From Planctomycetota bacterium (lineage in GTDB: Bacteria > Planctomycetota > PUPC01 > DSUN01): a stretch of 43,326 nucleotides of DNA. Every line of letters starts with the position of its first letter. The stretch's first letter is position 1. The stretch spans positions 1 to 43,326 of the forward strand of contig VGYW01000009.1 in the NCBI GenBank assembly GCA_016872875.1, read 5' to 3'. This document shows, in pieces, positions 1 to 43,326 of this stretch. The translations under genes and the position numbers were made by a program. The notes under the pieces were generated by a model that worked only from the letters and a program-made list of their open reading frames with translations, was not told the origin of the DNA and made no database searches.

Positions 1-352
1 GAGCGAATGCCTGGCAACCTGACAGAGCGTCGTCGAGACGCCGGCCTGTGGCGCGCGACAGTCGGGCGGTGCCCACCGCCCGGCGAGCGGCGCGGGCCTC
101 GGGGTGTTTGGCGGGTGCGGTCCCGCGGGTGTCCATGCCGCCTCCTCGTGGCAGTGGTGTGCGGCCCAGCGTAGAGTGGTTGCAACTCTAGAGCCTGCCT
201 CTCCTTACGCTGTCCCAGTCCGGCGACAGCGCTTCCCCGTCCTCCCGTGCGACCTGACCAGAGTGTATACAGTGCGGCAAGCGCCAACGTGCGCCCGTCC
301 GCGCGCCGCCCCTCTCTGCGGCCGCGGATGGAGAGGGATCGAGAGGTGGTCA
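1..352. other. Non-coding region upstream of rny
   Basis: No convincing gene was found here. An open frame runs from a GTG at 104 into rny, but its first 83 codons look like translated non-coding sequence. The stretch is G+C-rich and rich in short stems, for example AGAGT at 172-176 pairing with ACTCT 7 bases later. TATACA at 266-271 resembles a -10 box but lacks a good -35 partner. In several bacteria 6S RNA lies upstream of rny, but I could not recognise its conserved core, so no RNA gene is called. Confidence 0.5.
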
Positions 353-1906
353 GTGATCTCCTGGCCGGTCGTCCTGGTCATCGCCGTGGTGGCTCTTGGG
401 GCTGGCTACGGCGTTAGTCAACTGCTTGGCTACATTCAGAAGCGTAGTGCGCAGAGGGAGGCGAACAAGCTCCTCGCGGCCGCGCGGCAGGAGGCCGACG
501 AGGTTCGGCATCAGGCCGAGGTGACTGCGAAGGAGGAGCTGCTCCGGCGACGCGAGGACTTCGAGCGCGAGACGCGCGAGGCGCGCACCGAGCTGAAGCT
601 CCTCGAAAAACGCCTCGTGAAGCGCGAGGATGCCCTTGAGCGAAAGGCTGAGCTCACGGGCAAGCGCGAAAAGTACATCGAAAACCTTGAGCGCGAGGTC
701 GCGGGCCGCCAGGACGCCGTGGCGGGCAAGGAGCGCGAGCTCGCGGACTCCCTTGAGAAGCAAAAGGAAGCACTTTACCGCATCTCGGGGCTGACGGCCC
801 AGGACGCGCGGGCGCAGCTCTTCGAGCGGCTCGAGCGGGACTTCGAGCGCGAGGCGGCCGGCCTCCTCGACCGCAAGCTCGAACAGGCCAAGGAGACGGC
901 CGACCAGAAGGCCCGCGAAATCCTCGCCACCGCCATCCAGCGCTGCGCCGTCGAGCACACCACCGAGAGCGTCGTCTCGGCCATTGACCTCCCCAACGAC
1001 GACATGAAGGGGCGAATCATCGGGCGCGAGGGGCGCAACATCCGCGCCTTCGAGAAGGCCACGGGCGTTGACGTGATAGTGGACGACACGCCCGGCGTGG
1101 TGGTGCTCTCGGCCTTCGACAGCGTGCGGCGCGAGATGGCGCGCCGCGCGATGGAGGAACTGGTCGCGGACGGCCGCATCCACCCCGCCCGCATCGAGGA
1201 GGTCATCGAGCGCGCCAAGCGGAAGACCGAGGAGACCATCCTCCAGATCGGCAAGCAGGTGCTCTTCGACATGGGTGTCCACACGAACAACCAGAAGCTC
1301 GCCTACCTGCTCGGACGCCTGAAGTACCGCACGAGCTACGGCCAGAACGTCCTCCAGCACTCCATCGAGGTCGCGCACCTGATGGCGATCATGGCGGGCG
1401 AGTTGAAGCTCGACCCCGCGCTCGCCAAGCGGATCGGCCTGCTCCACGACATCGGGAAGGCGGTAGACCACGAGCTGGAGGGCGGGCACCCGGAGATCGG
1501 AGCGCTGATCGGCAAGCGGATTGACGAGGACGGGATCGTCATCAACGCCATCGCCGCCCACCACGAGGGCGCGCCGGCGCAGAGCGTCTACGCCGTCCTC
1601 GTCCAGGCCGCCGACGCTGTGTCGGCCTCCCGGCCCGGCGCGCGCCGCGAGACCCTCGAGAAGTACATCAAGCGGCTCGAGCGGCTTGAGGACGTTGCGA
1701 GCTCCTTCGAGGGGGTGGAGACGGCCTACGCGATCCAGGCCGGCCGCGAGGTGCGGGTGATCGTCAAGAGCGACCGAGTGGACGACAAGGGCGCCACCAA
1801 GCTCGCCCGCGACATCGCCAAGGAGGTCGAGAACGAGCTCGACTACCCCGGCGAAATCCGCGTGACCGTCATCCGCGAGACAAGGGCGGTCGAATACGCG
1901 CGCTGA
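353..1906 (+). CDS. rny: Ribonuclease Y
   Basis: Membrane-anchored endoribonuclease that starts bulk mRNA decay. From the chosen GTG the protein has 517 residues, close to the usual 520. It begins with a single transmembrane helix (about residues 5-27). A long charged coiled coil follows (about 30-200), then a KH RNA-binding domain with the GRIIGREGRNIR signature near 220, and a metal-dependent HD domain with LLHDIGKAVDHE (His-Asp near 365-366). The GTG at 353 is preceded by GAGAGG at a good distance, and starting here puts the membrane helix at the N-terminus as in all RNase Y proteins. The longer frame from 104 adds an unrelated tail. It is followed by ymdB, its common neighbour in Firmicutes and other phyla. 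Confidence 0.95.
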   Translation: MISWPVVLVIAVVALGAGYGVSQLLGYIQKRSAQREANKLLAAARQEADEVRHQAEVTAKEELLRRREDFERETREARTELKLLEKRLVKREDALERKAELTGKREKYIENLEREVAGRQDAVAGKERELADSLEKQKEALYRISGLTAQDARAQLFERLERDFEREAAGLLDRKLEQAKETADQKAREILATAIQRCAVEHTTESVVSAIDLPNDDMKGRIIGREGRNIRAFEKATGVDVIVDDTPGVVVLSAFDSVRREMARRAMEELVADGRIHPARIEEVIERAKRKTEETILQIGKQVLFDMGVHTNNQKLAYLLGRLKYRTSYGQNVLQHSIEVAHLMAIMAGELKLDPALAKRIGLLHDIGKAVDHELEGGHPEIGALIGKRIDEDGIVINAIAAHHEGAPAQSVYAVLVQAADAVSASRPGARRETLEKYIKRLERLEDVASSFEGVETAYAIQAGREVRVIVKSDRVDDKGATKLARDIAKEVENELDYPGEIRVTVIRETRAVEYAR

Positions 1907-1910
1907 GCGA

Positions 1911-2050
1911 GGCGTGATACGTGATGCGTGATACGTGATGCGTGATACGTGATGCGTGATACGTGATGCGTGATACGTGATGCGTGAGAAGAGAAGAACG
2001 CCCGCTCTCTTGGTCTTCTCACGTATCACGTATCACGCATCACGCGTCAG
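1911..2050. repeat. Mirror tandem-repeat cassette, GTGATRC family
   Basis: Between rny and ymdB. The left arm (1911-1987) is about ten alternating 7-bp units GTGATAC and GTGATGC. A spacer of about 25-30 bases follows, and the right arm (2015-2050) carries the inverted units (GTATCAC, GCATCAC). GTGAGAAGA next to the spacer pairs with TCTTCTCAC on the other side, so the stem continues inward. The arms are unequal in length. The cassette ends just before the Shine-Dalgarno sequence of ymdB. Confidence 0.9.
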
Positions 2051-2065
2051 CTCGAGGAAGACCAT

Positions 2066-2845
2066 TTGACCATCCAGGCTTTGATGATCGGCGACGTGAT
2101 CGGGCGGCCGGGGCGCCACTTCCTGCGCGAGAACCTGCGCCGCATCGTCGCGAGGGAGGGGATAGACCTGGTCATCGCGAACGGCGAGAACAGCTCGGGC
2201 GGGCTCGGGATAACGAAGGCCACCGCCGCCGAGCTCCACGCCAGCGGCGTCCACGTGATCACGACCGGCGACCACGTTTGGCGGCGGCGCGACGTCGCCG
2301 CGGCCCTGGCCGAGGACCCGCGCCTCCTGCGGCCCCAGAACTTCCCAGCCGGCGCGCCTGGGGCCGGCATGGTCACTGTCACCACCGCCGCCGGCGTCCC
2401 AGTGCGGGTCATCAGCCTCCTCGGACGCGTCTTCTTGGAACCGATTGACTGCCCGTTCGAGTGCGTGGAGCGCATCCTGGAGCGTTCGCCCGGGCCGCCG
2501 GCGACGATAGTGGACTTCCACGCGGAGGCGACCTCCGAGAAGGGGGCGATGGGCTGGTTCCTCGACGGGCGGGTGAGCGCCGTCCTCGGCACCCACACCC
2601 ACGTCCAGACCGCCGACGAACGCCTCCTTGACAACGGCACCGCGTTCATCACGGACATCGGGATGACCGGGGCCTGTCGCTCGATCATCGGCCGCAAGGT
2701 AGAGCAGGTGATCGAGCGGCTCCGCACGCGCCTCTACGTCGAGATGGACGTGGCGGCCGGCGCCGTGATGATGTGCGGCGTCATCGTCTCCGTGAATCCC
2801 GAGACCGGCCGCGCCGTGGGCATCAGGCGGGTGGCTGAGACGTGA
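2066..2845 (+). CDS. ymdB: YmdB/TIGR00282-family metallophosphoesterase
   Basis: Predicted dinuclear-metal phosphodiesterase. B. subtilis YmdB hydrolyses 2',3'-cyclic nucleotides and affects biofilm and RNA-decay phenotypes. The 259 residues match the family length. Visible motifs are MIGDVIGRPG at the start (first metal ligand), NGENSSGGLGI, TTGDHVW and GTHTHVQTAD with the C-terminal histidines. The start is a TTG with GAGGAAG eight bases upstream. The next in-frame ATG at 2084 would remove the first beta strand. The gene lies 159 bp after rny, its usual neighbour, behind a mirror cassette, and its last bases overlap the xseA start. Confidence 0.92.
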   Translation: MTIQALMIGDVIGRPGRHFLRENLRRIVAREGIDLVIANGENSSGGLGITKATAAELHASGVHVITTGDHVWRRRDVAAALAEDPRLLRPQNFPAGAPGAGMVTVTTAAGVPVRVISLLGRVFLEPIDCPFECVERILERSPGPPATIVDFHAEATSEKGAMGWFLDGRVSAVLGTHTHVQTADERLLDNGTAFITDIGMTGACRSIIGRKVEQVIERLRTRLYVEMDVAAGAVMMCGVIVSVNPETGRAVGIRRVAET

Positions 2846-4110
2846 TGCGGCCTGTGGCCGCAACCAAAGGGGCAAAACCCAGGTTGGGCACACTAGAAAG
2901 CGAAGGCGTCCTGAGCGTCAGCGAGCTCACCCAGCGCATTCGCCGCTCACTCGAGGACGAGTTCGGCCAGGTCGCTGTGGTCGGAGAGGTCTCCAACCTG
3001 CGCCGGCCGGCGTCGGGCCACGTCTACCTGACGCTGAAGGACTCCGGCGCCCAGATCGCGGCGGTGGTCTGGCGCAGCAGCGCCAGCCGCCTGCGGTTCG
3101 AGCTCGAGGACGGCATGGAGGTGATCGTGAGCGGCTCCCTGACGGTCTACGAGCCGCGCGGGAGCTACCAGATCATCATCTCCTCGATTCGGCCGAAGGG
3201 CCTGGGCGCGCTCCAGCTCGCCTTCCTCCAGTTGAAGGACAAGCTGGAGAAGGAGGGGCTGTTCCGGCCGGAGCTCAAGAAGCCGCTCCCCTACTTGCCC
3301 GACTGCGTGGGCGTGGTCACGTCGGCCACCGGGGCGGCGATCCAGGACATCCTGAAGGTGCTCGCGCGGCGGTTCCCGCCTGCGCACGTCGTGCTGCGGC
3401 CAGTGCGCGTGCAGGGCGAGGGGGCGGCGGAGGAGATCGCGCGGGCGATTGCCGAGTTCAACGAGTGGGGCGGGGCCGACGTCCTCATCGTCGGCAGGGG
3501 CGGCGGGAGCATCGAGGACCTCTGGGCGTTCAACGAGGAGGCCGTCGCCCGCGCCATCCACGCCTCGCGCATCCCCGTCATCTCGGCCGTGGGGCACGAG
3601 ATAGACGTGACGATAGCAGACTTCGTGGCGGACCGCAGGGCGCTGACGCCGACCGAGGCGGCGGAGCTCGTCCTGCCCGACCTCCGCGAACTGCTCGAGC
3701 GGCTCGGCGGGTTGCGCGGACGGCTCGCGACCGCGCTCCGCGGCCAGGTGGACCTGGCGCGGGCGACGCTGGCGCGGCTGCGGGCCAGCTACGGCTTCCG
3801 CGCGCCCATCGAGCTCGTCCGGCGGCACGAGCAGCGGCTCGACGACCTGGCCGGCGCCCTCGCGCTCGCCGTGCGCCGGCGCATCGAGTCGGCACGCGAG
3901 CGCCTGGCCACCGCCGGCGGGCGCCTGGAGGCGCTAAGCCCCCTCCGCGTCCTCGAACGCGGCTACTCGATCACCCGCGAGCCGGAGACCAGGCGGGTCA
4001 TCCGCGCCGCCGGCCAGGTGCAGCCAGGGCAACTCGTGGAGACCCTGCTCCACGCGGGACGCATCGTGTCGAGAGTGGAGAAAGCCAATGGGCAAGCGGC
4101 TGTCGTTTGA
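2842..4110 (+). CDS. xseA: Exodeoxyribonuclease VII large subunit
   Basis: Catalytic subunit of exonuclease VII, which degrades single-stranded DNA to short oligonucleotides in the cytoplasm. It has 422 residues. An N-terminal OB fold (about 20-120, with GEVSNLRRPASGH and the SYQIII strand) is followed by the XseA catalytic core: GVVTSATGAAIQDI, the glycine-rich GRGGGSIEDLWAFN, and AVGHEIDVTIADFVAD. A coiled-coil C-terminal part ends with the conserved ERGYSITR. The start is GTG at 2842 or the adjacent ATG at 2845, so it overlaps the end of ymdB by a few bases and is probably translationally coupled. Its last 23 bases overlap xseB. Confidence 0.95.
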   Translation: MMRPVAATKGAKPRLGTLESEGVLSVSELTQRIRRSLEDEFGQVAVVGEVSNLRRPASGHVYLTLKDSGAQIAAVVWRSSASRLRFELEDGMEVIVSGSLTVYEPRGSYQIIISSIRPKGLGALQLAFLQLKDKLEKEGLFRPELKKPLPYLPDCVGVVTSATGAAIQDILKVLARRFPPAHVVLRPVRVQGEGAAEEIARAIAEFNEWGGADVLIVGRGGGSIEDLWAFNEEAVARAIHASRIPVISAVGHEIDVTIADFVADRRALTPTEAAELVLPDLRELLERLGGLRGRLATALRGQVDLARATLARLRASYGFRAPIELVRRHEQRLDDLAGALALAVRRRIESARERLATAGGRLEALSPLRVLERGYSITREPETRRVIRAAGQVQPGQLVETLLHAGRIVSRVEKANGQAAVV

Positions 4111-4342
4111 AAAGAACCTCGAAGCCCTCGAGAAGATCGTCGAGGAGCTTGAGAGCGGGACTCTGACGCTCGACGAGGCCCTTGAGCGCTACGAGCGTGG
4201 GGTTGCCGCGCACAAGGAGTGCAGCGACATCCTCGCCGCCGCCGAGAAGCGGCTCGAGGTCCTCACGAAAGGCCCCGACGGCAAGTTCGAGACGCAACCG
4301 CTGAAGCCAGGCGCAGGCTCGGCGCGCGAGGACGAAGCATGA
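4088..4342 (+). CDS. xseB: Exodeoxyribonuclease VII small subunit
   Basis: Small helical partner that assembles on XseA in exonuclease VII. The 84 residues are typical for the family. The sequence shows the two-helix signature FEKNLEALEKIVEELESG followed by TLDEALERYERGV. A GTGGAGAAAG ribosome-binding region precedes the ATG. The gene overlaps xseA by 23 bp at its start and ispA by 4 bp (ATGA) at its end, so the three genes form one transcription unit. Confidence 0.95.
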   Translation: MGKRLSFEKNLEALEKIVEELESGTLTLDEALERYERGVAAHKECSDILAAAEKRLEVLTKGPDGKFETQPLKPGAGSAREDEA

Positions 4343-5223
4343 TGCCCGAGCCGCTGGCGCGCTGCATGGAGGCCGCGAGGGAGCAGGTGGACGCGGCCCT
4401 GGACGGCTTTCTTCCGAGGCCGGAAGGCCCCGCCTCTCGCCTTGCCGAGGCCATGCGCTACAGCGTCTTCGCGGGCGGCAAGCGGCTGCGCCCGGCCCTG
4501 GTCCTTCTCGCCGCCGACCTCTGCGGCGGGCGGCGCGAGCTCGCGCTCCCGCCCGCCTGCGCCATCGAGCTCGTCCACACATATTCCCTCATCCACGACG
4601 ATCTGCCCGCGATGGACAACGACGACCTTCGGCGCGGGCGGCCATCGTGCCACAGGGCCTTCGACGAGGCGACGGCGATCCTGGCGGGCGACGCTCTGCT
4701 CACCCTGGCCTTCGAGGTGCTCGTGCGCCCCCCCTGCGAGGGGCACGCCGCGGCGCTCGTGGCGGAGCTCGCGCGCGCCGCGGGCGCCGCGGGCATGGCC
4801 GCGGGCCAGATGTGCGACATGAGCCTGACCGGCACGGAGCCGACCGCTGAGGCGGTGGACTTCATCCACCGGCACAAGACGGCGGCTCTCATGAGCGCTG
4901 CCCTGCGGCTCGGCGCAATCGTGGCCGACGCACCCGACGCGGCTCGCGCCCGCCTCGGACGCTTCGGCGAGCTCCTCGGTCTGGCGTTTCAGATCACCGA
5001 CGACGCGCTCGACGTGGAGGTCCCCAGCGAACTCCTGGGGAAGACGGCGGGCAAGGATGCCTCTGAGGGCAAGATCACCTATCCCGCGGTGTTCGGGCTG
5101 GCCGAATCGCGCCGCCGGGCCGCCGAGCTGACCGAGCAAGCGATCGCGGAGCTTGAGCCGTTCGGCCCCTCCGCCGACCTCCTCCGCGACCTGGCGCGCT
5201 GGCTCGCCTCGCGTAGGTCATAG
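4339..5223 (+). CDS. ispA: Polyprenyl (farnesyl/geranyl) diphosphate synthase
   Basis: Short-chain trans-prenyl diphosphate synthase that condenses IPP with DMAPP or GPP to supply farnesyl or geranylgeranyl diphosphate. It has 294 residues. The first aspartate-rich motif is the bacterial DDLPAMDNDDLRRGRP form, the second is FQITDDALD, and the IPP-site GGKRLRP lies near residue 45. LGKTAGKDASEGK is typical of the IspA branch. The chosen ATG overlaps the xseB stop. An open frame extends upstream to 4219 but only covers xseB. The order xseA-xseB-ispA-dxs is common in bacteria. Chain length (C15 or C20) cannot be read safely from the sequence. Confidence 0.93.
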   Translation: MMPEPLARCMEAAREQVDAALDGFLPRPEGPASRLAEAMRYSVFAGGKRLRPALVLLAADLCGGRRELALPPACAIELVHTYSLIHDDLPAMDNDDLRRGRPSCHRAFDEATAILAGDALLTLAFEVLVRPPCEGHAAALVAELARAAGAAGMAAGQMCDMSLTGTEPTAEAVDFIHRHKTAALMSAALRLGAIVADAPDAARARLGRFGELLGLAFQITDDALDVEVPSELLGKTAGKDASEGKITYPAVFGLAESRRRAAELTEQAIAELEPFGPSADLLRDLARWLASRRS

Positions 5224-5284
5224 CTGAAACCTTGCGCGATGCCGCCAAAAGTGGTAAGAAGTAGGACATGAGAGGCATATCGGG

Positions 5285-7204
5285 ATGATTCTCGAGAGGA
5301 TCAATGGCCCGGCGGACGTGCGGCGGCTGCGGCGCGAGGAGCTGCCGCAGTTGGCGGCCGAGGTGCGCGAGGAGATCAGCCGCGTGGTCGCCGCCAACGG
5401 CGGCCACCTGGCCTCCAACCTCGGCACGGTGGAGCTGACGATCGCGCTCCACCGCTGCTTCGACTTCCGCCGCGACGCGCTGGTGTGGGACGTCGGCCAC
5501 CAGGCCTACACGCACAAGCTGCTGACCGGCCGCCGCGAGGAGTTCCACACGCTCCGCCAGCAGGGCGGCATCAGCGGGTTCCCGAACAAGGACGAGAGCC
5601 CCTACGACCCCTTCACCTGCGGCCACGCGGGCACTGCCATCTCGTCGGCCGTGGGGCTGGTGTGCGCGGACGCCCTTGCGGGCCGCCAGCGCCACGTGGT
5701 GGCGGTGGTGGGCGACGGCGCCCTCACCAACGGCGTGGCCCTCGAGGCCCTCAACCACGCGGGCGCACTCGGCAAGGACATTCTCGTCGTCCTCAACGAC
5801 AACAAGATGTCCATCAGCAAGACGGTCGGCGGCATCTCGATGTATCTCGAACGGGTCAGGTCGGCCCGCTTCTACAACCGTGCGAAGCGCGGGATACGGC
5901 GCTTCGTGCGGAGCCTGCCCGGGATCGGCAGCGCGGCCGAGACCGCCCTCGGACACCTCAAGGAGGGCATCAAGGTCGCCGTCGGTTCCGAGACGCTCTT
6001 CGACCAGATCGGCTTCCGCACGTTCGGGCCGGTGGACGGCCACCGGCTCGACGACCTTATCGAGCTGCTTGAGGCGGTGCGCGACCTGTCCGGCCCGGTG
6101 CTGCTGCACGTGGTCACAGAGAAGGGCCGCGGGCACCCCCAGGCGGCGAGCGACCCGAGCCGCTACCACAGCGCGGCGCCGGCCCAGGACCCCTGCCCCG
6201 TGCTCGAGCCGCCCAACGGCGGCTCGGGGCCGAGCTACACGACCGTGTTCTCGGAGGCCCTCTGCCGCCTGGCCGAGGAGCGGGACGACATCGTGGCGAT
6301 CACGGCGGCGATGGAGGAGGGCACCGGGCTCACCGAGTTCGCTCGCCGCTTCCCCGAGCGGTTCTTCGACGTCGGCATCTGCGAGGAGCACGCGGTCGCC
6401 TTCGCCGGCGGCCTGGCCGCGGCCGGCAGGAAGCCGGCCGTCGCCATCTACTCCACGTTCCTCCAACGGGCCTACGACCAGGTGTTCCACGACCTCTGCC
6501 TTCAGGGGGCGAGCGCCGTGGTGTGCATCGGGCGCGCGGGACTCGTCGGCGCCGACGGCCCCACCCACCACGGCACCTACGACGTTGCCTACCTGCGCCA
6601 CCTGCCGGGCCTGGTGCTGGCCGCCCCGAAGGACGGGGCGGAGCTGGAGGCGATGCTGGCCGCCGCCGCGGCCGCCGAGGGCGTGTGGGGCATTCGCTTC
6701 CCCAAGGCGCACGTGCCGGCGATCCAATGGCCCCAGGGCGCGCCGGTGGAGGTTGGGCAGGCCGAGCTTTTGCGCGACGGCGACGGCGTCGCGCTCGTGG
6801 CCTACGGGGCGATGGTGGAGCCGGCGTGGGAGGCGGCCACGCTCCTGGCCGAGCAGGGCATCGAGGCGGCCGTGGCCAACGCGCGGTTCGCAAAGCCCGT
6901 GGACGGCGCGCTCCTGGCCGCGCTCGCCGCCCGCGTGCCGCTGCTTGTGACCATCGAGGAGCACTCGGTGCTCGGCGGCTTCGGGTCCGCCGTGCTCGAG
7001 GCCCTTGCGGCGCTGGGCGCCCCTCGGTGCCGCGTGGAGCTGCTCGGCGTGCCCGACCGGTTCATCGAGCACGGGCGGCGCGAGGCGCTCCTCGACGGCT
7101 TGGGCCTGAGCGCCCAGGGCATTGCGGCCCGCGTGGCCGAGCTCCTCGCAACGCGGGGCGACTGGGCGGAGGAGCGCGCGGCATTGCTGATTGCTGATTT
7201 CTGA
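5285..7204 (+). CDS. dxs: 1-deoxy-D-xylulose-5-phosphate synthase
   Basis: Thiamine-diphosphate enzyme that joins pyruvate and glyceraldehyde 3-phosphate in the first step of the MEP isoprenoid pathway. It has 639 residues, close to the usual 620-640. Motifs are DVGHQAYTHKLLTGR, the ThDP-binding VVGDGALTNG...VLNDNKMSIS, FGPVDGH, the FDVGICEEHAV catalytic glutamate region and DGPTHHGTYD. The usual proline in GHQAYPHK is threonine here. The final codons (AALLIADF and stop) lie in a one-armed AATCAG-type tandem repeat, so the C-terminus seems set by repeat sequence. A weak TTGCGC-17-TAAGAA promoter candidate lies at 5232-5260 in the 61-bp gap. Confidence 0.94.
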   Translation: MILERINGPADVRRLRREELPQLAAEVREEISRVVAANGGHLASNLGTVELTIALHRCFDFRRDALVWDVGHQAYTHKLLTGRREEFHTLRQQGGISGFPNKDESPYDPFTCGHAGTAISSAVGLVCADALAGRQRHVVAVVGDGALTNGVALEALNHAGALGKDILVVLNDNKMSISKTVGGISMYLERVRSARFYNRAKRGIRRFVRSLPGIGSAAETALGHLKEGIKVAVGSETLFDQIGFRTFGPVDGHRLDDLIELLEAVRDLSGPVLLHVVTEKGRGHPQAASDPSRYHSAAPAQDPCPVLEPPNGGSGPSYTTVFSEALCRLAEERDDIVAITAAMEEGTGLTEFARRFPERFFDVGICEEHAVAFAGGLAAAGRKPAVAIYSTFLQRAYDQVFHDLCLQGASAVVCIGRAGLVGADGPTHHGTYDVAYLRHLPGLVLAAPKDGAELEAMLAAAAAAEGVWGIRFPKAHVPAIQWPQGAPVEVGQAELLRDGDGVALVAYGAMVEPAWEAATLLAEQGIEAAVANARFAKPVDGALLAALAARVPLLVTIEEHSVLGGFGSAVLEALAALGAPRCRVELLGVPDRFIEHGRREALLDGLGLSAQGIAARVAELLATRGDWAEERAALLIADF

Positions 7205-7206
7205 TC
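7186..7206. repeat. One-armed AATCAG-type repeat at the dxs end
   Basis: The last codons and the stop of dxs are TTGCTGATTGCTGATTTCTG, the reverse complement of the AATCAG/CAATCAG units seen inside the membrane-protein gene near 14563. No inverted second arm follows before nadK. Confidence 0.5.
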
Positions 7207-7223
7207 CCAATGAGCGTGAACCC

Positions 7224-8072
7224 ATGAAGCGGATCATCCTGTCGGCGGACACGCGGAAGCCGGCGGTTGCGGCGGCGGTGAGCGAGCTGCTGCCCTGGGT
7301 GCAGGCGCGCGCCGAGGTCGTGGCGCTCGACCTGGCGATGGACCGCGACCTGGAGCACGTGGAGGCCGACCTCGCGCTCATCCTGGGCGGCGACGGCGCC
7401 ATACTGTCGAGCGCGCGACGCCTCGGCCGCAACCAGCTCCCCGCCATCGGCGTCAACCTCGGCAAGTTCGGCTTCCTCGCCGAGGTCTCCCCAGAACAGC
7501 TCCGCGAGCGGTTCGACGACATCCTGGCCGGCCGCTACCGCCTCTCGTCGCGCATGCGTCTGTCGTGCGCCCTGGAGCAGGGCGGCAGGACCGTGGCGGA
7601 CGACCTGGCGCTCAACGACGTGGTGGTCTCGCGCGGCGCCCTGTCGCGCCTGGTGACGATCGGACTGGTTGTTGACGGGACGCGAGCGACGACTTACAAT
7701 GGGGACGGCGTGATCGTATCGACGCCGACGGGCTCGACGGCGCACTCCCTGTCGGCGGGGGGGCCGGTGATTGACCCCAGGCTCGAGGCCTTCGCCGTCA
7801 CGCCCATCTGTCCGCACACCCTCACCAACAGGCCCCTCGTCCTCCCGGCGGGGTGCGTGGTGGAGCTGTGCCTGGACGCCGCGCCGGTGGACGTCGGGCT
7901 GACCGTGGACGGACAGGTCTACCGGGAGCTCGGGCGCGGCGACAGGGTCATCATTCGCCGCGCGGCAAATGACTTCAGGCTCATTGACCTTGGCATACGG
8001 ACCTACTATGACACGCTCCGCGAAAAGCTCCACTGGAGCGGCAGCGCGCTCGACCATCGCAGTCGAGATTGA
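7224..8072 (+). CDS. nadK: NAD kinase
   Basis: Phosphorylates NAD to NADP. It has 282 residues. The family marks are clear: LILGGDGAIL (the GGDG motif, near residue 55), NLGKFGFLAE, LALNDVVVSRG, and YNGDGVIVSTPTGSTAHS with the nucleotide-binding TPTGS. The ATG at 7224 was chosen because the eleven codons before it (from 7191) overlap the end of dxs and its terminal repeat. It follows dxs by 19 bp. Its last 65 bases overlap the ferredoxin-like korD frame. Confidence 0.93.
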   Translation: MKRIILSADTRKPAVAAAVSELLPWVQARAEVVALDLAMDRDLEHVEADLALILGGDGAILSSARRLGRNQLPAIGVNLGKFGFLAEVSPEQLRERFDDILAGRYRLSSRMRLSCALEQGGRTVADDLALNDVVVSRGALSRLVTIGLVVDGTRATTYNGDGVIVSTPTGSTAHSLSAGGPVIDPRLEAFAVTPICPHTLTNRPLVLPAGCVVELCLDAAPVDVGLTVDGQVYRELGRGDRVIIRRAANDFRLIDLGIRTYYDTLREKLHWSGSALDHRSRD

Positions 8073-8259
8073 CGAGGCGCTCTGCAAGGGCTGCGGCCTC
8101 TGCGTGGCCTTCTGCCGGGAGCAGGCCATCGAGCTGGCGCCCACGCCGAACGTCCGCGGCGCCTACGCCGCGCGCGTCCTCGGCGGCAGGGCCTGCTGCG
8201 CCTGCCGCCACTGCGTCCTCATGTGCCCAGAGGCCGCCATCCGCCTCTTCCAGACCTAG
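8008..8259 (+). CDS. korD: 2-oxoacid:ferredoxin oxidoreductase, delta (ferredoxin) subunit
   Basis: Small electron-transfer subunit with two [4Fe-4S] clusters. Both binding motifs are seen: CKGCGLCVAFC and CCACRHCVLMCP, each CxxCxxCxxxC. From the ATG at 8008 the protein has 83 residues. An alternative ATG at 7969 would give 96. Either way the start lies inside nadK, out of frame, so the N-terminal 20-30 residues are uncertain; the conserved part begins near IDEALCKGC. The alpha, beta and gamma subunits follow downstream on the same strand, separated from it by a phosphoesterase gene, which supports a subunit role over a free ferredoxin. Confidence 0.8.
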   Translation: MTRSAKSSTGAAARSTIAVEIDEALCKGCGLCVAFCREQAIELAPTPNVRGAYAARVLGGRACCACRHCVLMCPEAAIRLFQT

Positions 8260-8277
8260 CTACCCAGGCACCAGCAA

Positions 8278-9033
8278 ATGTCGTCGCCCTCGGACCGATA
8301 CGGGATCATCGCAGACATCCACTCGAACCTCGCCGCCCTGCGCGCCGTGCTCGACGCGCTCGCGCGCGAGGACATCGGCGCGGTCCTGTGCATGGGCGAC
8401 ATCGTGGGCTACGGCCCCGACCCCTGCGAGGTCATCAGCGCCCTCAACGGCCTCCCGCTCCCGCTCACGACCATTCGCGGGAACCACGACTGCTATGCCC
8501 TGGGCGAGAACACCGACCTCATCCGCTCCTCCACCGCCGAGGCCGTCGAGTACACCCGCCGGTGCCTCAGCGCCGACGACAAGGCCTTCCTCGAAGGGCT
8601 CTCGGAGAAGGCGCTCTGCCAGGACCGCATCCTCATCGTCCACGGATCGCCCCAATGCCGGGACGATTACATCCTGAGCCGGGAGGCCGCGGCCGAGAAC
8701 TACAAATTCTTCTGCACCAATTACGCCGGCATCAACCTCTGCTTCTTCGGCCACACCCACCTGCCCATGGCCGTGGGCGACGGCAAGGTGCTCCACGACA
8801 TCACGCCCGGCCTCACCCTCCCGCTGAGGTTCATGACGCCCTACATGATCAACCCCGGGAGCGTGGGCCAGCCGCGCGACGGCAACCCCCACGCCGCGTA
8901 TGCGGTGCTCGACATGGCGCAGAAGACCGTGACCTTCAAGCGCGTGCCCTACGACGTCGAGGAGACCCATCGGCGGATGCTCGACGCCGGCCTGCCGCGC
9001 TACCTCGGCGACCGCCTCCGCGTGGGGAAGTGA
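8278..9033 (+). CDS. Calcineurin-like metallophosphoesterase (YfcE/MJ0936-like)
   Basis: Predicted cytoplasmic phosphodiesterase or phosphatase of unknown substrate, 251 residues. The five metal-binding motifs appear in order: DIHSN, GDIVGYGP, GNHD, the HGSP histidine and GHTHLP, followed by NPGSVGQPRDG, typical of the MJ0936/YfcE branch. The ATG at 8278 has no obvious Shine-Dalgarno sequence, but it starts just before the first beta strand and lies 18 bp after korD. It interrupts the oxidoreductase operon between delta and alpha. No link between the two functions can be read from the sequence. Confidence 0.85.
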   Translation: MSSPSDRYGIIADIHSNLAALRAVLDALAREDIGAVLCMGDIVGYGPDPCEVISALNGLPLPLTTIRGNHDCYALGENTDLIRSSTAEAVEYTRRCLSADDKAFLEGLSEKALCQDRILIVHGSPQCRDDYILSREAAAENYKFFCTNYAGINLCFFGHTHLPMAVGDGKVLHDITPGLTLPLRFMTPYMINPGSVGQPRDGNPHAAYAVLDMAQKTVTFKRVPYDVEETHRRMLDAGLPRYLGDRLRVGK

Positions 9034-9070
9034 GCCGCGCGGCAGGCAGGTGGTAGACCCTGCCACGTAG

Positions 9071-9150
9071 GAGGATGGTTGGATGTATGGATGAATGGAT
9101 GTTTGTCTGACACCCATCCACCCCTCCATTCATCCATTCATCCCCTCCAT
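9071..9150. repeat. Mirror tandem-repeat cassette, GGATGAAT family
   Basis: Left arm of GGATG/GAATGGATG units (9071-9102), a spacer of about ten bases, and a right arm of CATCCA/CATTCATC units (9111-9150). It fills most of the gap between the phosphoesterase and korA and ends about 18 bp before the korA start. Confidence 0.88.
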
Positions 9151-9167
9151 GTTTCGGATAGGCTCTG

Positions 9168-10223
9168 ATGCCTTCGAAGGTCCTTATGGCTGGCAACGAG
9201 GCGGCGGCAGAGGGCGCCGTGCGCGCCGGCTGCGACGCCTACTTCGGCTACCCCATCACCCCGCAGAACGAGTTCGGCGAGTACATGGCCAAGCGGATGC
9301 CGGAGGAGGGGCGCGTGTTCATCCAGGCCGAGAGCGAACTGGCCGCCATCAGCATGGTCTATGGCGCCAGCGCCGCGGGAAAGCGGGCCATGACCTCGTC
9401 GTCCAGCCCGGGCGTCAGCCTCAAGCAGGAGGGCATCTCCTACATCGCCGCCTCGCAGCTCCCGGCCGTCGTCGTCAATGTCCAGCGCGGCGGGCCGGGG
9501 CTCGGCAACATCGGCCCCTCCCAGGGCGACTACTGGCAGGCCACCCGCGGCGGCGGACACGGCGACTACCGCTCCATCGTCCTTGCTCCTGCAACCGTCC
9601 AGGAGATGTTCGGCCTCACCGCCCTGGCCTTCGAGCTGGCCGACCGCTACCGCATGTGCGCCATCCTGCTCGCCGACGCCTACCTGGGCCAGATGATGGA
9701 GCCGCTCGTGCTGCCGGAGGAGCCGTTCCCGCCGCCCCCGCCAAAGCCCTGGGCGCTCACCGGCTGCGAGGGGCGCCAGCCCAACACCGTCCGCTCCCTC
9801 CTCCTCGGCGAGGGCGAGCTCGAAGCCCACAACTACAAGCTCTTCGAGGGCTATCGCCAGGTCGAGCGCGAGGAGACACGCTGGGAGGCGGTGGGCGCGG
9901 ACGACGCGGACGTTGTGCTCGTGGGCTACGGCATGTGCGCGCGTATCTGCCGCGAGGCGATGGCCGCGTGCCGCCAGCGCGGCATGCGAGTCGGCCTCAT
10001 CCGCCCCATCACCCTCTGGCCCTTCCCGAAGCAGGCCATCATGGCGGCGGCCGCCCACGCCCGAGCCTTCCTCGTCGTCGAAATGAGCATGGGCCAGATG
10101 GCGCAGGACGTCCAGCTCGCCCTCGACGGCCGCCGCCAGGTGGCCCTCCTCGGGCGCCCGGCCTTCGTCCCCGAAGCCGATGAGGTCCTCGACTGCGCCG
10201 CAGCGCTTCTGAAAGGGGCTTGA
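9168..10223 (+). CDS. korA: 2-oxoacid:ferredoxin oxidoreductase, alpha subunit (KorA/VorB type)
   Basis: Alpha subunit of a CoA-acylating 2-oxoacid:ferredoxin oxidoreductase, which decarboxylates a 2-oxoacid to an acyl-CoA and reduces ferredoxin. It has 351 residues, the length of the VorB/KorA form without a fused gamma domain. Motifs include the pyrimidine-binding YPITPQNE near residue 28, TSSSSPG, NVQRGGPGLG and RGGGHGDYR. The C-terminal half carries the transketolase-C-like domain (VVLVGYGMCAR). Sequence alone does not separate 2-oxoglutarate from branched-chain 2-oxoacid specificity. The start has GGATAGG upstream, after a mirror cassette. Confidence 0.9.
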   Translation: MPSKVLMAGNEAAAEGAVRAGCDAYFGYPITPQNEFGEYMAKRMPEEGRVFIQAESELAAISMVYGASAAGKRAMTSSSSPGVSLKQEGISYIAASQLPAVVVNVQRGGPGLGNIGPSQGDYWQATRGGGHGDYRSIVLAPATVQEMFGLTALAFELADRYRMCAILLADAYLGQMMEPLVLPEEPFPPPPPKPWALTGCEGRQPNTVRSLLLGEGELEAHNYKLFEGYRQVEREETRWEAVGADDADVVLVGYGMCARICREAMAACRQRGMRVGLIRPITLWPFPKQAIMAAAAHARAFLVVEMSMGQMAQDVQLALDGRRQVALLGRPAFVPEADEVLDCAAALLKGA

Positions 10224-10224
10224 T

Positions 10225-10326
10225 AATCGTCCTCGTCCCTCGTCCTCGTCCTTCGTCCTCGATCCTCTTCCCTTGTGACAGAGGGGACTCGAGGACGAGG
10301 ACGAGGGACGAGGACGAGGACGATTG
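10225..10326. repeat. Mirror tandem-repeat cassette, GAGGAC family
   Basis: Left arm AATCGTCCTCGTCCCTCG and further units (10225-10272), spacer TTGTGACA, right arm with GAGGACGAGGGACGAGGAC units ending CGATT (10281-10326). It fills the korA-korB gap. The same outer sequence returns in the cassettes at 11763 and 13159. Confidence 0.9.
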
Positions 10327-10350
10327 AAGAGCGACGATGGAGACAGGTAG

Positions 10351-11100
10351 ATGACTAAGCGGCTCTACGAGCGGCCTGAGACGCTCACCGCCTGCCTGAC
10401 GCACTACTGCGCGGGCTGCGGCCACGGGATCGTCCACCGCCTCATTGCCGAGGCGATTGAGGAGCTGGACATCCGCGGGCGCACCATCGGCGCCGCCCCC
10501 GTCGGCTGCGCCGTCCTCGCTCACCAGTACCTCAAGGTGGACATGTGCGAGCCGGCCCACGGGCGAACGCCCGAGGTCGCCGCCGCCATCAAGCGCGTGC
10601 GCCCCGATTGCGTCGTCTTCTCCTACCAGGGCGATGGCGACCTGGGGGCCATCGGCACCGCCGAGACCGTCCACGTGGCCAACCGCGGCGAACCCATCAC
10701 CGTCTTCTTCGTCAACAATGCGGTCTACGGCATGACCGGCGGCCAGATGGCCCCCACCACGATGCTCAAGCAGCGCACCACCACGACCCCAGTGGGACGC
10801 GACGCCGGCTACCACGGCCACCCGCTCCGCGTGTGCGAGCTCCTCGCCACCCTCGACGGGCCGGCCTACCTCGAACGCGTCGCACTCTCCAGCCCCGAGC
10901 ACGTCCGCAAGGCCAGGCGCGCCGTCCGAAAAGCGTTCGTCACCCAGATCGAGCACGGCGGCTACTCCCTCGTCGAGTTCCTCTCCCCATGCCCGACCCA
11001 CTGGCGCATGTCGCCCCGTGAGGCGCTACGATTCATCGAGGACCAGATGACCAAGGTCTTCCCGCTCGGCGTCTACCGCGACTGGGAGTCGAAGGAATAG
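10351..11100 (+). CDS. korB: 2-oxoacid:ferredoxin oxidoreductase, beta subunit (thiamine-diphosphate binding)
   Basis: ThDP-binding catalytic subunit of the oxidoreductase, 249 residues. It shows the beta-subunit signature HYCAGCGHGI with paired cysteines near residues 21 and 24, then the ThDP/Mg site YQGDGDLGAIGT...NNAVYGMTGGQMAPTT. The ATG at 10351 follows a cassette and a weak AGG. It is co-directional with korA (127 bp upstream) and korC (115 bp downstream), and both gaps are occupied by mirror cassettes of different families. Confidence 0.92.
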   Translation: MTKRLYERPETLTACLTHYCAGCGHGIVHRLIAEAIEELDIRGRTIGAAPVGCAVLAHQYLKVDMCEPAHGRTPEVAAAIKRVRPDCVVFSYQGDGDLGAIGTAETVHVANRGEPITVFFVNNAVYGMTGGQMAPTTMLKQRTTTTPVGRDAGYHGHPLRVCELLATLDGPAYLERVALSSPEHVRKARRAVRKAFVTQIEHGGYSLVEFLSPCPTHWRMSPREALRFIEDQMTKVFPLGVYRDWESKE

Positions 11101-11102
11101 GC

Positions 11103-11206
11103 AATTGCGGATTTGCGATTGCGGATTTCGGACCGAAGAACCGGGGCGACTGCTTCGTTCCCCTGGTCTGAAATCCGCAATCCGAAATCCGAAATCCGAA
11201 ATCTGA
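11103..11206. repeat. Mirror tandem-repeat cassette, AAATCCG family
   Basis: Left arm of GCGGATTT/CGGATTTCG units (11103-11132), a spacer of about 35 bases with its own small CCGGGG/CCCCTGG stem, and a right arm of GAAATCC/GCAATCC units (11169-11206). It ends ten bases before the korC start, right at the Shine-Dalgarno region. Confidence 0.9.
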
Positions 11207-11215
11207 GGAACGCAA

Positions 11216-11764
11216 GTGACTGAGCGTTTGATCATTGCGGGCTTCGGCGGACAGGGCGTCGTCTTCCTCGGTCGCCTTCTCGCCCACGCCATGATGCACG
11301 AGGGGATGAACGTCACCTGCCTCCCAGCCTACGGCCCGGAGGTCCGCGGCGGGTGGGCCAACTGCCACGTTGTCCTCTCCTCCGACGAAATCTACTCCCC
11401 CGCCGTCGCCCACCCGACCGCGCTCATCGTGATGAACCAGATCTCGTGGGGCCACTTCTCCCCGCACCTGGCGCCCGACGGGCTGGCCGTCGTCAACTCC
11501 TCGATGGCCAAGGCAGCTCCGGCGTTCCCCACGCAGCGCGTCCTCCCCGTCCCAGCGACCGCCCTGGCAAACGAGCTCGGCGACGTCCTCGCCACCAACA
11601 TGGTCATGCTCGGCGCATACAACCGCGCCCGCGGCCTGATGACGGTGGACGCCCTGCTCGAGCACCTACGCGCGGTCCTCGGGCCGCGCAAGGCCGGCCT
11701 CTTCGACCTCAACCGCCGCGCCATCCTGCGAGGCGCCGAGGCGGCGGCCGCGCCACAATCGTAA
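11216..11764 (+). CDS. korC: 2-oxoacid:ferredoxin oxidoreductase, gamma subunit
   Basis: Gamma subunit of the same complex (pyruvate/ketoisovalerate oxidoreductase catalytic domain), 182 residues. Visible family features are the N-terminal IIAGFGGQGVVFLGRLL and CLPAYGPEVRGGWANC. The GTG start at 11216 has GAGGAACG upstream. It is the last gene of the set. Its stop lies at the left edge of the nested palindrome that follows. Confidence 0.9.
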   Translation: MTERLIIAGFGGQGVVFLGRLLAHAMMHEGMNVTCLPAYGPEVRGGWANCHVVLSSDEIYSPAVAHPTALIVMNQISWGHFSPHLAPDGLAVVNSSMAKAAPAFPTQRVLPVPATALANELGDVLATNMVMLGAYNRARGLMTVDALLEHLRAVLGPRKAGLFDLNRRAILRGAEAAAAPQS

Positions 11765-12032
11765 TCGTCCTCGTCCCTCGTCCTCGCGACCAACACGTAA
11801 GCGCAACCACCGCAGTTCCTGCCCCCACCGACCTTGCGTCGGTGGGGCACAGGATTGGCAACTAGCCGAGCCCGCCACCCCCACACCCCCCTCTCCCACC
11901 GCCCGCCCGCCCGCGGGCGGGCGGTGGGAGAGGGGCAGAGGGTGAGGGCCGCCGTGAGTAGTTTCCAATCCTCTGCTCCACCGACGCAAGGTCGGTGGGG
12001 GCAAGAGTCGAGGACGAGGGACGAGGACGATT
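11763..12032. repeat. Triple nested palindrome between korC and the glycosyltransferase
   Basis: Three inverted repeats lie inside one another. The outer pair is the GAGGAC family (11763-11786 with 12009-12032, 24 bp, perfect by eye). The middle pair is at 11821-11845 and 11978-12002 (25 bp, perfect; GCCCCCACCGACC type). The inner pair is a CCCCTCTCCCACCGCCCGC arm and its mirror (about 11888-11935). Each layer is a different sequence family, as if one palindrome had been inserted in the loop of another. Confidence 0.9.
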
Positions 12033-12036
12033 GAAG

Positions 12037-13149
12037 ATGAAGATTCTCTATCTGGATCACGCAACCGACCTTGGGGGCGCCGAGGTCAGCCTGCTCGGGC
12101 TCCTGCGGACGCTCGACCGCGCGCGCTTCGAGCCCACGCTCGCCTGCCCCGCGGGGGAGCTGGCGGACCGCGCGCGCGCCCTGGGCGTGCCCATCCAGCA
12201 GGTTGCCCTGGGGAAGCTCGGGGGACGCAGCCGCCTGCTCGCGCTCTGGCGACTCTGGCGCGGCATTCGCGCAGTGCGTCGCGCCGCGCGCAGGGGGCGA
12301 TTCGACGCCATCCACGCCAACACCCTCCGCACGGCCATCTACGCCAGCGGCGTCGCTCCCAGCCTCGGCCTGCCCCTCATCTGGCACGTCCGCGACCACA
12401 CCGTGCCGCCCTGGGCGCAGCGCCGCCTCCTCCAGCGTTGCGCCGTGGCCATCGCCCCCTCGCGCTTCATCGCCCGCGCACTGGGCAACGACCCGAAGGT
12501 GCGCGTCGTGCCCAACGGCCTCGACCCCGCTGACCTGCCCGCTGAGGGGGCGGGACCCGCGTTCCGCCAGGAGCTGGGCATCGCGCCCGATGCGCCCGTG
12601 GTTGGCTGCCTGGGGCGCCTGCTGCCCTGGAAGGGGCAGCACCTCTTCCTCGGAATGGCCGCGCGCCTCGCGAAGCGAGTGCCCGACGCGCGCTTCCCCA
12701 TCGTCGGCGCGCCCCTCTACGCTGCGCCGCGGAGCGACTACCCCGCCCTGCTCAGCGCGCTGGCCGCCAAGCTCAAGATCGAGGACAAGGTGCTCTTCGT
12801 CGGCCACCGCGACGACCCCCTCGCCGCCCTGAGCGCGATGAACGTCGTGGCAAACTGCTCCGAGAACGAGCCGTTCGGCCGCGTCCTCATCGAGGCGATG
12901 GCCTGCCGCCGGCCCGTCGTCGCCTTCCGCTCCGGCGCCGTGCCCGAGATAGTCGAGGACGGCGCGACCGGCCTCCTCGTCCGCTTCGGCGACACGGAGG
13001 CCCTGGCCGAGGCGGTCCTCGCCCTCCTGCGCGACCCGGCGCGCGCCGCCGCCCTGGGCGAGGCAGGCCGCGCCCGCGTCGCCACCCACTTCACCCTCGC
13101 CGCCTCCACCGCCGGCACCGAGGCCGTGTATGCGTCTCTCGGGCATTGA
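12037..13149 (+). CDS. Glycosyltransferase family 4
   Basis: GT-B fold retaining glycosyltransferase, 370 residues; the nucleotide-sugar donor and acceptor are unknown. The N-terminal MKILYLDHATDLGGAEVS is the usual glycine-rich acceptor-domain loop. The C-terminal half holds VVGCLGRLLPWKGQ (near 190) and the EX7E motif in ENEPFGRVLIEAMACRRPV, then GAVPEIV. The ATG at 12037 was chosen over the frame's upstream start (11995), whose codons are translated cassette sequence. It stands between two cassettes, separate from the kor genes, and may act in cell-surface glycan synthesis (inference). Confidence 0.9.
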   Translation: MKILYLDHATDLGGAEVSLLGLLRTLDRARFEPTLACPAGELADRARALGVPIQQVALGKLGGRSRLLALWRLWRGIRAVRRAARRGRFDAIHANTLRTAIYASGVAPSLGLPLIWHVRDHTVPPWAQRRLLQRCAVAIAPSRFIARALGNDPKVRVVPNGLDPADLPAEGAGPAFRQELGIAPDAPVVGCLGRLLPWKGQHLFLGMAARLAKRVPDARFPIVGAPLYAAPRSDYPALLSALAAKLKIEDKVLFVGHRDDPLAALSAMNVVANCSENEPFGRVLIEAMACRRPVVAFRSGAVPEIVEDGATGLLVRFGDTEALAEAVLALLRDPARAAALGEAGRARVATHFTLAASTAGTEAVYASLGH

Positions 13150-13158
13150 GCCTGGTCC

Positions 13159-13260
13159 TATCGTCCTCGTCCCTCGTCCTCGTCCTCGACTCATCTCTTC
13201 TCCCCCGAGCCAAGCGAAGAGAATCGAGGACGAAGGACGAGGACGAGGGACGAGTACGAT
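13159..13260. repeat. Mirror tandem-repeat cassette, GAGGAC family
   Basis: Left arm ATCGTCCTCGTCCCTCG and more (13159-13190), a spacer with a CTCTT/AAGAG stem, right arm GAGGACGAAGGACGAGG and more, ending GTACGAT at 13260. It lies immediately after the glycosyltransferase stop. Confidence 0.88.
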
Positions 13261-13349
13261 GGGAGCAACTTCGGGCTGCCACAACCGTGGGGCATACTCA
13301 GTACACGGCCGAAGGAATGAGGGCACGAGATCGCGGACTCTCCCGTGCC

Positions 13350-13492
13350 TTGCTCCCGAAGGGAGCACAGTGGGTAGCCGGCGGCTTCAGCCGCCGGAAT
13401 CGGGCGCAGGAAGTGGAGAAGTCCCGAAGGGACGGCAGAGAAGTGCGCCGGCGCGGCTTCGTGTGGCGCTCTGCCGTCCCTTCGGGACTTGG
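13350..13492. repeat. REP-like element, family A, one-sided copy
   Basis: It starts with CTCCCGAAGGGAGCACAGTGG and a GGCGGCTTCAGCCGCCG hairpin. An inner perfect 22-bp inverted repeat follows (13419-13440 with 13469-13490; GTCCCGAAGGGACGGCAGAG type). A second copy at 31530-31741 has the same parts plus an outer right arm, which is missing here. It fills the gap before the membrane-protein gene with the cassette at 13159. I see nothing else coding in 13150-13539. Confidence 0.88.
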
Positions 13493-13539
13493 CTGGCCCC
13501 TCATCTGTGGAACAGTGGAAACAGCGCGGAGCCACCTAG

Positions 13540-15138
13540 TTGAGCAAGGACGCGGGTCGGGAACAGGCCAGCAGCCACTTCCGGGAGCGGTTTCTCGCCC
13601 TCGCCCTCCTCGCCGCCAGCAGCCTGGCGGTGCTCTGGGTGCTCTGGGCGCGGCCTACGCTCGGCGTCGCGGGCCAGTACCAGTACCCGTATCGTCCAGC
13701 CCAGCCGTGGGGAGTTGCGCCATTCATCTGCCTCGCGGGCCTCCCGCTCCTGTGGGGCTGGGTCCTTGTGTTGCGTGGCGGCGGGCCGTCTACCCGCAGA
13801 GCGGAGCGCCTCGCAGTCGGCCTTCTCACAGGGGGGAGCCTGGTCCTCCACCTTGCCACCGCCTGCCTGCCGAAGCACTTCACCGGCGCGGAGATGATGT
13901 GGCCCTTCGTCTGGAAGAACACCGAGGGCTCCTACGCGACCGAGGCCGCCAAGCTGGACGACGCCCGGCGATTCGTCTCCAACTATGCGCACTGGCTCGA
14001 TGTCAGCCCGGTTCCCGGCACGACGCGTTGGGTCCACGTTCATCACCCCCAGGTCCACCCGCCGGGCCCGATCCTCGCCTTTGTGGGCATCGAGCGGTTC
14101 TTCCGCGCCTTCCCCAGCCTTGCGGCCGGGGTCACGGATTGGGCGCAGCGGAATCTCCCTTCGAGCGCAATCCTCAGCCAGCGGGAGCAGGCCGGCGGCC
14201 GCCACGGCTTCCCAGCCGCCACGTCGCTCACGATGGCCCTCCTGACCGTCGTCGTGGCGTCGCTCGCGCCGCTGGCTTGCTACCTGGCCGTGCGGCCCCT
14301 CTGGCCGCCGGCGGCCTCGCTCACGGCCGCGGGGCTGACCGCGCTCGTTCCCGGCACCCACCTCTTCAGCCCCTCCTTCGACCAGGCATACCCCGTCTTC
14401 ACCCTGCTCCTCGTCTGCTGCGGGGTGCGAGCCGTCGTCCGCCGCAGCGCCGCCTGGGGCGCCGCCTTCGGCGCCGTCCTCTACGCCCTCGCCTTCTTCC
14501 ACGTCGCCTTCGCCCTCGTCGCGCTCTGCCTCCTCCTCACGCTCTGCCTCACGCGGCGGGCCGAAATCAGCAATCAGAAATCAGAAATCAGAAATCACTT
14601 CTTGCGCCCCCTCTCCGCCGCCGCCCTCTCCTTCCTCACCCTCTCTGCCCTCCTCCTCGGCTGGCTCGGCTACCCGACGCTTCGGGTGATCCTGCTGTGC
14701 CTTCGGAACAACGGCCTCTTCAACGCCGCGGCCGCCCGCACCTGGTGGCCGTGGGTGGCCGTGGTGCCCTTCGAGTTCGCACTCTCTCTGGGCTTTGGCC
14801 TTGCCCTCGTCGTGGCCTGCGGCTGGCTCAGCGAGATGGTCGCCGCCGTCCGCGCCCGCTCGCTTCGTGCCCGGAGCGCCCTCCTCCTCGTCCCCGTGGC
14901 GATTCTGGCCGTCCTGGACCTCTGCGGGATGAACCGTGGCGAGACCGCCCGCCTCTGGCTCTTCCTCACCCCGCTCCTCGTCCTGGGTGCCGTAGACTTC
15001 CTCTTCCGCCGCGCGCGCGAGCCCAGAGGGCTCCTTGCCCGCCTCGCCGCCGCCCAGGCCATCCAGACCCTCCTCTTCGCCATCGCACTCGACACCGCCT
15101 GGACGAGCACGTTCATGGTGAAGCTGCTCGATTCGTAG
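13540..15138 (+). CDS. Polytopic membrane protein, glycosyltransferase-like
   Basis: Integral membrane protein of 532 residues with about nine to eleven hydrophobic segments, the first at about residues 18-38. A large outward-facing loop (about 125-205) contains PGTTRWVHVHHPQVHPPGP; a His-Pro-rich HPPGP segment of this kind occurs in GT39/ArnT-like polyprenol-dependent glycosyltransferases, but I cannot assign a family with certainty. The TTG start has only a weak GCGGAG upstream. Residues 342-353 are encoded by a tandem AATCAGA repeat that entered the gene in frame, in a loop between membrane segments. It follows a GT4 gene, consistent with a role in surface glycans (inference). Confidence 0.75.
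   Translation: MSKDAGREQASSHFRERFLALALLAASSLAVLWVLWARPTLGVAGQYQYPYRPAQPWGVAPFICLAGLPLLWGWVLVLRGGGPSTRRAERLAVGLLTGGSLVLHLATACLPKHFTGAEMMWPFVWKNTEGSYATEAAKLDDARRFVSNYAHWLDVSPVPGTTRWVHVHHPQVHPPGPILAFVGIERFFRAFPSLAAGVTDWAQRNLPSSAILSQREQAGGRHGFPAATSLTMALLTVVVASLAPLACYLAVRPLWPPAASLTAAGLTALVPGTHLFSPSFDQAYPVFTLLLVCCGVRAVVRRSAAWGAAFGAVLYALAFFHVAFALVALCLLLTLCLTRRAEISNQKSEIRNHFLRPLSAAALSFLTLSALLLGWLGYPTLRVILLCLRNNGLFNAAAARTWWPWVAVVPFEFALSLGFGLALVVACGWLSEMVAAVRARSLRARSALLLVPVAILAVLDLCGMNRGETARLWLFLTPLLVLGAVDFLFRRAREPRGLLARLAAAQAIQTLLFAIALDTAWTSTFMVKLLDS
14563..14597 (+). repeat. In-frame AATCAGA tandem repeat inside the membrane-protein gene
   Basis: About 35 bases of GAAATCAG/CAATCAG/AAATCAG units encode EISNQKSEIRNH. 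The A+T-rich, 7-bp periodic sequence stands out from the surrounding G+C-rich codons and resembles intergenic cassette arms. No mirror arm is present. Confidence 0.8.
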
Positions 15139-15822
15139 CGACACGCGGCTCGCGTGTGGGCGTAGTGACACGCAGTTCGCGTGTCAGGAACCGGGCAGGC
15201 GAACCACCCGTCCCTGCGCGCAATGGCAGTATGGCCCCCGGTTCTGGCGCACTACTCCGGAGCCCCGATAGGGGCGTACTATAGCAGCCCAGGGCGAAGC
15301 CCTGATCTTTGCCCACATCTTCTGGGGGCTGGGGTTTAGCCCCCGAATGGGGGCGTTTGAGCCGTAGCCCAGGGCGACCGAAGGGAGCCCTGGGAAAAGG
15401 CCCCGCCAGCGTAGAGCCCCCGAAGCGGGGCGATTCAATGGGCCTGAAACGCCCCCTTCGGGGGCTTGGATGGGGGGGACGCGCGATCCCAGGGCTCCCT
15501 TCGGTCGCCCTGGGGCTACGGCTGGGTCGCCCGCGTCGGCGGGCTACAAGGCCCCGAGATGTGGGCAAAGATCAGGGCGAAGCCCTGGGAAGCAGGCGAC
15601 GGGTAGTCTAGCCCTGAAGGGGCGTACTATGTCGTCTGGGCGCCACATCCTGCCTACGGCGGCTAGCGCGCCCCTACAGGGCTGAATCTGGCCCGCCACC
15701 TGTCCCAGGGCTTCGCCCTGGGCTGCTATAGTACGCTCCATTCGGAGCTTCAGAGCCGAAGAGGATTGCCAGAACCAGGGCAGTACTCGCGCAATCGTGG
15801 ATGTTTTCGCCGGGGTTTTGTG
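15139..15822. repeat. Nested REP-like palindrome region, family B
   Basis: This roughly 680-bp gap has no gene. It holds nested inverted repeats. The outer pair is 15274-15304 with 15706-15736 (31 bp, perfect by eye; CAGGGCTTCGCCCTGGGCT type). Next is 15304-15320 with 15557-15573 (17 bp, perfect). Then 15364-15395 pairs with 15487-15519 (about 32 bp, one bulge). Innermost are CCCCCGAAGCGGGG and CCCCCTTCGGGGG hairpins (15417-15464). Related pieces recur at 23306-23396. Confidence 0.88.
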
Positions 15823-15828
15823 TACAAT
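15823..15828 (+). promoter_or_regulatory. Possible -10 box of the DUF58 gene
   Basis: TACAAT ends seven bases before the ATG at 15835. No good -35 hexamer is seen at 16-18 bp. If this box is used, transcription would begin at or next to the start codon, giving a leaderless mRNA. This fits the absence of a clear Shine-Dalgarno sequence there. Confidence 0.3.
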
Positions 15829-15834
15829 AGCAGC

Positions 15835-16749
15835 ATGGACAGCCAGACAGACGGCGATGCGCGGAAGTACCTGGACCCGAAGATACTCGCGCGGCTGGAG
15901 CGGCTGGACCTGAAGGCCCGGCTGATCGTCGAGGGCTTCATCTCGGGCCTCCACAAGAGCCCCTTCCACGGCTTCAGCGTGGAGTTCGCTCAGCACCGCG
16001 AGTACGCCCCCGGCGACGACCTCCGCCGCCTCGACTGGAAGCTCTACGCCCGCTCCGACCGCCACTACATCAAGGAATACGAGGAGGAGACCAACCTCGT
16101 CGCCTACGTGCTCCTCGACATCAGCGAATCCATGCGCTACAAGTCGGCCGAGCTATCCAAGCTCGAATACGGCTGCTACCTCGCCGCATCCCTCGTCTAC
16201 CTGATGCTTGACCAGCGCGATTCGGTGGGGCTGGCGCTCTTCGACGACGCAGTTCGCCGCTTCGTGTGCGACTCCAGCAACCCCGGGCACCGCGAGGAGC
16301 TCATCGCCGCACTCGAGAACCTCAAGCCCACCGGCAAGACCGAGCTTGGGGCGGTCCTCCAATACATGGTCGGCCAGGTCCGAAGGCGCGGCATGCTCAT
16401 CGTCGTCTCCGACCTCCTCACCAACCCCGACCGCCTCCTGACCGGCCTCAAGCACCTGCGCCACCGCAGGCACGAGGTCATCGTCTTCCACCTCCTCGAC
16501 GAGGACGAGCTGACCTTCCCCTTCCAGCAGCTCACGCTCTTCAAGGGGATGGAGGGCTACCCGCAGCTCTTCGCCGAGCCACGCTCCCTGCGCGAGCAGT
16601 ATCTCAACGAGCTCAACGCCTTCGTCTCGCGCGTCCGCGACGAGTGCGTGGCCAACCGCATAGACTACCAGCAGCTCAGCACCTCGGCCCCGCTCGACGT
16701 CGCGCTCTCGAGCTACCTCGCCACACGGATGGCCTCGACCAGGAGGTAG
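15835..16749 (+). CDS. DUF58 domain protein
   Basis: Cytoplasmic or peripheral protein of 304 residues with a degenerate VWA-like fold. The DUF58 hallmark is HGFSVEFAQHREYAPGDDLRRLDWKLYARSD (quoted in parts: EYAPGDDLRRLDWK near 58). LLDISESM near 100 is the VWA-type metal-site position. In many bacteria DUF58 genes follow a MoxR AAA+ ATPase and precede BatA/BatB VWA proteins. Here the BatA-like gene follows directly but no MoxR gene is in the window. The ATG at 15835 was chosen because upstream codons to 15766 are repeat-flank sequence. Confidence 0.9.
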   Translation: MDSQTDGDARKYLDPKILARLERLDLKARLIVEGFISGLHKSPFHGFSVEFAQHREYAPGDDLRRLDWKLYARSDRHYIKEYEEETNLVAYVLLDISESMRYKSAELSKLEYGCYLAASLVYLMLDQRDSVGLALFDDAVRRFVCDSSNPGHREELIAALENLKPTGKTELGAVLQYMVGQVRRRGMLIVVSDLLTNPDRLLTGLKHLRHRRHEVIVFHLLDEDELTFPFQQLTLFKGMEGYPQLFAEPRSLREQYLNELNAFVSRVRDECVANRIDYQQLSTSAPLDVALSSYLATRMASTRR

Positions 16750-16751
16750 GG

Positions 16752-16852
16752 AATTGCGGATTTCGGATTTCGGATTTCGGATTTCGGATAGCGCCGCGGC
16801 GTGTGCTTGTTCGACTCTTGAATCCGCAATCCGAAATCCGAAATCCGAAATC
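16752..16852. repeat. Mirror tandem-repeat cassette, AAATCCG family
   Basis: Left arm of GGATTTC units (16752-16789), a spacer of about 30 bases, right arm of AATCCGC/AATCCGAAATCC units (16820-16852). It fills the gap between the DUF58 and BatA-like genes and ends 15 bp before the start codon. Confidence 0.9.
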
Positions 16853-16866
16853 GCAAAGAGCCAGAC

Positions 16867-19227
16867 ATGCCGGCCTTCGTAAACCCCATTGCCCTCTGGG
16901 GCCTCCTCCTGGCCTCGGCCCCCATCATCATCCACCTCCTCAACAGGCGGCGGTTCAAAGTGGTGGAGTGGGCCGCGATGGAGTTCCTCCTCGCCTCGGC
17001 CCGCAAGAACAACCGCCGCGTCCGCATCGAGCAGCTCATCCTCCTCGCGCTCCGCGTCATCGTGATTCTCATCCTGGTCCTCGCCATCGCGCGGCCGGTC
17101 GTGCGGCGCAGGGCGCTGGCCTCCCTCGCCGAGCGCCGCCGCTTCGCGCTCCTGGTCTTCGACTCCTCCATGAGCATGGGCTACCGCGACGGCGCGACGA
17201 CCTCCTACGACCGCGCCCTGGCCTTCGCCGAGGAGCTCATGGCCTCCCTCCGCGAGGGCGACACCTGGGCGCTCGTCAACGCCGTCGAGCACGGCAAGGC
17301 CATCGTCCAGGAGCCCAGCTTCGACCTCGACGCCGCCCGCGCCGCCGTCGCGCGCGACCGCCTGCCCCTCTCCGACGCCGGCGGCTCCCTCCCACGCGCG
17401 CTCGAAGCCGCCGAGGAAGCCCTCAAGCGCTCGCAGGAGGGCGCACGCGACCTCTACATCGTAACCGACCTCCAGCGCGCGAGCTGGCTCGCCGCCGCCG
17501 GCACCCTCGCCCAAGAGGACGTCGAACGCACCAAGCGAATCAGCCAGACTGCGAGGATCATTCTCGTTGATGTCGGGCCAGAGAACCCCTCGAACCTTGC
17601 GGTTGCATCGCTCGAGACCGACGGCACCCTCGTCGTCGCAGGCGGCGAAACGGTCATCCGCGCCCAGCTCTCGAACTTCGGGCCAGACACGGCCAGCGGC
17701 CCCGCCGCGCACCTCCTCGTTGACGGCTTCCGCCAGCAGAAGTCCGCCGCAAAGGCCATCGCACCAGGCGGCTCCACCCAACTGGAGTTCCGACACGTCT
17801 TTCGTGCCCCAGGCATCCACACCGTGAGCGTGGAGCTCGACGCCGACAACCTGCCGAAGGACGACCACCGCTCCCTCGCACTCGACGCACGCGAGAGCGT
17901 CCGCGTCCTCCTCGTTGACGGCGAGCCGGGCACCGAGGCGTTCAGCGGCGAGACCGACTACCTCCGCCGCTGCCTCCGCCCCGGCGACGCCGCTTCCGCC
18001 GCAGGCGCACTCTCACTCTTCCAGCCCGAAGTCGTCACCGTCGAGGGCCTCAGCGGGGCCGACCTGCCGCGCTACGACGCGGTGGTCCTCGCAAACGTCG
18101 AGCGCCTGACCGACGCCGCGGCCGCCACCGTCGAGAGCTACGTCCGCCGCGGCGGAGCACTCCTCGTCTTCCCTGGCGAGCGGCTCGACCGCGCGTTCTA
18201 CAACCGCACCCTCCACCGCGACGGCCAGGGCCTCCTCCCCTGCTCCCTCGGCAACGCCGTAGGCGACGCCAACGACCGCAAGCAAGCCGTCCACATCTCC
18301 AACCAGCTCGGCGACCACCCATTCGTCCGCCTCTTCCGCGAGCAGAAAATGATCCGCCTCTCCTCCCCATTCTTCTTCCGCTACTGCCGACTCGAGGGCG
18401 TCGAGCGAGAACCCGGTGGCACAGGCCTCCGGCCTGTCTCTCCTGATGGTGGCACAGGCCTCCGGCCTGTGTCCCCCACAGGCGGGACGCCTGTGCCACC
18501 TGGGGCCGGCGCGCGCGTCGTCTGCCGCTTCGACGGCGGCGCACCCGCAATCGTCGAGGGTCCCGCCGGCAAAGGCCGCGTCGTCGTCTTCGCCTCCACC
18601 GCCGACGACGCCTGGAACGACATGCCCGCCTGGCCCGCTTACCTCACCCTCATGCAGGAAATCCTCACCCAGGTCGCCCGCGACCCCGGCTCCAGCCGCA
18701 ACCTCACCGTCGGCGAGCCCATCGTCTGCTACGTCTCGCCTCAGCAGTTCGGCAAGCCCGTCATGCTCCTCCGCCCCGGCGAGAGCAAGCCCGTCCCCCT
18801 CCAGGCCACCTCCTCCAGCGGCCTCCTCGCCGTCGTCTACCCCCACACCGACAAGGCCGGCATCTACGAACTCACCCTCCCCGACCCGACTGGTGGCACA
18901 GGCCTCCGGCCTGTGTCCCCTGATGGTGGCACAGGCCTCCGGCCTGTGTCCCCGGAGGCAGTGGCACAGCCGCCCTCGGCTCTGTCTTCCCGCCAGGACT
19001 TCTTCGCCGTCAACGTCCCCTCCCGCGAGAGCGATGTCCGCCGCATCACCGAGCCCGACCTCCGCAAGCTCCTCCCCGGCACCGACTTCGACTACCAGCG
19101 TGGCGGCATCCGCCGCGCCACCCCCGCCGAAGCCGGCGAGAGCGGCGAGCTCTGGCGCTCCCTCGCCTACGTCCTCCTCGGCCTCCTCCTCCTCGAATCC
19201 CTCCTTGCCCAGCGCTTCGGTCGCTGA
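16867..19227 (+). CDS. BatA-like membrane protein with VWA domain
   Basis: Large membrane protein of 786 residues. The N-terminal BatA domain (FVNPIALWGLLLASAPIIIHLLNRRR, about 4-30, then a second helix about 55-78) is followed by a VWA domain with an intact MIDAS start (DSSMSMG near 99). A CARDB-like extracellular segment and a glutamine-amidotransferase-like segment follow, with a C-terminal helix about 762-780. Residues about 517-546 and 676-707 are low-complexity GGTGLRPVSPDGG repeats encoded by two in-frame palindromic elements. The gene follows DUF58, as in MoxR-DUF58-Bat operons. Its exact role, perhaps envelope stress or assembly, is not known. Confidence 0.88.
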   Translation: MPAFVNPIALWGLLLASAPIIIHLLNRRRFKVVEWAAMEFLLASARKNNRRVRIEQLILLALRVIVILILVLAIARPVVRRRALASLAERRRFALLVFDSSMSMGYRDGATTSYDRALAFAEELMASLREGDTWALVNAVEHGKAIVQEPSFDLDAARAAVARDRLPLSDAGGSLPRALEAAEEALKRSQEGARDLYIVTDLQRASWLAAAGTLAQEDVERTKRISQTARIILVDVGPENPSNLAVASLETDGTLVVAGGETVIRAQLSNFGPDTASGPAAHLLVDGFRQQKSAAKAIAPGGSTQLEFRHVFRAPGIHTVSVELDADNLPKDDHRSLALDARESVRVLLVDGEPGTEAFSGETDYLRRCLRPGDAASAAGALSLFQPEVVTVEGLSGADLPRYDAVVLANVERLTDAAAATVESYVRRGGALLVFPGERLDRAFYNRTLHRDGQGLLPCSLGNAVGDANDRKQAVHISNQLGDHPFVRLFREQKMIRLSSPFFFRYCRLEGVEREPGGTGLRPVSPDGGTGLRPVSPTGGTPVPPGAGARVVCRFDGGAPAIVEGPAGKGRVVVFASTADDAWNDMPAWPAYLTLMQEILTQVARDPGSSRNLTVGEPIVCYVSPQQFGKPVMLLRPGESKPVPLQATSSSGLLAVVYPHTDKAGIYELTLPDPTGGTGLRPVSPDGGTGLRPVSPEAVAQPPSALSSRQDFFAVNVPSRESDVRRITEPDLRKLLPGTDFDYQRGGIRRATPAEAGESGELWRSLAYVLLGLLLLESLLAQRFGR
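18415..18501 (+). repeat. In-frame palindromic element, family C, copy 1
   Basis: Two units of GTGGCACAGGCCTCCGGCCTGT are followed by an inverted end (CACAGGCGGGACGCCTGTGCC). The element is palindromic and encodes GGTGLRPVSPDGGTGLRPV and then TGGTPVPP, without breaking the BatA-like frame. Confidence 0.88.
18892..18988 (+). repeat. In-frame palindromic element, family C, copy 2
   Basis: Two more units of the CACAGGCCTCCGGCCTGTG element, then a diverged third unit (GTGGCACAGCCGCCCTCGGCT). It lies about 390 bp after copy 1 in the same gene and the same reading frame, encoding GGTGLRPVSPDGGTGLRPV again. Confidence 0.88.
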
Positions 19228-19231
19228 GCGC

Positions 19232-20632
19232 CTACCGCGCGGCCGGCAGCGAGGTAGCGACGACCACCGCATTGCCCGGGCACGTGAGGGCCAGCCCCTG
19301 AGCCAGCTCCGCGCGCTCCTGCCTCCCAGCGGTCGGGAAGCCATCCTCGTCGGCCGGGGCCGAGGCCCGACTGAAGAGATAGTGGCTGAAGGGGAGGGTG
19401 CCGCCGCCGGGGACTGTGAGCTTGACGGAAGCCTCGACGTCGCTGCGGTTTACGAAGCAGAAGGTCCAGTCGAAGGGGTACTGGACTTTTCGGTTGGAGA
19501 AGCGTGCGGCGAGGATGCGGAGGCGGGGGTTGGGCTGGGGGAGGCGGTAGATGGTGGAGCCGGGGGGGACGGTTCGGGAGAGGAGCGCCCAGGTGTAGAA
19601 CCAGGGCTTGAGGGCCATGCGGTCGGCCTTGGTCTTCCACATGCCCCAGTTGAAGCCCTTGTGGGAGGAGTCGTCGAGCATCCAGGCGCTGACGGCGGCG
19701 GCGCCGGAGCGGGCGGCCTGGACGGCGTAGTCCGCCATAAATACGGCGTAGTCAAAGGTTTGGATGTTGGTGTTGGTGTGGGAGCCGACCATACCCTCGC
19801 GCATTCCGGCCTCGCCGACCATGAAGAACTTCTCGTTCGCGTCGAGGTCGCGGGTGAGGGCGTAGTCCCATTGCTTGCGGAAGTAGGCTTCGAGTTCGCC
19901 CTTGAGGACTTCGGCGACGGGGGCGTAGCGGTGTATCTCCCACGCGGCAAAGCACTTGGAGAGTTGGTCAACGCCCCGTTGGTGCCAGGCGTCGTCGTGA
20001 GCCGCGTCGGTGCCCACGAATGTGACCTTCAGCTTGCGGTCAGCCAGCACCTTGGCGACGTTCTCCACCCCCTTCTTCCATCTGTCCCAGCCGCCGCCCT
20101 CGTAGTTCGGCTCGTTCACCAGGATGAAGTGTTTGATGCAAGTGTAGCCCCGCTGGTTAGTTAGGTAGGCCAGATAGGTGCCGATGGCGTCGGCGTACTT
20201 CGGGTCGTCGTTGCCGCTGAAGCCTGGCACCTTGCACCAGGTGGCGACGCCCCAATCGGTGAGGAAGACGCGGATGCCCTCTTTCTGGCAAACGTCCAGG
20301 TGGCGGCAGAGGCTCTTCATATTGGGCGTCTCCCAATCGAACTTCTCATCGCCCTTCGTGCACCACCTCGCCTGGATCATCATTCGGACGAGCGGGAGCT
20401 TCATCCAGCGGATGCGCTTGACCACCACCGCCCAATCGTCCTCGGTCACGCCGAGCTGTAAGTTCGGCTCCACCCAAAAGTTAGGGTCCCACTCCGCCCC
20501 GAAGCCGAGGAAGCGCTCCACGGCCACCGCCTTGGGGTCCGGCGTCAGCACGGAGGGCGTCTCGGCGCCCTCTGCTGCCAGCAGGCCGCTGGAACACGCG
20601 AACACGGAGCTGACCAGGTCGCGCAGTCTCAA
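19232..20632 (-). CDS. Clan-A glycoside hydrolase, secreted
   Basis: Predicted (beta/alpha)8 retaining glycosidase of 466 residues, similar in layout to GH30/GH5/GH39 enzymes. It starts with a short signal-like segment containing VFAC, perhaps a lipobox. The likely acid/base is Glu174 in LVNEPNYEGG and the nucleophile Glu274 in MVGEAGM, with a C-terminal beta domain (about 360-466) as in GH30. The TTG start at 20632 has GGAGG six bases upstream. The longer frame to 20782 encodes a tandem repeat and was rejected. The substrate is unknown. It is the last gene of the minus-strand sugar cluster, and its stop lies a few bases from the convergent BatA-like gene. Confidence 0.8.
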   Translation of the reverse strand: MRLRDLVSSVFACSSGLLAAEGAETPSVLTPDPKAVAVERFLGFGAEWDPNFWVEPNLQLGVTEDDWAVVVKRIRWMKLPLVRMMIQARWCTKGDEKFDWETPNMKSLCRHLDVCQKEGIRVFLTDWGVATWCKVPGFSGNDDPKYADAIGTYLAYLTNQRGYTCIKHFILVNEPNYEGGGWDRWKKGVENVAKVLADRKLKVTFVGTDAAHDDAWHQRGVDQLSKCFAAWEIHRYAPVAEVLKGELEAYFRKQWDYALTRDLDANEKFFMVGEAGMREGMVGSHTNTNIQTFDYAVFMADYAVQAARSGAAAVSAWMLDDSSHKGFNWGMWKTKADRMALKPWFYTWALLSRTVPPGSTIYRLPQPNPRLRILAARFSNRKVQYPFDWTFCFVNRSDVEASVKLTVPGGGTLPFSHYLFSRASAPADEDGFPTAGRQERAELAQGLALTCPGNAVVVATSLPAAR

Positions 20633-20654
20633 GTGGGGCCTCCGAAAGCGCAGC

Positions 20655-20757
20655 CAGCGGGACGGGTGGGACTTGTGGGACGGGTGGGACCGGCGGGACT
20701 GGTGCCACCGATTCGTCCCACAGGTCCCACGCGTCCCACCGGTCCCACAGGTCTCAC
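20655..20757. repeat. Mirror tandem-repeat cassette, GGGAC family
   Basis: Left arm of GGGACGGGTGGGACTTGTG-type units (20655-20703), a spacer of about nine bases, right arm of GTCCCACAGGTCCCACGCG-type units (20713-20757). It lies between the cupin gene and the glycoside hydrolase. Confidence 0.87.
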
Positions 20758-20785
20758 GGAGCCTGCCCGCAAGGCGCGGCACTGG

Positions 20786-21481
20786 CTACAGCTTGATCTG
20801 CGGGTGGCTGAAGCGGAGGGCCGCCATGTCGTGATAGGTGGCGACCTCGGTGACGATGGCGCCCTCGGGGCCGGCCTTCTGCCAGTGGCGGCTCTCGGCG
20901 ACCTCGAGCTTCACGAGCTCGCCAGGGCCTTTGAGGACCATGTGCCTGGCCTTGGCGCAGTCCTTGTGGCTCGGCGGGATGATGTCCTCGACGCCGGGGG
21001 TCGGGTCGCCCTCGCTGCCGAAGTAGTCGGTGCCGTGGCGGACGAGCCAGGCCTCCATTTTGGCCGCCACCTTGTCGGTCTTGACGTGGTAGTGTTCGGG
21101 GATCATCTGGCCGGGGAGGAGCCAGATGTCATGGAGAAGGTAGTCGTCGCGCTGGTCGTTGATGTAGAAGATGCCGGCCATGCCGACCTCGGTGAACTTG
21201 CCGAGGCCGAAGTCGAGGACCCAGAAGGCGTCGGTCTTGAGGACGGGCATGATGGGGAACGAGTGACAATTCATCAGGTAGTAGTATGCCTCCTTGGCCT
21301 TCGCGGCGTCGAACTTGCCGTCGGCGCCGTAGAAGTCCTCGTTCTTGAACTCCTTCGCCACGCGCTTTGGCGGCGGAGCGAGGACCGGGCTTTTGTCCTC
21401 CCCGCACCCGCTGCCGATGATGGGCACGGCGGCGCCCACGAGGACGCCCCCGAGCAGCCTTCGCCTGGTGATCTCAGTCAT
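20786..21481 (-). CDS. Exported cupin resembling D-lyxose isomerase
   Basis: Protein of 231 residues. It opens with a Tat-type signal (TRRRLLGGVLVGAAVPIIGSGC) that ends in a lipobox Cys26, so an exported lipoprotein is likely. The cupin part has the metal-ligand pattern His130-x-His132-x10-Glu143 in EHYHVKTDKVAAKMEAW, with His199 as a candidate fourth ligand. The same H-x-H-x10-E spacing occurs in D-lyxose/D-mannose isomerases. An isomerase outside the cytoplasm would be unusual, so a binding or other role is possible. The ATG at 21481 has AAGGAG upstream. It lies downstream of the lsrF-like gene in the sugar cluster. Confidence 0.7.
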   Translation of the reverse strand: MTEITRRRLLGGVLVGAAVPIIGSGCGEDKSPVLAPPPKRVAKEFKNEDFYGADGKFDAAKAKEAYYYLMNCHSFPIMPVLKTDAFWVLDFGLGKFTEVGMAGIFYINDQRDDYLLHDIWLLPGQMIPEHYHVKTDKVAAKMEAWLVRHGTDYFGSEGDPTPGVEDIIPPSHKDCAKARHMVLKGPGELVKLEVAESRHWQKAGPEGAIVTEVATYHDMAALRFSHPQIKL

Positions 21482-21513
21482 TGTGTGGCTCCTTTCGCCA
21501 TTTGGCTGTGAGA

Positions 21514-21640
21514 CACCACCTCTCCCCCGGGGAGAGGTCGCCCGCCAAGGGCGGGCGGGTGAGGGTGCCTTGTTCGGCGCTTGTGGGGGCAAACGCACCC
21601 TCACCCCAGCCCTCTCCCCAAGGGAGAGGGGGGAAGAGGC
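21514..21640. repeat. Palindromic repeat region, CCTCTCCC family (family D)
   Basis: CCTCTCCCCCGGGGAGAGG and CCCGCC/GGCGGG hairpins are followed by GGGTGAGGGTGC (21557-21568), which pairs with GCACCCTCACCC (21595-21606). A CCTCTCCCCAAGGGAGAGG hairpin closes the region. The CTCTCCC...GGGAGAG core also forms the inner layer of the nested palindrome at 11763-12032. Confidence 0.8.
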
Positions 21641-21652
21641 ACCTTATTGGGT

Positions 21653-22543
21653 CTACTTCGTGGCTCCTTTCAGGTCGTTGTACATCTGGAACGCCTTGTC
21701 GGGCTTGAGGTTGTCGTGGACGACGGCTCGGATGGCGGCGGCCATGGCGGGCGGGCTGTCGGCGAGGAAGATGTTGCGGCCCATGTCCACGCCCACGGCG
21801 CCCTGGTCAATGGCCTTGTAGGCCATAGCGAGGGCCTCGGCCTCGGGGAGCTTCTTGCCGCCCGCGATGACCACGGGGATGGGCGTGCCAGCGACCACCT
21901 CGTCGAAGCCTGGCTCGCAGTAGTAGGTCTTGTTGAAGTGCGCGCCCAGCTCGGCGATGACGCGCCCCGCGAGGCCGAGGTAGCGTGCGTCGCGCACAAG
22001 CTCCCGGCCGACCGCCGTCACGCCGAGGGTCGGCACACCGTAGCGGTTGCCCTCGTTGACCAGGTGGCAGAGGTTGGCCAGGCTCTCCTTCTCGAACGGC
22101 CCGCCGACGTAGCACTGGCAGGTCACGGCGGCGGCGTTGAAGCGGAGCGCGTCCTCGAGCGTCACGCCGATCACCTCGTTGGAGAGCTCCTTGAGGATTG
22201 TGGCGCCGGCGGAGGAGCGTAGGACGACAGGCTTGTTGACCTCGGGCGGGATGCAGGTCTTGAGCGCGCCCCGCGTGCACATCAGGCAGTCCACGTGCGG
22301 GATGAGCGGCGGGATGGCGAGGTCCATCCGCTCGATGCCGGAGGTCGGCCCCATGATATAGCCGTGGTCGAAGGCCAGCATCACCGTCTTGCCGTCCTTG
22401 GGGTCGAAGACGCGTGCGAGGCGGTTCTTCATCCCCCAGTCGAGGTGTGCCGAGCCTCTGAGGAAGAACCCTGGCGTCTGCATCGGCACGTTCGTGAAGA
22501 AATCCTTCGCCTTGTCGTCCGATTTCACCTGTGCGTCGGGCAT
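21653..22543 (-). CDS. LsrF-family class I aldolase/thiolase
   Basis: Strongly resembles E. coli LsrF, the thiolase that splits 3-hydroxy-2,4-pentanedione 5-phosphate with CoA. It has 296 residues against 291 in LsrF. Shared stretches include LDWGMKNRLARVFDP, KTVMLAFDHGY, GPTSGIER, CTRGAL, VNKPVVLR and VVIAGGKKLPEAEAL. Lys205 in FNKTYY is at the Schiff-base position. No other lsr gene is seen nearby, so AI-2 breakdown is not implied; the DeoC/LacD/FbaB superfamily also acts on other keto-sugar phosphates. Next to DhaKL and a lyxose-isomerase-like cupin it probably cleaves the phosphorylated product (inference). The ATG at 22543 has a purine-rich AGGAGAAAGGGGG stretch upstream. Confidence 0.88.
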   Translation of the reverse strand: MPDAQVKSDDKAKDFFTNVPMQTPGFFLRGSAHLDWGMKNRLARVFDPKDGKTVMLAFDHGYIMGPTSGIERMDLAIPPLIPHVDCLMCTRGALKTCIPPEVNKPVVLRSSAGATILKELSNEVIGVTLEDALRFNAAAVTCQCYVGGPFEKESLANLCHLVNEGNRYGVPTLGVTAVGRELVRDARYLGLAGRVIAELGAHFNKTYYCEPGFDEVVAGTPIPVVIAGGKKLPEAEALAMAYKAIDQGAVGVDMGRNIFLADSPPAMAAAIRAVVHDNLKPDKAFQMYNDLKGATK

Positions 22544-22573
22544 GAGTTGAGCCCCCTTTCTCCTGGTGGTGAT

Positions 22574-22659
22574 GACCGGACGCGTGACGCGTGACGCGTG
22601 ACAAGAGGAAGAGGCGCCTGGGTCTTCTCTGGTCACGCGTCACGGGTCACGCGTCATGC
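22574..22659. repeat. Mirror tandem-repeat cassette, GCGTGAC family
   Basis: Left arm of GCGTGAC units (22579-22601), a spacer containing AAGAGGAAGAGG and TCTTCTCT, right arm of GTCACGC units (22632-22657). It lies between dhaL and the lsrF-like gene. The dhaL stop (22654-22656 on the plus strand) lies in the outer edge of the right arm. It is a variant of the GTGATRC family at 1911. Confidence 0.88.
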
Positions 22660-23292
22660 GCCTGCTACGGATGCCGAAAACCCCCTAAAGATAAGCGAAA
22701 CCGATGTTGCTCCTGGGTCTTGATGTCCAATGGTGCGGTCGCCGAGGTTCTTGGCGCGGCCGAATCTGGCCGGGAAGTTGCGGGTTGACAGGGCGCCTTG
22801 CTCGGCGGCAGTGGCGGCGGCGGCCAGGGCGGCTGTAACGTCCTGGCCGCCTTCGGCGGCGGAGCGCATGGCGGCTACCGCGGGGATGAGGGCGTCCATC
22901 ATCGTCTTGTCGCCCACCTGGGCCTTGCTGTGGGCATGAAGGGCACGGAGGCCAGCCCCGAAAAGGGCGGCCAGGCCCTTCGCGTCCACAGGCTTCCTGC
23001 CGGCCACGGCTTCGGCCATGCCGAGGAAGAAGGTGCCGAAGAGCGGCCCCGTGGCCCCGCCGTCAACGCCCATCACGGCCCAGCCGATGTCGTTGAGGAG
23101 GCTCTTGAGGTCCTTCTTCTTGCACTCGGCGATGGCCTTCTCGACGAGGCCCATGGCGCGGGCCATGGTGGTGCCGTGGTCGCCGTCGCCGCCCACGGAG
23201 TCGAGCTGGGAGAGCATGGCCTGGTTGGCCCGCACCTGGTCTGCGGCGGAGCGGAGCATGGAGGCGAACTCGCCGTAGCCTACCGACTCCAT
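22654..23292 (-). CDS. dhaL: Dihydroxyacetone kinase family, DhaL (nucleotide-binding) subunit
   Basis: ADP/ATP-binding subunit of a DhaK-DhaL kinase, 212 residues. The three Mg-binding aspartates are seen at 31, 36 and 38 (LDSVGGDGDHG, against LDREIGDADHG in E. coli). GPLFGTFF, GDKTMMDAL and the C-terminal IGHQDPGATS complete the signature. It follows dhaK by 148 bp. A PTS-type DhaM partner is not in the window, so phosphate could come from ATP directly or from a distant PTS component. The stop codon lies in the edge of the following cassette. Confidence 0.9.
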   Translation of the reverse strand: MESVGYGEFASMLRSAADQVRANQAMLSQLDSVGGDGDHGTTMARAMGLVEKAIAECKKKDLKSLLNDIGWAVMGVDGGATGPLFGTFFLGMAEAVAGRKPVDAKGLAALFGAGLRALHAHSKAQVGDKTMMDALIPAVAAMRSAAEGGQDVTAALAAAATAAEQGALSTRNFPARFGRAKNLGDRTIGHQDPGATSVSLIFRGFSASVAGA

Positions 23293-23305
23293 GGCGTTTC
23301 CCTAT

Positions 23306-23396
23306 GCCGCCCTTACAGGGCTATTCCCATTGTTCGACCGTTTCCCAGGGCTTCGCCCTGGGCTATACCATTTCGCCCCTGCGGGGCTCAGAACGG
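23306..23396. repeat. REP-like element, family B
   Basis: It contains CCCTTACAGGG, then CAGGGCTTCGCCCTGGGCT and GCCCCTGCGGGGC, three hairpins matching parts of the nested region at 15139-15822. It fills the gap between dhaK and dhaL. Confidence 0.8.
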
Positions 23397-23440
23397 AGGA
23401 GCAAGCCATCTGCTCCTGCCGAGTGCCGACTGCCGACTGG

Positions 23441-24442
23441 CTACTTCGGCACGCTGAGCGCCGGGCTGTCGCACGGGGCGTCCCAGAGGCGCAGGAGCTC
23501 GTCGTCCATGCGGGCGATGACCATCTGGAAGCCGCCCATTTCCTGGACGGTGAGGAACTCGCCGACGGCGGCGCGGGCGAGCTCGATGCCCTTGTCCTTC
23601 AGGATTTCCTTGCAGCGGCGAAGGACGATGTAGAGCTCCATGAGGGTGGTGGAGCCTGTGCCGTTGAGCATGAGGAGGACCTTTTCGCCGGGCTGAATCT
23701 TGCGGTCGGCGAGGAGCATGGGCAACATGATATCGGCGGTCTCGTCGGCGCTCTTGAGCTTCATGGCCCCGCCGCCGGCCTCGCCGTGCTGGCCCATGCC
23801 CACGTTCATCTCGTCGTCGGGCATCGAGAAGATGGGCTGGCCGGTGGAGGGGTGCGTGGCGGCGGACACGGCGACGGCGAGGGTGGCCATGTTGTCCTGG
23901 ACGCGCTGGGCGATGGCGAGGCAGTCGTCGAGCGAGCGTCCCTCCTCGGCGGCGGCGCCGGCGCACTTGACGACGATGAGCGCGCCGGACAGGCCGCGAC
24001 GCTCGGCGGGGTCGGAGGCCGAGATGTCCTCGTGGGTGAGCACTTGCTTGACGTTGAGGCCCTTCTGGGCGACCATCTGGCTGACGATGTTGGCGGTCAT
24101 GACGTCGCCGGCGTGGTTGAGGACGACGAAGAGGACGCCGGGCTTTCGGCGTTTGGCGGCGAGGCGGAGGGCTTCCATGACGCGTGGCGGGCCGGGTGCG
24201 GCGAAGATTTCGCCGGGCACGGAGATGTCGAGCATGCCCTTGCCGACCCAGCCGCTGAGGGCCGGCTCGTGGCCGCTGCCGCCGAGGGTGACGAGGGCGA
24301 CCTTGCCGCCGGGCTTGGGCTTGGCACGGACCACCAGGTTATTGCCCGCCAGCTTGAGCTGCCTGGCGTGGGCGAGCGCCATGCCCTCGAGGAGCTCGCT
24401 CACCAGGTTCTCGGGCTTGTTGATGAACTTCTTCATTGGCAC
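23441..24442 (-). CDS. dhaK: Dihydroxyacetone kinase family, DhaK (substrate-binding) subunit
   Basis: Substrate subunit that binds a short ketose covalently, 333 residues. The catalytic residues match E. coli DhaK: His219 in GQHGEAGGG forms the hemiaminal, His58 lies in GGSGHEP and Asp113 in LNHAGD. The C-terminal LWDAP...PAL is also typical. The GTG start at 24442 has AAGGAG six bases upstream; ATG 24436 is an alternative. DhaK homologues also act on erythruloses and other C4 keto-sugars, so the substrate is uncertain. It heads the kinase-aldolase-cupin gene series. Confidence 0.9.
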   Translation of the reverse strand: MPMKKFINKPENLVSELLEGMALAHARQLKLAGNNLVVRAKPKPGGKVALVTLGGSGHEPALSGWVGKGMLDISVPGEIFAAPGPPRVMEALRLAAKRRKPGVLFVVLNHAGDVMTANIVSQMVAQKGLNVKQVLTHEDISASDPAERRGLSGALIVVKCAGAAAEEGRSLDDCLAIAQRVQDNMATLAVAVSAATHPSTGQPIFSMPDDEMNVGMGQHGEAGGGAMKLKSADETADIMLPMLLADRKIQPGEKVLLMLNGTGSTTLMELYIVLRRCKEILKDKGIELARAAVGEFLTVQEMGGFQMVIARMDDELLRLWDAPCDSPALSVPK

Positions 24443-24470
24443 GGGTGTCTCCTTTCAGTTGGGTGTCTGA

Positions 24471-24551
24471 ATCGTCGTCGTTGTCGTCGTCGTCCTCGTG
24501 CTCGAACACTCCTGGTTCGACGACGACGACGAGGACGACGACGAGGACGAG
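24471..24551. repeat. Mirror tandem-repeat cassette, GACGAC/GAGGAC family
   Basis: Left arm TCGTCGTCGTTGTCGTCG and more (24471-24505), a spacer of about ten bases, right arm of GACGACGACGACGAGG-type units (24518-24551). It lies between the VOC gene and dhaK, ending at the VOC stop codon. A near copy lies at 32856-32952. Confidence 0.9.
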
Positions 24552-24866
24552 CTACTTCATCTGCATGAGCTCGATGAGCGCATCGCCATCTCTGATGAAG
24601 GCGATGGACATGTCCTCGCCCATCTTGGTGGGCGGGAGGATGATCTCGCAGCCTTTCACAGCCGCCTGGATGTCGTCCACGATGAAGGCCGCGTGGGGGG
24701 TGGTCTGGATGGGCTCGGGCAAGGGGCAGCCCTCCTCGCAACGCACGAACTCGACCTTGAACGGGTGCTTCTCGGGGTCCGTGATGTAGACCTTTGCGCC
24801 TTCAAGGTAGTTTTCGCCGGGCTGCTGTTTCTTCGTTGGCACGCCGAAGTGGGCGAATGTGGCCAA
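24552..24866 (-). CDS. VOC (glyoxalase/bleomycin-resistance fold) family protein
   Basis: Small single-domain protein of 104 residues with the beta-alpha-beta-beta-beta pattern of the VOC superfamily: FAHFGVPTKK at the start, then PFKVEFVRCEEG, PHAAFIVDDIQAAVKG and SIAFIRDGDALIELMQMK. Members are often metal-dependent lyases, isomerases or dioxygenases, or binding proteins. His5 and the glutamate in ALIELMQ sit where metal ligands are often found. The start is TTG at 24866 with AGGAG eight bases upstream. The longer frame to 25049 is translated cassette sequence. Its place just before dhaK suggests it handles an intermediate of the same pathway (inference). Confidence 0.72.
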   Translation of the reverse strand: MATFAHFGVPTKKQQPGENYLEGAKVYITDPEKHPFKVEFVRCEEGCPLPEPIQTTPHAAFIVDDIQAAVKGCEIILPPTKMGEDMSIAFIRDGDALIELMQMK

Positions 24867-24880
24867 GTCGGGCTCTCCTA

Positions 24881-24978
24881 GATGGCTGGATTGGATGAAT
24901 GGATGGGTGGATGGGTGGATGAATGTCAGAGTACGGCAGCCCTCTTGCACCCATCCAATCATCCAATCGTCCATTCCT
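24881..24978. repeat. Mirror tandem-repeat cassette, GGATGAAT family
   Basis: Left arm of GGATGAATGGATGGGTGG-type units (24881-24925), a spacer of about 20 bases, right arm of CATCCAATCATCC-type units (24946-24978). It lies between the EamA transporter and the VOC gene. Confidence 0.88.
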
Positions 24979-25026
24979 CCTCTGCTTTGTTTCGCCTGCC
25001 GCTTCCATGCGAGGGCCATTATTCTG

Positions 25027-25884
25027 TCAATTCGGGCTGCGGCTGTCAACCGCGGATCGCGCTGTGGGCCGCAGCTCGGTTGCGAACATGGCGCCGACCA
25101 TCAGGAGCGCGCCGAGCGCCTGGACGGGGGTGAGCCTGTCGCCCGCGAGGACGTGGCCGAAGAAGGCGGCGAAGAGCGGCTCCATGAGCAGGATCATCGC
25201 CACCTGGATGGCCGGGAGGCGTTGCTGGACGTAGGTCTGGACGTAGAAGGCCACCGCCGTAGCCGGGATGCTGGTGATGAGGATGGCGGGCCAGGCTGCC
25301 CGCGGGGGCCAGGGCAGCGGCTTGGAGATGACCCACGCCGCCAGGAACACCAGGGTGGCCGCTGCCAGTTGCCCGAGGGCTAGCACGCCCGTATGGTGGC
25401 CCCGCCCATAGCGGCCCAGCAGGACCACGTGGAGGCCGAAGCAGGCGGCACAGCCGACCGTGAGCGCATCGCCGAGCGAGACCGCCGAGGACAAGAGGGC
25501 CAGCCCCACCGTGCCCACGCCAACAGCCGCCCACACCACAGGCTCTGTCCGCACGCGGAACAGGAGCAGATTGGCGATGGGCACAAAGACCACGGTGAGC
25601 CCGGTGATGATGCCGGAGTTGGTGGGCGTGGTGTCACAGAGGCCAAAGGTCTGGAACAGGTAACCGGCGGCGAGTACGAGGCCGATCCCCGCGCCAACCG
25701 CGAGGGAGCGGCGGCTCATCCGCCGGACGGCGAAGGGCGCGATGGCCGCGGTGGCAATAACGTAGCGGACCGCCAGGAAGGGCGCGACGCCGCACAGCGC
25801 CGCCGCGTCCTTAACCACCACGAAGGTCCAACCCCAGACGGCGACGACCGACAGGAGGAGCAGGGACAGGGCGAGGCGCTTCAC
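25027..25884 (-). CDS. EamA/DMT-family transporter
   Basis: Inner-membrane permease of 285 residues with about ten transmembrane helices in two EamA halves. The first half has the typical VVAVWGWTFVVVKDA and the repeat end includes TPTNSGIITGL. The second half has ILLMEPLFAAFFGHVLAGDRLTPVQ, the classic EamA C-terminal motif. Substrates of the family include metabolites, sugars and amino acids. The GTG at 25884 begins the first helix directly; the upstream codons to 25965 are cassette sequence. It is the first co-directional gene before the VOC-DhaK-DhaL set and may be its importer or an exporter (inference). Confidence 0.85.
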   Translation of the reverse strand: MKRLALSLLLLSVVAVWGWTFVVVKDAAALCGVAPFLAVRYVIATAAIAPFAVRRMSRRSLAVGAGIGLVLAAGYLFQTFGLCDTTPTNSGIITGLTVVFVPIANLLLFRVRTEPVVWAAVGVGTVGLALLSSAVSLGDALTVGCAACFGLHVVLLGRYGRGHHTGVLALGQLAAATLVFLAAWVISKPLPWPPRAAWPAILITSIPATAVAFYVQTYVQQRLPAIQVAMILLMEPLFAAFFGHVLAGDRLTPVQALGALLMVGAMFATELRPTARSAVDSRSPN

Positions 25885-25921
25885 TGGGATGGTCCGCCGT
25901 GGGCTGTGGGTGTTTGGCGTG

Positions 25922-25997
25922 CGAGGATGAATGGATGAATGGATGGGTGGATGAGTGTCAGACAATCATGCATTCATCCAACCATCCATTCATCCCC
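25922..25997. repeat. Mirror tandem-repeat cassette, GGATGAAT family
   Basis: Left arm GAGGATGAATGGATGAATGG and more (25922-25957), a spacer of about 15 bases (TCAGACAATCATG), right arm CATTCATCCAACCATCC and more (25971-25997). It lies between the HExxH protein gene and the transporter gene. Confidence 0.88.
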
Positions 25998-26030
25998 GTC
26001 GGTTCGGCGCGCGAGCGCCGTGCAGGAAAT

Positions 26031-26870
26031 TCACTCGGCCGGCAGGGAGACCCCCAGTTGCGCGGCAATCTCGGTGACGAAGGCGCGGTGCTTCTCGGGG
26101 CAGTTGGCCCGCCAGAGGCGCAGGTGCGCCTCGAGGGTGCGCGGCTCGCGGCTCGGCTTGGCGTTCAGCCAGGCCACGGCCTCCCAGTGCTCGGGCTGCT
26201 GCTCGAAGAGGGGCAGGAGCGCGGCGGCGACGACGTTGTTCTTGTCGCGCAGGCACGGCTCCTTGCGCATGGCCGGCTCGTTCTCCTTGAGCCAGGCGGC
26301 GAGGGTGGTGCCGGGCGGGAGCTGGGACTTCTTGATGCGGTCCTCCGCGTAGGTGCGGTGGTTGGGGGCGAAGCTCCGCCAGTTGGGGTAGGGCGGCGTC
26401 TTCGCCCAGGTCTCCGCCATCCGCCGCAGGGCGAAGAGCGATGCGAGCTCGCACAGCGACTCCTCGAGCCACTTGTTCGCCTTCTCGTCGTCGGTATAGC
26501 CGCACAGGATGTGGCAGAACTCGTGGGCGAACTGGTAGGCGTACTGCGACCAGAAGGTGTGGCCGGTGTCGAGCTGGACGTAGAACTCGCCGTTGAGTCC
26601 GCGGCGGTGCCAGGTGATGGGTCCCCCCTGCGGCGCGACGATGACGGGCGGGAGGGTGCGGCCGGGGAAGAAGCGCCAGAGCTCGGCCGCGGCCGAGGTC
26701 AGGACATGTTGGACGTCGTGGATGTCGGCCCGCCAGTCCCCCACCGGTGCAGGGCAGATGAGGAGGGGCGGGCGCTTGGCCTGAGCCGCCTCGCCTGCCC
26801 AAGCCACACAGCCTATCAACGCCGCGGTCGCCAGGAACGCGCGCCGCGTCGAGCCAGCCTTCCCTCGCAT
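26031..26870 (-). CDS. Secreted HExxH metallopeptidase-like protein
   Basis: Predicted exported zinc-peptidase-like protein, 279 residues. The N-terminus has a twin arginine and hydrophobic stretch (STRRAFLATAALIGCVAWAG) ending near AQA. HEFCH at 116-120 is an HExxH zinc site. Glu136 or Glu137 in NKWLEESLCELASLF fits the third ligand of gluzincins. I do not recognise a closer family. The ATG at 26870 has GGAAGG seven bases upstream. The longer frame to 27413 overlaps the SGNH gene in another frame and was rejected. It follows the SGNH gene by 20 bp and is probably co-transcribed with it. Confidence 0.75.
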   Translation of the reverse strand: MRGKAGSTRRAFLATAALIGCVAWAGEAAQAKRPPLLICPAPVGDWRADIHDVQHVLTSAAAELWRFFPGRTLPPVIVAPQGGPITWHRRGLNGEFYVQLDTGHTFWSQYAYQFAHEFCHILCGYTDDEKANKWLEESLCELASLFALRRMAETWAKTPPYPNWRSFAPNHRTYAEDRIKKSQLPPGTTLAAWLKENEPAMRKEPCLRDKNNVVAAALLPLFEQQPEHWEAVAWLNAKPSREPRTLEAHLRLWRANCPEKHRAFVTEIAAQLGVSLPAE

Positions 26871-26890
26871 GCAGCTTCCTTCCAGAGGTC

Positions 26891-27820
26891 TCAGGGCTTC
26901 AGGAGCCAGGGGCGGGCCACGGGGTCGGACTTCAGGAAGTCCCAGTACTTGCGGACGAAGATATCGCGGGCCTTGGGGGCGGGGTGGACGCCGTCGGTGA
27001 AGTAGCTCTTGTCCCACGTGTTGTCCCAGATGTAAGGCCCCCACTGGAGCCAGGGGAGGCGGCGTGGCCTGTCGGGCTTGTCCTCGTAGGCCACCTCCTG
27101 GTCGCCCTTGAGCTGGCTCTCGATGAGCCACTTGAAGGCGAATGCCTCGCGCCAGACGTGCGGCTCGAAGTTCGTGAAGTGGCGGAAGCCGTCGCACGTC
27201 AGGTAGGCCAGCCAGAGGTTGGGATAGGTCTTGAGGCAGTGCTCTATGACCACGGCCATGTCGCGCTGCATTTGCTGCATCGTTTCGGGGAAGGGGCCTG
27301 GCGGGTTGCCCGGGCGGTTGCCCGCCCCGTGCCAGGTGGTGTGAAGGAAGAGCACCTGCACCTGCTTGGGCGAGTAGCCTGGGCGTTCGAGCAGTTTCGC
27401 CGCGCGGTCCCACACGGGGCCTTTGAGCTGGCGGAGCTGCGGCAGTTGCTGGCCGCCGACCGCCGCGTTGAGGAGCTCGAAGCGGGGATGGAGCTCCGCC
27501 GCGTGCTCGCGCAGCGCCGCCTGAAGGGCCGAGAAGTACATGCTACAGTTCGAGTGCCCAAAGACCACCGCGAGGATTCGCCCCTCCTTCTCATCGGCCT
27601 CGCCTGCCGCGTTGAGCGGCTTGATCCGCCCCGCCACTCGCACCCCCGCCTTCTGATGGGCCTCTGGAATCTCATTCTTCCCGCCTGGGTAGAGCCCCAT
27701 CTCGAACTTGTCGAGGTACATCCCCCCCGCCGTGAACGGCTTGAGGGTGGCGGGGTCGAAAGGTTCGGCGGCGCCCGCAGCGCCGGCCGCGCCGAGCAGC
27801 AACGAGAGCAGGGACACCAT
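26891..27820 (-). CDS. Secreted SGNH/GDSL-like hydrolase
   Basis: Exported protein of 309 residues with a signal peptide (VSLLSLLLGAAGAAGAAEP). The SGNH blocks seem present in altered form: VVFGHSNCSM with Ser90 as likely nucleophile (GHSN in place of GDS), AAVGGQQLPQL as block II, LHTTWHGAGN, and DGVHP with Asp276 and His279 as block V. The family includes carbohydrate esterases and lipases, which fits the surrounding carbohydrate genes. The ATG at 27820 has AAGGAGG five bases upstream. The reading frame is open further upstream through the HEPN gene with no stop between them, so a fusion product is also possible. Confidence 0.78.
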   Translation of the reverse strand: MVSLLSLLLGAAGAAGAAEPFDPATLKPFTAGGMYLDKFEMGLYPGGKNEIPEAHQKAGVRVAGRIKPLNAAGEADEKEGRILAVVFGHSNCSMYFSALQAALREHAAELHPRFELLNAAVGGQQLPQLRQLKGPVWDRAAKLLERPGYSPKQVQVLFLHTTWHGAGNRPGNPPGPFPETMQQMQRDMAVVIEHCLKTYPNLWLAYLTCDGFRHFTNFEPHVWREAFAFKWLIESQLKGDQEVAYEDKPDRPRRLPWLQWGPYIWDNTWDKSYFTDGVHPAPKARDIFVRKYWDFLKSDPVARPWLLKP

Positions 27821-28258
27821 GGTTGCCTCCTTCCTCGCGCAGAGGTTGTCCAGCACATCTCGCGGGACAGCTTCAGCCGCCCCCACTAGCTGGTTCACAT
27901 GCTCGACGACCCTCCCCACGCTGTCGAGGGTCCCTTGCCGATCAAGCAGCTCATCGTCATACACACTATACCGGAACCCAACTGCGAAGTCGGAGAGATG
28001 GACCAACGAGCGGAAGGGCGCAATGTCCCTCTCGCCAGCGTCTTCGAGGGCCTGGTACAGAAGTCGGAGGTCATGTTCGTAGGGGTACACGATCCCCCAG
28101 AGGGAGATCCAGGATTTGAGGGCCTTCTCCACGACCTGCTGGGCGTGGAACCCGAAGATCTCCTCGGCGAAGGCATCGGGGTTCAACATATTGCTGAGCG
28201 CGCGGTAATCGCGCCGCGCGAGGTCCAGCATGAAGCGGGCGTGCTCAATGTCTGGCAT
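27821..28258 (-). CDS. HEPN domain protein without its own stop codon
   Basis: HEPN protein (PF05168 type) of about 146 residues up to the SGNH start. It begins MPDIEHARFMLDLARRDYRAL, followed by the family core FGFHAQQVVEKALKSW, YPYEHDLRLLYQALEDAG and DFAVGFRY. HEPN proteins pair with MNT nucleotidyltransferases in toxin-antitoxin systems. The MNT gene lies directly upstream, overlapping by 14 bp. The domain looks complete near VVEHVNQLVGA, but the frame then continues through a linker into the SGNH protein, so the true end may be 26891. Loss of the HEPN stop, or a real HEPN-SGNH fusion, are the alternatives. Confidence 0.75.
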
Positions 28259-28580
28259 AGAGCACCTTGCCCTCGCGCGACGCTCGGCCAATGACGTGGT
28301 TCAAGGAGTTGCGCCAGCGCTCCACCTCATCCCGGCTGAACACAAGAATGTCAAGGGGCACACGGAACTCCCACAGGGCCTCCCGAATCCGGCTCGTCAC
28401 GCGCCGGCGGCTGCGCCCCGGGCCAAACGCCTCACGCTCCACCACCATCAGGTCCACGTCCGATGCAACCGTGTCGTCTCCTCTGGCCAGCGACCCGAAG
28501 AGAATAATCTCCTCCGGCCCGATCTCGCGCACTATCGCGTTCACCAACCCCTCAAGTGAGCCCCTGCTGACCCTCTGCAT
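28245..28580 (-). CDS. MNT-type nucleotidyltransferase (HEPN partner)
   Basis: Minimal nucleotidyltransferase, 111 residues, the usual antitoxin partner of HEPN ribonucleases; such enzymes can AMPylate the HEPN toxin. The pol-beta motif is intact: ILFGSLARGD (GSxxRGD) and then SDVDLMVV with both catalytic aspartates, plus LDILVFS for the third. The ATG at 28580 has GGAGATGG upstream. The stop overlaps the HEPN start by 14 bp in the classic MNT-HEPN arrangement. Confidence 0.88.
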   Translation of the reverse strand: MQRVSRGSLEGLVNAIVREIGPEEIILFGSLARGDDTVASDVDLMVVEREAFGPGRSRRRVTSRIREALWEFRVPLDILVFSRDEVERWRNSLNHVIGRASREGKVLYARH

Positions 28581-28732
28581 GCCACCATCTCCTCGGTCAG
28601 GCGTTTCCCCAGTCCGTCTCGTACTTCATGGCTGGCTGAGCCATGGTCAGTCTCCCTGCGTCTTTGCGTCGCCTCTCATTCTACTCCCCCTGCCACCATT
28701 CCGCAAGCGACGCCCGCCTCTGCCAGTTGGGG

Positions 28733-31471
28733 TCAATGGGCCTTGCGGGCTTCGCGGGCGGAGCGGAAGCGGTCGAGCTGGTCGCGGTGGTACTTGTCCT
28801 TGCCGAGGTCGAGTGCGCGCTGGCCGGCCTCGACCGCCTTGTCGAGCTCGCCCCGCTGAAAGTGGGTCTCGGCCAGGGTGTCCACGAACGCGGCGGAGTT
28901 GGGCTCGAGCTCGACGGCCCGGCGGGCGTGCTCCAGGGCGGCGTCCAGCCGCCGGCGGCAGCGCGCCGCCAGCCAGGCGAGCGAGTTGTGCGTCGCCGCC
29001 GAGTGGGGGCAGAACTGGCACGCCTTGTCGAGGGCGTCGTAGACTCGGCCGAAGAGCTCGTCGGCCTCCTTCACGCGGCCGGCCTTCTCGAGCTCGGGGA
29101 CGAGGGCGAGCGCCAGGTCCCAGCAGGCGGGGAGCACGTCCAGGCAGAGGCGCGCCTCCTCCATCGCTTGCTCGACCTTCCCCTCGGCCAGGCGTGCGTG
29201 GGCGCGGCGCAACTGCGCCCTGGCCGGGATGCCCAGGTACTGGTCGTCCTCGAGGAAGTACCAGTTCAGCTCGTAGACGGCGAAGATTTCGCGCTCGATG
29301 AGGAGCGCGGCGCGGGCGTAGTCCTTCTGGCCGTAGGCGTGCTCGTCCATCAGTGTGTAGGTGTCGCCGGGCATCTGCATGGTGGAGGGTGCGGTGATGA
29401 GGATGAGCGCGTGCTCCGCGATGCTCTCCTCCTTCAGGCCGTGGGCGGCGAGGGCGTGGGCGAGGTCGCGCCGCACCTTGTCGCGGCCCAGGGGGAGCAG
29501 GCGTGCGAGGTCGCGCTTTGCGCGGCCGGCCGCGTCGTGCCCGGCCTTGCCGAGTGCCCAGCCCTGGAGGTAGAGGGGCGCGGGATTGTCGCGGGCGGCC
29601 TCCCAGGCCCGTCCGAAGGCGGCCGCGGCCTCGGCCCACTTTGCCTGCCCCACCCGCAGCTCCGCGATCCGCATCAGTGGGGCGGGGGCGGCCGCCACTT
29701 TGCACCGCCTCTCGAACCACTCGATGGCCTGCTCTGTCCTGCCGAGACGGGCGCAGGCCTCGGCCACCGCATCGAGGAACTCGGCCCGCGGCTCGGGCTC
29801 GAGCGTGGCCGCGAAGCCCTCAGCCTTGGCCGCGAGCGCGTCGAGGAGCGGGGCGGCCGGCCTGTCCGCGAGCAGCCCGTCGAGCCGCTCCAACGCCTCC
29901 CGCTCGCCCTCTCCTGGGCGCTCTGGGCGAATGGAAGGCCACAGGGCGACTGCCTCCTTGCCGCGAGCGCCGAAGAGCGCGTTGAGGAAGACATCCGCGT
30001 CAGGCTGATTGCGTCCCCTGTCGTCGTCCTTCTTCTCCGCGGCGGCGGCGATGGCTGCGGCGGTGTGCTCGATGGCCTCCTTGGTGAAGCCGAGCTTCCG
30101 CTCCTGCTCCACCACGTTGCGCACCTGGTTCCAGTCGGCGCGCTCGGCGGCCCGGCGGCCGACGTCCGCGAGTGCGGCGCGGCCCTTGTCGGGTCCGTCG
30201 CGCCTGGCGGCGAAGGCGGCGAGCCAGACCTCCGCCCAGGGCGCGAGCTCGCCGCCGGCCGCCTTCGCCTTCTCCACCGCCTCGAATGCCCTGGCGAACT
30301 CCTGGCGCTGTTCGAGGAACCCCACGGCCCGCTGGTAGCACCAGACCTGGCTCTGGTCAAGGAGGATACTGATGGCATCTTCCGCGCGCCGATTGAGCAC
30401 CAGGACCTTGGCCGCGGGCCAGGCGTTCTCCCTCGGCCTCGGCCTGCGCAGGGGCGCCTTGGCCCGGGGCCACACGATCTCCACCCTTTTCTCCACGCAG
30501 GCGCGAATGCGTGCAGCCAGGGACTCGAAGAGCTTGCGGCCGCCCAGGACGCGATGGTATGCGGCCACGCGGCCGAGCGCCCCGAGGTCGTCTCCCAGTT
30601 CCGTGAGGTCGCGGCGGAACTCCCGCAGGTCCTGCCAGCGGCCAAGCTCGGCGGCCAGGCCATCCGCCAGCTCGTCGAGGCCCCAGCGCACCGCGGCCTC
30701 TCTCGCCTTCTCAATCTGGCCTTTCGCCCGATAGAGATAGGCGACGAAGGACGCCGCCTTCTTCGCCAGTGGCGAGCCCTTCTGCCCTGCGTGGGCGGCG
30801 AGGGCCTCCTCGGCACGCGCAAGCTCAGCGTCCAGCGTCCCGCGCAGCAGGTGGAATGTCACGAGGTCGCACACTGGCTCGTCGCCGCCGCGTGCCGCCG
30901 CGATGCGGAGGAGCCACTCGAGCTCGCCGAAGCTCCCGGCCCTCGCCACGTCGGGCACGCGCTGATAGACCCGCTCCCCGAACTCCACCTGCGGCCTGTC
31001 GTCGTCATCATCTCGCCGGGGCTTCTGTTGTGGTTCCGGGGCGGGGATGGTCGTGGCGGCGATTGCGCGGAGGACGCGCAGGCCGTCCTCGCGCTCGCCC
31101 GCGAGCTTCGCCACGGCCTCCGCCGCGGCCTCGCCGTCCCCGTAGCGGTACTGGTTGACCAGCTCGGCGATGACCCGGGGCGCATCGTCGTCCAGCCCGA
31201 AGCGGATGGCCACGACGATGCGCGCGATGCGGTTCACCACATCGGCGTCGCAGCTCTCGGCGGCCTGGAGAGCCGGCAGCGCCGCCGCCCCGGCCCGCAC
31301 GAGGAGCTCCTGCGCCTTGCGCCGGGCGGCTGCATCGGGGCTGGCGAGGCCCCGGACGGCCTCAGCGATGGCCTCGGCCGATGGCCGGGCCGCCCCGGCC
31401 CACGGGACGCCCGGCAGCAGCGCGATGCCAACCCCCAACGACCACAGGTGTGCTCTGATGGAGCCTCTCAT
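28733..31471 (-). CDS. Secreted TPR-repeat protein
   Basis: Large exported protein of 912 residues with a signal peptide (RAHLWSLGVGIALLPGVPWAGA). The N-terminal 150 residues are helical and HEAT-like (ASPDAAARRKAQELLVRAGAA). A Gln/Asp-rich linker (PEPQQKPRRDDDDD) comes near 155. The rest is alpha-helical with TPR units, clearest near the C-terminus (SAATHNSLAWLAARCRRRL and PNSAAFVDTLAETHFQRG). This suggests protein binding at the envelope; no enzymatic motif is seen. The ATG at 31471 is preferred; a TTG at 31483 would add four residues. Genes of this type are frequent in Planctomycetota (general knowledge). Confidence 0.78.
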   Translation of the reverse strand: MRGSIRAHLWSLGVGIALLPGVPWAGAARPSAEAIAEAVRGLASPDAAARRKAQELLVRAGAAALPALQAAESCDADVVNRIARIVVAIRFGLDDDAPRVIAELVNQYRYGDGEAAAEAVAKLAGEREDGLRVLRAIAATTIPAPEPQQKPRRDDDDDRPQVEFGERVYQRVPDVARAGSFGELEWLLRIAAARGGDEPVCDLVTFHLLRGTLDAELARAEEALAAHAGQKGSPLAKKAASFVAYLYRAKGQIEKAREAAVRWGLDELADGLAAELGRWQDLREFRRDLTELGDDLGALGRVAAYHRVLGGRKLFESLAARIRACVEKRVEIVWPRAKAPLRRPRPRENAWPAAKVLVLNRRAEDAISILLDQSQVWCYQRAVGFLEQRQEFARAFEAVEKAKAAGGELAPWAEVWLAAFAARRDGPDKGRAALADVGRRAAERADWNQVRNVVEQERKLGFTKEAIEHTAAAIAAAAEKKDDDRGRNQPDADVFLNALFGARGKEAVALWPSIRPERPGEGEREALERLDGLLADRPAAPLLDALAAKAEGFAATLEPEPRAEFLDAVAEACARLGRTEQAIEWFERRCKVAAAPAPLMRIAELRVGQAKWAEAAAAFGRAWEAARDNPAPLYLQGWALGKAGHDAAGRAKRDLARLLPLGRDKVRRDLAHALAAHGLKEESIAEHALILITAPSTMQMPGDTYTLMDEHAYGQKDYARAALLIEREIFAVYELNWYFLEDDQYLGIPARAQLRRAHARLAEGKVEQAMEEARLCLDVLPACWDLALALVPELEKAGRVKEADELFGRVYDALDKACQFCPHSAATHNSLAWLAARCRRRLDAALEHARRAVELEPNSAAFVDTLAETHFQRGELDKAVEAGQRALDLGKDKYHRDQLDRFRSAREARKAH

Positions 31472-31529
31472 CTCACGCCCCAAGCTTCCGTCGCCTACTA
31501 CCTGGCCCCAGCAGGTGAGGGGACAGAAC

Positions 31530-31741
31530 CGCAGTCCCGAAGGGACAGCAGTGGGTAGCCGGCGGCTTCAGCCGCCGGATCGGGGCACAGGCGCAGCACA
31601 GTCCCGAAGGGACGGCAGACGCCCGCGGGAAGACGGCCCGACGCATGTTTCTGCCGTCCCTTCGGGACTTCCCTACTTCTGGCGCACGAGTCCGGCGGCT
31701 GAAGCCGCCGGCTACCCACTGTGCTCCCTTCGGGAGCAAGA
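31530..31741. repeat. REP-like element, family A, complete two-armed copy
   Basis: Outer arms carry GTGGGTAGCCGGCGGCTTCAG (left, about 31550-31579) and its mirror (31691-31724). The inner pair is 31600-31619 with 31650-31669 (20 bp, perfect; GTCCCGAAGGGACGGCAG type). It accounts for most of the 31472-31900 gap between the divergent TPR and DUF6807 genes. I see nothing else there except a short, A+T-richer stretch at 31790-31890 that could hold a promoter. Confidence 0.9.
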
Positions 31742-31900
31742 CCCCGAAGCGCCCGCGATCTTTCCCCCTATCGGTGGCGCGACGCACCTACAAGGTTGAT
31801 ACTACTCCTTGCTGCGCGGCATGTCAATCCGCTTGCATTCGGCAGGGCAGGAGCATAGAGTATTGGCGCGCGGCGGAGGCATCAGAAGAAAGGGATGCTG

Positions 31901-32836
31901 ATGGACTACCGATGGCTGGCGGCGTGGGCGCTGGGAGTTCTGATGGTGCAGGCGGCGAGCGCGGGGAGCAAGCTCCAGCACGAGGAGGGCAAGACCCTCT
32001 CCTGCCTGCTGGACGGGAAGACGCTCTGGACGCTGAACTATGCCAAGGAGGAGGGGAAGCCGTACTTCCATCCCGTGTGTCTGGCGGACGGCACGGTGCT
32101 CACCTGGCTCCGTCCGCCCGACCACACCTGGCACCGCGCACTTTGGTTCTCCTGGAAGTTCATCAATAAGCTCAACTACTGGGAGGAGGATAAGGCCGGC
32201 AAGTCCCAGGGCGCGAGCGACATCGTGGACATGAGGTACGAGGAGAAGGACGGCGCGGTCGCCATCACGATGAACCTGGACTACCATCCCCACGGCAAGC
32301 CGAGCGTCCTCAAGGAGCTCCGCCGCATCCTCATCACGCCGCCCGACGCCGACGGCTGCTATCGCATGGACTGGCGGATGACCTGGACGGCTCAAGGCGA
32401 GGATGTGCTGCTCGACCGCACGCCGCTGCCGGCCGAGAAAGGCCCCTCGTTCGGCGGCTACGCCGGCCTGTCTGTCCGCACCGTCCAAGCCATGACCGCC
32501 TACCAGACGCTCGACAGCGAGGGCCGGCAGAACATGGCCGGCCACGGCCAGCACGCGCGGTGGCTCGACTTCAGCGGCATCGTGGACAAGGCGACGCAGA
32601 AGACGGCCGGCATCGCCATCTTCGACCACCCGTCCAACCCACGCCACCCGACGCCCTGGTACATCATCATGTCGGGCACCTTCGGCTACTTCAGCCCGGC
32701 CTTCCTCTTCGACAAGCCGCACACGATTCCCGCTGGCCAATCTCTCACGCTGGCCTATCGGGTGCTCATTCACCCCGGCCGCGGCGAGAAGGAGCGGCTC
32801 GCGAAGGAGTGGAAGGACTTCGCCGCCACGAAGTAG
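31901..32836 (+). CDS. DUF6807 (PmoA-like) secreted protein
   Basis: Exported protein of 311 residues with a signal peptide (LAAWALGVLMVQAASAG). It matches the DUF6807/PF14100 family, misleadingly named after methane oxygenase PmoA: HPVCLADGTVLTWLRPPDHTWHRALWFSWKFIN is characteristic (quoted in parts: RPPDHTWHRALWFSW near 70). A conserved HP...PWYIIM and GYFSPAFL follow. The family is common in Planctomycetota and Bacteroidota near carbohydrate genes; its activity is unknown to me. ATG 31901 was chosen because AAAGGG lies six bases upstream; ATG 31895 touches that sequence directly. Confidence 0.85.
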   Translation: MDYRWLAAWALGVLMVQAASAGSKLQHEEGKTLSCLLDGKTLWTLNYAKEEGKPYFHPVCLADGTVLTWLRPPDHTWHRALWFSWKFINKLNYWEEDKAGKSQGASDIVDMRYEEKDGAVAITMNLDYHPHGKPSVLKELRRILITPPDADGCYRMDWRMTWTAQGEDVLLDRTPLPAEKGPSFGGYAGLSVRTVQAMTAYQTLDSEGRQNMAGHGQHARWLDFSGIVDKATQKTAGIAIFDHPSNPRHPTPWYIIMSGTFGYFSPAFLFDKPHTIPAGQSLTLAYRVLIHPGRGEKERLAKEWKDFAATK

Positions 32837-32855
32837 CTGCCGTTGAGACTGTTGG

Positions 32856-32952
32856 ATCGTCGTCGTTGTCGTCGTCGTCCTCGTCGTCGAATGTCCAGGG
32901 CAGCGGAGGCCAGAATCTCGACGACGACGACGAGGACGACGACGAGCACGAG
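32856..32952. repeat. Mirror tandem-repeat cassette, GACGAC/GAGGAC family
   Basis: Left arm TCGTCGTCGTTGTCGTCG and more (32856-32889), a spacer of about 28 bases, right arm of CGACGACGACGACGAGG-type units (32919-32952). The left arm is almost identical to that of the cassette at 24471, while the spacers differ completely. Confidence 0.9.
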
Positions 32953-33091
32953 AATGCAGCAACCAGGAAAGTCGCTGGGCGTGAGGGCCACACTCGGGCG
33001 CGACTTGCACGAAACCTTCCGTTGCGCTACAACCTTTGCGCGCACGATCGGATTTCTCACACCCAATCCCTGAACGGGAAAGGAGAAAGCG

Positions 33092-35146
33092 ATGAGGCGG
33101 TGGGCGATTGGGCTTGGGGCCGTGTGCCTGGTCGGCCTGTGCGGGGCGCTCGTGGCGGGCGAGGCCGCTCCCCCGGCCAGCCTCGACGATTGCGCGAAGC
33201 AGGTGGCAACCTATAAGTACGGCGACAGCCGCAAGGCTCTCCTCGACATGGAGGGCCTCATCCGAGCCTCCTACGGCAACGCTGAGGGGCGTAAGGCCAT
33301 CGTCAGCAAGCTCTCAGCACTCCTCGCCTCAGCCGACACCACGACCGACGCCAAGCGCTTCCTCTGCCAGCAACTCAGCATCATCGCCGGCCCGGAAGCC
33401 GTCCCCCTCGCCGCCAAGCTCCTGCCCGACCCCGACCTCTCCCACTCAGGCCGCACGATCCTTGAGCGCGTCCCCGGCCCTGAGGCCGCCGCCGTCCTTC
33501 GCGACGCCCTCGGCTCGCTCAAGGAGAAGCTCCTCATCGGCGTCCTCAACACCATCGGCGAACGCCGCGACAAGGACTCCGTGGCCGCCGTGGCGAAGTA
33601 CCTCGGCAACGCCGACGCAGGCGTGGCGAGCGCCGCGGCGACGGCGCTCGGCAAGATCGCGGGCGCGGAGGCCACGAAGGCACTCGCGGGCGTCCGCGCC
33701 ACGGCCCCCGCCGGCGTCAAGGCGGCGGTCGCCAACGCCTACCTCCGCTGCGCCGACATGCTCGTTGCCGAAGGCAAGGCGGCGGAGGCCGCCGCGATCT
33801 ACCTGGAAATGGCCGACGCTAAGGAGCCGAAGAACGTCCGCATCGCCGCCCTGCGCGGCCTCGTCATCGCCGACAGCGAGAAGGCACTCCCCCTCATCAC
33901 CGCGGCCCTCACGGGCGACGACCCCGAGATGCAGGCCATCACGACCAGCTTCGTGCGCGACATGAAGGGCGGGGCGGTCGCCAAGGCATTCGTGGAACTC
34001 CTCCCCAAGCTCAAGCCGGCGGCCCAGGCCCTCGTCATCGCGGCCCTGGCCGACAGCGGCGACGCCGCGGCCCGCCCGGCCATGCTCAGCGGCGTCAAGA
34101 GCGAGGATGCGGCGGTCCGCGCCGCCGCCCTGCGCGGCCTCGGAAAGGTCGGCGCCGCCGAGGATGTGGCGCTCCTGGCCAAGGCCGCCGCCGGCCCTGC
34201 CCCTGACAACGCTCCCGCCGCCGAGAGCCTCTCGCGCCTCGGCGCTCAGGGTGCCGACGAGGCGCTTCTCAAAGCCCTCGAAGGCGCCGATGCGCCACTC
34301 AAGACGATCATCGTCCGCACCCTCGGCGTCCGCCGCTCCGCCGCTGGCATCGCCGCCGTCCTCAAGGCCGCCGAGGACGCCGACGAGCCGGTCCGCATCG
34401 AAGCGCTCAAGGCGCTCGCTGCGCTCGCCGACGAGAAGAGCGCGGCCGCAGTCGTCAAGCTCCTCGTCGCCGCAAAGCCGGGCGCCGAACAAGACGCCGC
34501 CGGGAACACAGTTTTCACGGTGATCAGCAAGGCGAAGGACGTCGAGGCGCGAGTGGAGCCACTCCTGGCCGCAATGGCGGGGGCGAGCGTTGACGGCAGG
34601 TGCGCCGTGCTGAAGACTGCCGGCCGGCTCGGCGGCACGAAGGCCCTCGCCGCCATCCGCGCGGCCATCAAGGACGCCGACGCGAAGATACAGGAGGCGG
34701 CGATCCGCGCGCTGACGAGCTGGCCCGACGCAGCCGTGGCCGCCGACCTCCTCGACCTCTCGAAGAACGCCCCTCAGCCCACCCTCAAGATCGTCGCGCT
34801 CCAGAACTACGTCCGCGTCGTCGGCCTCCCCAGCAACCGCGCGCCGCTCGACACGGTGAAGATGTACAAGGACGCTCTCGAGCTGGCGACCCGTCCCGAG
34901 GAGAAGCGCGCCATCCTGGGCGGCCTGGGCCAGGTGAAGCACATCGAGGCGCTGAAGGTGGCCGAGCCGCTCCTCGACGACAAGGGCGTGGCCAACGAGG
35001 CCTGCGTGGCCATCGTGGAGGTCGCTAAGGCCGCCGGCGCCGCCGACAAGCCCGCGGCCAAGGCCGCGCTCGAAAAGGTCCTCCAGACCACGAAGGACAA
35101 GCGCCTCATCGGCGACGCCCGCGGCCTGATCAACAAGCTGAAATAG
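33092..35146 (+). CDS. Secreted HEAT-repeat protein
   Basis: Exported protein of 684 residues made almost wholly of HEAT/Armadillo-like helix pairs after a signal peptide (AIGLGAVCLVGLCGALVAGEA). Typical units include AAVRAAALRGLGKVGAAEDV and PVRIEALKALAALADEKSA, each about 30-40 residues, from about residue 95 to the end. Such solenoids act as binding scaffolds, and no catalytic motif is seen. The ATG has AAAGGAGAAAG upstream, a strong ribosome-binding site. Its 5' region contains a mirror cassette about 140 bp before the start. Confidence 0.85.
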   Translation: MRRWAIGLGAVCLVGLCGALVAGEAAPPASLDDCAKQVATYKYGDSRKALLDMEGLIRASYGNAEGRKAIVSKLSALLASADTTTDAKRFLCQQLSIIAGPEAVPLAAKLLPDPDLSHSGRTILERVPGPEAAAVLRDALGSLKEKLLIGVLNTIGERRDKDSVAAVAKYLGNADAGVASAAATALGKIAGAEATKALAGVRATAPAGVKAAVANAYLRCADMLVAEGKAAEAAAIYLEMADAKEPKNVRIAALRGLVIADSEKALPLITAALTGDDPEMQAITTSFVRDMKGGAVAKAFVELLPKLKPAAQALVIAALADSGDAAARPAMLSGVKSEDAAVRAAALRGLGKVGAAEDVALLAKAAAGPAPDNAPAAESLSRLGAQGADEALLKALEGADAPLKTIIVRTLGVRRSAAGIAAVLKAAEDADEPVRIEALKALAALADEKSAAAVVKLLVAAKPGAEQDAAGNTVFTVISKAKDVEARVEPLLAAMAGASVDGRCAVLKTAGRLGGTKALAAIRAAIKDADAKIQEAAIRALTSWPDAAVAADLLDLSKNAPQPTLKIVALQNYVRVVGLPSNRAPLDTVKMYKDALELATRPEEKRAILGGLGQVKHIEALKVAEPLLDDKGVANEACVAIVEVAKAAGAADKPAAKAALEKVLQTTKDKRLIGDARGLINKLK

Positions 35147-35179
35147 CTGCTCCCGAGGTGGCGTTTGGCCACAACCAAC

Positions 35180-35247
35180 GAGGATGATTGGATGGGTGGA
35201 TGAATGGATGGTTGCCTGACACCCATCCACCCCTCCATTCATCCTCT
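35180..35247. repeat. Mirror tandem-repeat cassette, GGATGAAT family
   Basis: Left arm GAGGATGATTGGATGGGTGG and more (35180-35211), spacer TTGCCTGACA, right arm CCCATCCACCCCTCCATTC and more (35222-35247). It lies just after the HEAT protein stop. Confidence 0.87.
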
Positions 35248-35314
35248 GCATGCCGGGTGCCACGCCCAAACTTGCTCGGGCGTGCGGCAATGCGCTACCT
35301 CTCACACAAACGAA

Positions 35315-35350
35315 ATCGCCGCGCCCCGGGCTCCCCGGAGGCGCGGCGAT
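35315..35350. terminator. Perfect 11-bp GC hairpin, possible terminator
   Basis: ATCGCCGCGCC (35315-35325) pairs with GGCGCGGCGAT (35340-35350) around a 14-base loop that itself contains CCGGG and CCCGG. No T-tract follows on either strand, so intrinsic termination is uncertain. It stands between the HEAT gene end and the convergent mini-gene end. Confidence 0.35.
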
Positions 35351-35361
35351 CTCATGAGCAG

Positions 35362-35440
35362 CATGAATGGAGGAATGGATGTTTGGATGAATGAAGGATT
35401 CCCTGCCACCCATCCATTCATCCACCCATCCATTCATCCC
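35362..35440. repeat. Mirror tandem-repeat cassette, GGATGAAT family
   Basis: Left arm GCATGAATGGAGGAATGG and more (35362-35398), a spacer of about nine bases, right arm ACCCATCCATTCATCCACCC and more (35408-35440). It follows the stop of the minus-strand mini-gene by 11 bp. Confidence 0.88.
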
Positions 35441-35451
35441 CTTCGACGAGC

Positions 35452-35526
35452 CTACTTCTTCCCCTTCTTCGCAGGCTTCTTGGCCGCTTTCTTCTTCGGC
35501 GCGCTGCACCCACAGGTCTTGCACAT
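35452..35526 (-). CDS. 24-residue Cys/Lys-rich mini-protein
   Basis: Tiny gene, too short for usual gene calling. The protein starts MCKTCGCSAPKKK and ends in a lysine/alanine tail (PAKKGKK). The CxxCxC cluster at residues 2-7 suggests metal or cluster binding; a similar CxxCGC start occurs in HypB, where it binds nickel. The basic tail would suit nucleic acid or other acidic partners. The evidence that it is a real gene is a strong AAGGAG eight bases before the ATG, a clean amino-acid bias and an independent position between two cassettes. I do not recognise a named family. It is divergent from the 35772 gene. Confidence 0.65.
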   Translation of the reverse strand: MCKTCGCSAPKKKAAKKPAKKGKK

Positions 35527-35616
35527 GCCACTCGCTCCTTTCCACCAAGAGGCCGCGGACGCGAACAGGCAACGCACGACCCCATTATGCCAGCCCGCCT
35601 GGGAAATGCAAGGGGG

Positions 35617-35722
35617 AGAAATGAGAAGGGACCGAAGGGACCACAGGGACCTAAGGGACGCAAGCCACCCCTCCCCTCTTGATGTCCCTTAGGTCCCTGT
35701 GGTCCCTGATGTCCCTTTCTCC
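35617..35722. repeat. Mirror tandem-repeat cassette, GGGACC family
   Basis: Left arm GAAGGGACCGAAGGGACCAC and more (35622-35665), a spacer of about 15 bases, right arm GATGTCCCTTAGGTCCCTG and more (35681-35722). A 23-bp core is perfectly paired by eye. It lies between the divergent mini-gene and the 35772 gene, and ends directly before the -35 box of the latter. Confidence 0.9.
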
Positions 35723-35751
35723 TTGAACGTCGCGTGTCCCAGTGGTAGAAT
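35723..35751 (+). promoter_or_regulatory. Sigma70-type promoter
   Basis: TTGAAC (35723-35728), a 17-bp spacer and TAGAAT (35746-35751). This is the best promoter match in the window. It predicts a start near 35758, leaving a leader of about 14 bases that carries the AAGGAG of the next gene. Confidence 0.65.
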
Positions 35752-35771
35752 CAGGCGCGAAGGAGTGCGGC

Positions 35772-36860
35772 ATGGCATCGCCCAGTGCCCAACGCGGCCA
35801 GGATGAACGCATCCTCATCGAGACCGATTGCCTCACCGCCGAGGTGTGGCCCAACGGCTACGTCAGCGGCGTGAAGGCGAACACGCTGGTTGACAAGAAG
35901 ACCGGCGCCCGCGACGCCAGCTTCGGACTGGACATCATCGACTTCCTCATGGGGCCGGGCGAGAAGGGCGGCGTCCCCTACGAGTTCAACAACCTCGTCC
36001 ACGGCAAGATCCCCAAGCATTACCTCGAGCTCCCGCAGATCTGCACCCAGGCGAAGCACCTCGAGAGCGAGTTCGCGGTCGGCCCCGACTTCGCCGCCGT
36101 CCGCCAGTGGTGGCGCTGGAAGGAGGCCGCGCCCCGCTACAAGCCCGGCTCCCTCTGGGAGCAGACCATCGTCTTCCCGCAGGGGCGCCGCTACTTCCTC
36201 TCCTGCGACCGCGTCGAGAGCGTGAACGACTTCAAGGACGTGTTCCTGCGCACTGACCTCCCCGGCCACCTCCAGCACAAGAAAGGCGACAACTTCGAGG
36301 AGGTCTACCTCAGCTACGAGGGGCGGATTCCCGCCGCCGACTTCTTCGAGGACTTCCCGCCCGACGGCAAGCACCTCTATCAGCGGGGCACGCACCCTCT
36401 GCCCTCTCGGATGATTCGCGCGCGCAAGATACGCGGCGAGGGCAAGCCCTGGCTCGCCGGCATCACCCTCGAGCCCACGATGGTCAGCGAGGCCTGGTGC
36501 CACCAGCGCGGCTACGTCTGCTTCATCCAGGAGTTCGGTCGCCTGCCCGTGAAGGCCGGCGACAGCTTCGCCGCCGCATACCTCATCGGCTACTTCGAGT
36601 CCATCGAGGAGATGGAGCGCGAGGCCGACCGCTACCGCGGCCTCACCTCGCTCGCCGCCACCAAGGACTACTGGCTCCTCAGCGAGGGCGTGCTCCTCAG
36701 AGAGGGCGATGGCCGCTACCGCATCGCCCCCCACGGCCAATGGCCCGCCCCCAGCCCCTGGCGCCTAGTCGCACACGGCAGAGGCGAGGCCACCGTCAAT
36801 GGCCAGAGCCTTCAGTTCGACGGCGAGAAGACGTTTGAAGTGCGGTGGAGGAATCCGTAG
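35772..36860 (+). CDS. Uncharacterised protein
   Basis: Protein of 362 residues that I do not recognise. It has no signal peptide or membrane segment and looks mainly beta-stranded with many aromatic residues: VRQWWRWKEAAPRYKPGSLW near 115 and SEAWCHQRGYVCFIQEFGR near 240. A short beta tail (APSPWRLVAHGRGEATVNG) ends it. The shape suggests a carbohydrate-related beta-sandwich, but that is only a guess. The ATG at 35772 has AAGGAG six bases upstream (35760-35765) and a good promoter. The longer frame from 35742 would start inside the promoter. Its stop lies in a one-armed TCCGTA-type repeat. Confidence 0.75.
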   Translation: MASPSAQRGQDERILIETDCLTAEVWPNGYVSGVKANTLVDKKTGARDASFGLDIIDFLMGPGEKGGVPYEFNNLVHGKIPKHYLELPQICTQAKHLESEFAVGPDFAAVRQWWRWKEAAPRYKPGSLWEQTIVFPQGRRYFLSCDRVESVNDFKDVFLRTDLPGHLQHKKGDNFEEVYLSYEGRIPAADFFEDFPPDGKHLYQRGTHPLPSRMIRARKIRGEGKPWLAGITLEPTMVSEAWCHQRGYVCFIQEFGRLPVKAGDSFAAAYLIGYFESIEEMEREADRYRGLTSLAATKDYWLLSEGVLLREGDGRYRIAPHGQWPAPSPWRLVAHGRGEATVNGQSLQFDGEKTFEVRWRNP

Positions 36861-36883
36861 TCCGCGGTCCGTAATCCGTAACC
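36852..36883. repeat. One-armed TCCGTA-type tandem repeat
   Basis: ATCCGTAGTCCGCGGTCCGT and the next units (ATCCGTAACC) span the stop codon of the 35772 gene and end 17 bp before the next gene. The sequence recalls the AAATCCG family, but no mirror arm is present. Confidence 0.45.
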
Positions 36884-36899
36884 AGACCAAGAAGAAGAG

Positions 36900-39140
36900 A
36901 TGCCACGCAGTCATTTTCTCTTGGTATTGGCCCTTGGGGTGTTGATAGTCGCCGTGCGCCTGTGTGCCGCGGAGGCGAATTGGGAGGCCGAGCTGCGCTG
37001 GAAGCTCGAGAAGGAGATCAAGGCCGAACTGGCCGGCAAGAGCCTGGACGAGGTGCTTCAGCATCTTGCGGACGAGGTGGGCTGCAAGATCGATCTGGCT
37101 CTCACAGAAGAGGCGGGCCCGCCTGTGCACTTCCACACAAAGGGGATGCCAGCCAGCAAGGTCCTGGGCTGGGTGTGCTTTCTCACGGACGGCAGGTGGG
37201 TGCTTACCGACGACAGGGTCGTCGTGTGTTCCGAGAGGCAGGCTGCGTCGCTCGTGGTGAAGCAGCGGCGCAGGTATGACCTGAGCAAGCTGGCGCCAGA
37301 TGCGCGCGACGCCGAGGCCGTCAGGAGGGCCGCCGTGCGGCTCCTGCGGTCCATTGGCGCGGCTAGCGTGCAGCCAGAGGAAGGCTCGCGGCTGACAGTG
37401 AGCGCTTCGGTGGCGGGCCTCGCCTCTGTTGCCAAGCTGTTGGATTCGCTTCCCCGCGTGCCGCGCAACGGTAAGCTCGCGTGGGAGATCCCAAACCCTG
37501 ACGTTCACGTTCCCATCGAGGTCTTCGCCGATCCCGCAGAGTGGCCCGCGGCCATCAAGGACGCGATGCGCAAGAGGGTGACGTTTGACTTCGTAGAGAC
37601 CCCAACGCGGGACGTCACTAACTTCCTGGCGAGCCTGGTCGAAGTGCCCATCATCTTCGATGCCTTGGCCGTAGGGCATGCGCCGGATGCCACGCTGCGA
37701 GTCAACGACATGCGGTTCCAGTCGGCGCTCAACTGGACGATGAGACTCGCCAAGCTTGGGTTCGCAGTGACACCGGAAGGCATCCTGATCTCGAAGCCAG
37801 AACGCATCGCTGAGGTCAAGGGCCAGGCGGAGCCGTTGGCCGTTGCAGTCCACGACGTGTCGGACATCCTGGCGGAGGGGTGGGAACTCAGCGAGGTGGT
37901 CGAATGCCTGCGCGAACTGAGGGACCATTCCCGCACGTTCATCCTCGGTGCCGGCACGCGGGTCGTTGCCGTCGTGAGGGCAGGGCGGGTGAGCGAGGTG
38001 GGGCGGCAGCTCGATGCCATGCGGGGGCCGAAGCTAGCCCCCGCCCGCCCCGACGGGGCGAGGCCGCTTCCCGACCAGCCAGAATGGGTGGCCAAGACCC
38101 ACGACGCGTTAAGCAAGAAGGTGACATTCGACTTCGTAGAGACTCCGCTTCAAGATGTGGTGAACTTCTTGTCCTCCCTGGTTGACGTCACGATCGTCAT
38201 GGAGACCGAGCCCACAAGGGACGCTGCGAGCGTCACGCTCCGCGTGAACGACATGCGCCTGGGGGCGGCCCTCCAGCGGGTGCTCTGGCCCATGGGCCTC
38301 GGGTATGAGCTGAGGGACGAGGCAATCTTCATCACCAAAGCAGAGCAGATCGGTCGGGATGCGGTAGCAAGGTTGTTGCCCGCGTGGGGCGCCGTGGGGA
38401 AGCCCGAGGAGGCCCGGGAACTGGCCAAGTTCCTCGATGCCCTCCTCAATGCCTCGCCTGGGGCTTCGCCACGGACATGCTGTAGGGTGAGGCCCGGCTA
38501 TGCCCTCGACTGCGTGGCGACAGAGGCGCATGCCAACGTCGCCGAGGGTCTCGTCGGCTGGCTGGCCCACTCCAAGCCCGGCGAGTGCCACGACCTGCCC
38601 GAGACGCCCGGCGCCGCGCCGCGGCAGGAATGGGAGGCCGAGCTCCGCCGGGCCATGAACAAGCGCGTCACCTTCCACTTCGCAGAGACGCCCATCCAGG
38701 AAGTCGCTGAGTTCCTCAGCAGCGTCGCCGATCTCACTATCGTTTTGGACACCGAGCCGTTGAAGGACAAGCAGCTCGACGTAACGCTGCGGGGCGAGGA
38801 CATGGCCCTCGGGACGGCACTCGACTCAATGCTGAAGCCCCTCGGTCTGGCGCACGTGCTGAGGGACGAGGCAGTGCTGATCACGACTACGAAGCGTGCC
38901 CGCTGGCTACGACCGACAGTGTGGCGGCTCTATGACATTCGCCATCTCGGCAAAGAGCGGCCTGCGGCGGCTGACCTTGCCCTGACTGTCAGGAAAGCAT
39001 GCGAGAAGCACCCCGAATGGGCACCGTCGCACCGGTTCGCCGAATTCCAGAATCGCCTGGTCATCTGCACCACCCCGGCCGTTCACGGGGCCGTGCAGAA
39101 GATTGTGGAGGAGAGCCTGAAGACCGCGCCCCGCAAGTGA
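36900..39140 (+). CDS. Secreted protein with four STN (secretin/TonB N-terminal) repeats
   Basis: Exported protein of 746 residues with a signal peptide (FLLVLALGVLIVAVRLCAAE). Four STN-like units (PF07660 pattern) are seen at about 33-110, 218-300, 399-480 and 580-663. Units 2-4 share the phrase KKVTFDFVETPLQDVVNFLSS (quoted in parts: VTFDFVETP), then a T/V-L-R-V-N-D-M core, and end in a LRDEAIFIT-like strand. STN domains are periplasmic modules of secretins and TonB-dependent receptors, but no secretin pore or barrel follows. The N-terminal unit is the most diverged. Codon use looks less G+C-biased than its neighbours. The ATG has AAGAAGAAGAG upstream. Confidence 0.8.
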   Translation: MPRSHFLLVLALGVLIVAVRLCAAEANWEAELRWKLEKEIKAELAGKSLDEVLQHLADEVGCKIDLALTEEAGPPVHFHTKGMPASKVLGWVCFLTDGRWVLTDDRVVVCSERQAASLVVKQRRRYDLSKLAPDARDAEAVRRAAVRLLRSIGAASVQPEEGSRLTVSASVAGLASVAKLLDSLPRVPRNGKLAWEIPNPDVHVPIEVFADPAEWPAAIKDAMRKRVTFDFVETPTRDVTNFLASLVEVPIIFDALAVGHAPDATLRVNDMRFQSALNWTMRLAKLGFAVTPEGILISKPERIAEVKGQAEPLAVAVHDVSDILAEGWELSEVVECLRELRDHSRTFILGAGTRVVAVVRAGRVSEVGRQLDAMRGPKLAPARPDGARPLPDQPEWVAKTHDALSKKVTFDFVETPLQDVVNFLSSLVDVTIVMETEPTRDAASVTLRVNDMRLGAALQRVLWPMGLGYELRDEAIFITKAEQIGRDAVARLLPAWGAVGKPEEARELAKFLDALLNASPGASPRTCCRVRPGYALDCVATEAHANVAEGLVGWLAHSKPGECHDLPETPGAAPRQEWEAELRRAMNKRVTFHFAETPIQEVAEFLSSVADLTIVLDTEPLKDKQLDVTLRGEDMALGTALDSMLKPLGLAHVLRDEAVLITTTKRARWLRPTVWRLYDIRHLGKERPAAADLALTVRKACEKHPEWAPSHRFAEFQNRLVICTTPAVHGAVQKIVEESLKTAPRK

Positions 39141-39160
39141 ACCTTTCTTGTGAGGATGCC

Positions 39161-39736
39161 ATGGCCAAGGTGCTGCTGAAGAGCGTGTTCCGCCCGGTGT
39201 ATCCGACGCCCGCGGCGCTGGTGACGAGCGCGGCGAGGGATGGGACGCCGAACATCATCGTGCTGGGCGAGTGCTTCAACATCTCGATCGGCCTGAGCGG
39301 GCCGGTGGTGGTGGGACTCGCCATCGCGCCAGGACGCTACTCCTACGGGCTGATCAAGCGGTCGGGGGAGTTCGGGGTGAACTTCCCGACCGCCGACCTG
39401 GTGGAGGTGGTGGACCGGTGCGGGGCGGTGTCGGGGCGCAAGGTGGGCAACAAGTTCGCACACGTGGGCCTCACGCCGGTGCCGGCCACGAAGATCAAGG
39501 CGCCCCTCATCGCCGAGTGCCCGATAAACCTCGAGTGCAAGTTGATTGACATCATCAAGGCGGGCGACCACGATCTCTTCCGTGGCGAGGTGCTGGCGCA
39601 GCACGTGGACGAGGGCTGCCTCGATGCCGAGGGCAACATCGCGGTGACGAGCCTCAACCCCCTTTGCTATGTGCTGGGGCAGTATTGGAGCGCGGGCAAG
39701 TACCTGGGGTACCACGGGTTCACGGGGAAGAAGTGA
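39161..39736 (+). CDS. Flavin reductase-like protein (FMN-binding split barrel)
   Basis: Cytoplasmic protein of 191 residues in the flavin reductase-like/split-barrel superfamily: PTPAALVTSAARDGTPNI at the start, then VVVGLAIAPGRYSYGLIKRSGEFGVNFP, typical of FMN-binding members with possible NAD(P)H:flavin oxidoreductase activity (second stretch quoted in parts: GRYSYGLIKRSGEFGVNFP). The reaction partner is unknown. ATG 39161 has GTGAGGATGCC upstream; an open frame to 38999 lies inside the STN gene and was rejected. Confidence 0.85.
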   Translation: MAKVLLKSVFRPVYPTPAALVTSAARDGTPNIIVLGECFNISIGLSGPVVVGLAIAPGRYSYGLIKRSGEFGVNFPTADLVEVVDRCGAVSGRKVGNKFAHVGLTPVPATKIKAPLIAECPINLECKLIDIIKAGDHDLFRGEVLAQHVDEGCLDAEGNIAVTSLNPLCYVLGQYWSAGKYLGYHGFTGKK

Positions 39737-39737
39737 G

Positions 39738-39777
39738 GCGTGATACGTGATACGTGATGCGTGACGCGTGAGAAGAG
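39738..39777. repeat. One-armed GTGATRC tandem repeat
   Basis: GCGTGATACGTGATACGTG, then GATGCGTGACGCGTGAGAAGAG: the left half of the cassette seen at 1911, including the GTGAGAAGAG inner edge, but without spacer or mirror arm. It lies between two convergent genes, and the following gene's stop comes four bases later. Confidence 0.8.
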
Positions 39778-39781
39778 GGGC

Positions 39782-42142
39782 TCAGAGGGCGCCGCCGGCG
39801 GGCGGGGCGGGCTTGACCTTGAGGGCACAGTCGGTGCGGAACTCGGGCAGGGGAATGGTGAGCTGGCCCGCACTGGTGTGGACCCGCAGCGTGGCGGCGA
39901 CCTCGCCCTTCGCGGTGTCCCAGACCTCCACTTTGTAATCGCCCTCCTGGAAGCCGCCGAGGCGGACGGCGATGTTCCTGAAGACCGGGGCGTCCGCGGG
40001 CTCGGGCAGGAGCTGCATGGCGCTCCGCGAGTGGACCCAGGCGTAGGCCGTATGGTCGTTCTGGAGGCAGAGGGCATCGAGGTCGGGATGGCCGATGGGA
40101 AAGGCGGCGACGCGGCGCTCCAGGCCCTTGCCGCGGCGGTCCTCGCCCTTGTGGTAGGCGGCGAGGGCCTTGAACTCACCGTAGAGGTCGGCGGCGTCAA
40201 TGAACTGGAACCACCAGAAGAGGGGTGAGCCTGCGGTGTGGGTCATGTAGGAGGCCCAGAGGCCGGCGTGGAGGTCGGCGCGGAGCTCGGCGACGGGCTG
40301 CGCGCCGAAGGGCTTGCCGCCGTACTCGGTGACGAAGCCCGGCTTGCCCAGCCGGTTGAAGGTCTCCGCCGTCCTCAGCACGATGGGCACGATTGGGCCG
40401 TCCTTGAGCTTGTAGGCGTCGCACGTGGCATACTTGATGCCAGGGATGGCGACGAGCGCCGGCTGGATGCGGCTGTAGTCGGTGGAGAAGTGGGTGGTGA
40501 CGGGGTGTGCCCAGGGGTCGAGCTGGGCGAGGTAGTCGGCCATTTCCGCGTGCCACTGGGCTTTGAGGCGGGTGGGCTCCTTGTCGCGGTGGAAGGCGTA
40601 GGAGTCGCCCACGAGGTCAATCTCGCTCCATAGCTCCAGGCCGGCGAGGTGGGGCGAGTAGCCCCAGCGAGCGATGAGGTAGCGGAGCTTCTTCTTGTGG
40701 AGCGCCTTGGCGAGGGGACTGCGGAAGAAGTCCTCGGGGCTGGCCAGGAAGCCGCCGTTCCGCTCGGCGTAGGGGTTGTCGTCCCACTCCGGGTCGCACC
40801 AGGTGGAGCAGCGGCCGTGGTTATCCACGACGACATGGAGATAGAGGCCGAGCCTGTCGGCGAGGGCGAAGAGGTGGTCGAGCTTCCAGGCGTTCTCCAG
40901 GTTGTAGCGGTTAAGGCCCTGGTAGCCGCGCCAGTCGCCCGTCCATTCGAGTCCGAGCCACCAGGCGCTCATCCAGACCTCGGCGAGGTTCTCGCCATTC
41001 GCGGCCATCTTCGGGAGGAGGTCGTCGTAGGCGAAGGTGCCGCGGTCGGGGAGCGGCTTTGCGCCGATGGCCTCCTGCACCTGGGCGGCGCGCGGGCTGG
41101 CGTCGGCCGGGGCGTGGACGTTGTGCCCAATCGGATAGAACCATTCGCCGTTCGAGAACTCGAAGTAGAGCGGGTCGGCCCGCGAGACGCGGACGAAGCC
41201 GCGGCTCTTGGACTCCACGCAGGTGAAGGAGCGCTTGCCCGTGACGAGGCGCTCCGGCTCGCCGCCCGCGGGCTTATGGAGCACGGTGAGCCAATAGGTG
41301 TGCGGCCCGAGGCTCGTGGGCGCGAGGCGCACCTTCCAGGCCGCCGGCCCCACGGGCGTCAGCTCCTCGCGGCCGTCCACAAGCCGCCGAACGTAGTCCT
41401 GGTGGTAGAACGCAGGGACGGTCTTGGCCGCCCCCGCCGCGTCCACGAACGTGGCGTCAATCTGGACCTCGGCGGGGTCGAAGGGGTTCCTCACCGGGCG
41501 GGTGATGCCGAAGGTGAGCTCGAGCTTGCCGTATCGTGGGATGGCGAGGCCGCTTTCGCGGAGATTCACGACGCCGAGCGGCGGGGCCTTCGCCGCCGCA
41601 CGCTCCACGTGCACTGCGTCGAGGAACAGCGAGCCGTGAAAGCGGTCCTGGCAATGGAAGCTGATCCCCAGCTCGGCCACCTGGTGGGCGGCCACGCCGT
41701 TCCAGACCCCGTGGTGGCCGACGGGTCGGAGCTGTGGGCTGGACGGGCTGATGTCGAGCCGCACCTCGTTCCAGGCGCCCGGCTCGAGCGCCTCCTCGAA
41801 GAGGTGCTGGAACCAGAGGCCGTCCTTGTCCTTCAGGAAGACCAACGTGTGGATGGTCTCCGGGGCGTCTTCGGGCACGTAGACGTGGTAGGTGAGGTCG
41901 GCCGCCAGGTCAACGTCGAAGCCCGCGCGGCGCGAGAGGGACAGGGGGCGGGGGAAGTGGGCGTCGAGCTCGAGCGACCAGCCGCCGTCCTTGGCCTTCT
42001 GCTCGGTGCGCTCCATGCGCGTGTCGTGCGAGCGCCAGCCGTCGGCGTCGTGCTCGAAGGACCAGCGAGCCAGCGGCGGCGCCGGCCCGCCGAGGAGCGT
42101 GCCCAGGAGCGCGATGAGCGCGGCAGGAAGCGAGCCGCCCAT
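39782..42142 (-). CDS. Secreted glycoside hydrolase with DUF5060 domain
   Basis: Exported multi-domain protein of 786 residues with a signal peptide (LPAALIALLGTLLGGPAPPLA). A CBM-like beta sandwich (about 25-182, WSFEHDADGWR) comes first. A DUF5060-like domain follows (about 190-330), then a (beta/alpha)8 barrel (about 335-660, starting WFYPIGHNVH). Glu507 in LELWSEID is the likely acid/base and Glu606 in FVTEYGG the nucleophile, so a retaining clan-A glycosidase is expected. A C-terminal beta domain ends the protein. The substrate is not known. The ATG at 42142 has GGGAGG eight bases upstream. It is downstream of the LamG gene on the same strand. Confidence 0.82.
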   Translation of the reverse strand: MGGSLPAALIALLGTLLGGPAPPLARWSFEHDADGWRSHDTRMERTEQKAKDGGWSLELDAHFPRPLSLSRRAGFDVDLAADLTYHVYVPEDAPETIHTLVFLKDKDGLWFQHLFEEALEPGAWNEVRLDISPSSPQLRPVGHHGVWNGVAAHQVAELGISFHCQDRFHGSLFLDAVHVERAAAKAPPLGVVNLRESGLAIPRYGKLELTFGITRPVRNPFDPAEVQIDATFVDAAGAAKTVPAFYHQDYVRRLVDGREELTPVGPAAWKVRLAPTSLGPHTYWLTVLHKPAGGEPERLVTGKRSFTCVESKSRGFVRVSRADPLYFEFSNGEWFYPIGHNVHAPADASPRAAQVQEAIGAKPLPDRGTFAYDDLLPKMAANGENLAEVWMSAWWLGLEWTGDWRGYQGLNRYNLENAWKLDHLFALADRLGLYLHVVVDNHGRCSTWCDPEWDDNPYAERNGGFLASPEDFFRSPLAKALHKKKLRYLIARWGYSPHLAGLELWSEIDLVGDSYAFHRDKEPTRLKAQWHAEMADYLAQLDPWAHPVTTHFSTDYSRIQPALVAIPGIKYATCDAYKLKDGPIVPIVLRTAETFNRLGKPGFVTEYGGKPFGAQPVAELRADLHAGLWASYMTHTAGSPLFWWFQFIDAADLYGEFKALAAYHKGEDRRGKGLERRVAAFPIGHPDLDALCLQNDHTAYAWVHSRSAMQLLPEPADAPVFRNIAVRLGGFQEGDYKVEVWDTAKGEVAATLRVHTSAGQLTIPLPEFRTDCALKVKPAPPAGGAL

Positions 42143-42332
42143 GGCTCTTGCCTCCCGGAGGCCAGGGGACGGTGAGAAGAACCGACTCAAGGATAGCCCA
42201 AGCGGGTCGCGCGAGGCAAGAATTGCGGGGCCCCCAGGCTCGGTCCAAGTCGTATCTTCAATGACTACAAGTGCTTACGTCTGTGCCCTCGCTCGCCGGC
42301 GTGTCATTTCCCCCAGCGCGGATGCCCGGCGC

Positions 42333-43169
42333 TCAGCCCCCGCCTGTGGCGAGGGCGCGCGCCTCTTCGGGGGTGAGGGCGCGGCTCCAGATGCGAACGT
42401 CGTCTATCAGGCCGCGGAAGTGGTAGGCGGCGCTTCCGCTCTCGCTGCACGCGCCGATGAAGACCCCTGCCGCGCCCAGGCTGCTGCCCGAGGCAGTCTG
42501 AGCCTGATTGCCCAGGGAGGTCGCGCCGCTCCCCCCGTGCAGGAGCACCTCGCCGCGGACCAGCTCCCCGTCCAGGTAGAGCATCATCCGCGGACCCTGG
42601 TTGACCAACGCAACGTGGTGCCAGTTGCCATCGGCGGCGGCCGCGGAGGAGAACCACGAGATGTCAGCGCCCTCCCCGTACAGGCCGTGGAAGTACGCAG
42701 GCTTCCCGTTCTCGAGCATCAGGCCGAAGTCATTCGAGCCGTAGCCGCCCGTCGAGACGCCGACGAGGGTGGGATTCGACCAGAAGCGGCTGCGGGGGCT
42801 TGCCGCCGACTGCGCGGTCTTGCACCAGAGCGCCACGCTGAACCAGGTGAGCCCCTTTGTGACGCCCGCCGGAACGACCACGTGGTCGGCCGTGCCGTCG
42901 AAGGCGAATGCCCCGCCGAGCTTGCCCTCTGAGACAGGTTTGGCCCCCTTCGCGGTGGCATGGTGGCCATTGCCGCTGGCATCCGAGGCATCCTTATCGA
43001 AGGTGTAGAGCGCCACGAGGCCCTTCGCCAGGCCGGGCGCGGGCGCCTCGCCCGCCGATGCGCATGATCCGACTGATCCGACTGATCCGACTGATCCGAC
43101 CGATATGACCAGAAAGAGCCCCACCCCCCGCCCCCATCCGCCCCCGGCCCTGTGTGTGCTATTCTTCAA
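42333..43169 (-). CDS. LamG-domain exported protein with repeat-encoded signal segment
   Basis: LamG/concanavalin-like lectin domain protein of up to 278 residues: LVALYTFDKDASDASGNGHHATAKGA opens the fold (key part: YTFDKDASDASGNGHH), then GAFAFDGTADHVVVP, NWHHVALVNQGPRMMLYLDGELV and FRGLIDDVRIWSRALTPEE. The N-terminus has a hydrophobic segment with VGSVGSVGSVGSC, encoded by four 9-bp repeats, and a possible lipobox cysteine. The TTG start at 43169 overlaps the upstream gene's stop by 11 bp. A GTG at 43124 (VGLFLVISVG) is an equally plausible start. It probably binds surface glycans (inference). Confidence 0.78.
   Translation of the reverse strand: MKNSTHRAGGGWGRGVGLFLVISVGSVGSVGSVGSCASAGEAPAPGLAKGLVALYTFDKDASDASGNGHHATAKGAKPVSEGKLGGAFAFDGTADHVVVPAGVTKGLTWFSVALWCKTAQSAASPRSRFWSNPTLVGVSTGGYGSNDFGLMLENGKPAYFHGLYGEGADISWFSSAAAADGNWHHVALVNQGPRMMLYLDGELVRGEVLLHGGSGATSLGNQAQTASGSSLGAAGVFIGACSESGSAAYHFRGLIDDVRIWSRALTPEEARALATGGG
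43066..43101 (-). repeat. In-frame GATCCGACT tandem repeat in the LamG signal segment
   Basis: Four 9-bp units of GATCCGACT on the plus strand encode the SVG repeats on the minus strand. It resembles one arm of an intergenic cassette lying inside a coding region, at the signal peptide. Confidence 0.75.
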
Positions 43170-43326
43170 TGCTCAGCAGCCTCGGGGTGTCAATGATGGC
43201 CAGCTCGATGGTCAGGGCGTGCTCGCCGCGCTCGACGACCTTGACGGGCAGCGCCTTGTCCGCCAGGGGATCGTAGTAGCTCGCCCTGGTAGTTTTCCCC
43301 TCCACCGGGCGGATCGTGAGGCGGTA
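43159..43326 (-). CDS. C-terminal end of an unidentified protein (partial)
   Basis: The last 55 codons of a gene that begins outside the window. The visible end includes KVVERGEHALTIELAIID and finishes TPRLLSIEE. Too little is present to name a family. The stop overlaps the TTG start of the LamG gene by 11 bp, so the two are probably in one operon. Confidence 0.6.
   Translation of the reverse strand, partial: YRLTIRPVEGKTTRASYYDPLADKALPVKVVERGEHALTIELAIIDTPRLLSIEE

Follow-up and report, generated by a model that had tools for sequence, protein, structure and literature searches.

The gaps between genes in a 43-kb stretch of planctomycete DNA (the window, 43,326 nucleotides analysed as a whole) contain cassettes in which a tandem array of short units is followed by a loop and then by a second array in inverted orientation. 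We put at roughly two in three the probability that these cassettes are mobile DNA: small, non-autonomous palindromic elements with tandem-array arms, moved by an enzyme acting in trans. They are dispersed, differ in presence or absence between relatives and prefer certain gaps; copies at unlinked places share loops, and a cassette of a related type forms an exact in-frame extra segment in an ileS gene.

Results

Tandem-armed cassettes in the window and a close relative

Reading of the window gave 16 two-armed cassettes and four single arms, listed below without strand. G152 is a close relative (2.08 Mb, approximately 70-92% DNA identity to the window), and the state of its matching gap is included.

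1912..2049, cassette 1: heptamer CGTGAYN family, 5' arm of about 11 units and 3' arm of about 4; rny-ymdB gap, empty in G152 and also in the order-mate G167
9072..9147, cassette 2: octamer TGGATGNN family, short loop; G152 gap empty
10226..10325, cassette 3: hexamer GACGAG/GAGGAC family; korA-korB gap; other palindrome family in the G152 gap
11103..11204, cassette 4: heptamer ATTKCSG (FRISDFG) family; korB-korC gap; TGGATGNN cassette in the G152 gap
11763..12032, cassette 5: GACGAG arms nested around a 190-nt non-tandem palindrome (11817-12006); G152 gap empty
13160..13260, cassette 6: GACGAG family; G152 gap empty
16752..16853, cassette 7: ATTKCSG family; DUF58-BatA gap, 2 nt past the stop codon; at the same point G152 has a cassette of this class whose unit (ATTTCCG/ATTGCCG) and loop are different
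20657..20757, cassette 8: nonamer GTGGGACNN family; G152 gap holds an 890-nt insert with one single GTGGACANN array and no two-armed cassette
22579..22660, cassette 9: CGTGAYN family; G152 gap holds a 681-nt insert with no tandem array
24472..24550, cassette 10: GACGAC variant of the hexamer family; TGGATGNN cassette in the G152 gap
24889..24976, cassette 11: TGGATGNN family; G152 gap empty
25922..25998, cassette 12: TGGATGNN family; non-tandem palindrome and shorter gap in G152
32857..32952, cassette 13: GACGAC variant; non-tandem palindrome in G152
35182..35244, cassette 14: TGGATGNN family; no aligned G152 stretch across
35360..35443, cassette 15: TGGATGNN family; no aligned G152 stretch across
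35626..35717, cassette 16: nonamer AAGGGACNN family; RNA fold z -10.6; no aligned G152 stretch across
7183..7205, single arm: ATTGCTG units
14563..14597, single arm: GAAATCA units, inside the ORF at 13540-15138
36852..36881, single arm: AATCCGT units, then AAGAAGAAGAG
39733..39771, single arm: GTGATGC units, with GAGAAGA at the end

An automatic hairpin scan (arm score of at least 18) returned 19 hairpins in the window, 11 of which pass a strict tandem-arm filter; one of the 11 pairs the 35182 left arm with the 35360 right arm. The 9072, 11103 and 13160 cassettes fail the filter because their arms are more mismatched, and the 11763 cassette because it is nested. The first-pass annotation had described two-armed mirror structures of several unit families in at least thirteen gaps, and both the structures and their variety are confirmed by reading and by the scan; one genome holds at least seven families with a period of 6-9.

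A further 105 distinct tandem-armed cassettes are present in G152, where three 5-kb stretches occur twice and exact duplicates were removed before these counts; nine of its 469 hairpins of any kind are exact duplicates of another. The median size of the tandem cassettes (n=116) is 90 nt, with arms of 31 and a loop of 28, and the whole element is an imperfect palindrome and so has the terminal inverted repeats of a MITE. Among intergenic tandem arrays, 60/252 have no inverted partner within 250 bp (a first count, 185/403, included coding repeats). At gathering thresholds Rfam matched no cassette, its matches being two Acido-Lenti-1 RNAs outside them. It is clear that the structures are not random, as had been proposed: an order-3 Markov control of 240 kb gave one hairpin of any kind, and in 1.30 Mb from 80 loci of other bacteria there were 24 hairpins, a single one of them tandem-armed.

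Turnover between relatives

The first-pass annotation had suggested comparing the same gaps between relatives. Of the 13 window cassettes whose gap could be aligned with G152, five have an empty gap there and five another palindrome family; two face a longer insert without a two-armed cassette, one of these inserts holding a single array, and one faces a cassette of its own class built from other units. The converse is also seen, with TGGATGNN cassettes present in G152 and none in the window at the 9-nt gap 39132-39142 and at 23260-23465, so that presence and absence differ in both directions. Exact insertion boundaries are out of reach in G152 because it is too diverged, and at one filled site there is additional sequence on either flank.

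Individual cassettes have dispersed kin. Cassette 2 has relatives spread through G152, mostly at 84-92%, and cassette 3 is found at 22 places there at 82-90% over approximately 90-115 nt, many of them full length including the loop; among 14 of these copies aligned by eye the flanks are unrelated in nine and common in five. In G152 the TGGATGNN cassette pattern produces 265 overlapping matches; the other 293 Planctomycetota genomes, G167 among them, have none, which marks a lineage-specific burst of this family. Two-armed GGATTNN-type cassettes occur in 11/294 Planctomycetota and 11/247 Acidobacteriota genomes. Reversed patterns, used as the control for the genome searches, matched no genome, or one genome in one search. 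Two cassette patterns were also compared with viral contigs for phage carriage, and neither has an exact match there.

Copies within genes

Cassettes of the GGATTNN type lie in frame in unrelated genes of other genomes. In ileS (L323) the cassette is a 33-codon in-frame insert, and its 33 residues fall between residues 417 and 418 of a solved IleRS, which has nothing equivalent there. In dnaE2 (L331) two near-identical copies lie in frame in one gene and are alike through the loop. In hypD an orthologous cassette is in frame in three genomes (L311-L313), with a net gain over Thermococcus HypD of only 8 residues. The earlier suggestion that 'FGFRISDFG'-like peptides are translations of such elements is thus upheld, but to call them spurious ORFs is too strong for some, since in ileS, dnaE2 and hypD the repeat peptide is within the reading frame of the gene. 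HASRITHHASR-like peptides of other uncultured genomes may be translated repeats as well, as the first-pass annotation suggested.

Position relative to genes

Gene calls were crude (GC3 based) and were re-done with the elements masked. The 116 cassettes then divide into 90 between co-directional genes, 12 in divergent and 7 in convergent gaps, 4 in genes and 3 ambiguous; all gaps of at least 60 nt divide 535/163/136 (co-directional/divergent/convergent), giving P = 1.9e-5 on the 109 gap cassettes. An earlier count (n=67) had given 45 co-directional, 17 in-gene, 2 convergent, 2 ambiguous and 1 divergent. By heptamer family, the co-directional share is 10/11 for CGTGAYN, 7/8 for CGTAATN, 3/4 for CGTSCCN and 7/10 for ATTKCSG. 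Placement before a start codon between co-directional genes, as first described, is accurate for the gene orientation; the stop codon, however, is just as near, the median distances being 10 nt from the upstream stop and 24 nt to the next start. No terminator T-run was noticed at the cassettes by reading.

Search for a mobiliser and for marks of insertion

G152 has 19 matches to Y1 transposases, 17 of them above the cut-off; G167 has 4 and Scalindua 18. Y1/RAYT enzymes gained no support as mobilisers of the cassettes: two tandem cassettes lie within 1 kb of the 17 Y1 genes where 1.8 are expected, and the proposed check for a co-occurring transposase thus showed no linkage for Y1. Palindromes of another, non-tandem sort border several of the Y1 genes.

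For 115 elements, whose ends are inexact, the two 14-nt flanks have words in common as often as shuffled pairs do, giving no sign of a target-site duplication. The REP tag GTAG is at 7/232 cassette ends (11.1 when shuffled). CGTC is at 32/232 ends (12.8 when shuffled) and at 7/178 once the GACGAG family is left out; the excess is not counted as a REP tag because the unit of that family contains CGTC.

Arms, loops and competing explanations

It might be that the cassettes are selected as RNA hairpins, folding in polycistronic mRNA for processing, stabilisation or attenuation. The stable stems first predicted were indeed found, with z-scores of -3.5 to -10.6 in the 6/16 window cassettes folded (-78.5 kcal/mol and z -7.8 for cassette 1), and the position between co-directional genes directly past stop codons would suit such a role, as would the reported transcription of most of the comparable Xanthomonas repeats (PMC4692102). 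The variable positions of paired units match above chance in CGTGAYN arms (15/25 against 6.0 expected) and GACGAG arms (102/133 against 41.9), although a fixed inherited order of units could do likewise, and match at chance level in TGGATGNN (15/71 against 16.0), ATTKCSG (8/31 against 7.1) and CGTAATN (12/21 against 13.3). The description of the second arm as the inverted first arm accordingly holds for two families and not for TGGATGNN. GGATTNN arms from other genomes (25 cassettes, 21 loci) gave 29/48 against 9.2, which at face value runs counter to independence of the arms; it is counted for neither side because species whose private units differ were pooled in the shuffle. Given also the five of 13 gaps that are empty in G152 and the kindred copies inside ileS, dnaE2 and hypD, RNA selection is unlikely as the explanation.

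Alternatively, the arrays could be binding sites, paired head to head, for a family of DNA- or RNA-binding proteins that recognises degenerate units. Units with fixed and free positions (TGGATGNN, AAGGGACNN, CGTGAYN, GGATTNN) would be expected of such sites, as would the three families whose arms keep the fixed positions and not the pairing of the free ones, and IHF/HU or a global regulator has been proposed for paired 7-9-mers of Geobacter (PMC2700814). The gaps are, however, internal to operons with few divergent (promoter) ones, the cassettes turn over between relatives, many different units are present in one genome and no protein was identified in a search that covered Y1 transposases; we consider this quite improbable.

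The loops bear on a further possibility, synthesis in situ, by which a repeat-adding enzyme would add one and the same short unit to the two 3' ends of a break before these are joined. This would account for inverted orientation, unmatched variable positions, variable tips, single arms and the failure to detect a target-site duplication. The spacers had been described as unique, which is only partly so: GAGAAG/CTTCTC occurs 7.60 times per kb in loops, 1.26 in coding and 0.87 in free intergenic DNA (approximately 6-9 fold more), 42 loop pairs score at least 12 as against 0.33 after shuffling, and unlinked TGGATGNN copies have loops in common (L126, L249, L262). Shared loops, the dnaE2 copies near-identical through the loop and the common GAGAAG core therefore point to copying, and in-situ synthesis is very unlikely. 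Equally slight is the chance of its templated form, in which a telomerase-like enzyme would make arms of 6-9-nt units at a break or displaced strand. If true, it would explain unmatched arms, single arms, tips that look like junctions, a set of units peculiar to each genome and the undetected target-site duplication, with later whole-element copying giving the shared loops.

Chance or assembly artefact, to which the fragmented state of the G152 draft (at least 850 contigs) might lend some colour, is already refuted by the Markov and other-bacteria controls, the recurrence of window families in the separate genome G152 and the reversed-pattern controls.

Discussion

The mobile-element reading outlined at the start would place the cassettes in kind with REP, MITE and Rickettsia palindromic elements, but with arms built from a degenerate 6-9-nt unit repeated in tandem. 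The whole element, arms and loop, would be copied to new places by the enzyme in trans, which we infer together with the direction of each gain or loss. Insertions would persist mainly where harm is small, immediately past a stop codon and ahead of the start region of the co-directional gene that follows, and rarely in frame inside a gene; selection may thus lie behind the positional bias. After insertion the tip would drift fast and the fixed unit positions be kept, probably because of slippage-driven homogenisation and because the unit may be the site recognised by the mobilising factor. The aligned copies, by reading, do keep arms better than tips, as had been noted. Against mobility we count that no target-site duplication was detected, that no mobiliser was found in a search for Y1 only, that the in-gene cases are of the GGATTNN type in other genomes and not of the window families, and that the tips vary more than simple copying would lead one to expect.

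The literature searched holds no paper on these unit families or on a multi-family tandem-armed element. A set of paired repeats, Gmet_I, was described in 2009 from Geobacter metallireducens, reportedly with Aklujkar as first author. The architecture is already in part described there and for Xanthomonas/Nostoc heptamers, and the earlier view that nothing like it was known does not stand, paired inverted arrays being described in both papers (PMC4692102, PMC2700814). Rehm et al. 2015 report G-rich heptamers (GGGAATC in Xanthomonas, GGGGA(C/T)T in Nostoc), whose convergent pairs number 70 in Xcc and 75 in Xac; the repeats lie between aligned ORFs, with few between divergent ones (PMC4692102). 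The heptamer cassettes share with them a tandem unit in which some positions are fixed and others free (GGGANTN there), the convergent pairing and the place between aligned ORFs near stop codons. Unlike those repeats, whose G-tracts are able to form G-quadruplexes, most units here have GG tracts only (by reading, TGGATGNN, ATTKCSG, CGTGAYN and GACGAG have at most GG, AAGGGACNN and GTGGGACNN have GGG) and there are at least seven families with a period of 6-9; the gains and losses, the turnover of families and the copies within genes are shown here.

In the Gmet_I paper the 'global regulator binding sites' have tandem units of 8 or 8-9 nt in classes 1-2, paired on opposite strands at a variable distance, and five tandem heptamers in class 3; they are read as possible IHF/HU sites, and three sets are unique to G. 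metallireducens (PMC2700814). The tandem short units paired on opposite strands are shared with the window cassettes, whose units differ from GTTGCTYN of class 1; the class-1 unit pair was found in 0/11 genomes, mostly Desulfobacterota relatives and by their titles without G. metallireducens. REP elements with RAYT transposases, as treated by Di Nocera et al. 2013, are similarly dispersed palindromes near gene 3' ends and sometimes in genes, including dnaE2, but have units of 20-40 bp, whereas the cassettes have a median of 90 nt, tandem arms, no GTAG/CGTC tag and no detected RAYT linkage (PMC3733652). Rickettsia palindromic elements insert in frame in unrelated protein genes according to a review that cites Ogata 2000/2002 (PMC10969869); the GGATTNN-type palindromes in ileS, dnaE2 and hypD resemble them in this in-frame mode and differ in having arms of tandem 7-mers and hosts among Acidobacteriota and Planctomycetota. 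A Porphyromonas gingivalis MITE with a minisatellite reportedly also has tandem repeats inside a small inverted-repeat element (PMC4596501).

If the cassettes are mobile, one poorly understood kind of mobile DNA would tie together scattered notes on Xanthomonas/Nostoc heptamers, Geobacter 'global regulator sites' and FRISDFG-like peptides in draft genomes, and such elements would fill many of the larger intergenic gaps in some bacteria. Protein-coding palindromes, best known from Rickettsia, would be extended to Acidobacteriota and Planctomycetota through the in-frame insertions in isoleucyl-tRNA synthetase and an error-prone DNA polymerase. It would then become testable which enzyme mobilises elements whose hallmark is a pair of inverted arrays of a degenerate 6-9-nt unit.

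Cassettes and unit families

The window has a G+C content of 68% and carries many ordinary housekeeping genes, including rny, ymdB, xseA, dxs, nadK, a 2-oxoacid oxidoreductase gene, DUF58/BatA and dak1/dak2. The first-pass annotation had described intergenic structures in which a tandem array of short units is followed by a spacer and then by the inverted array; these were indeed found, with a unit of 6-9 nt, in 16 gaps or gap parts, and single arms are present at 4 further places. The cassettes, named here by their start positions, fall into the following families.

CGTGAYN, unit of 7 nt
ATTKCSG, unit of 7 nt
TGGATGNN, unit of 8 nt
GACGAG/GAGGAC/GACGAC, unit of 6 nt
AAGGGACNN or GTGGGACNN, unit of 9 nt

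The draft genome of a close relative, G152, adds CGTAATN, CGTSCCN, CAAGCCG, GAGCCGC, CAGTCGG, AATGACC and others. A TGATCCGAC array is also present at 43065-43104; in related G152 arrays (L120 6082, L160 5479, L161 4199 and L218 2147) such units and their complement follow one another in turn, and there is no second, inverted arm.

It is clear that the cassettes exceed chance. A scan for long inverted repeats (arm score at least 18, each arm at most 130 nt from the centre) returned 19 hairpins in the window and, in G152, 224 in 988 kb and 469 in 2.08 Mb, 9 of the latter being exact duplicates; order-3 Markov sequence gave 1 in 240 kb. Tandem-armed hairpins numbered 117 in G152 and the window together, or 116 without one duplicate (window 11, G152 105), while 80 loci of other bacteria (1.30 Mb) held 24 hairpins, of which one, in a Geomonas, was tandem-armed. 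With coding arrays included, 218 of 403 tandem arrays had an inverted partner at most 170 nt away, and 44 of 403 a direct partner.

Dispersed copies and turnover

The cassettes are dispersed copies. In a DNA search with window 1800-12100, cassette 10226 matched 22 places in G152 at 82-90% identity on the better strand, and cassette 9072 had further matches there, mostly at 84-92%. Across 14 aligned copies of 10226 the arms agree, the inner loop agrees in part and the tip varies; 5 of the 14 share their flanks too and are therefore part of a longer repeat. Three TGGATGNN copies (L126, L249 and L262) have a common loop at unlinked loci with unrelated flanks. Loop pairs scoring at least 12 numbered 42, compared with 0.33 in shuffled loops, and 39 of the 42 were within one family. 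For TGGATGNN cassettes, G152 has 265 matches (overlapping ones counted), whereas the 293 other Planctomycetota genomes have none.

G152 was the closest whole genome in a search of 294 Planctomycetota genomes, its rny being 82% identical in amino acids to that of the window, which makes a planctomycete source for the window very probable; the rny match (C784, L087) has three internal stops, possibly an assembly or alignment effect. Most of the window is covered by syntenic G152 contigs at ~70-92% DNA identity, and 13 of the 16 cassettes lie in gaps that can be aligned; no G152 stretch aligns across the remaining three (35182-35717). None of the 13 compared gaps holds a clearly identical element in G152. 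Five are empty there (17-64 nt, no array or hairpin; opposite 1912, 9072, 11763, 13160 and 24889), and the rny-ymdB gap of cassette 1912 is also empty in an order-mate, G167. Another five hold a different family: non-tandem palindromes opposite 10226, 25922 and 32857, and TGGATGNN cassettes opposite 11103 and 24472. Two have longer inserts: opposite 20657 one of 890 nt with a single GTGGACANN array (L208 7194-8085), and opposite 22579 one of 681 nt that contains no array; the former also has a short open frame beginning MKTLNVHEAKTGL. Opposite 16752 there is a cassette of the same class that begins at the equivalent position behind the stop codon but has a different unit and loop. The reverse was also seen, with TGGATGNN cassettes in G152 at the window's 9-nt gap 39132-39142, where extra sequence flanks the element on both sides, and at 23260-23465. 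Sequence divergence between the two genomes, at filled and empty sites alike, is too great to place exact boundaries. Elements turn over, present in one relative and absent from another, while gene order stays.

Position relative to genes

Using approximate, GC3-based gene calls made with the elements masked, 90 of the 116 cassettes were placed in co-directional gaps, 12 in divergent and 7 in convergent gaps; 4 fell inside a called gene, and 3 could not be assigned. Gaps of at least 60 nt comprise 535 co-directional, 163 divergent and 136 convergent, so that the cassettes are in excess in co-directional gaps (P = 1.9e-5). For the 90 co-directional cassettes, the median distance to the upstream stop is 10 nt and that to the next start 24 nt.

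Conservation of units, arms and loops

Units consist of fixed and free positions, and the agreement of free positions between paired units was compared with expectation; the hairpins used had been selected for pairing. Matches were at chance level for TGGATGNN, despite this pairing-based selection (15/71, 16.0 expected), for ATTKCSG (8/31, 7.1 expected) and for CGTAATN (12/21, 13.3 expected); therefore, in some families, the two arms appear to be separate arrays built on a degenerate motif, neither copied from the other. Values for AAGGGACNN (4/19, 1.6 expected, P 0.056) and CGTSCCN (6/14, 3.8 expected, P 0.14) lay above expectation, but not clearly so. CGTGAYN (15/25, 6.0 expected) and GACGAG (102/133, 41.9 expected) were above chance, and in these two a fixed unit order is probably inherited. 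GGATTNN loci of other genomes gave 29/48 against 9.2 expected, but here species with different units are mixed.

A GAGAAG/CTTCTC core recurs in the loops of different families, at 7.60 per kb compared with 1.26 in coding and 0.87 in free intergenic DNA; the ATTKCSG and AAGGGACNN loops contain no GAGAAG. GAAGA is enriched in the loops of non-tandem hairpins too (44/230, 9.1 expected), and is therefore a habit of the lineage that does not set tandem arms apart.

Non-tandem palindromes

The following non-tandem features were located in the window; all five palindromes cluster with G152 relatives.

11817-12006, non-tandem palindrome, matched in G152 by DNA search (as 11812-12006)
13419-13490, non-tandem palindrome
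15368-15514, non-tandem palindrome
15573-15720, non-tandem palindrome
31535-31735, non-tandem palindrome
23344-23388, + strand, Acido-Lenti-1 RNA (Rfam match)
31533-31578, - strand, Acido-Lenti-1 RNA (Rfam match), one arm of the 200-nt palindrome 31535-31735

The first of these palindromes is nested within a GACGAG cassette, whose arms lie on either side of it, and the last belongs to a family dispersed in G152. Since the second Acido-Lenti-1 match is an arm of this dispersed palindrome, Acido-Lenti-1 may here belong to a repeat element.

Other genomes and copies within genes

Of 294 Planctomycetota genomes, 11, including G152, contained two-armed CGGATTN cassettes, and one other was positive for the reversed-pattern control; that genome, G205, matched the control six times and may carry a two-armed family with a mirrored unit. 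Two-armed GGATTNN cassettes were found in 11 of 247 genomes of Acidobacteriota, the phylum of a Terriglobia record (control 0), and a Scalindua locus has a two-armed ATTTCGG cassette. Two cassette patterns had 0 exact matches in viral contigs.

Some cassettes, in single genomes or small groups, lie within predicted genes. That of L323 is within a 99-nt stretch of ileS (TIGR00392, 1e-274); residues 452-484 of the predicted IleRS fall between positions 417 and 418 of the solved IleRS structure 8c9e, which lacks an equivalent segment, and both sides align. At L331 two cassettes of nearly the same sequence, loop included, occupy two places of one predicted error-prone DNA polymerase gene (NF004225, 7e-218; 669 residues over 578 profile positions). 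Three related genomes (L311, L312 and L313) share an orthologous cassette, read as FRISDFG, inside hypD, assigned by TIGR00075 for L311 and L312, by alignment to 2z1d for L311 and through the aligned reading frame for L313. By eye, its arms and loop are conserved at least as well as the surrounding coding DNA; the net gain of the L311 HypD over Thermococcus HypD is 8 residues. In the window, a BatA-like ORF contains a palindrome (18448-18500) and a 33-nt repeat (18891-18969) in frame (peptide GGTGLRPVSP), possibly another in-gene insertion.

Discussion

Related arrangements have been described. Xanthomonas GGGAATC heptamers are reported to lie between aligned ORFs, close to stop codons and often as convergent pairs; they are mostly transcribed, have no known function and are as a rule not linked to insertion sequences (Rehm et al. 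2015, PMC4692102). For the Geobacter metallireducens genome, different classes of tandem 7-9-mers are described that form pairs on opposite strands and are interpreted as possible IHF/HU sites (PMC2700814), and the TAACTGA repeats of Beggiatoaceae are described as direct, inverted only once (PMC4679880). REPs (repetitive extragenic palindromes) are reported to include copies inside dnaE2 (Di Nocera et al. 2013, PMC3733652), and a MITE review describes in-frame Rickettsia palindromes and considers a similar process conceivable in other prokaryotes (PMC10969869). Compared with what these accounts describe, several features are new. A single genome combines many unit families of one architecture, and turnover is seen gap by gap. 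This architecture recurs in additional genomes from two phyla, the free positions of the two arms are independent in some families, and copies lie in frame inside genes.

The best account of the cassettes is a palindromic element mobilised in trans with selection on its insertion sites: an enzyme acting in trans would spread the element, and selection would decide which insertion places survive. The search for the mobiliser covered the Y1 transposases. G152 has 19 matches, 17 of them above the cut-off, and within 1 kb of these 17 genes lie 2 tandem cassettes (1.8 expected) and 11 non-tandem hairpins (5.8 expected). Some of the latter fit ordinary REP/RAYT pairs; the Y1 genes at L244, L245, L247 and L249, which have palindromes such as AAAGACTCCGGGAGTCTTT or CCTCCCGAAGGTTCCAAT nearby, are likely to form such pairs in this planctomycete. 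No target-site duplication was detected at the cassettes, nor was a GTAG/CGTC tag found there.

Lower weight is given to the cassettes being RNA hairpins kept by selection, an explanation consistent with the predicted folds considered below, and likewise to their being protein-binding arrays or products of repeat synthesis in situ. Whatever the origin of the cassettes, they are likely to affect mRNA, because stable RNA folds were predicted for all six cassettes that were folded.
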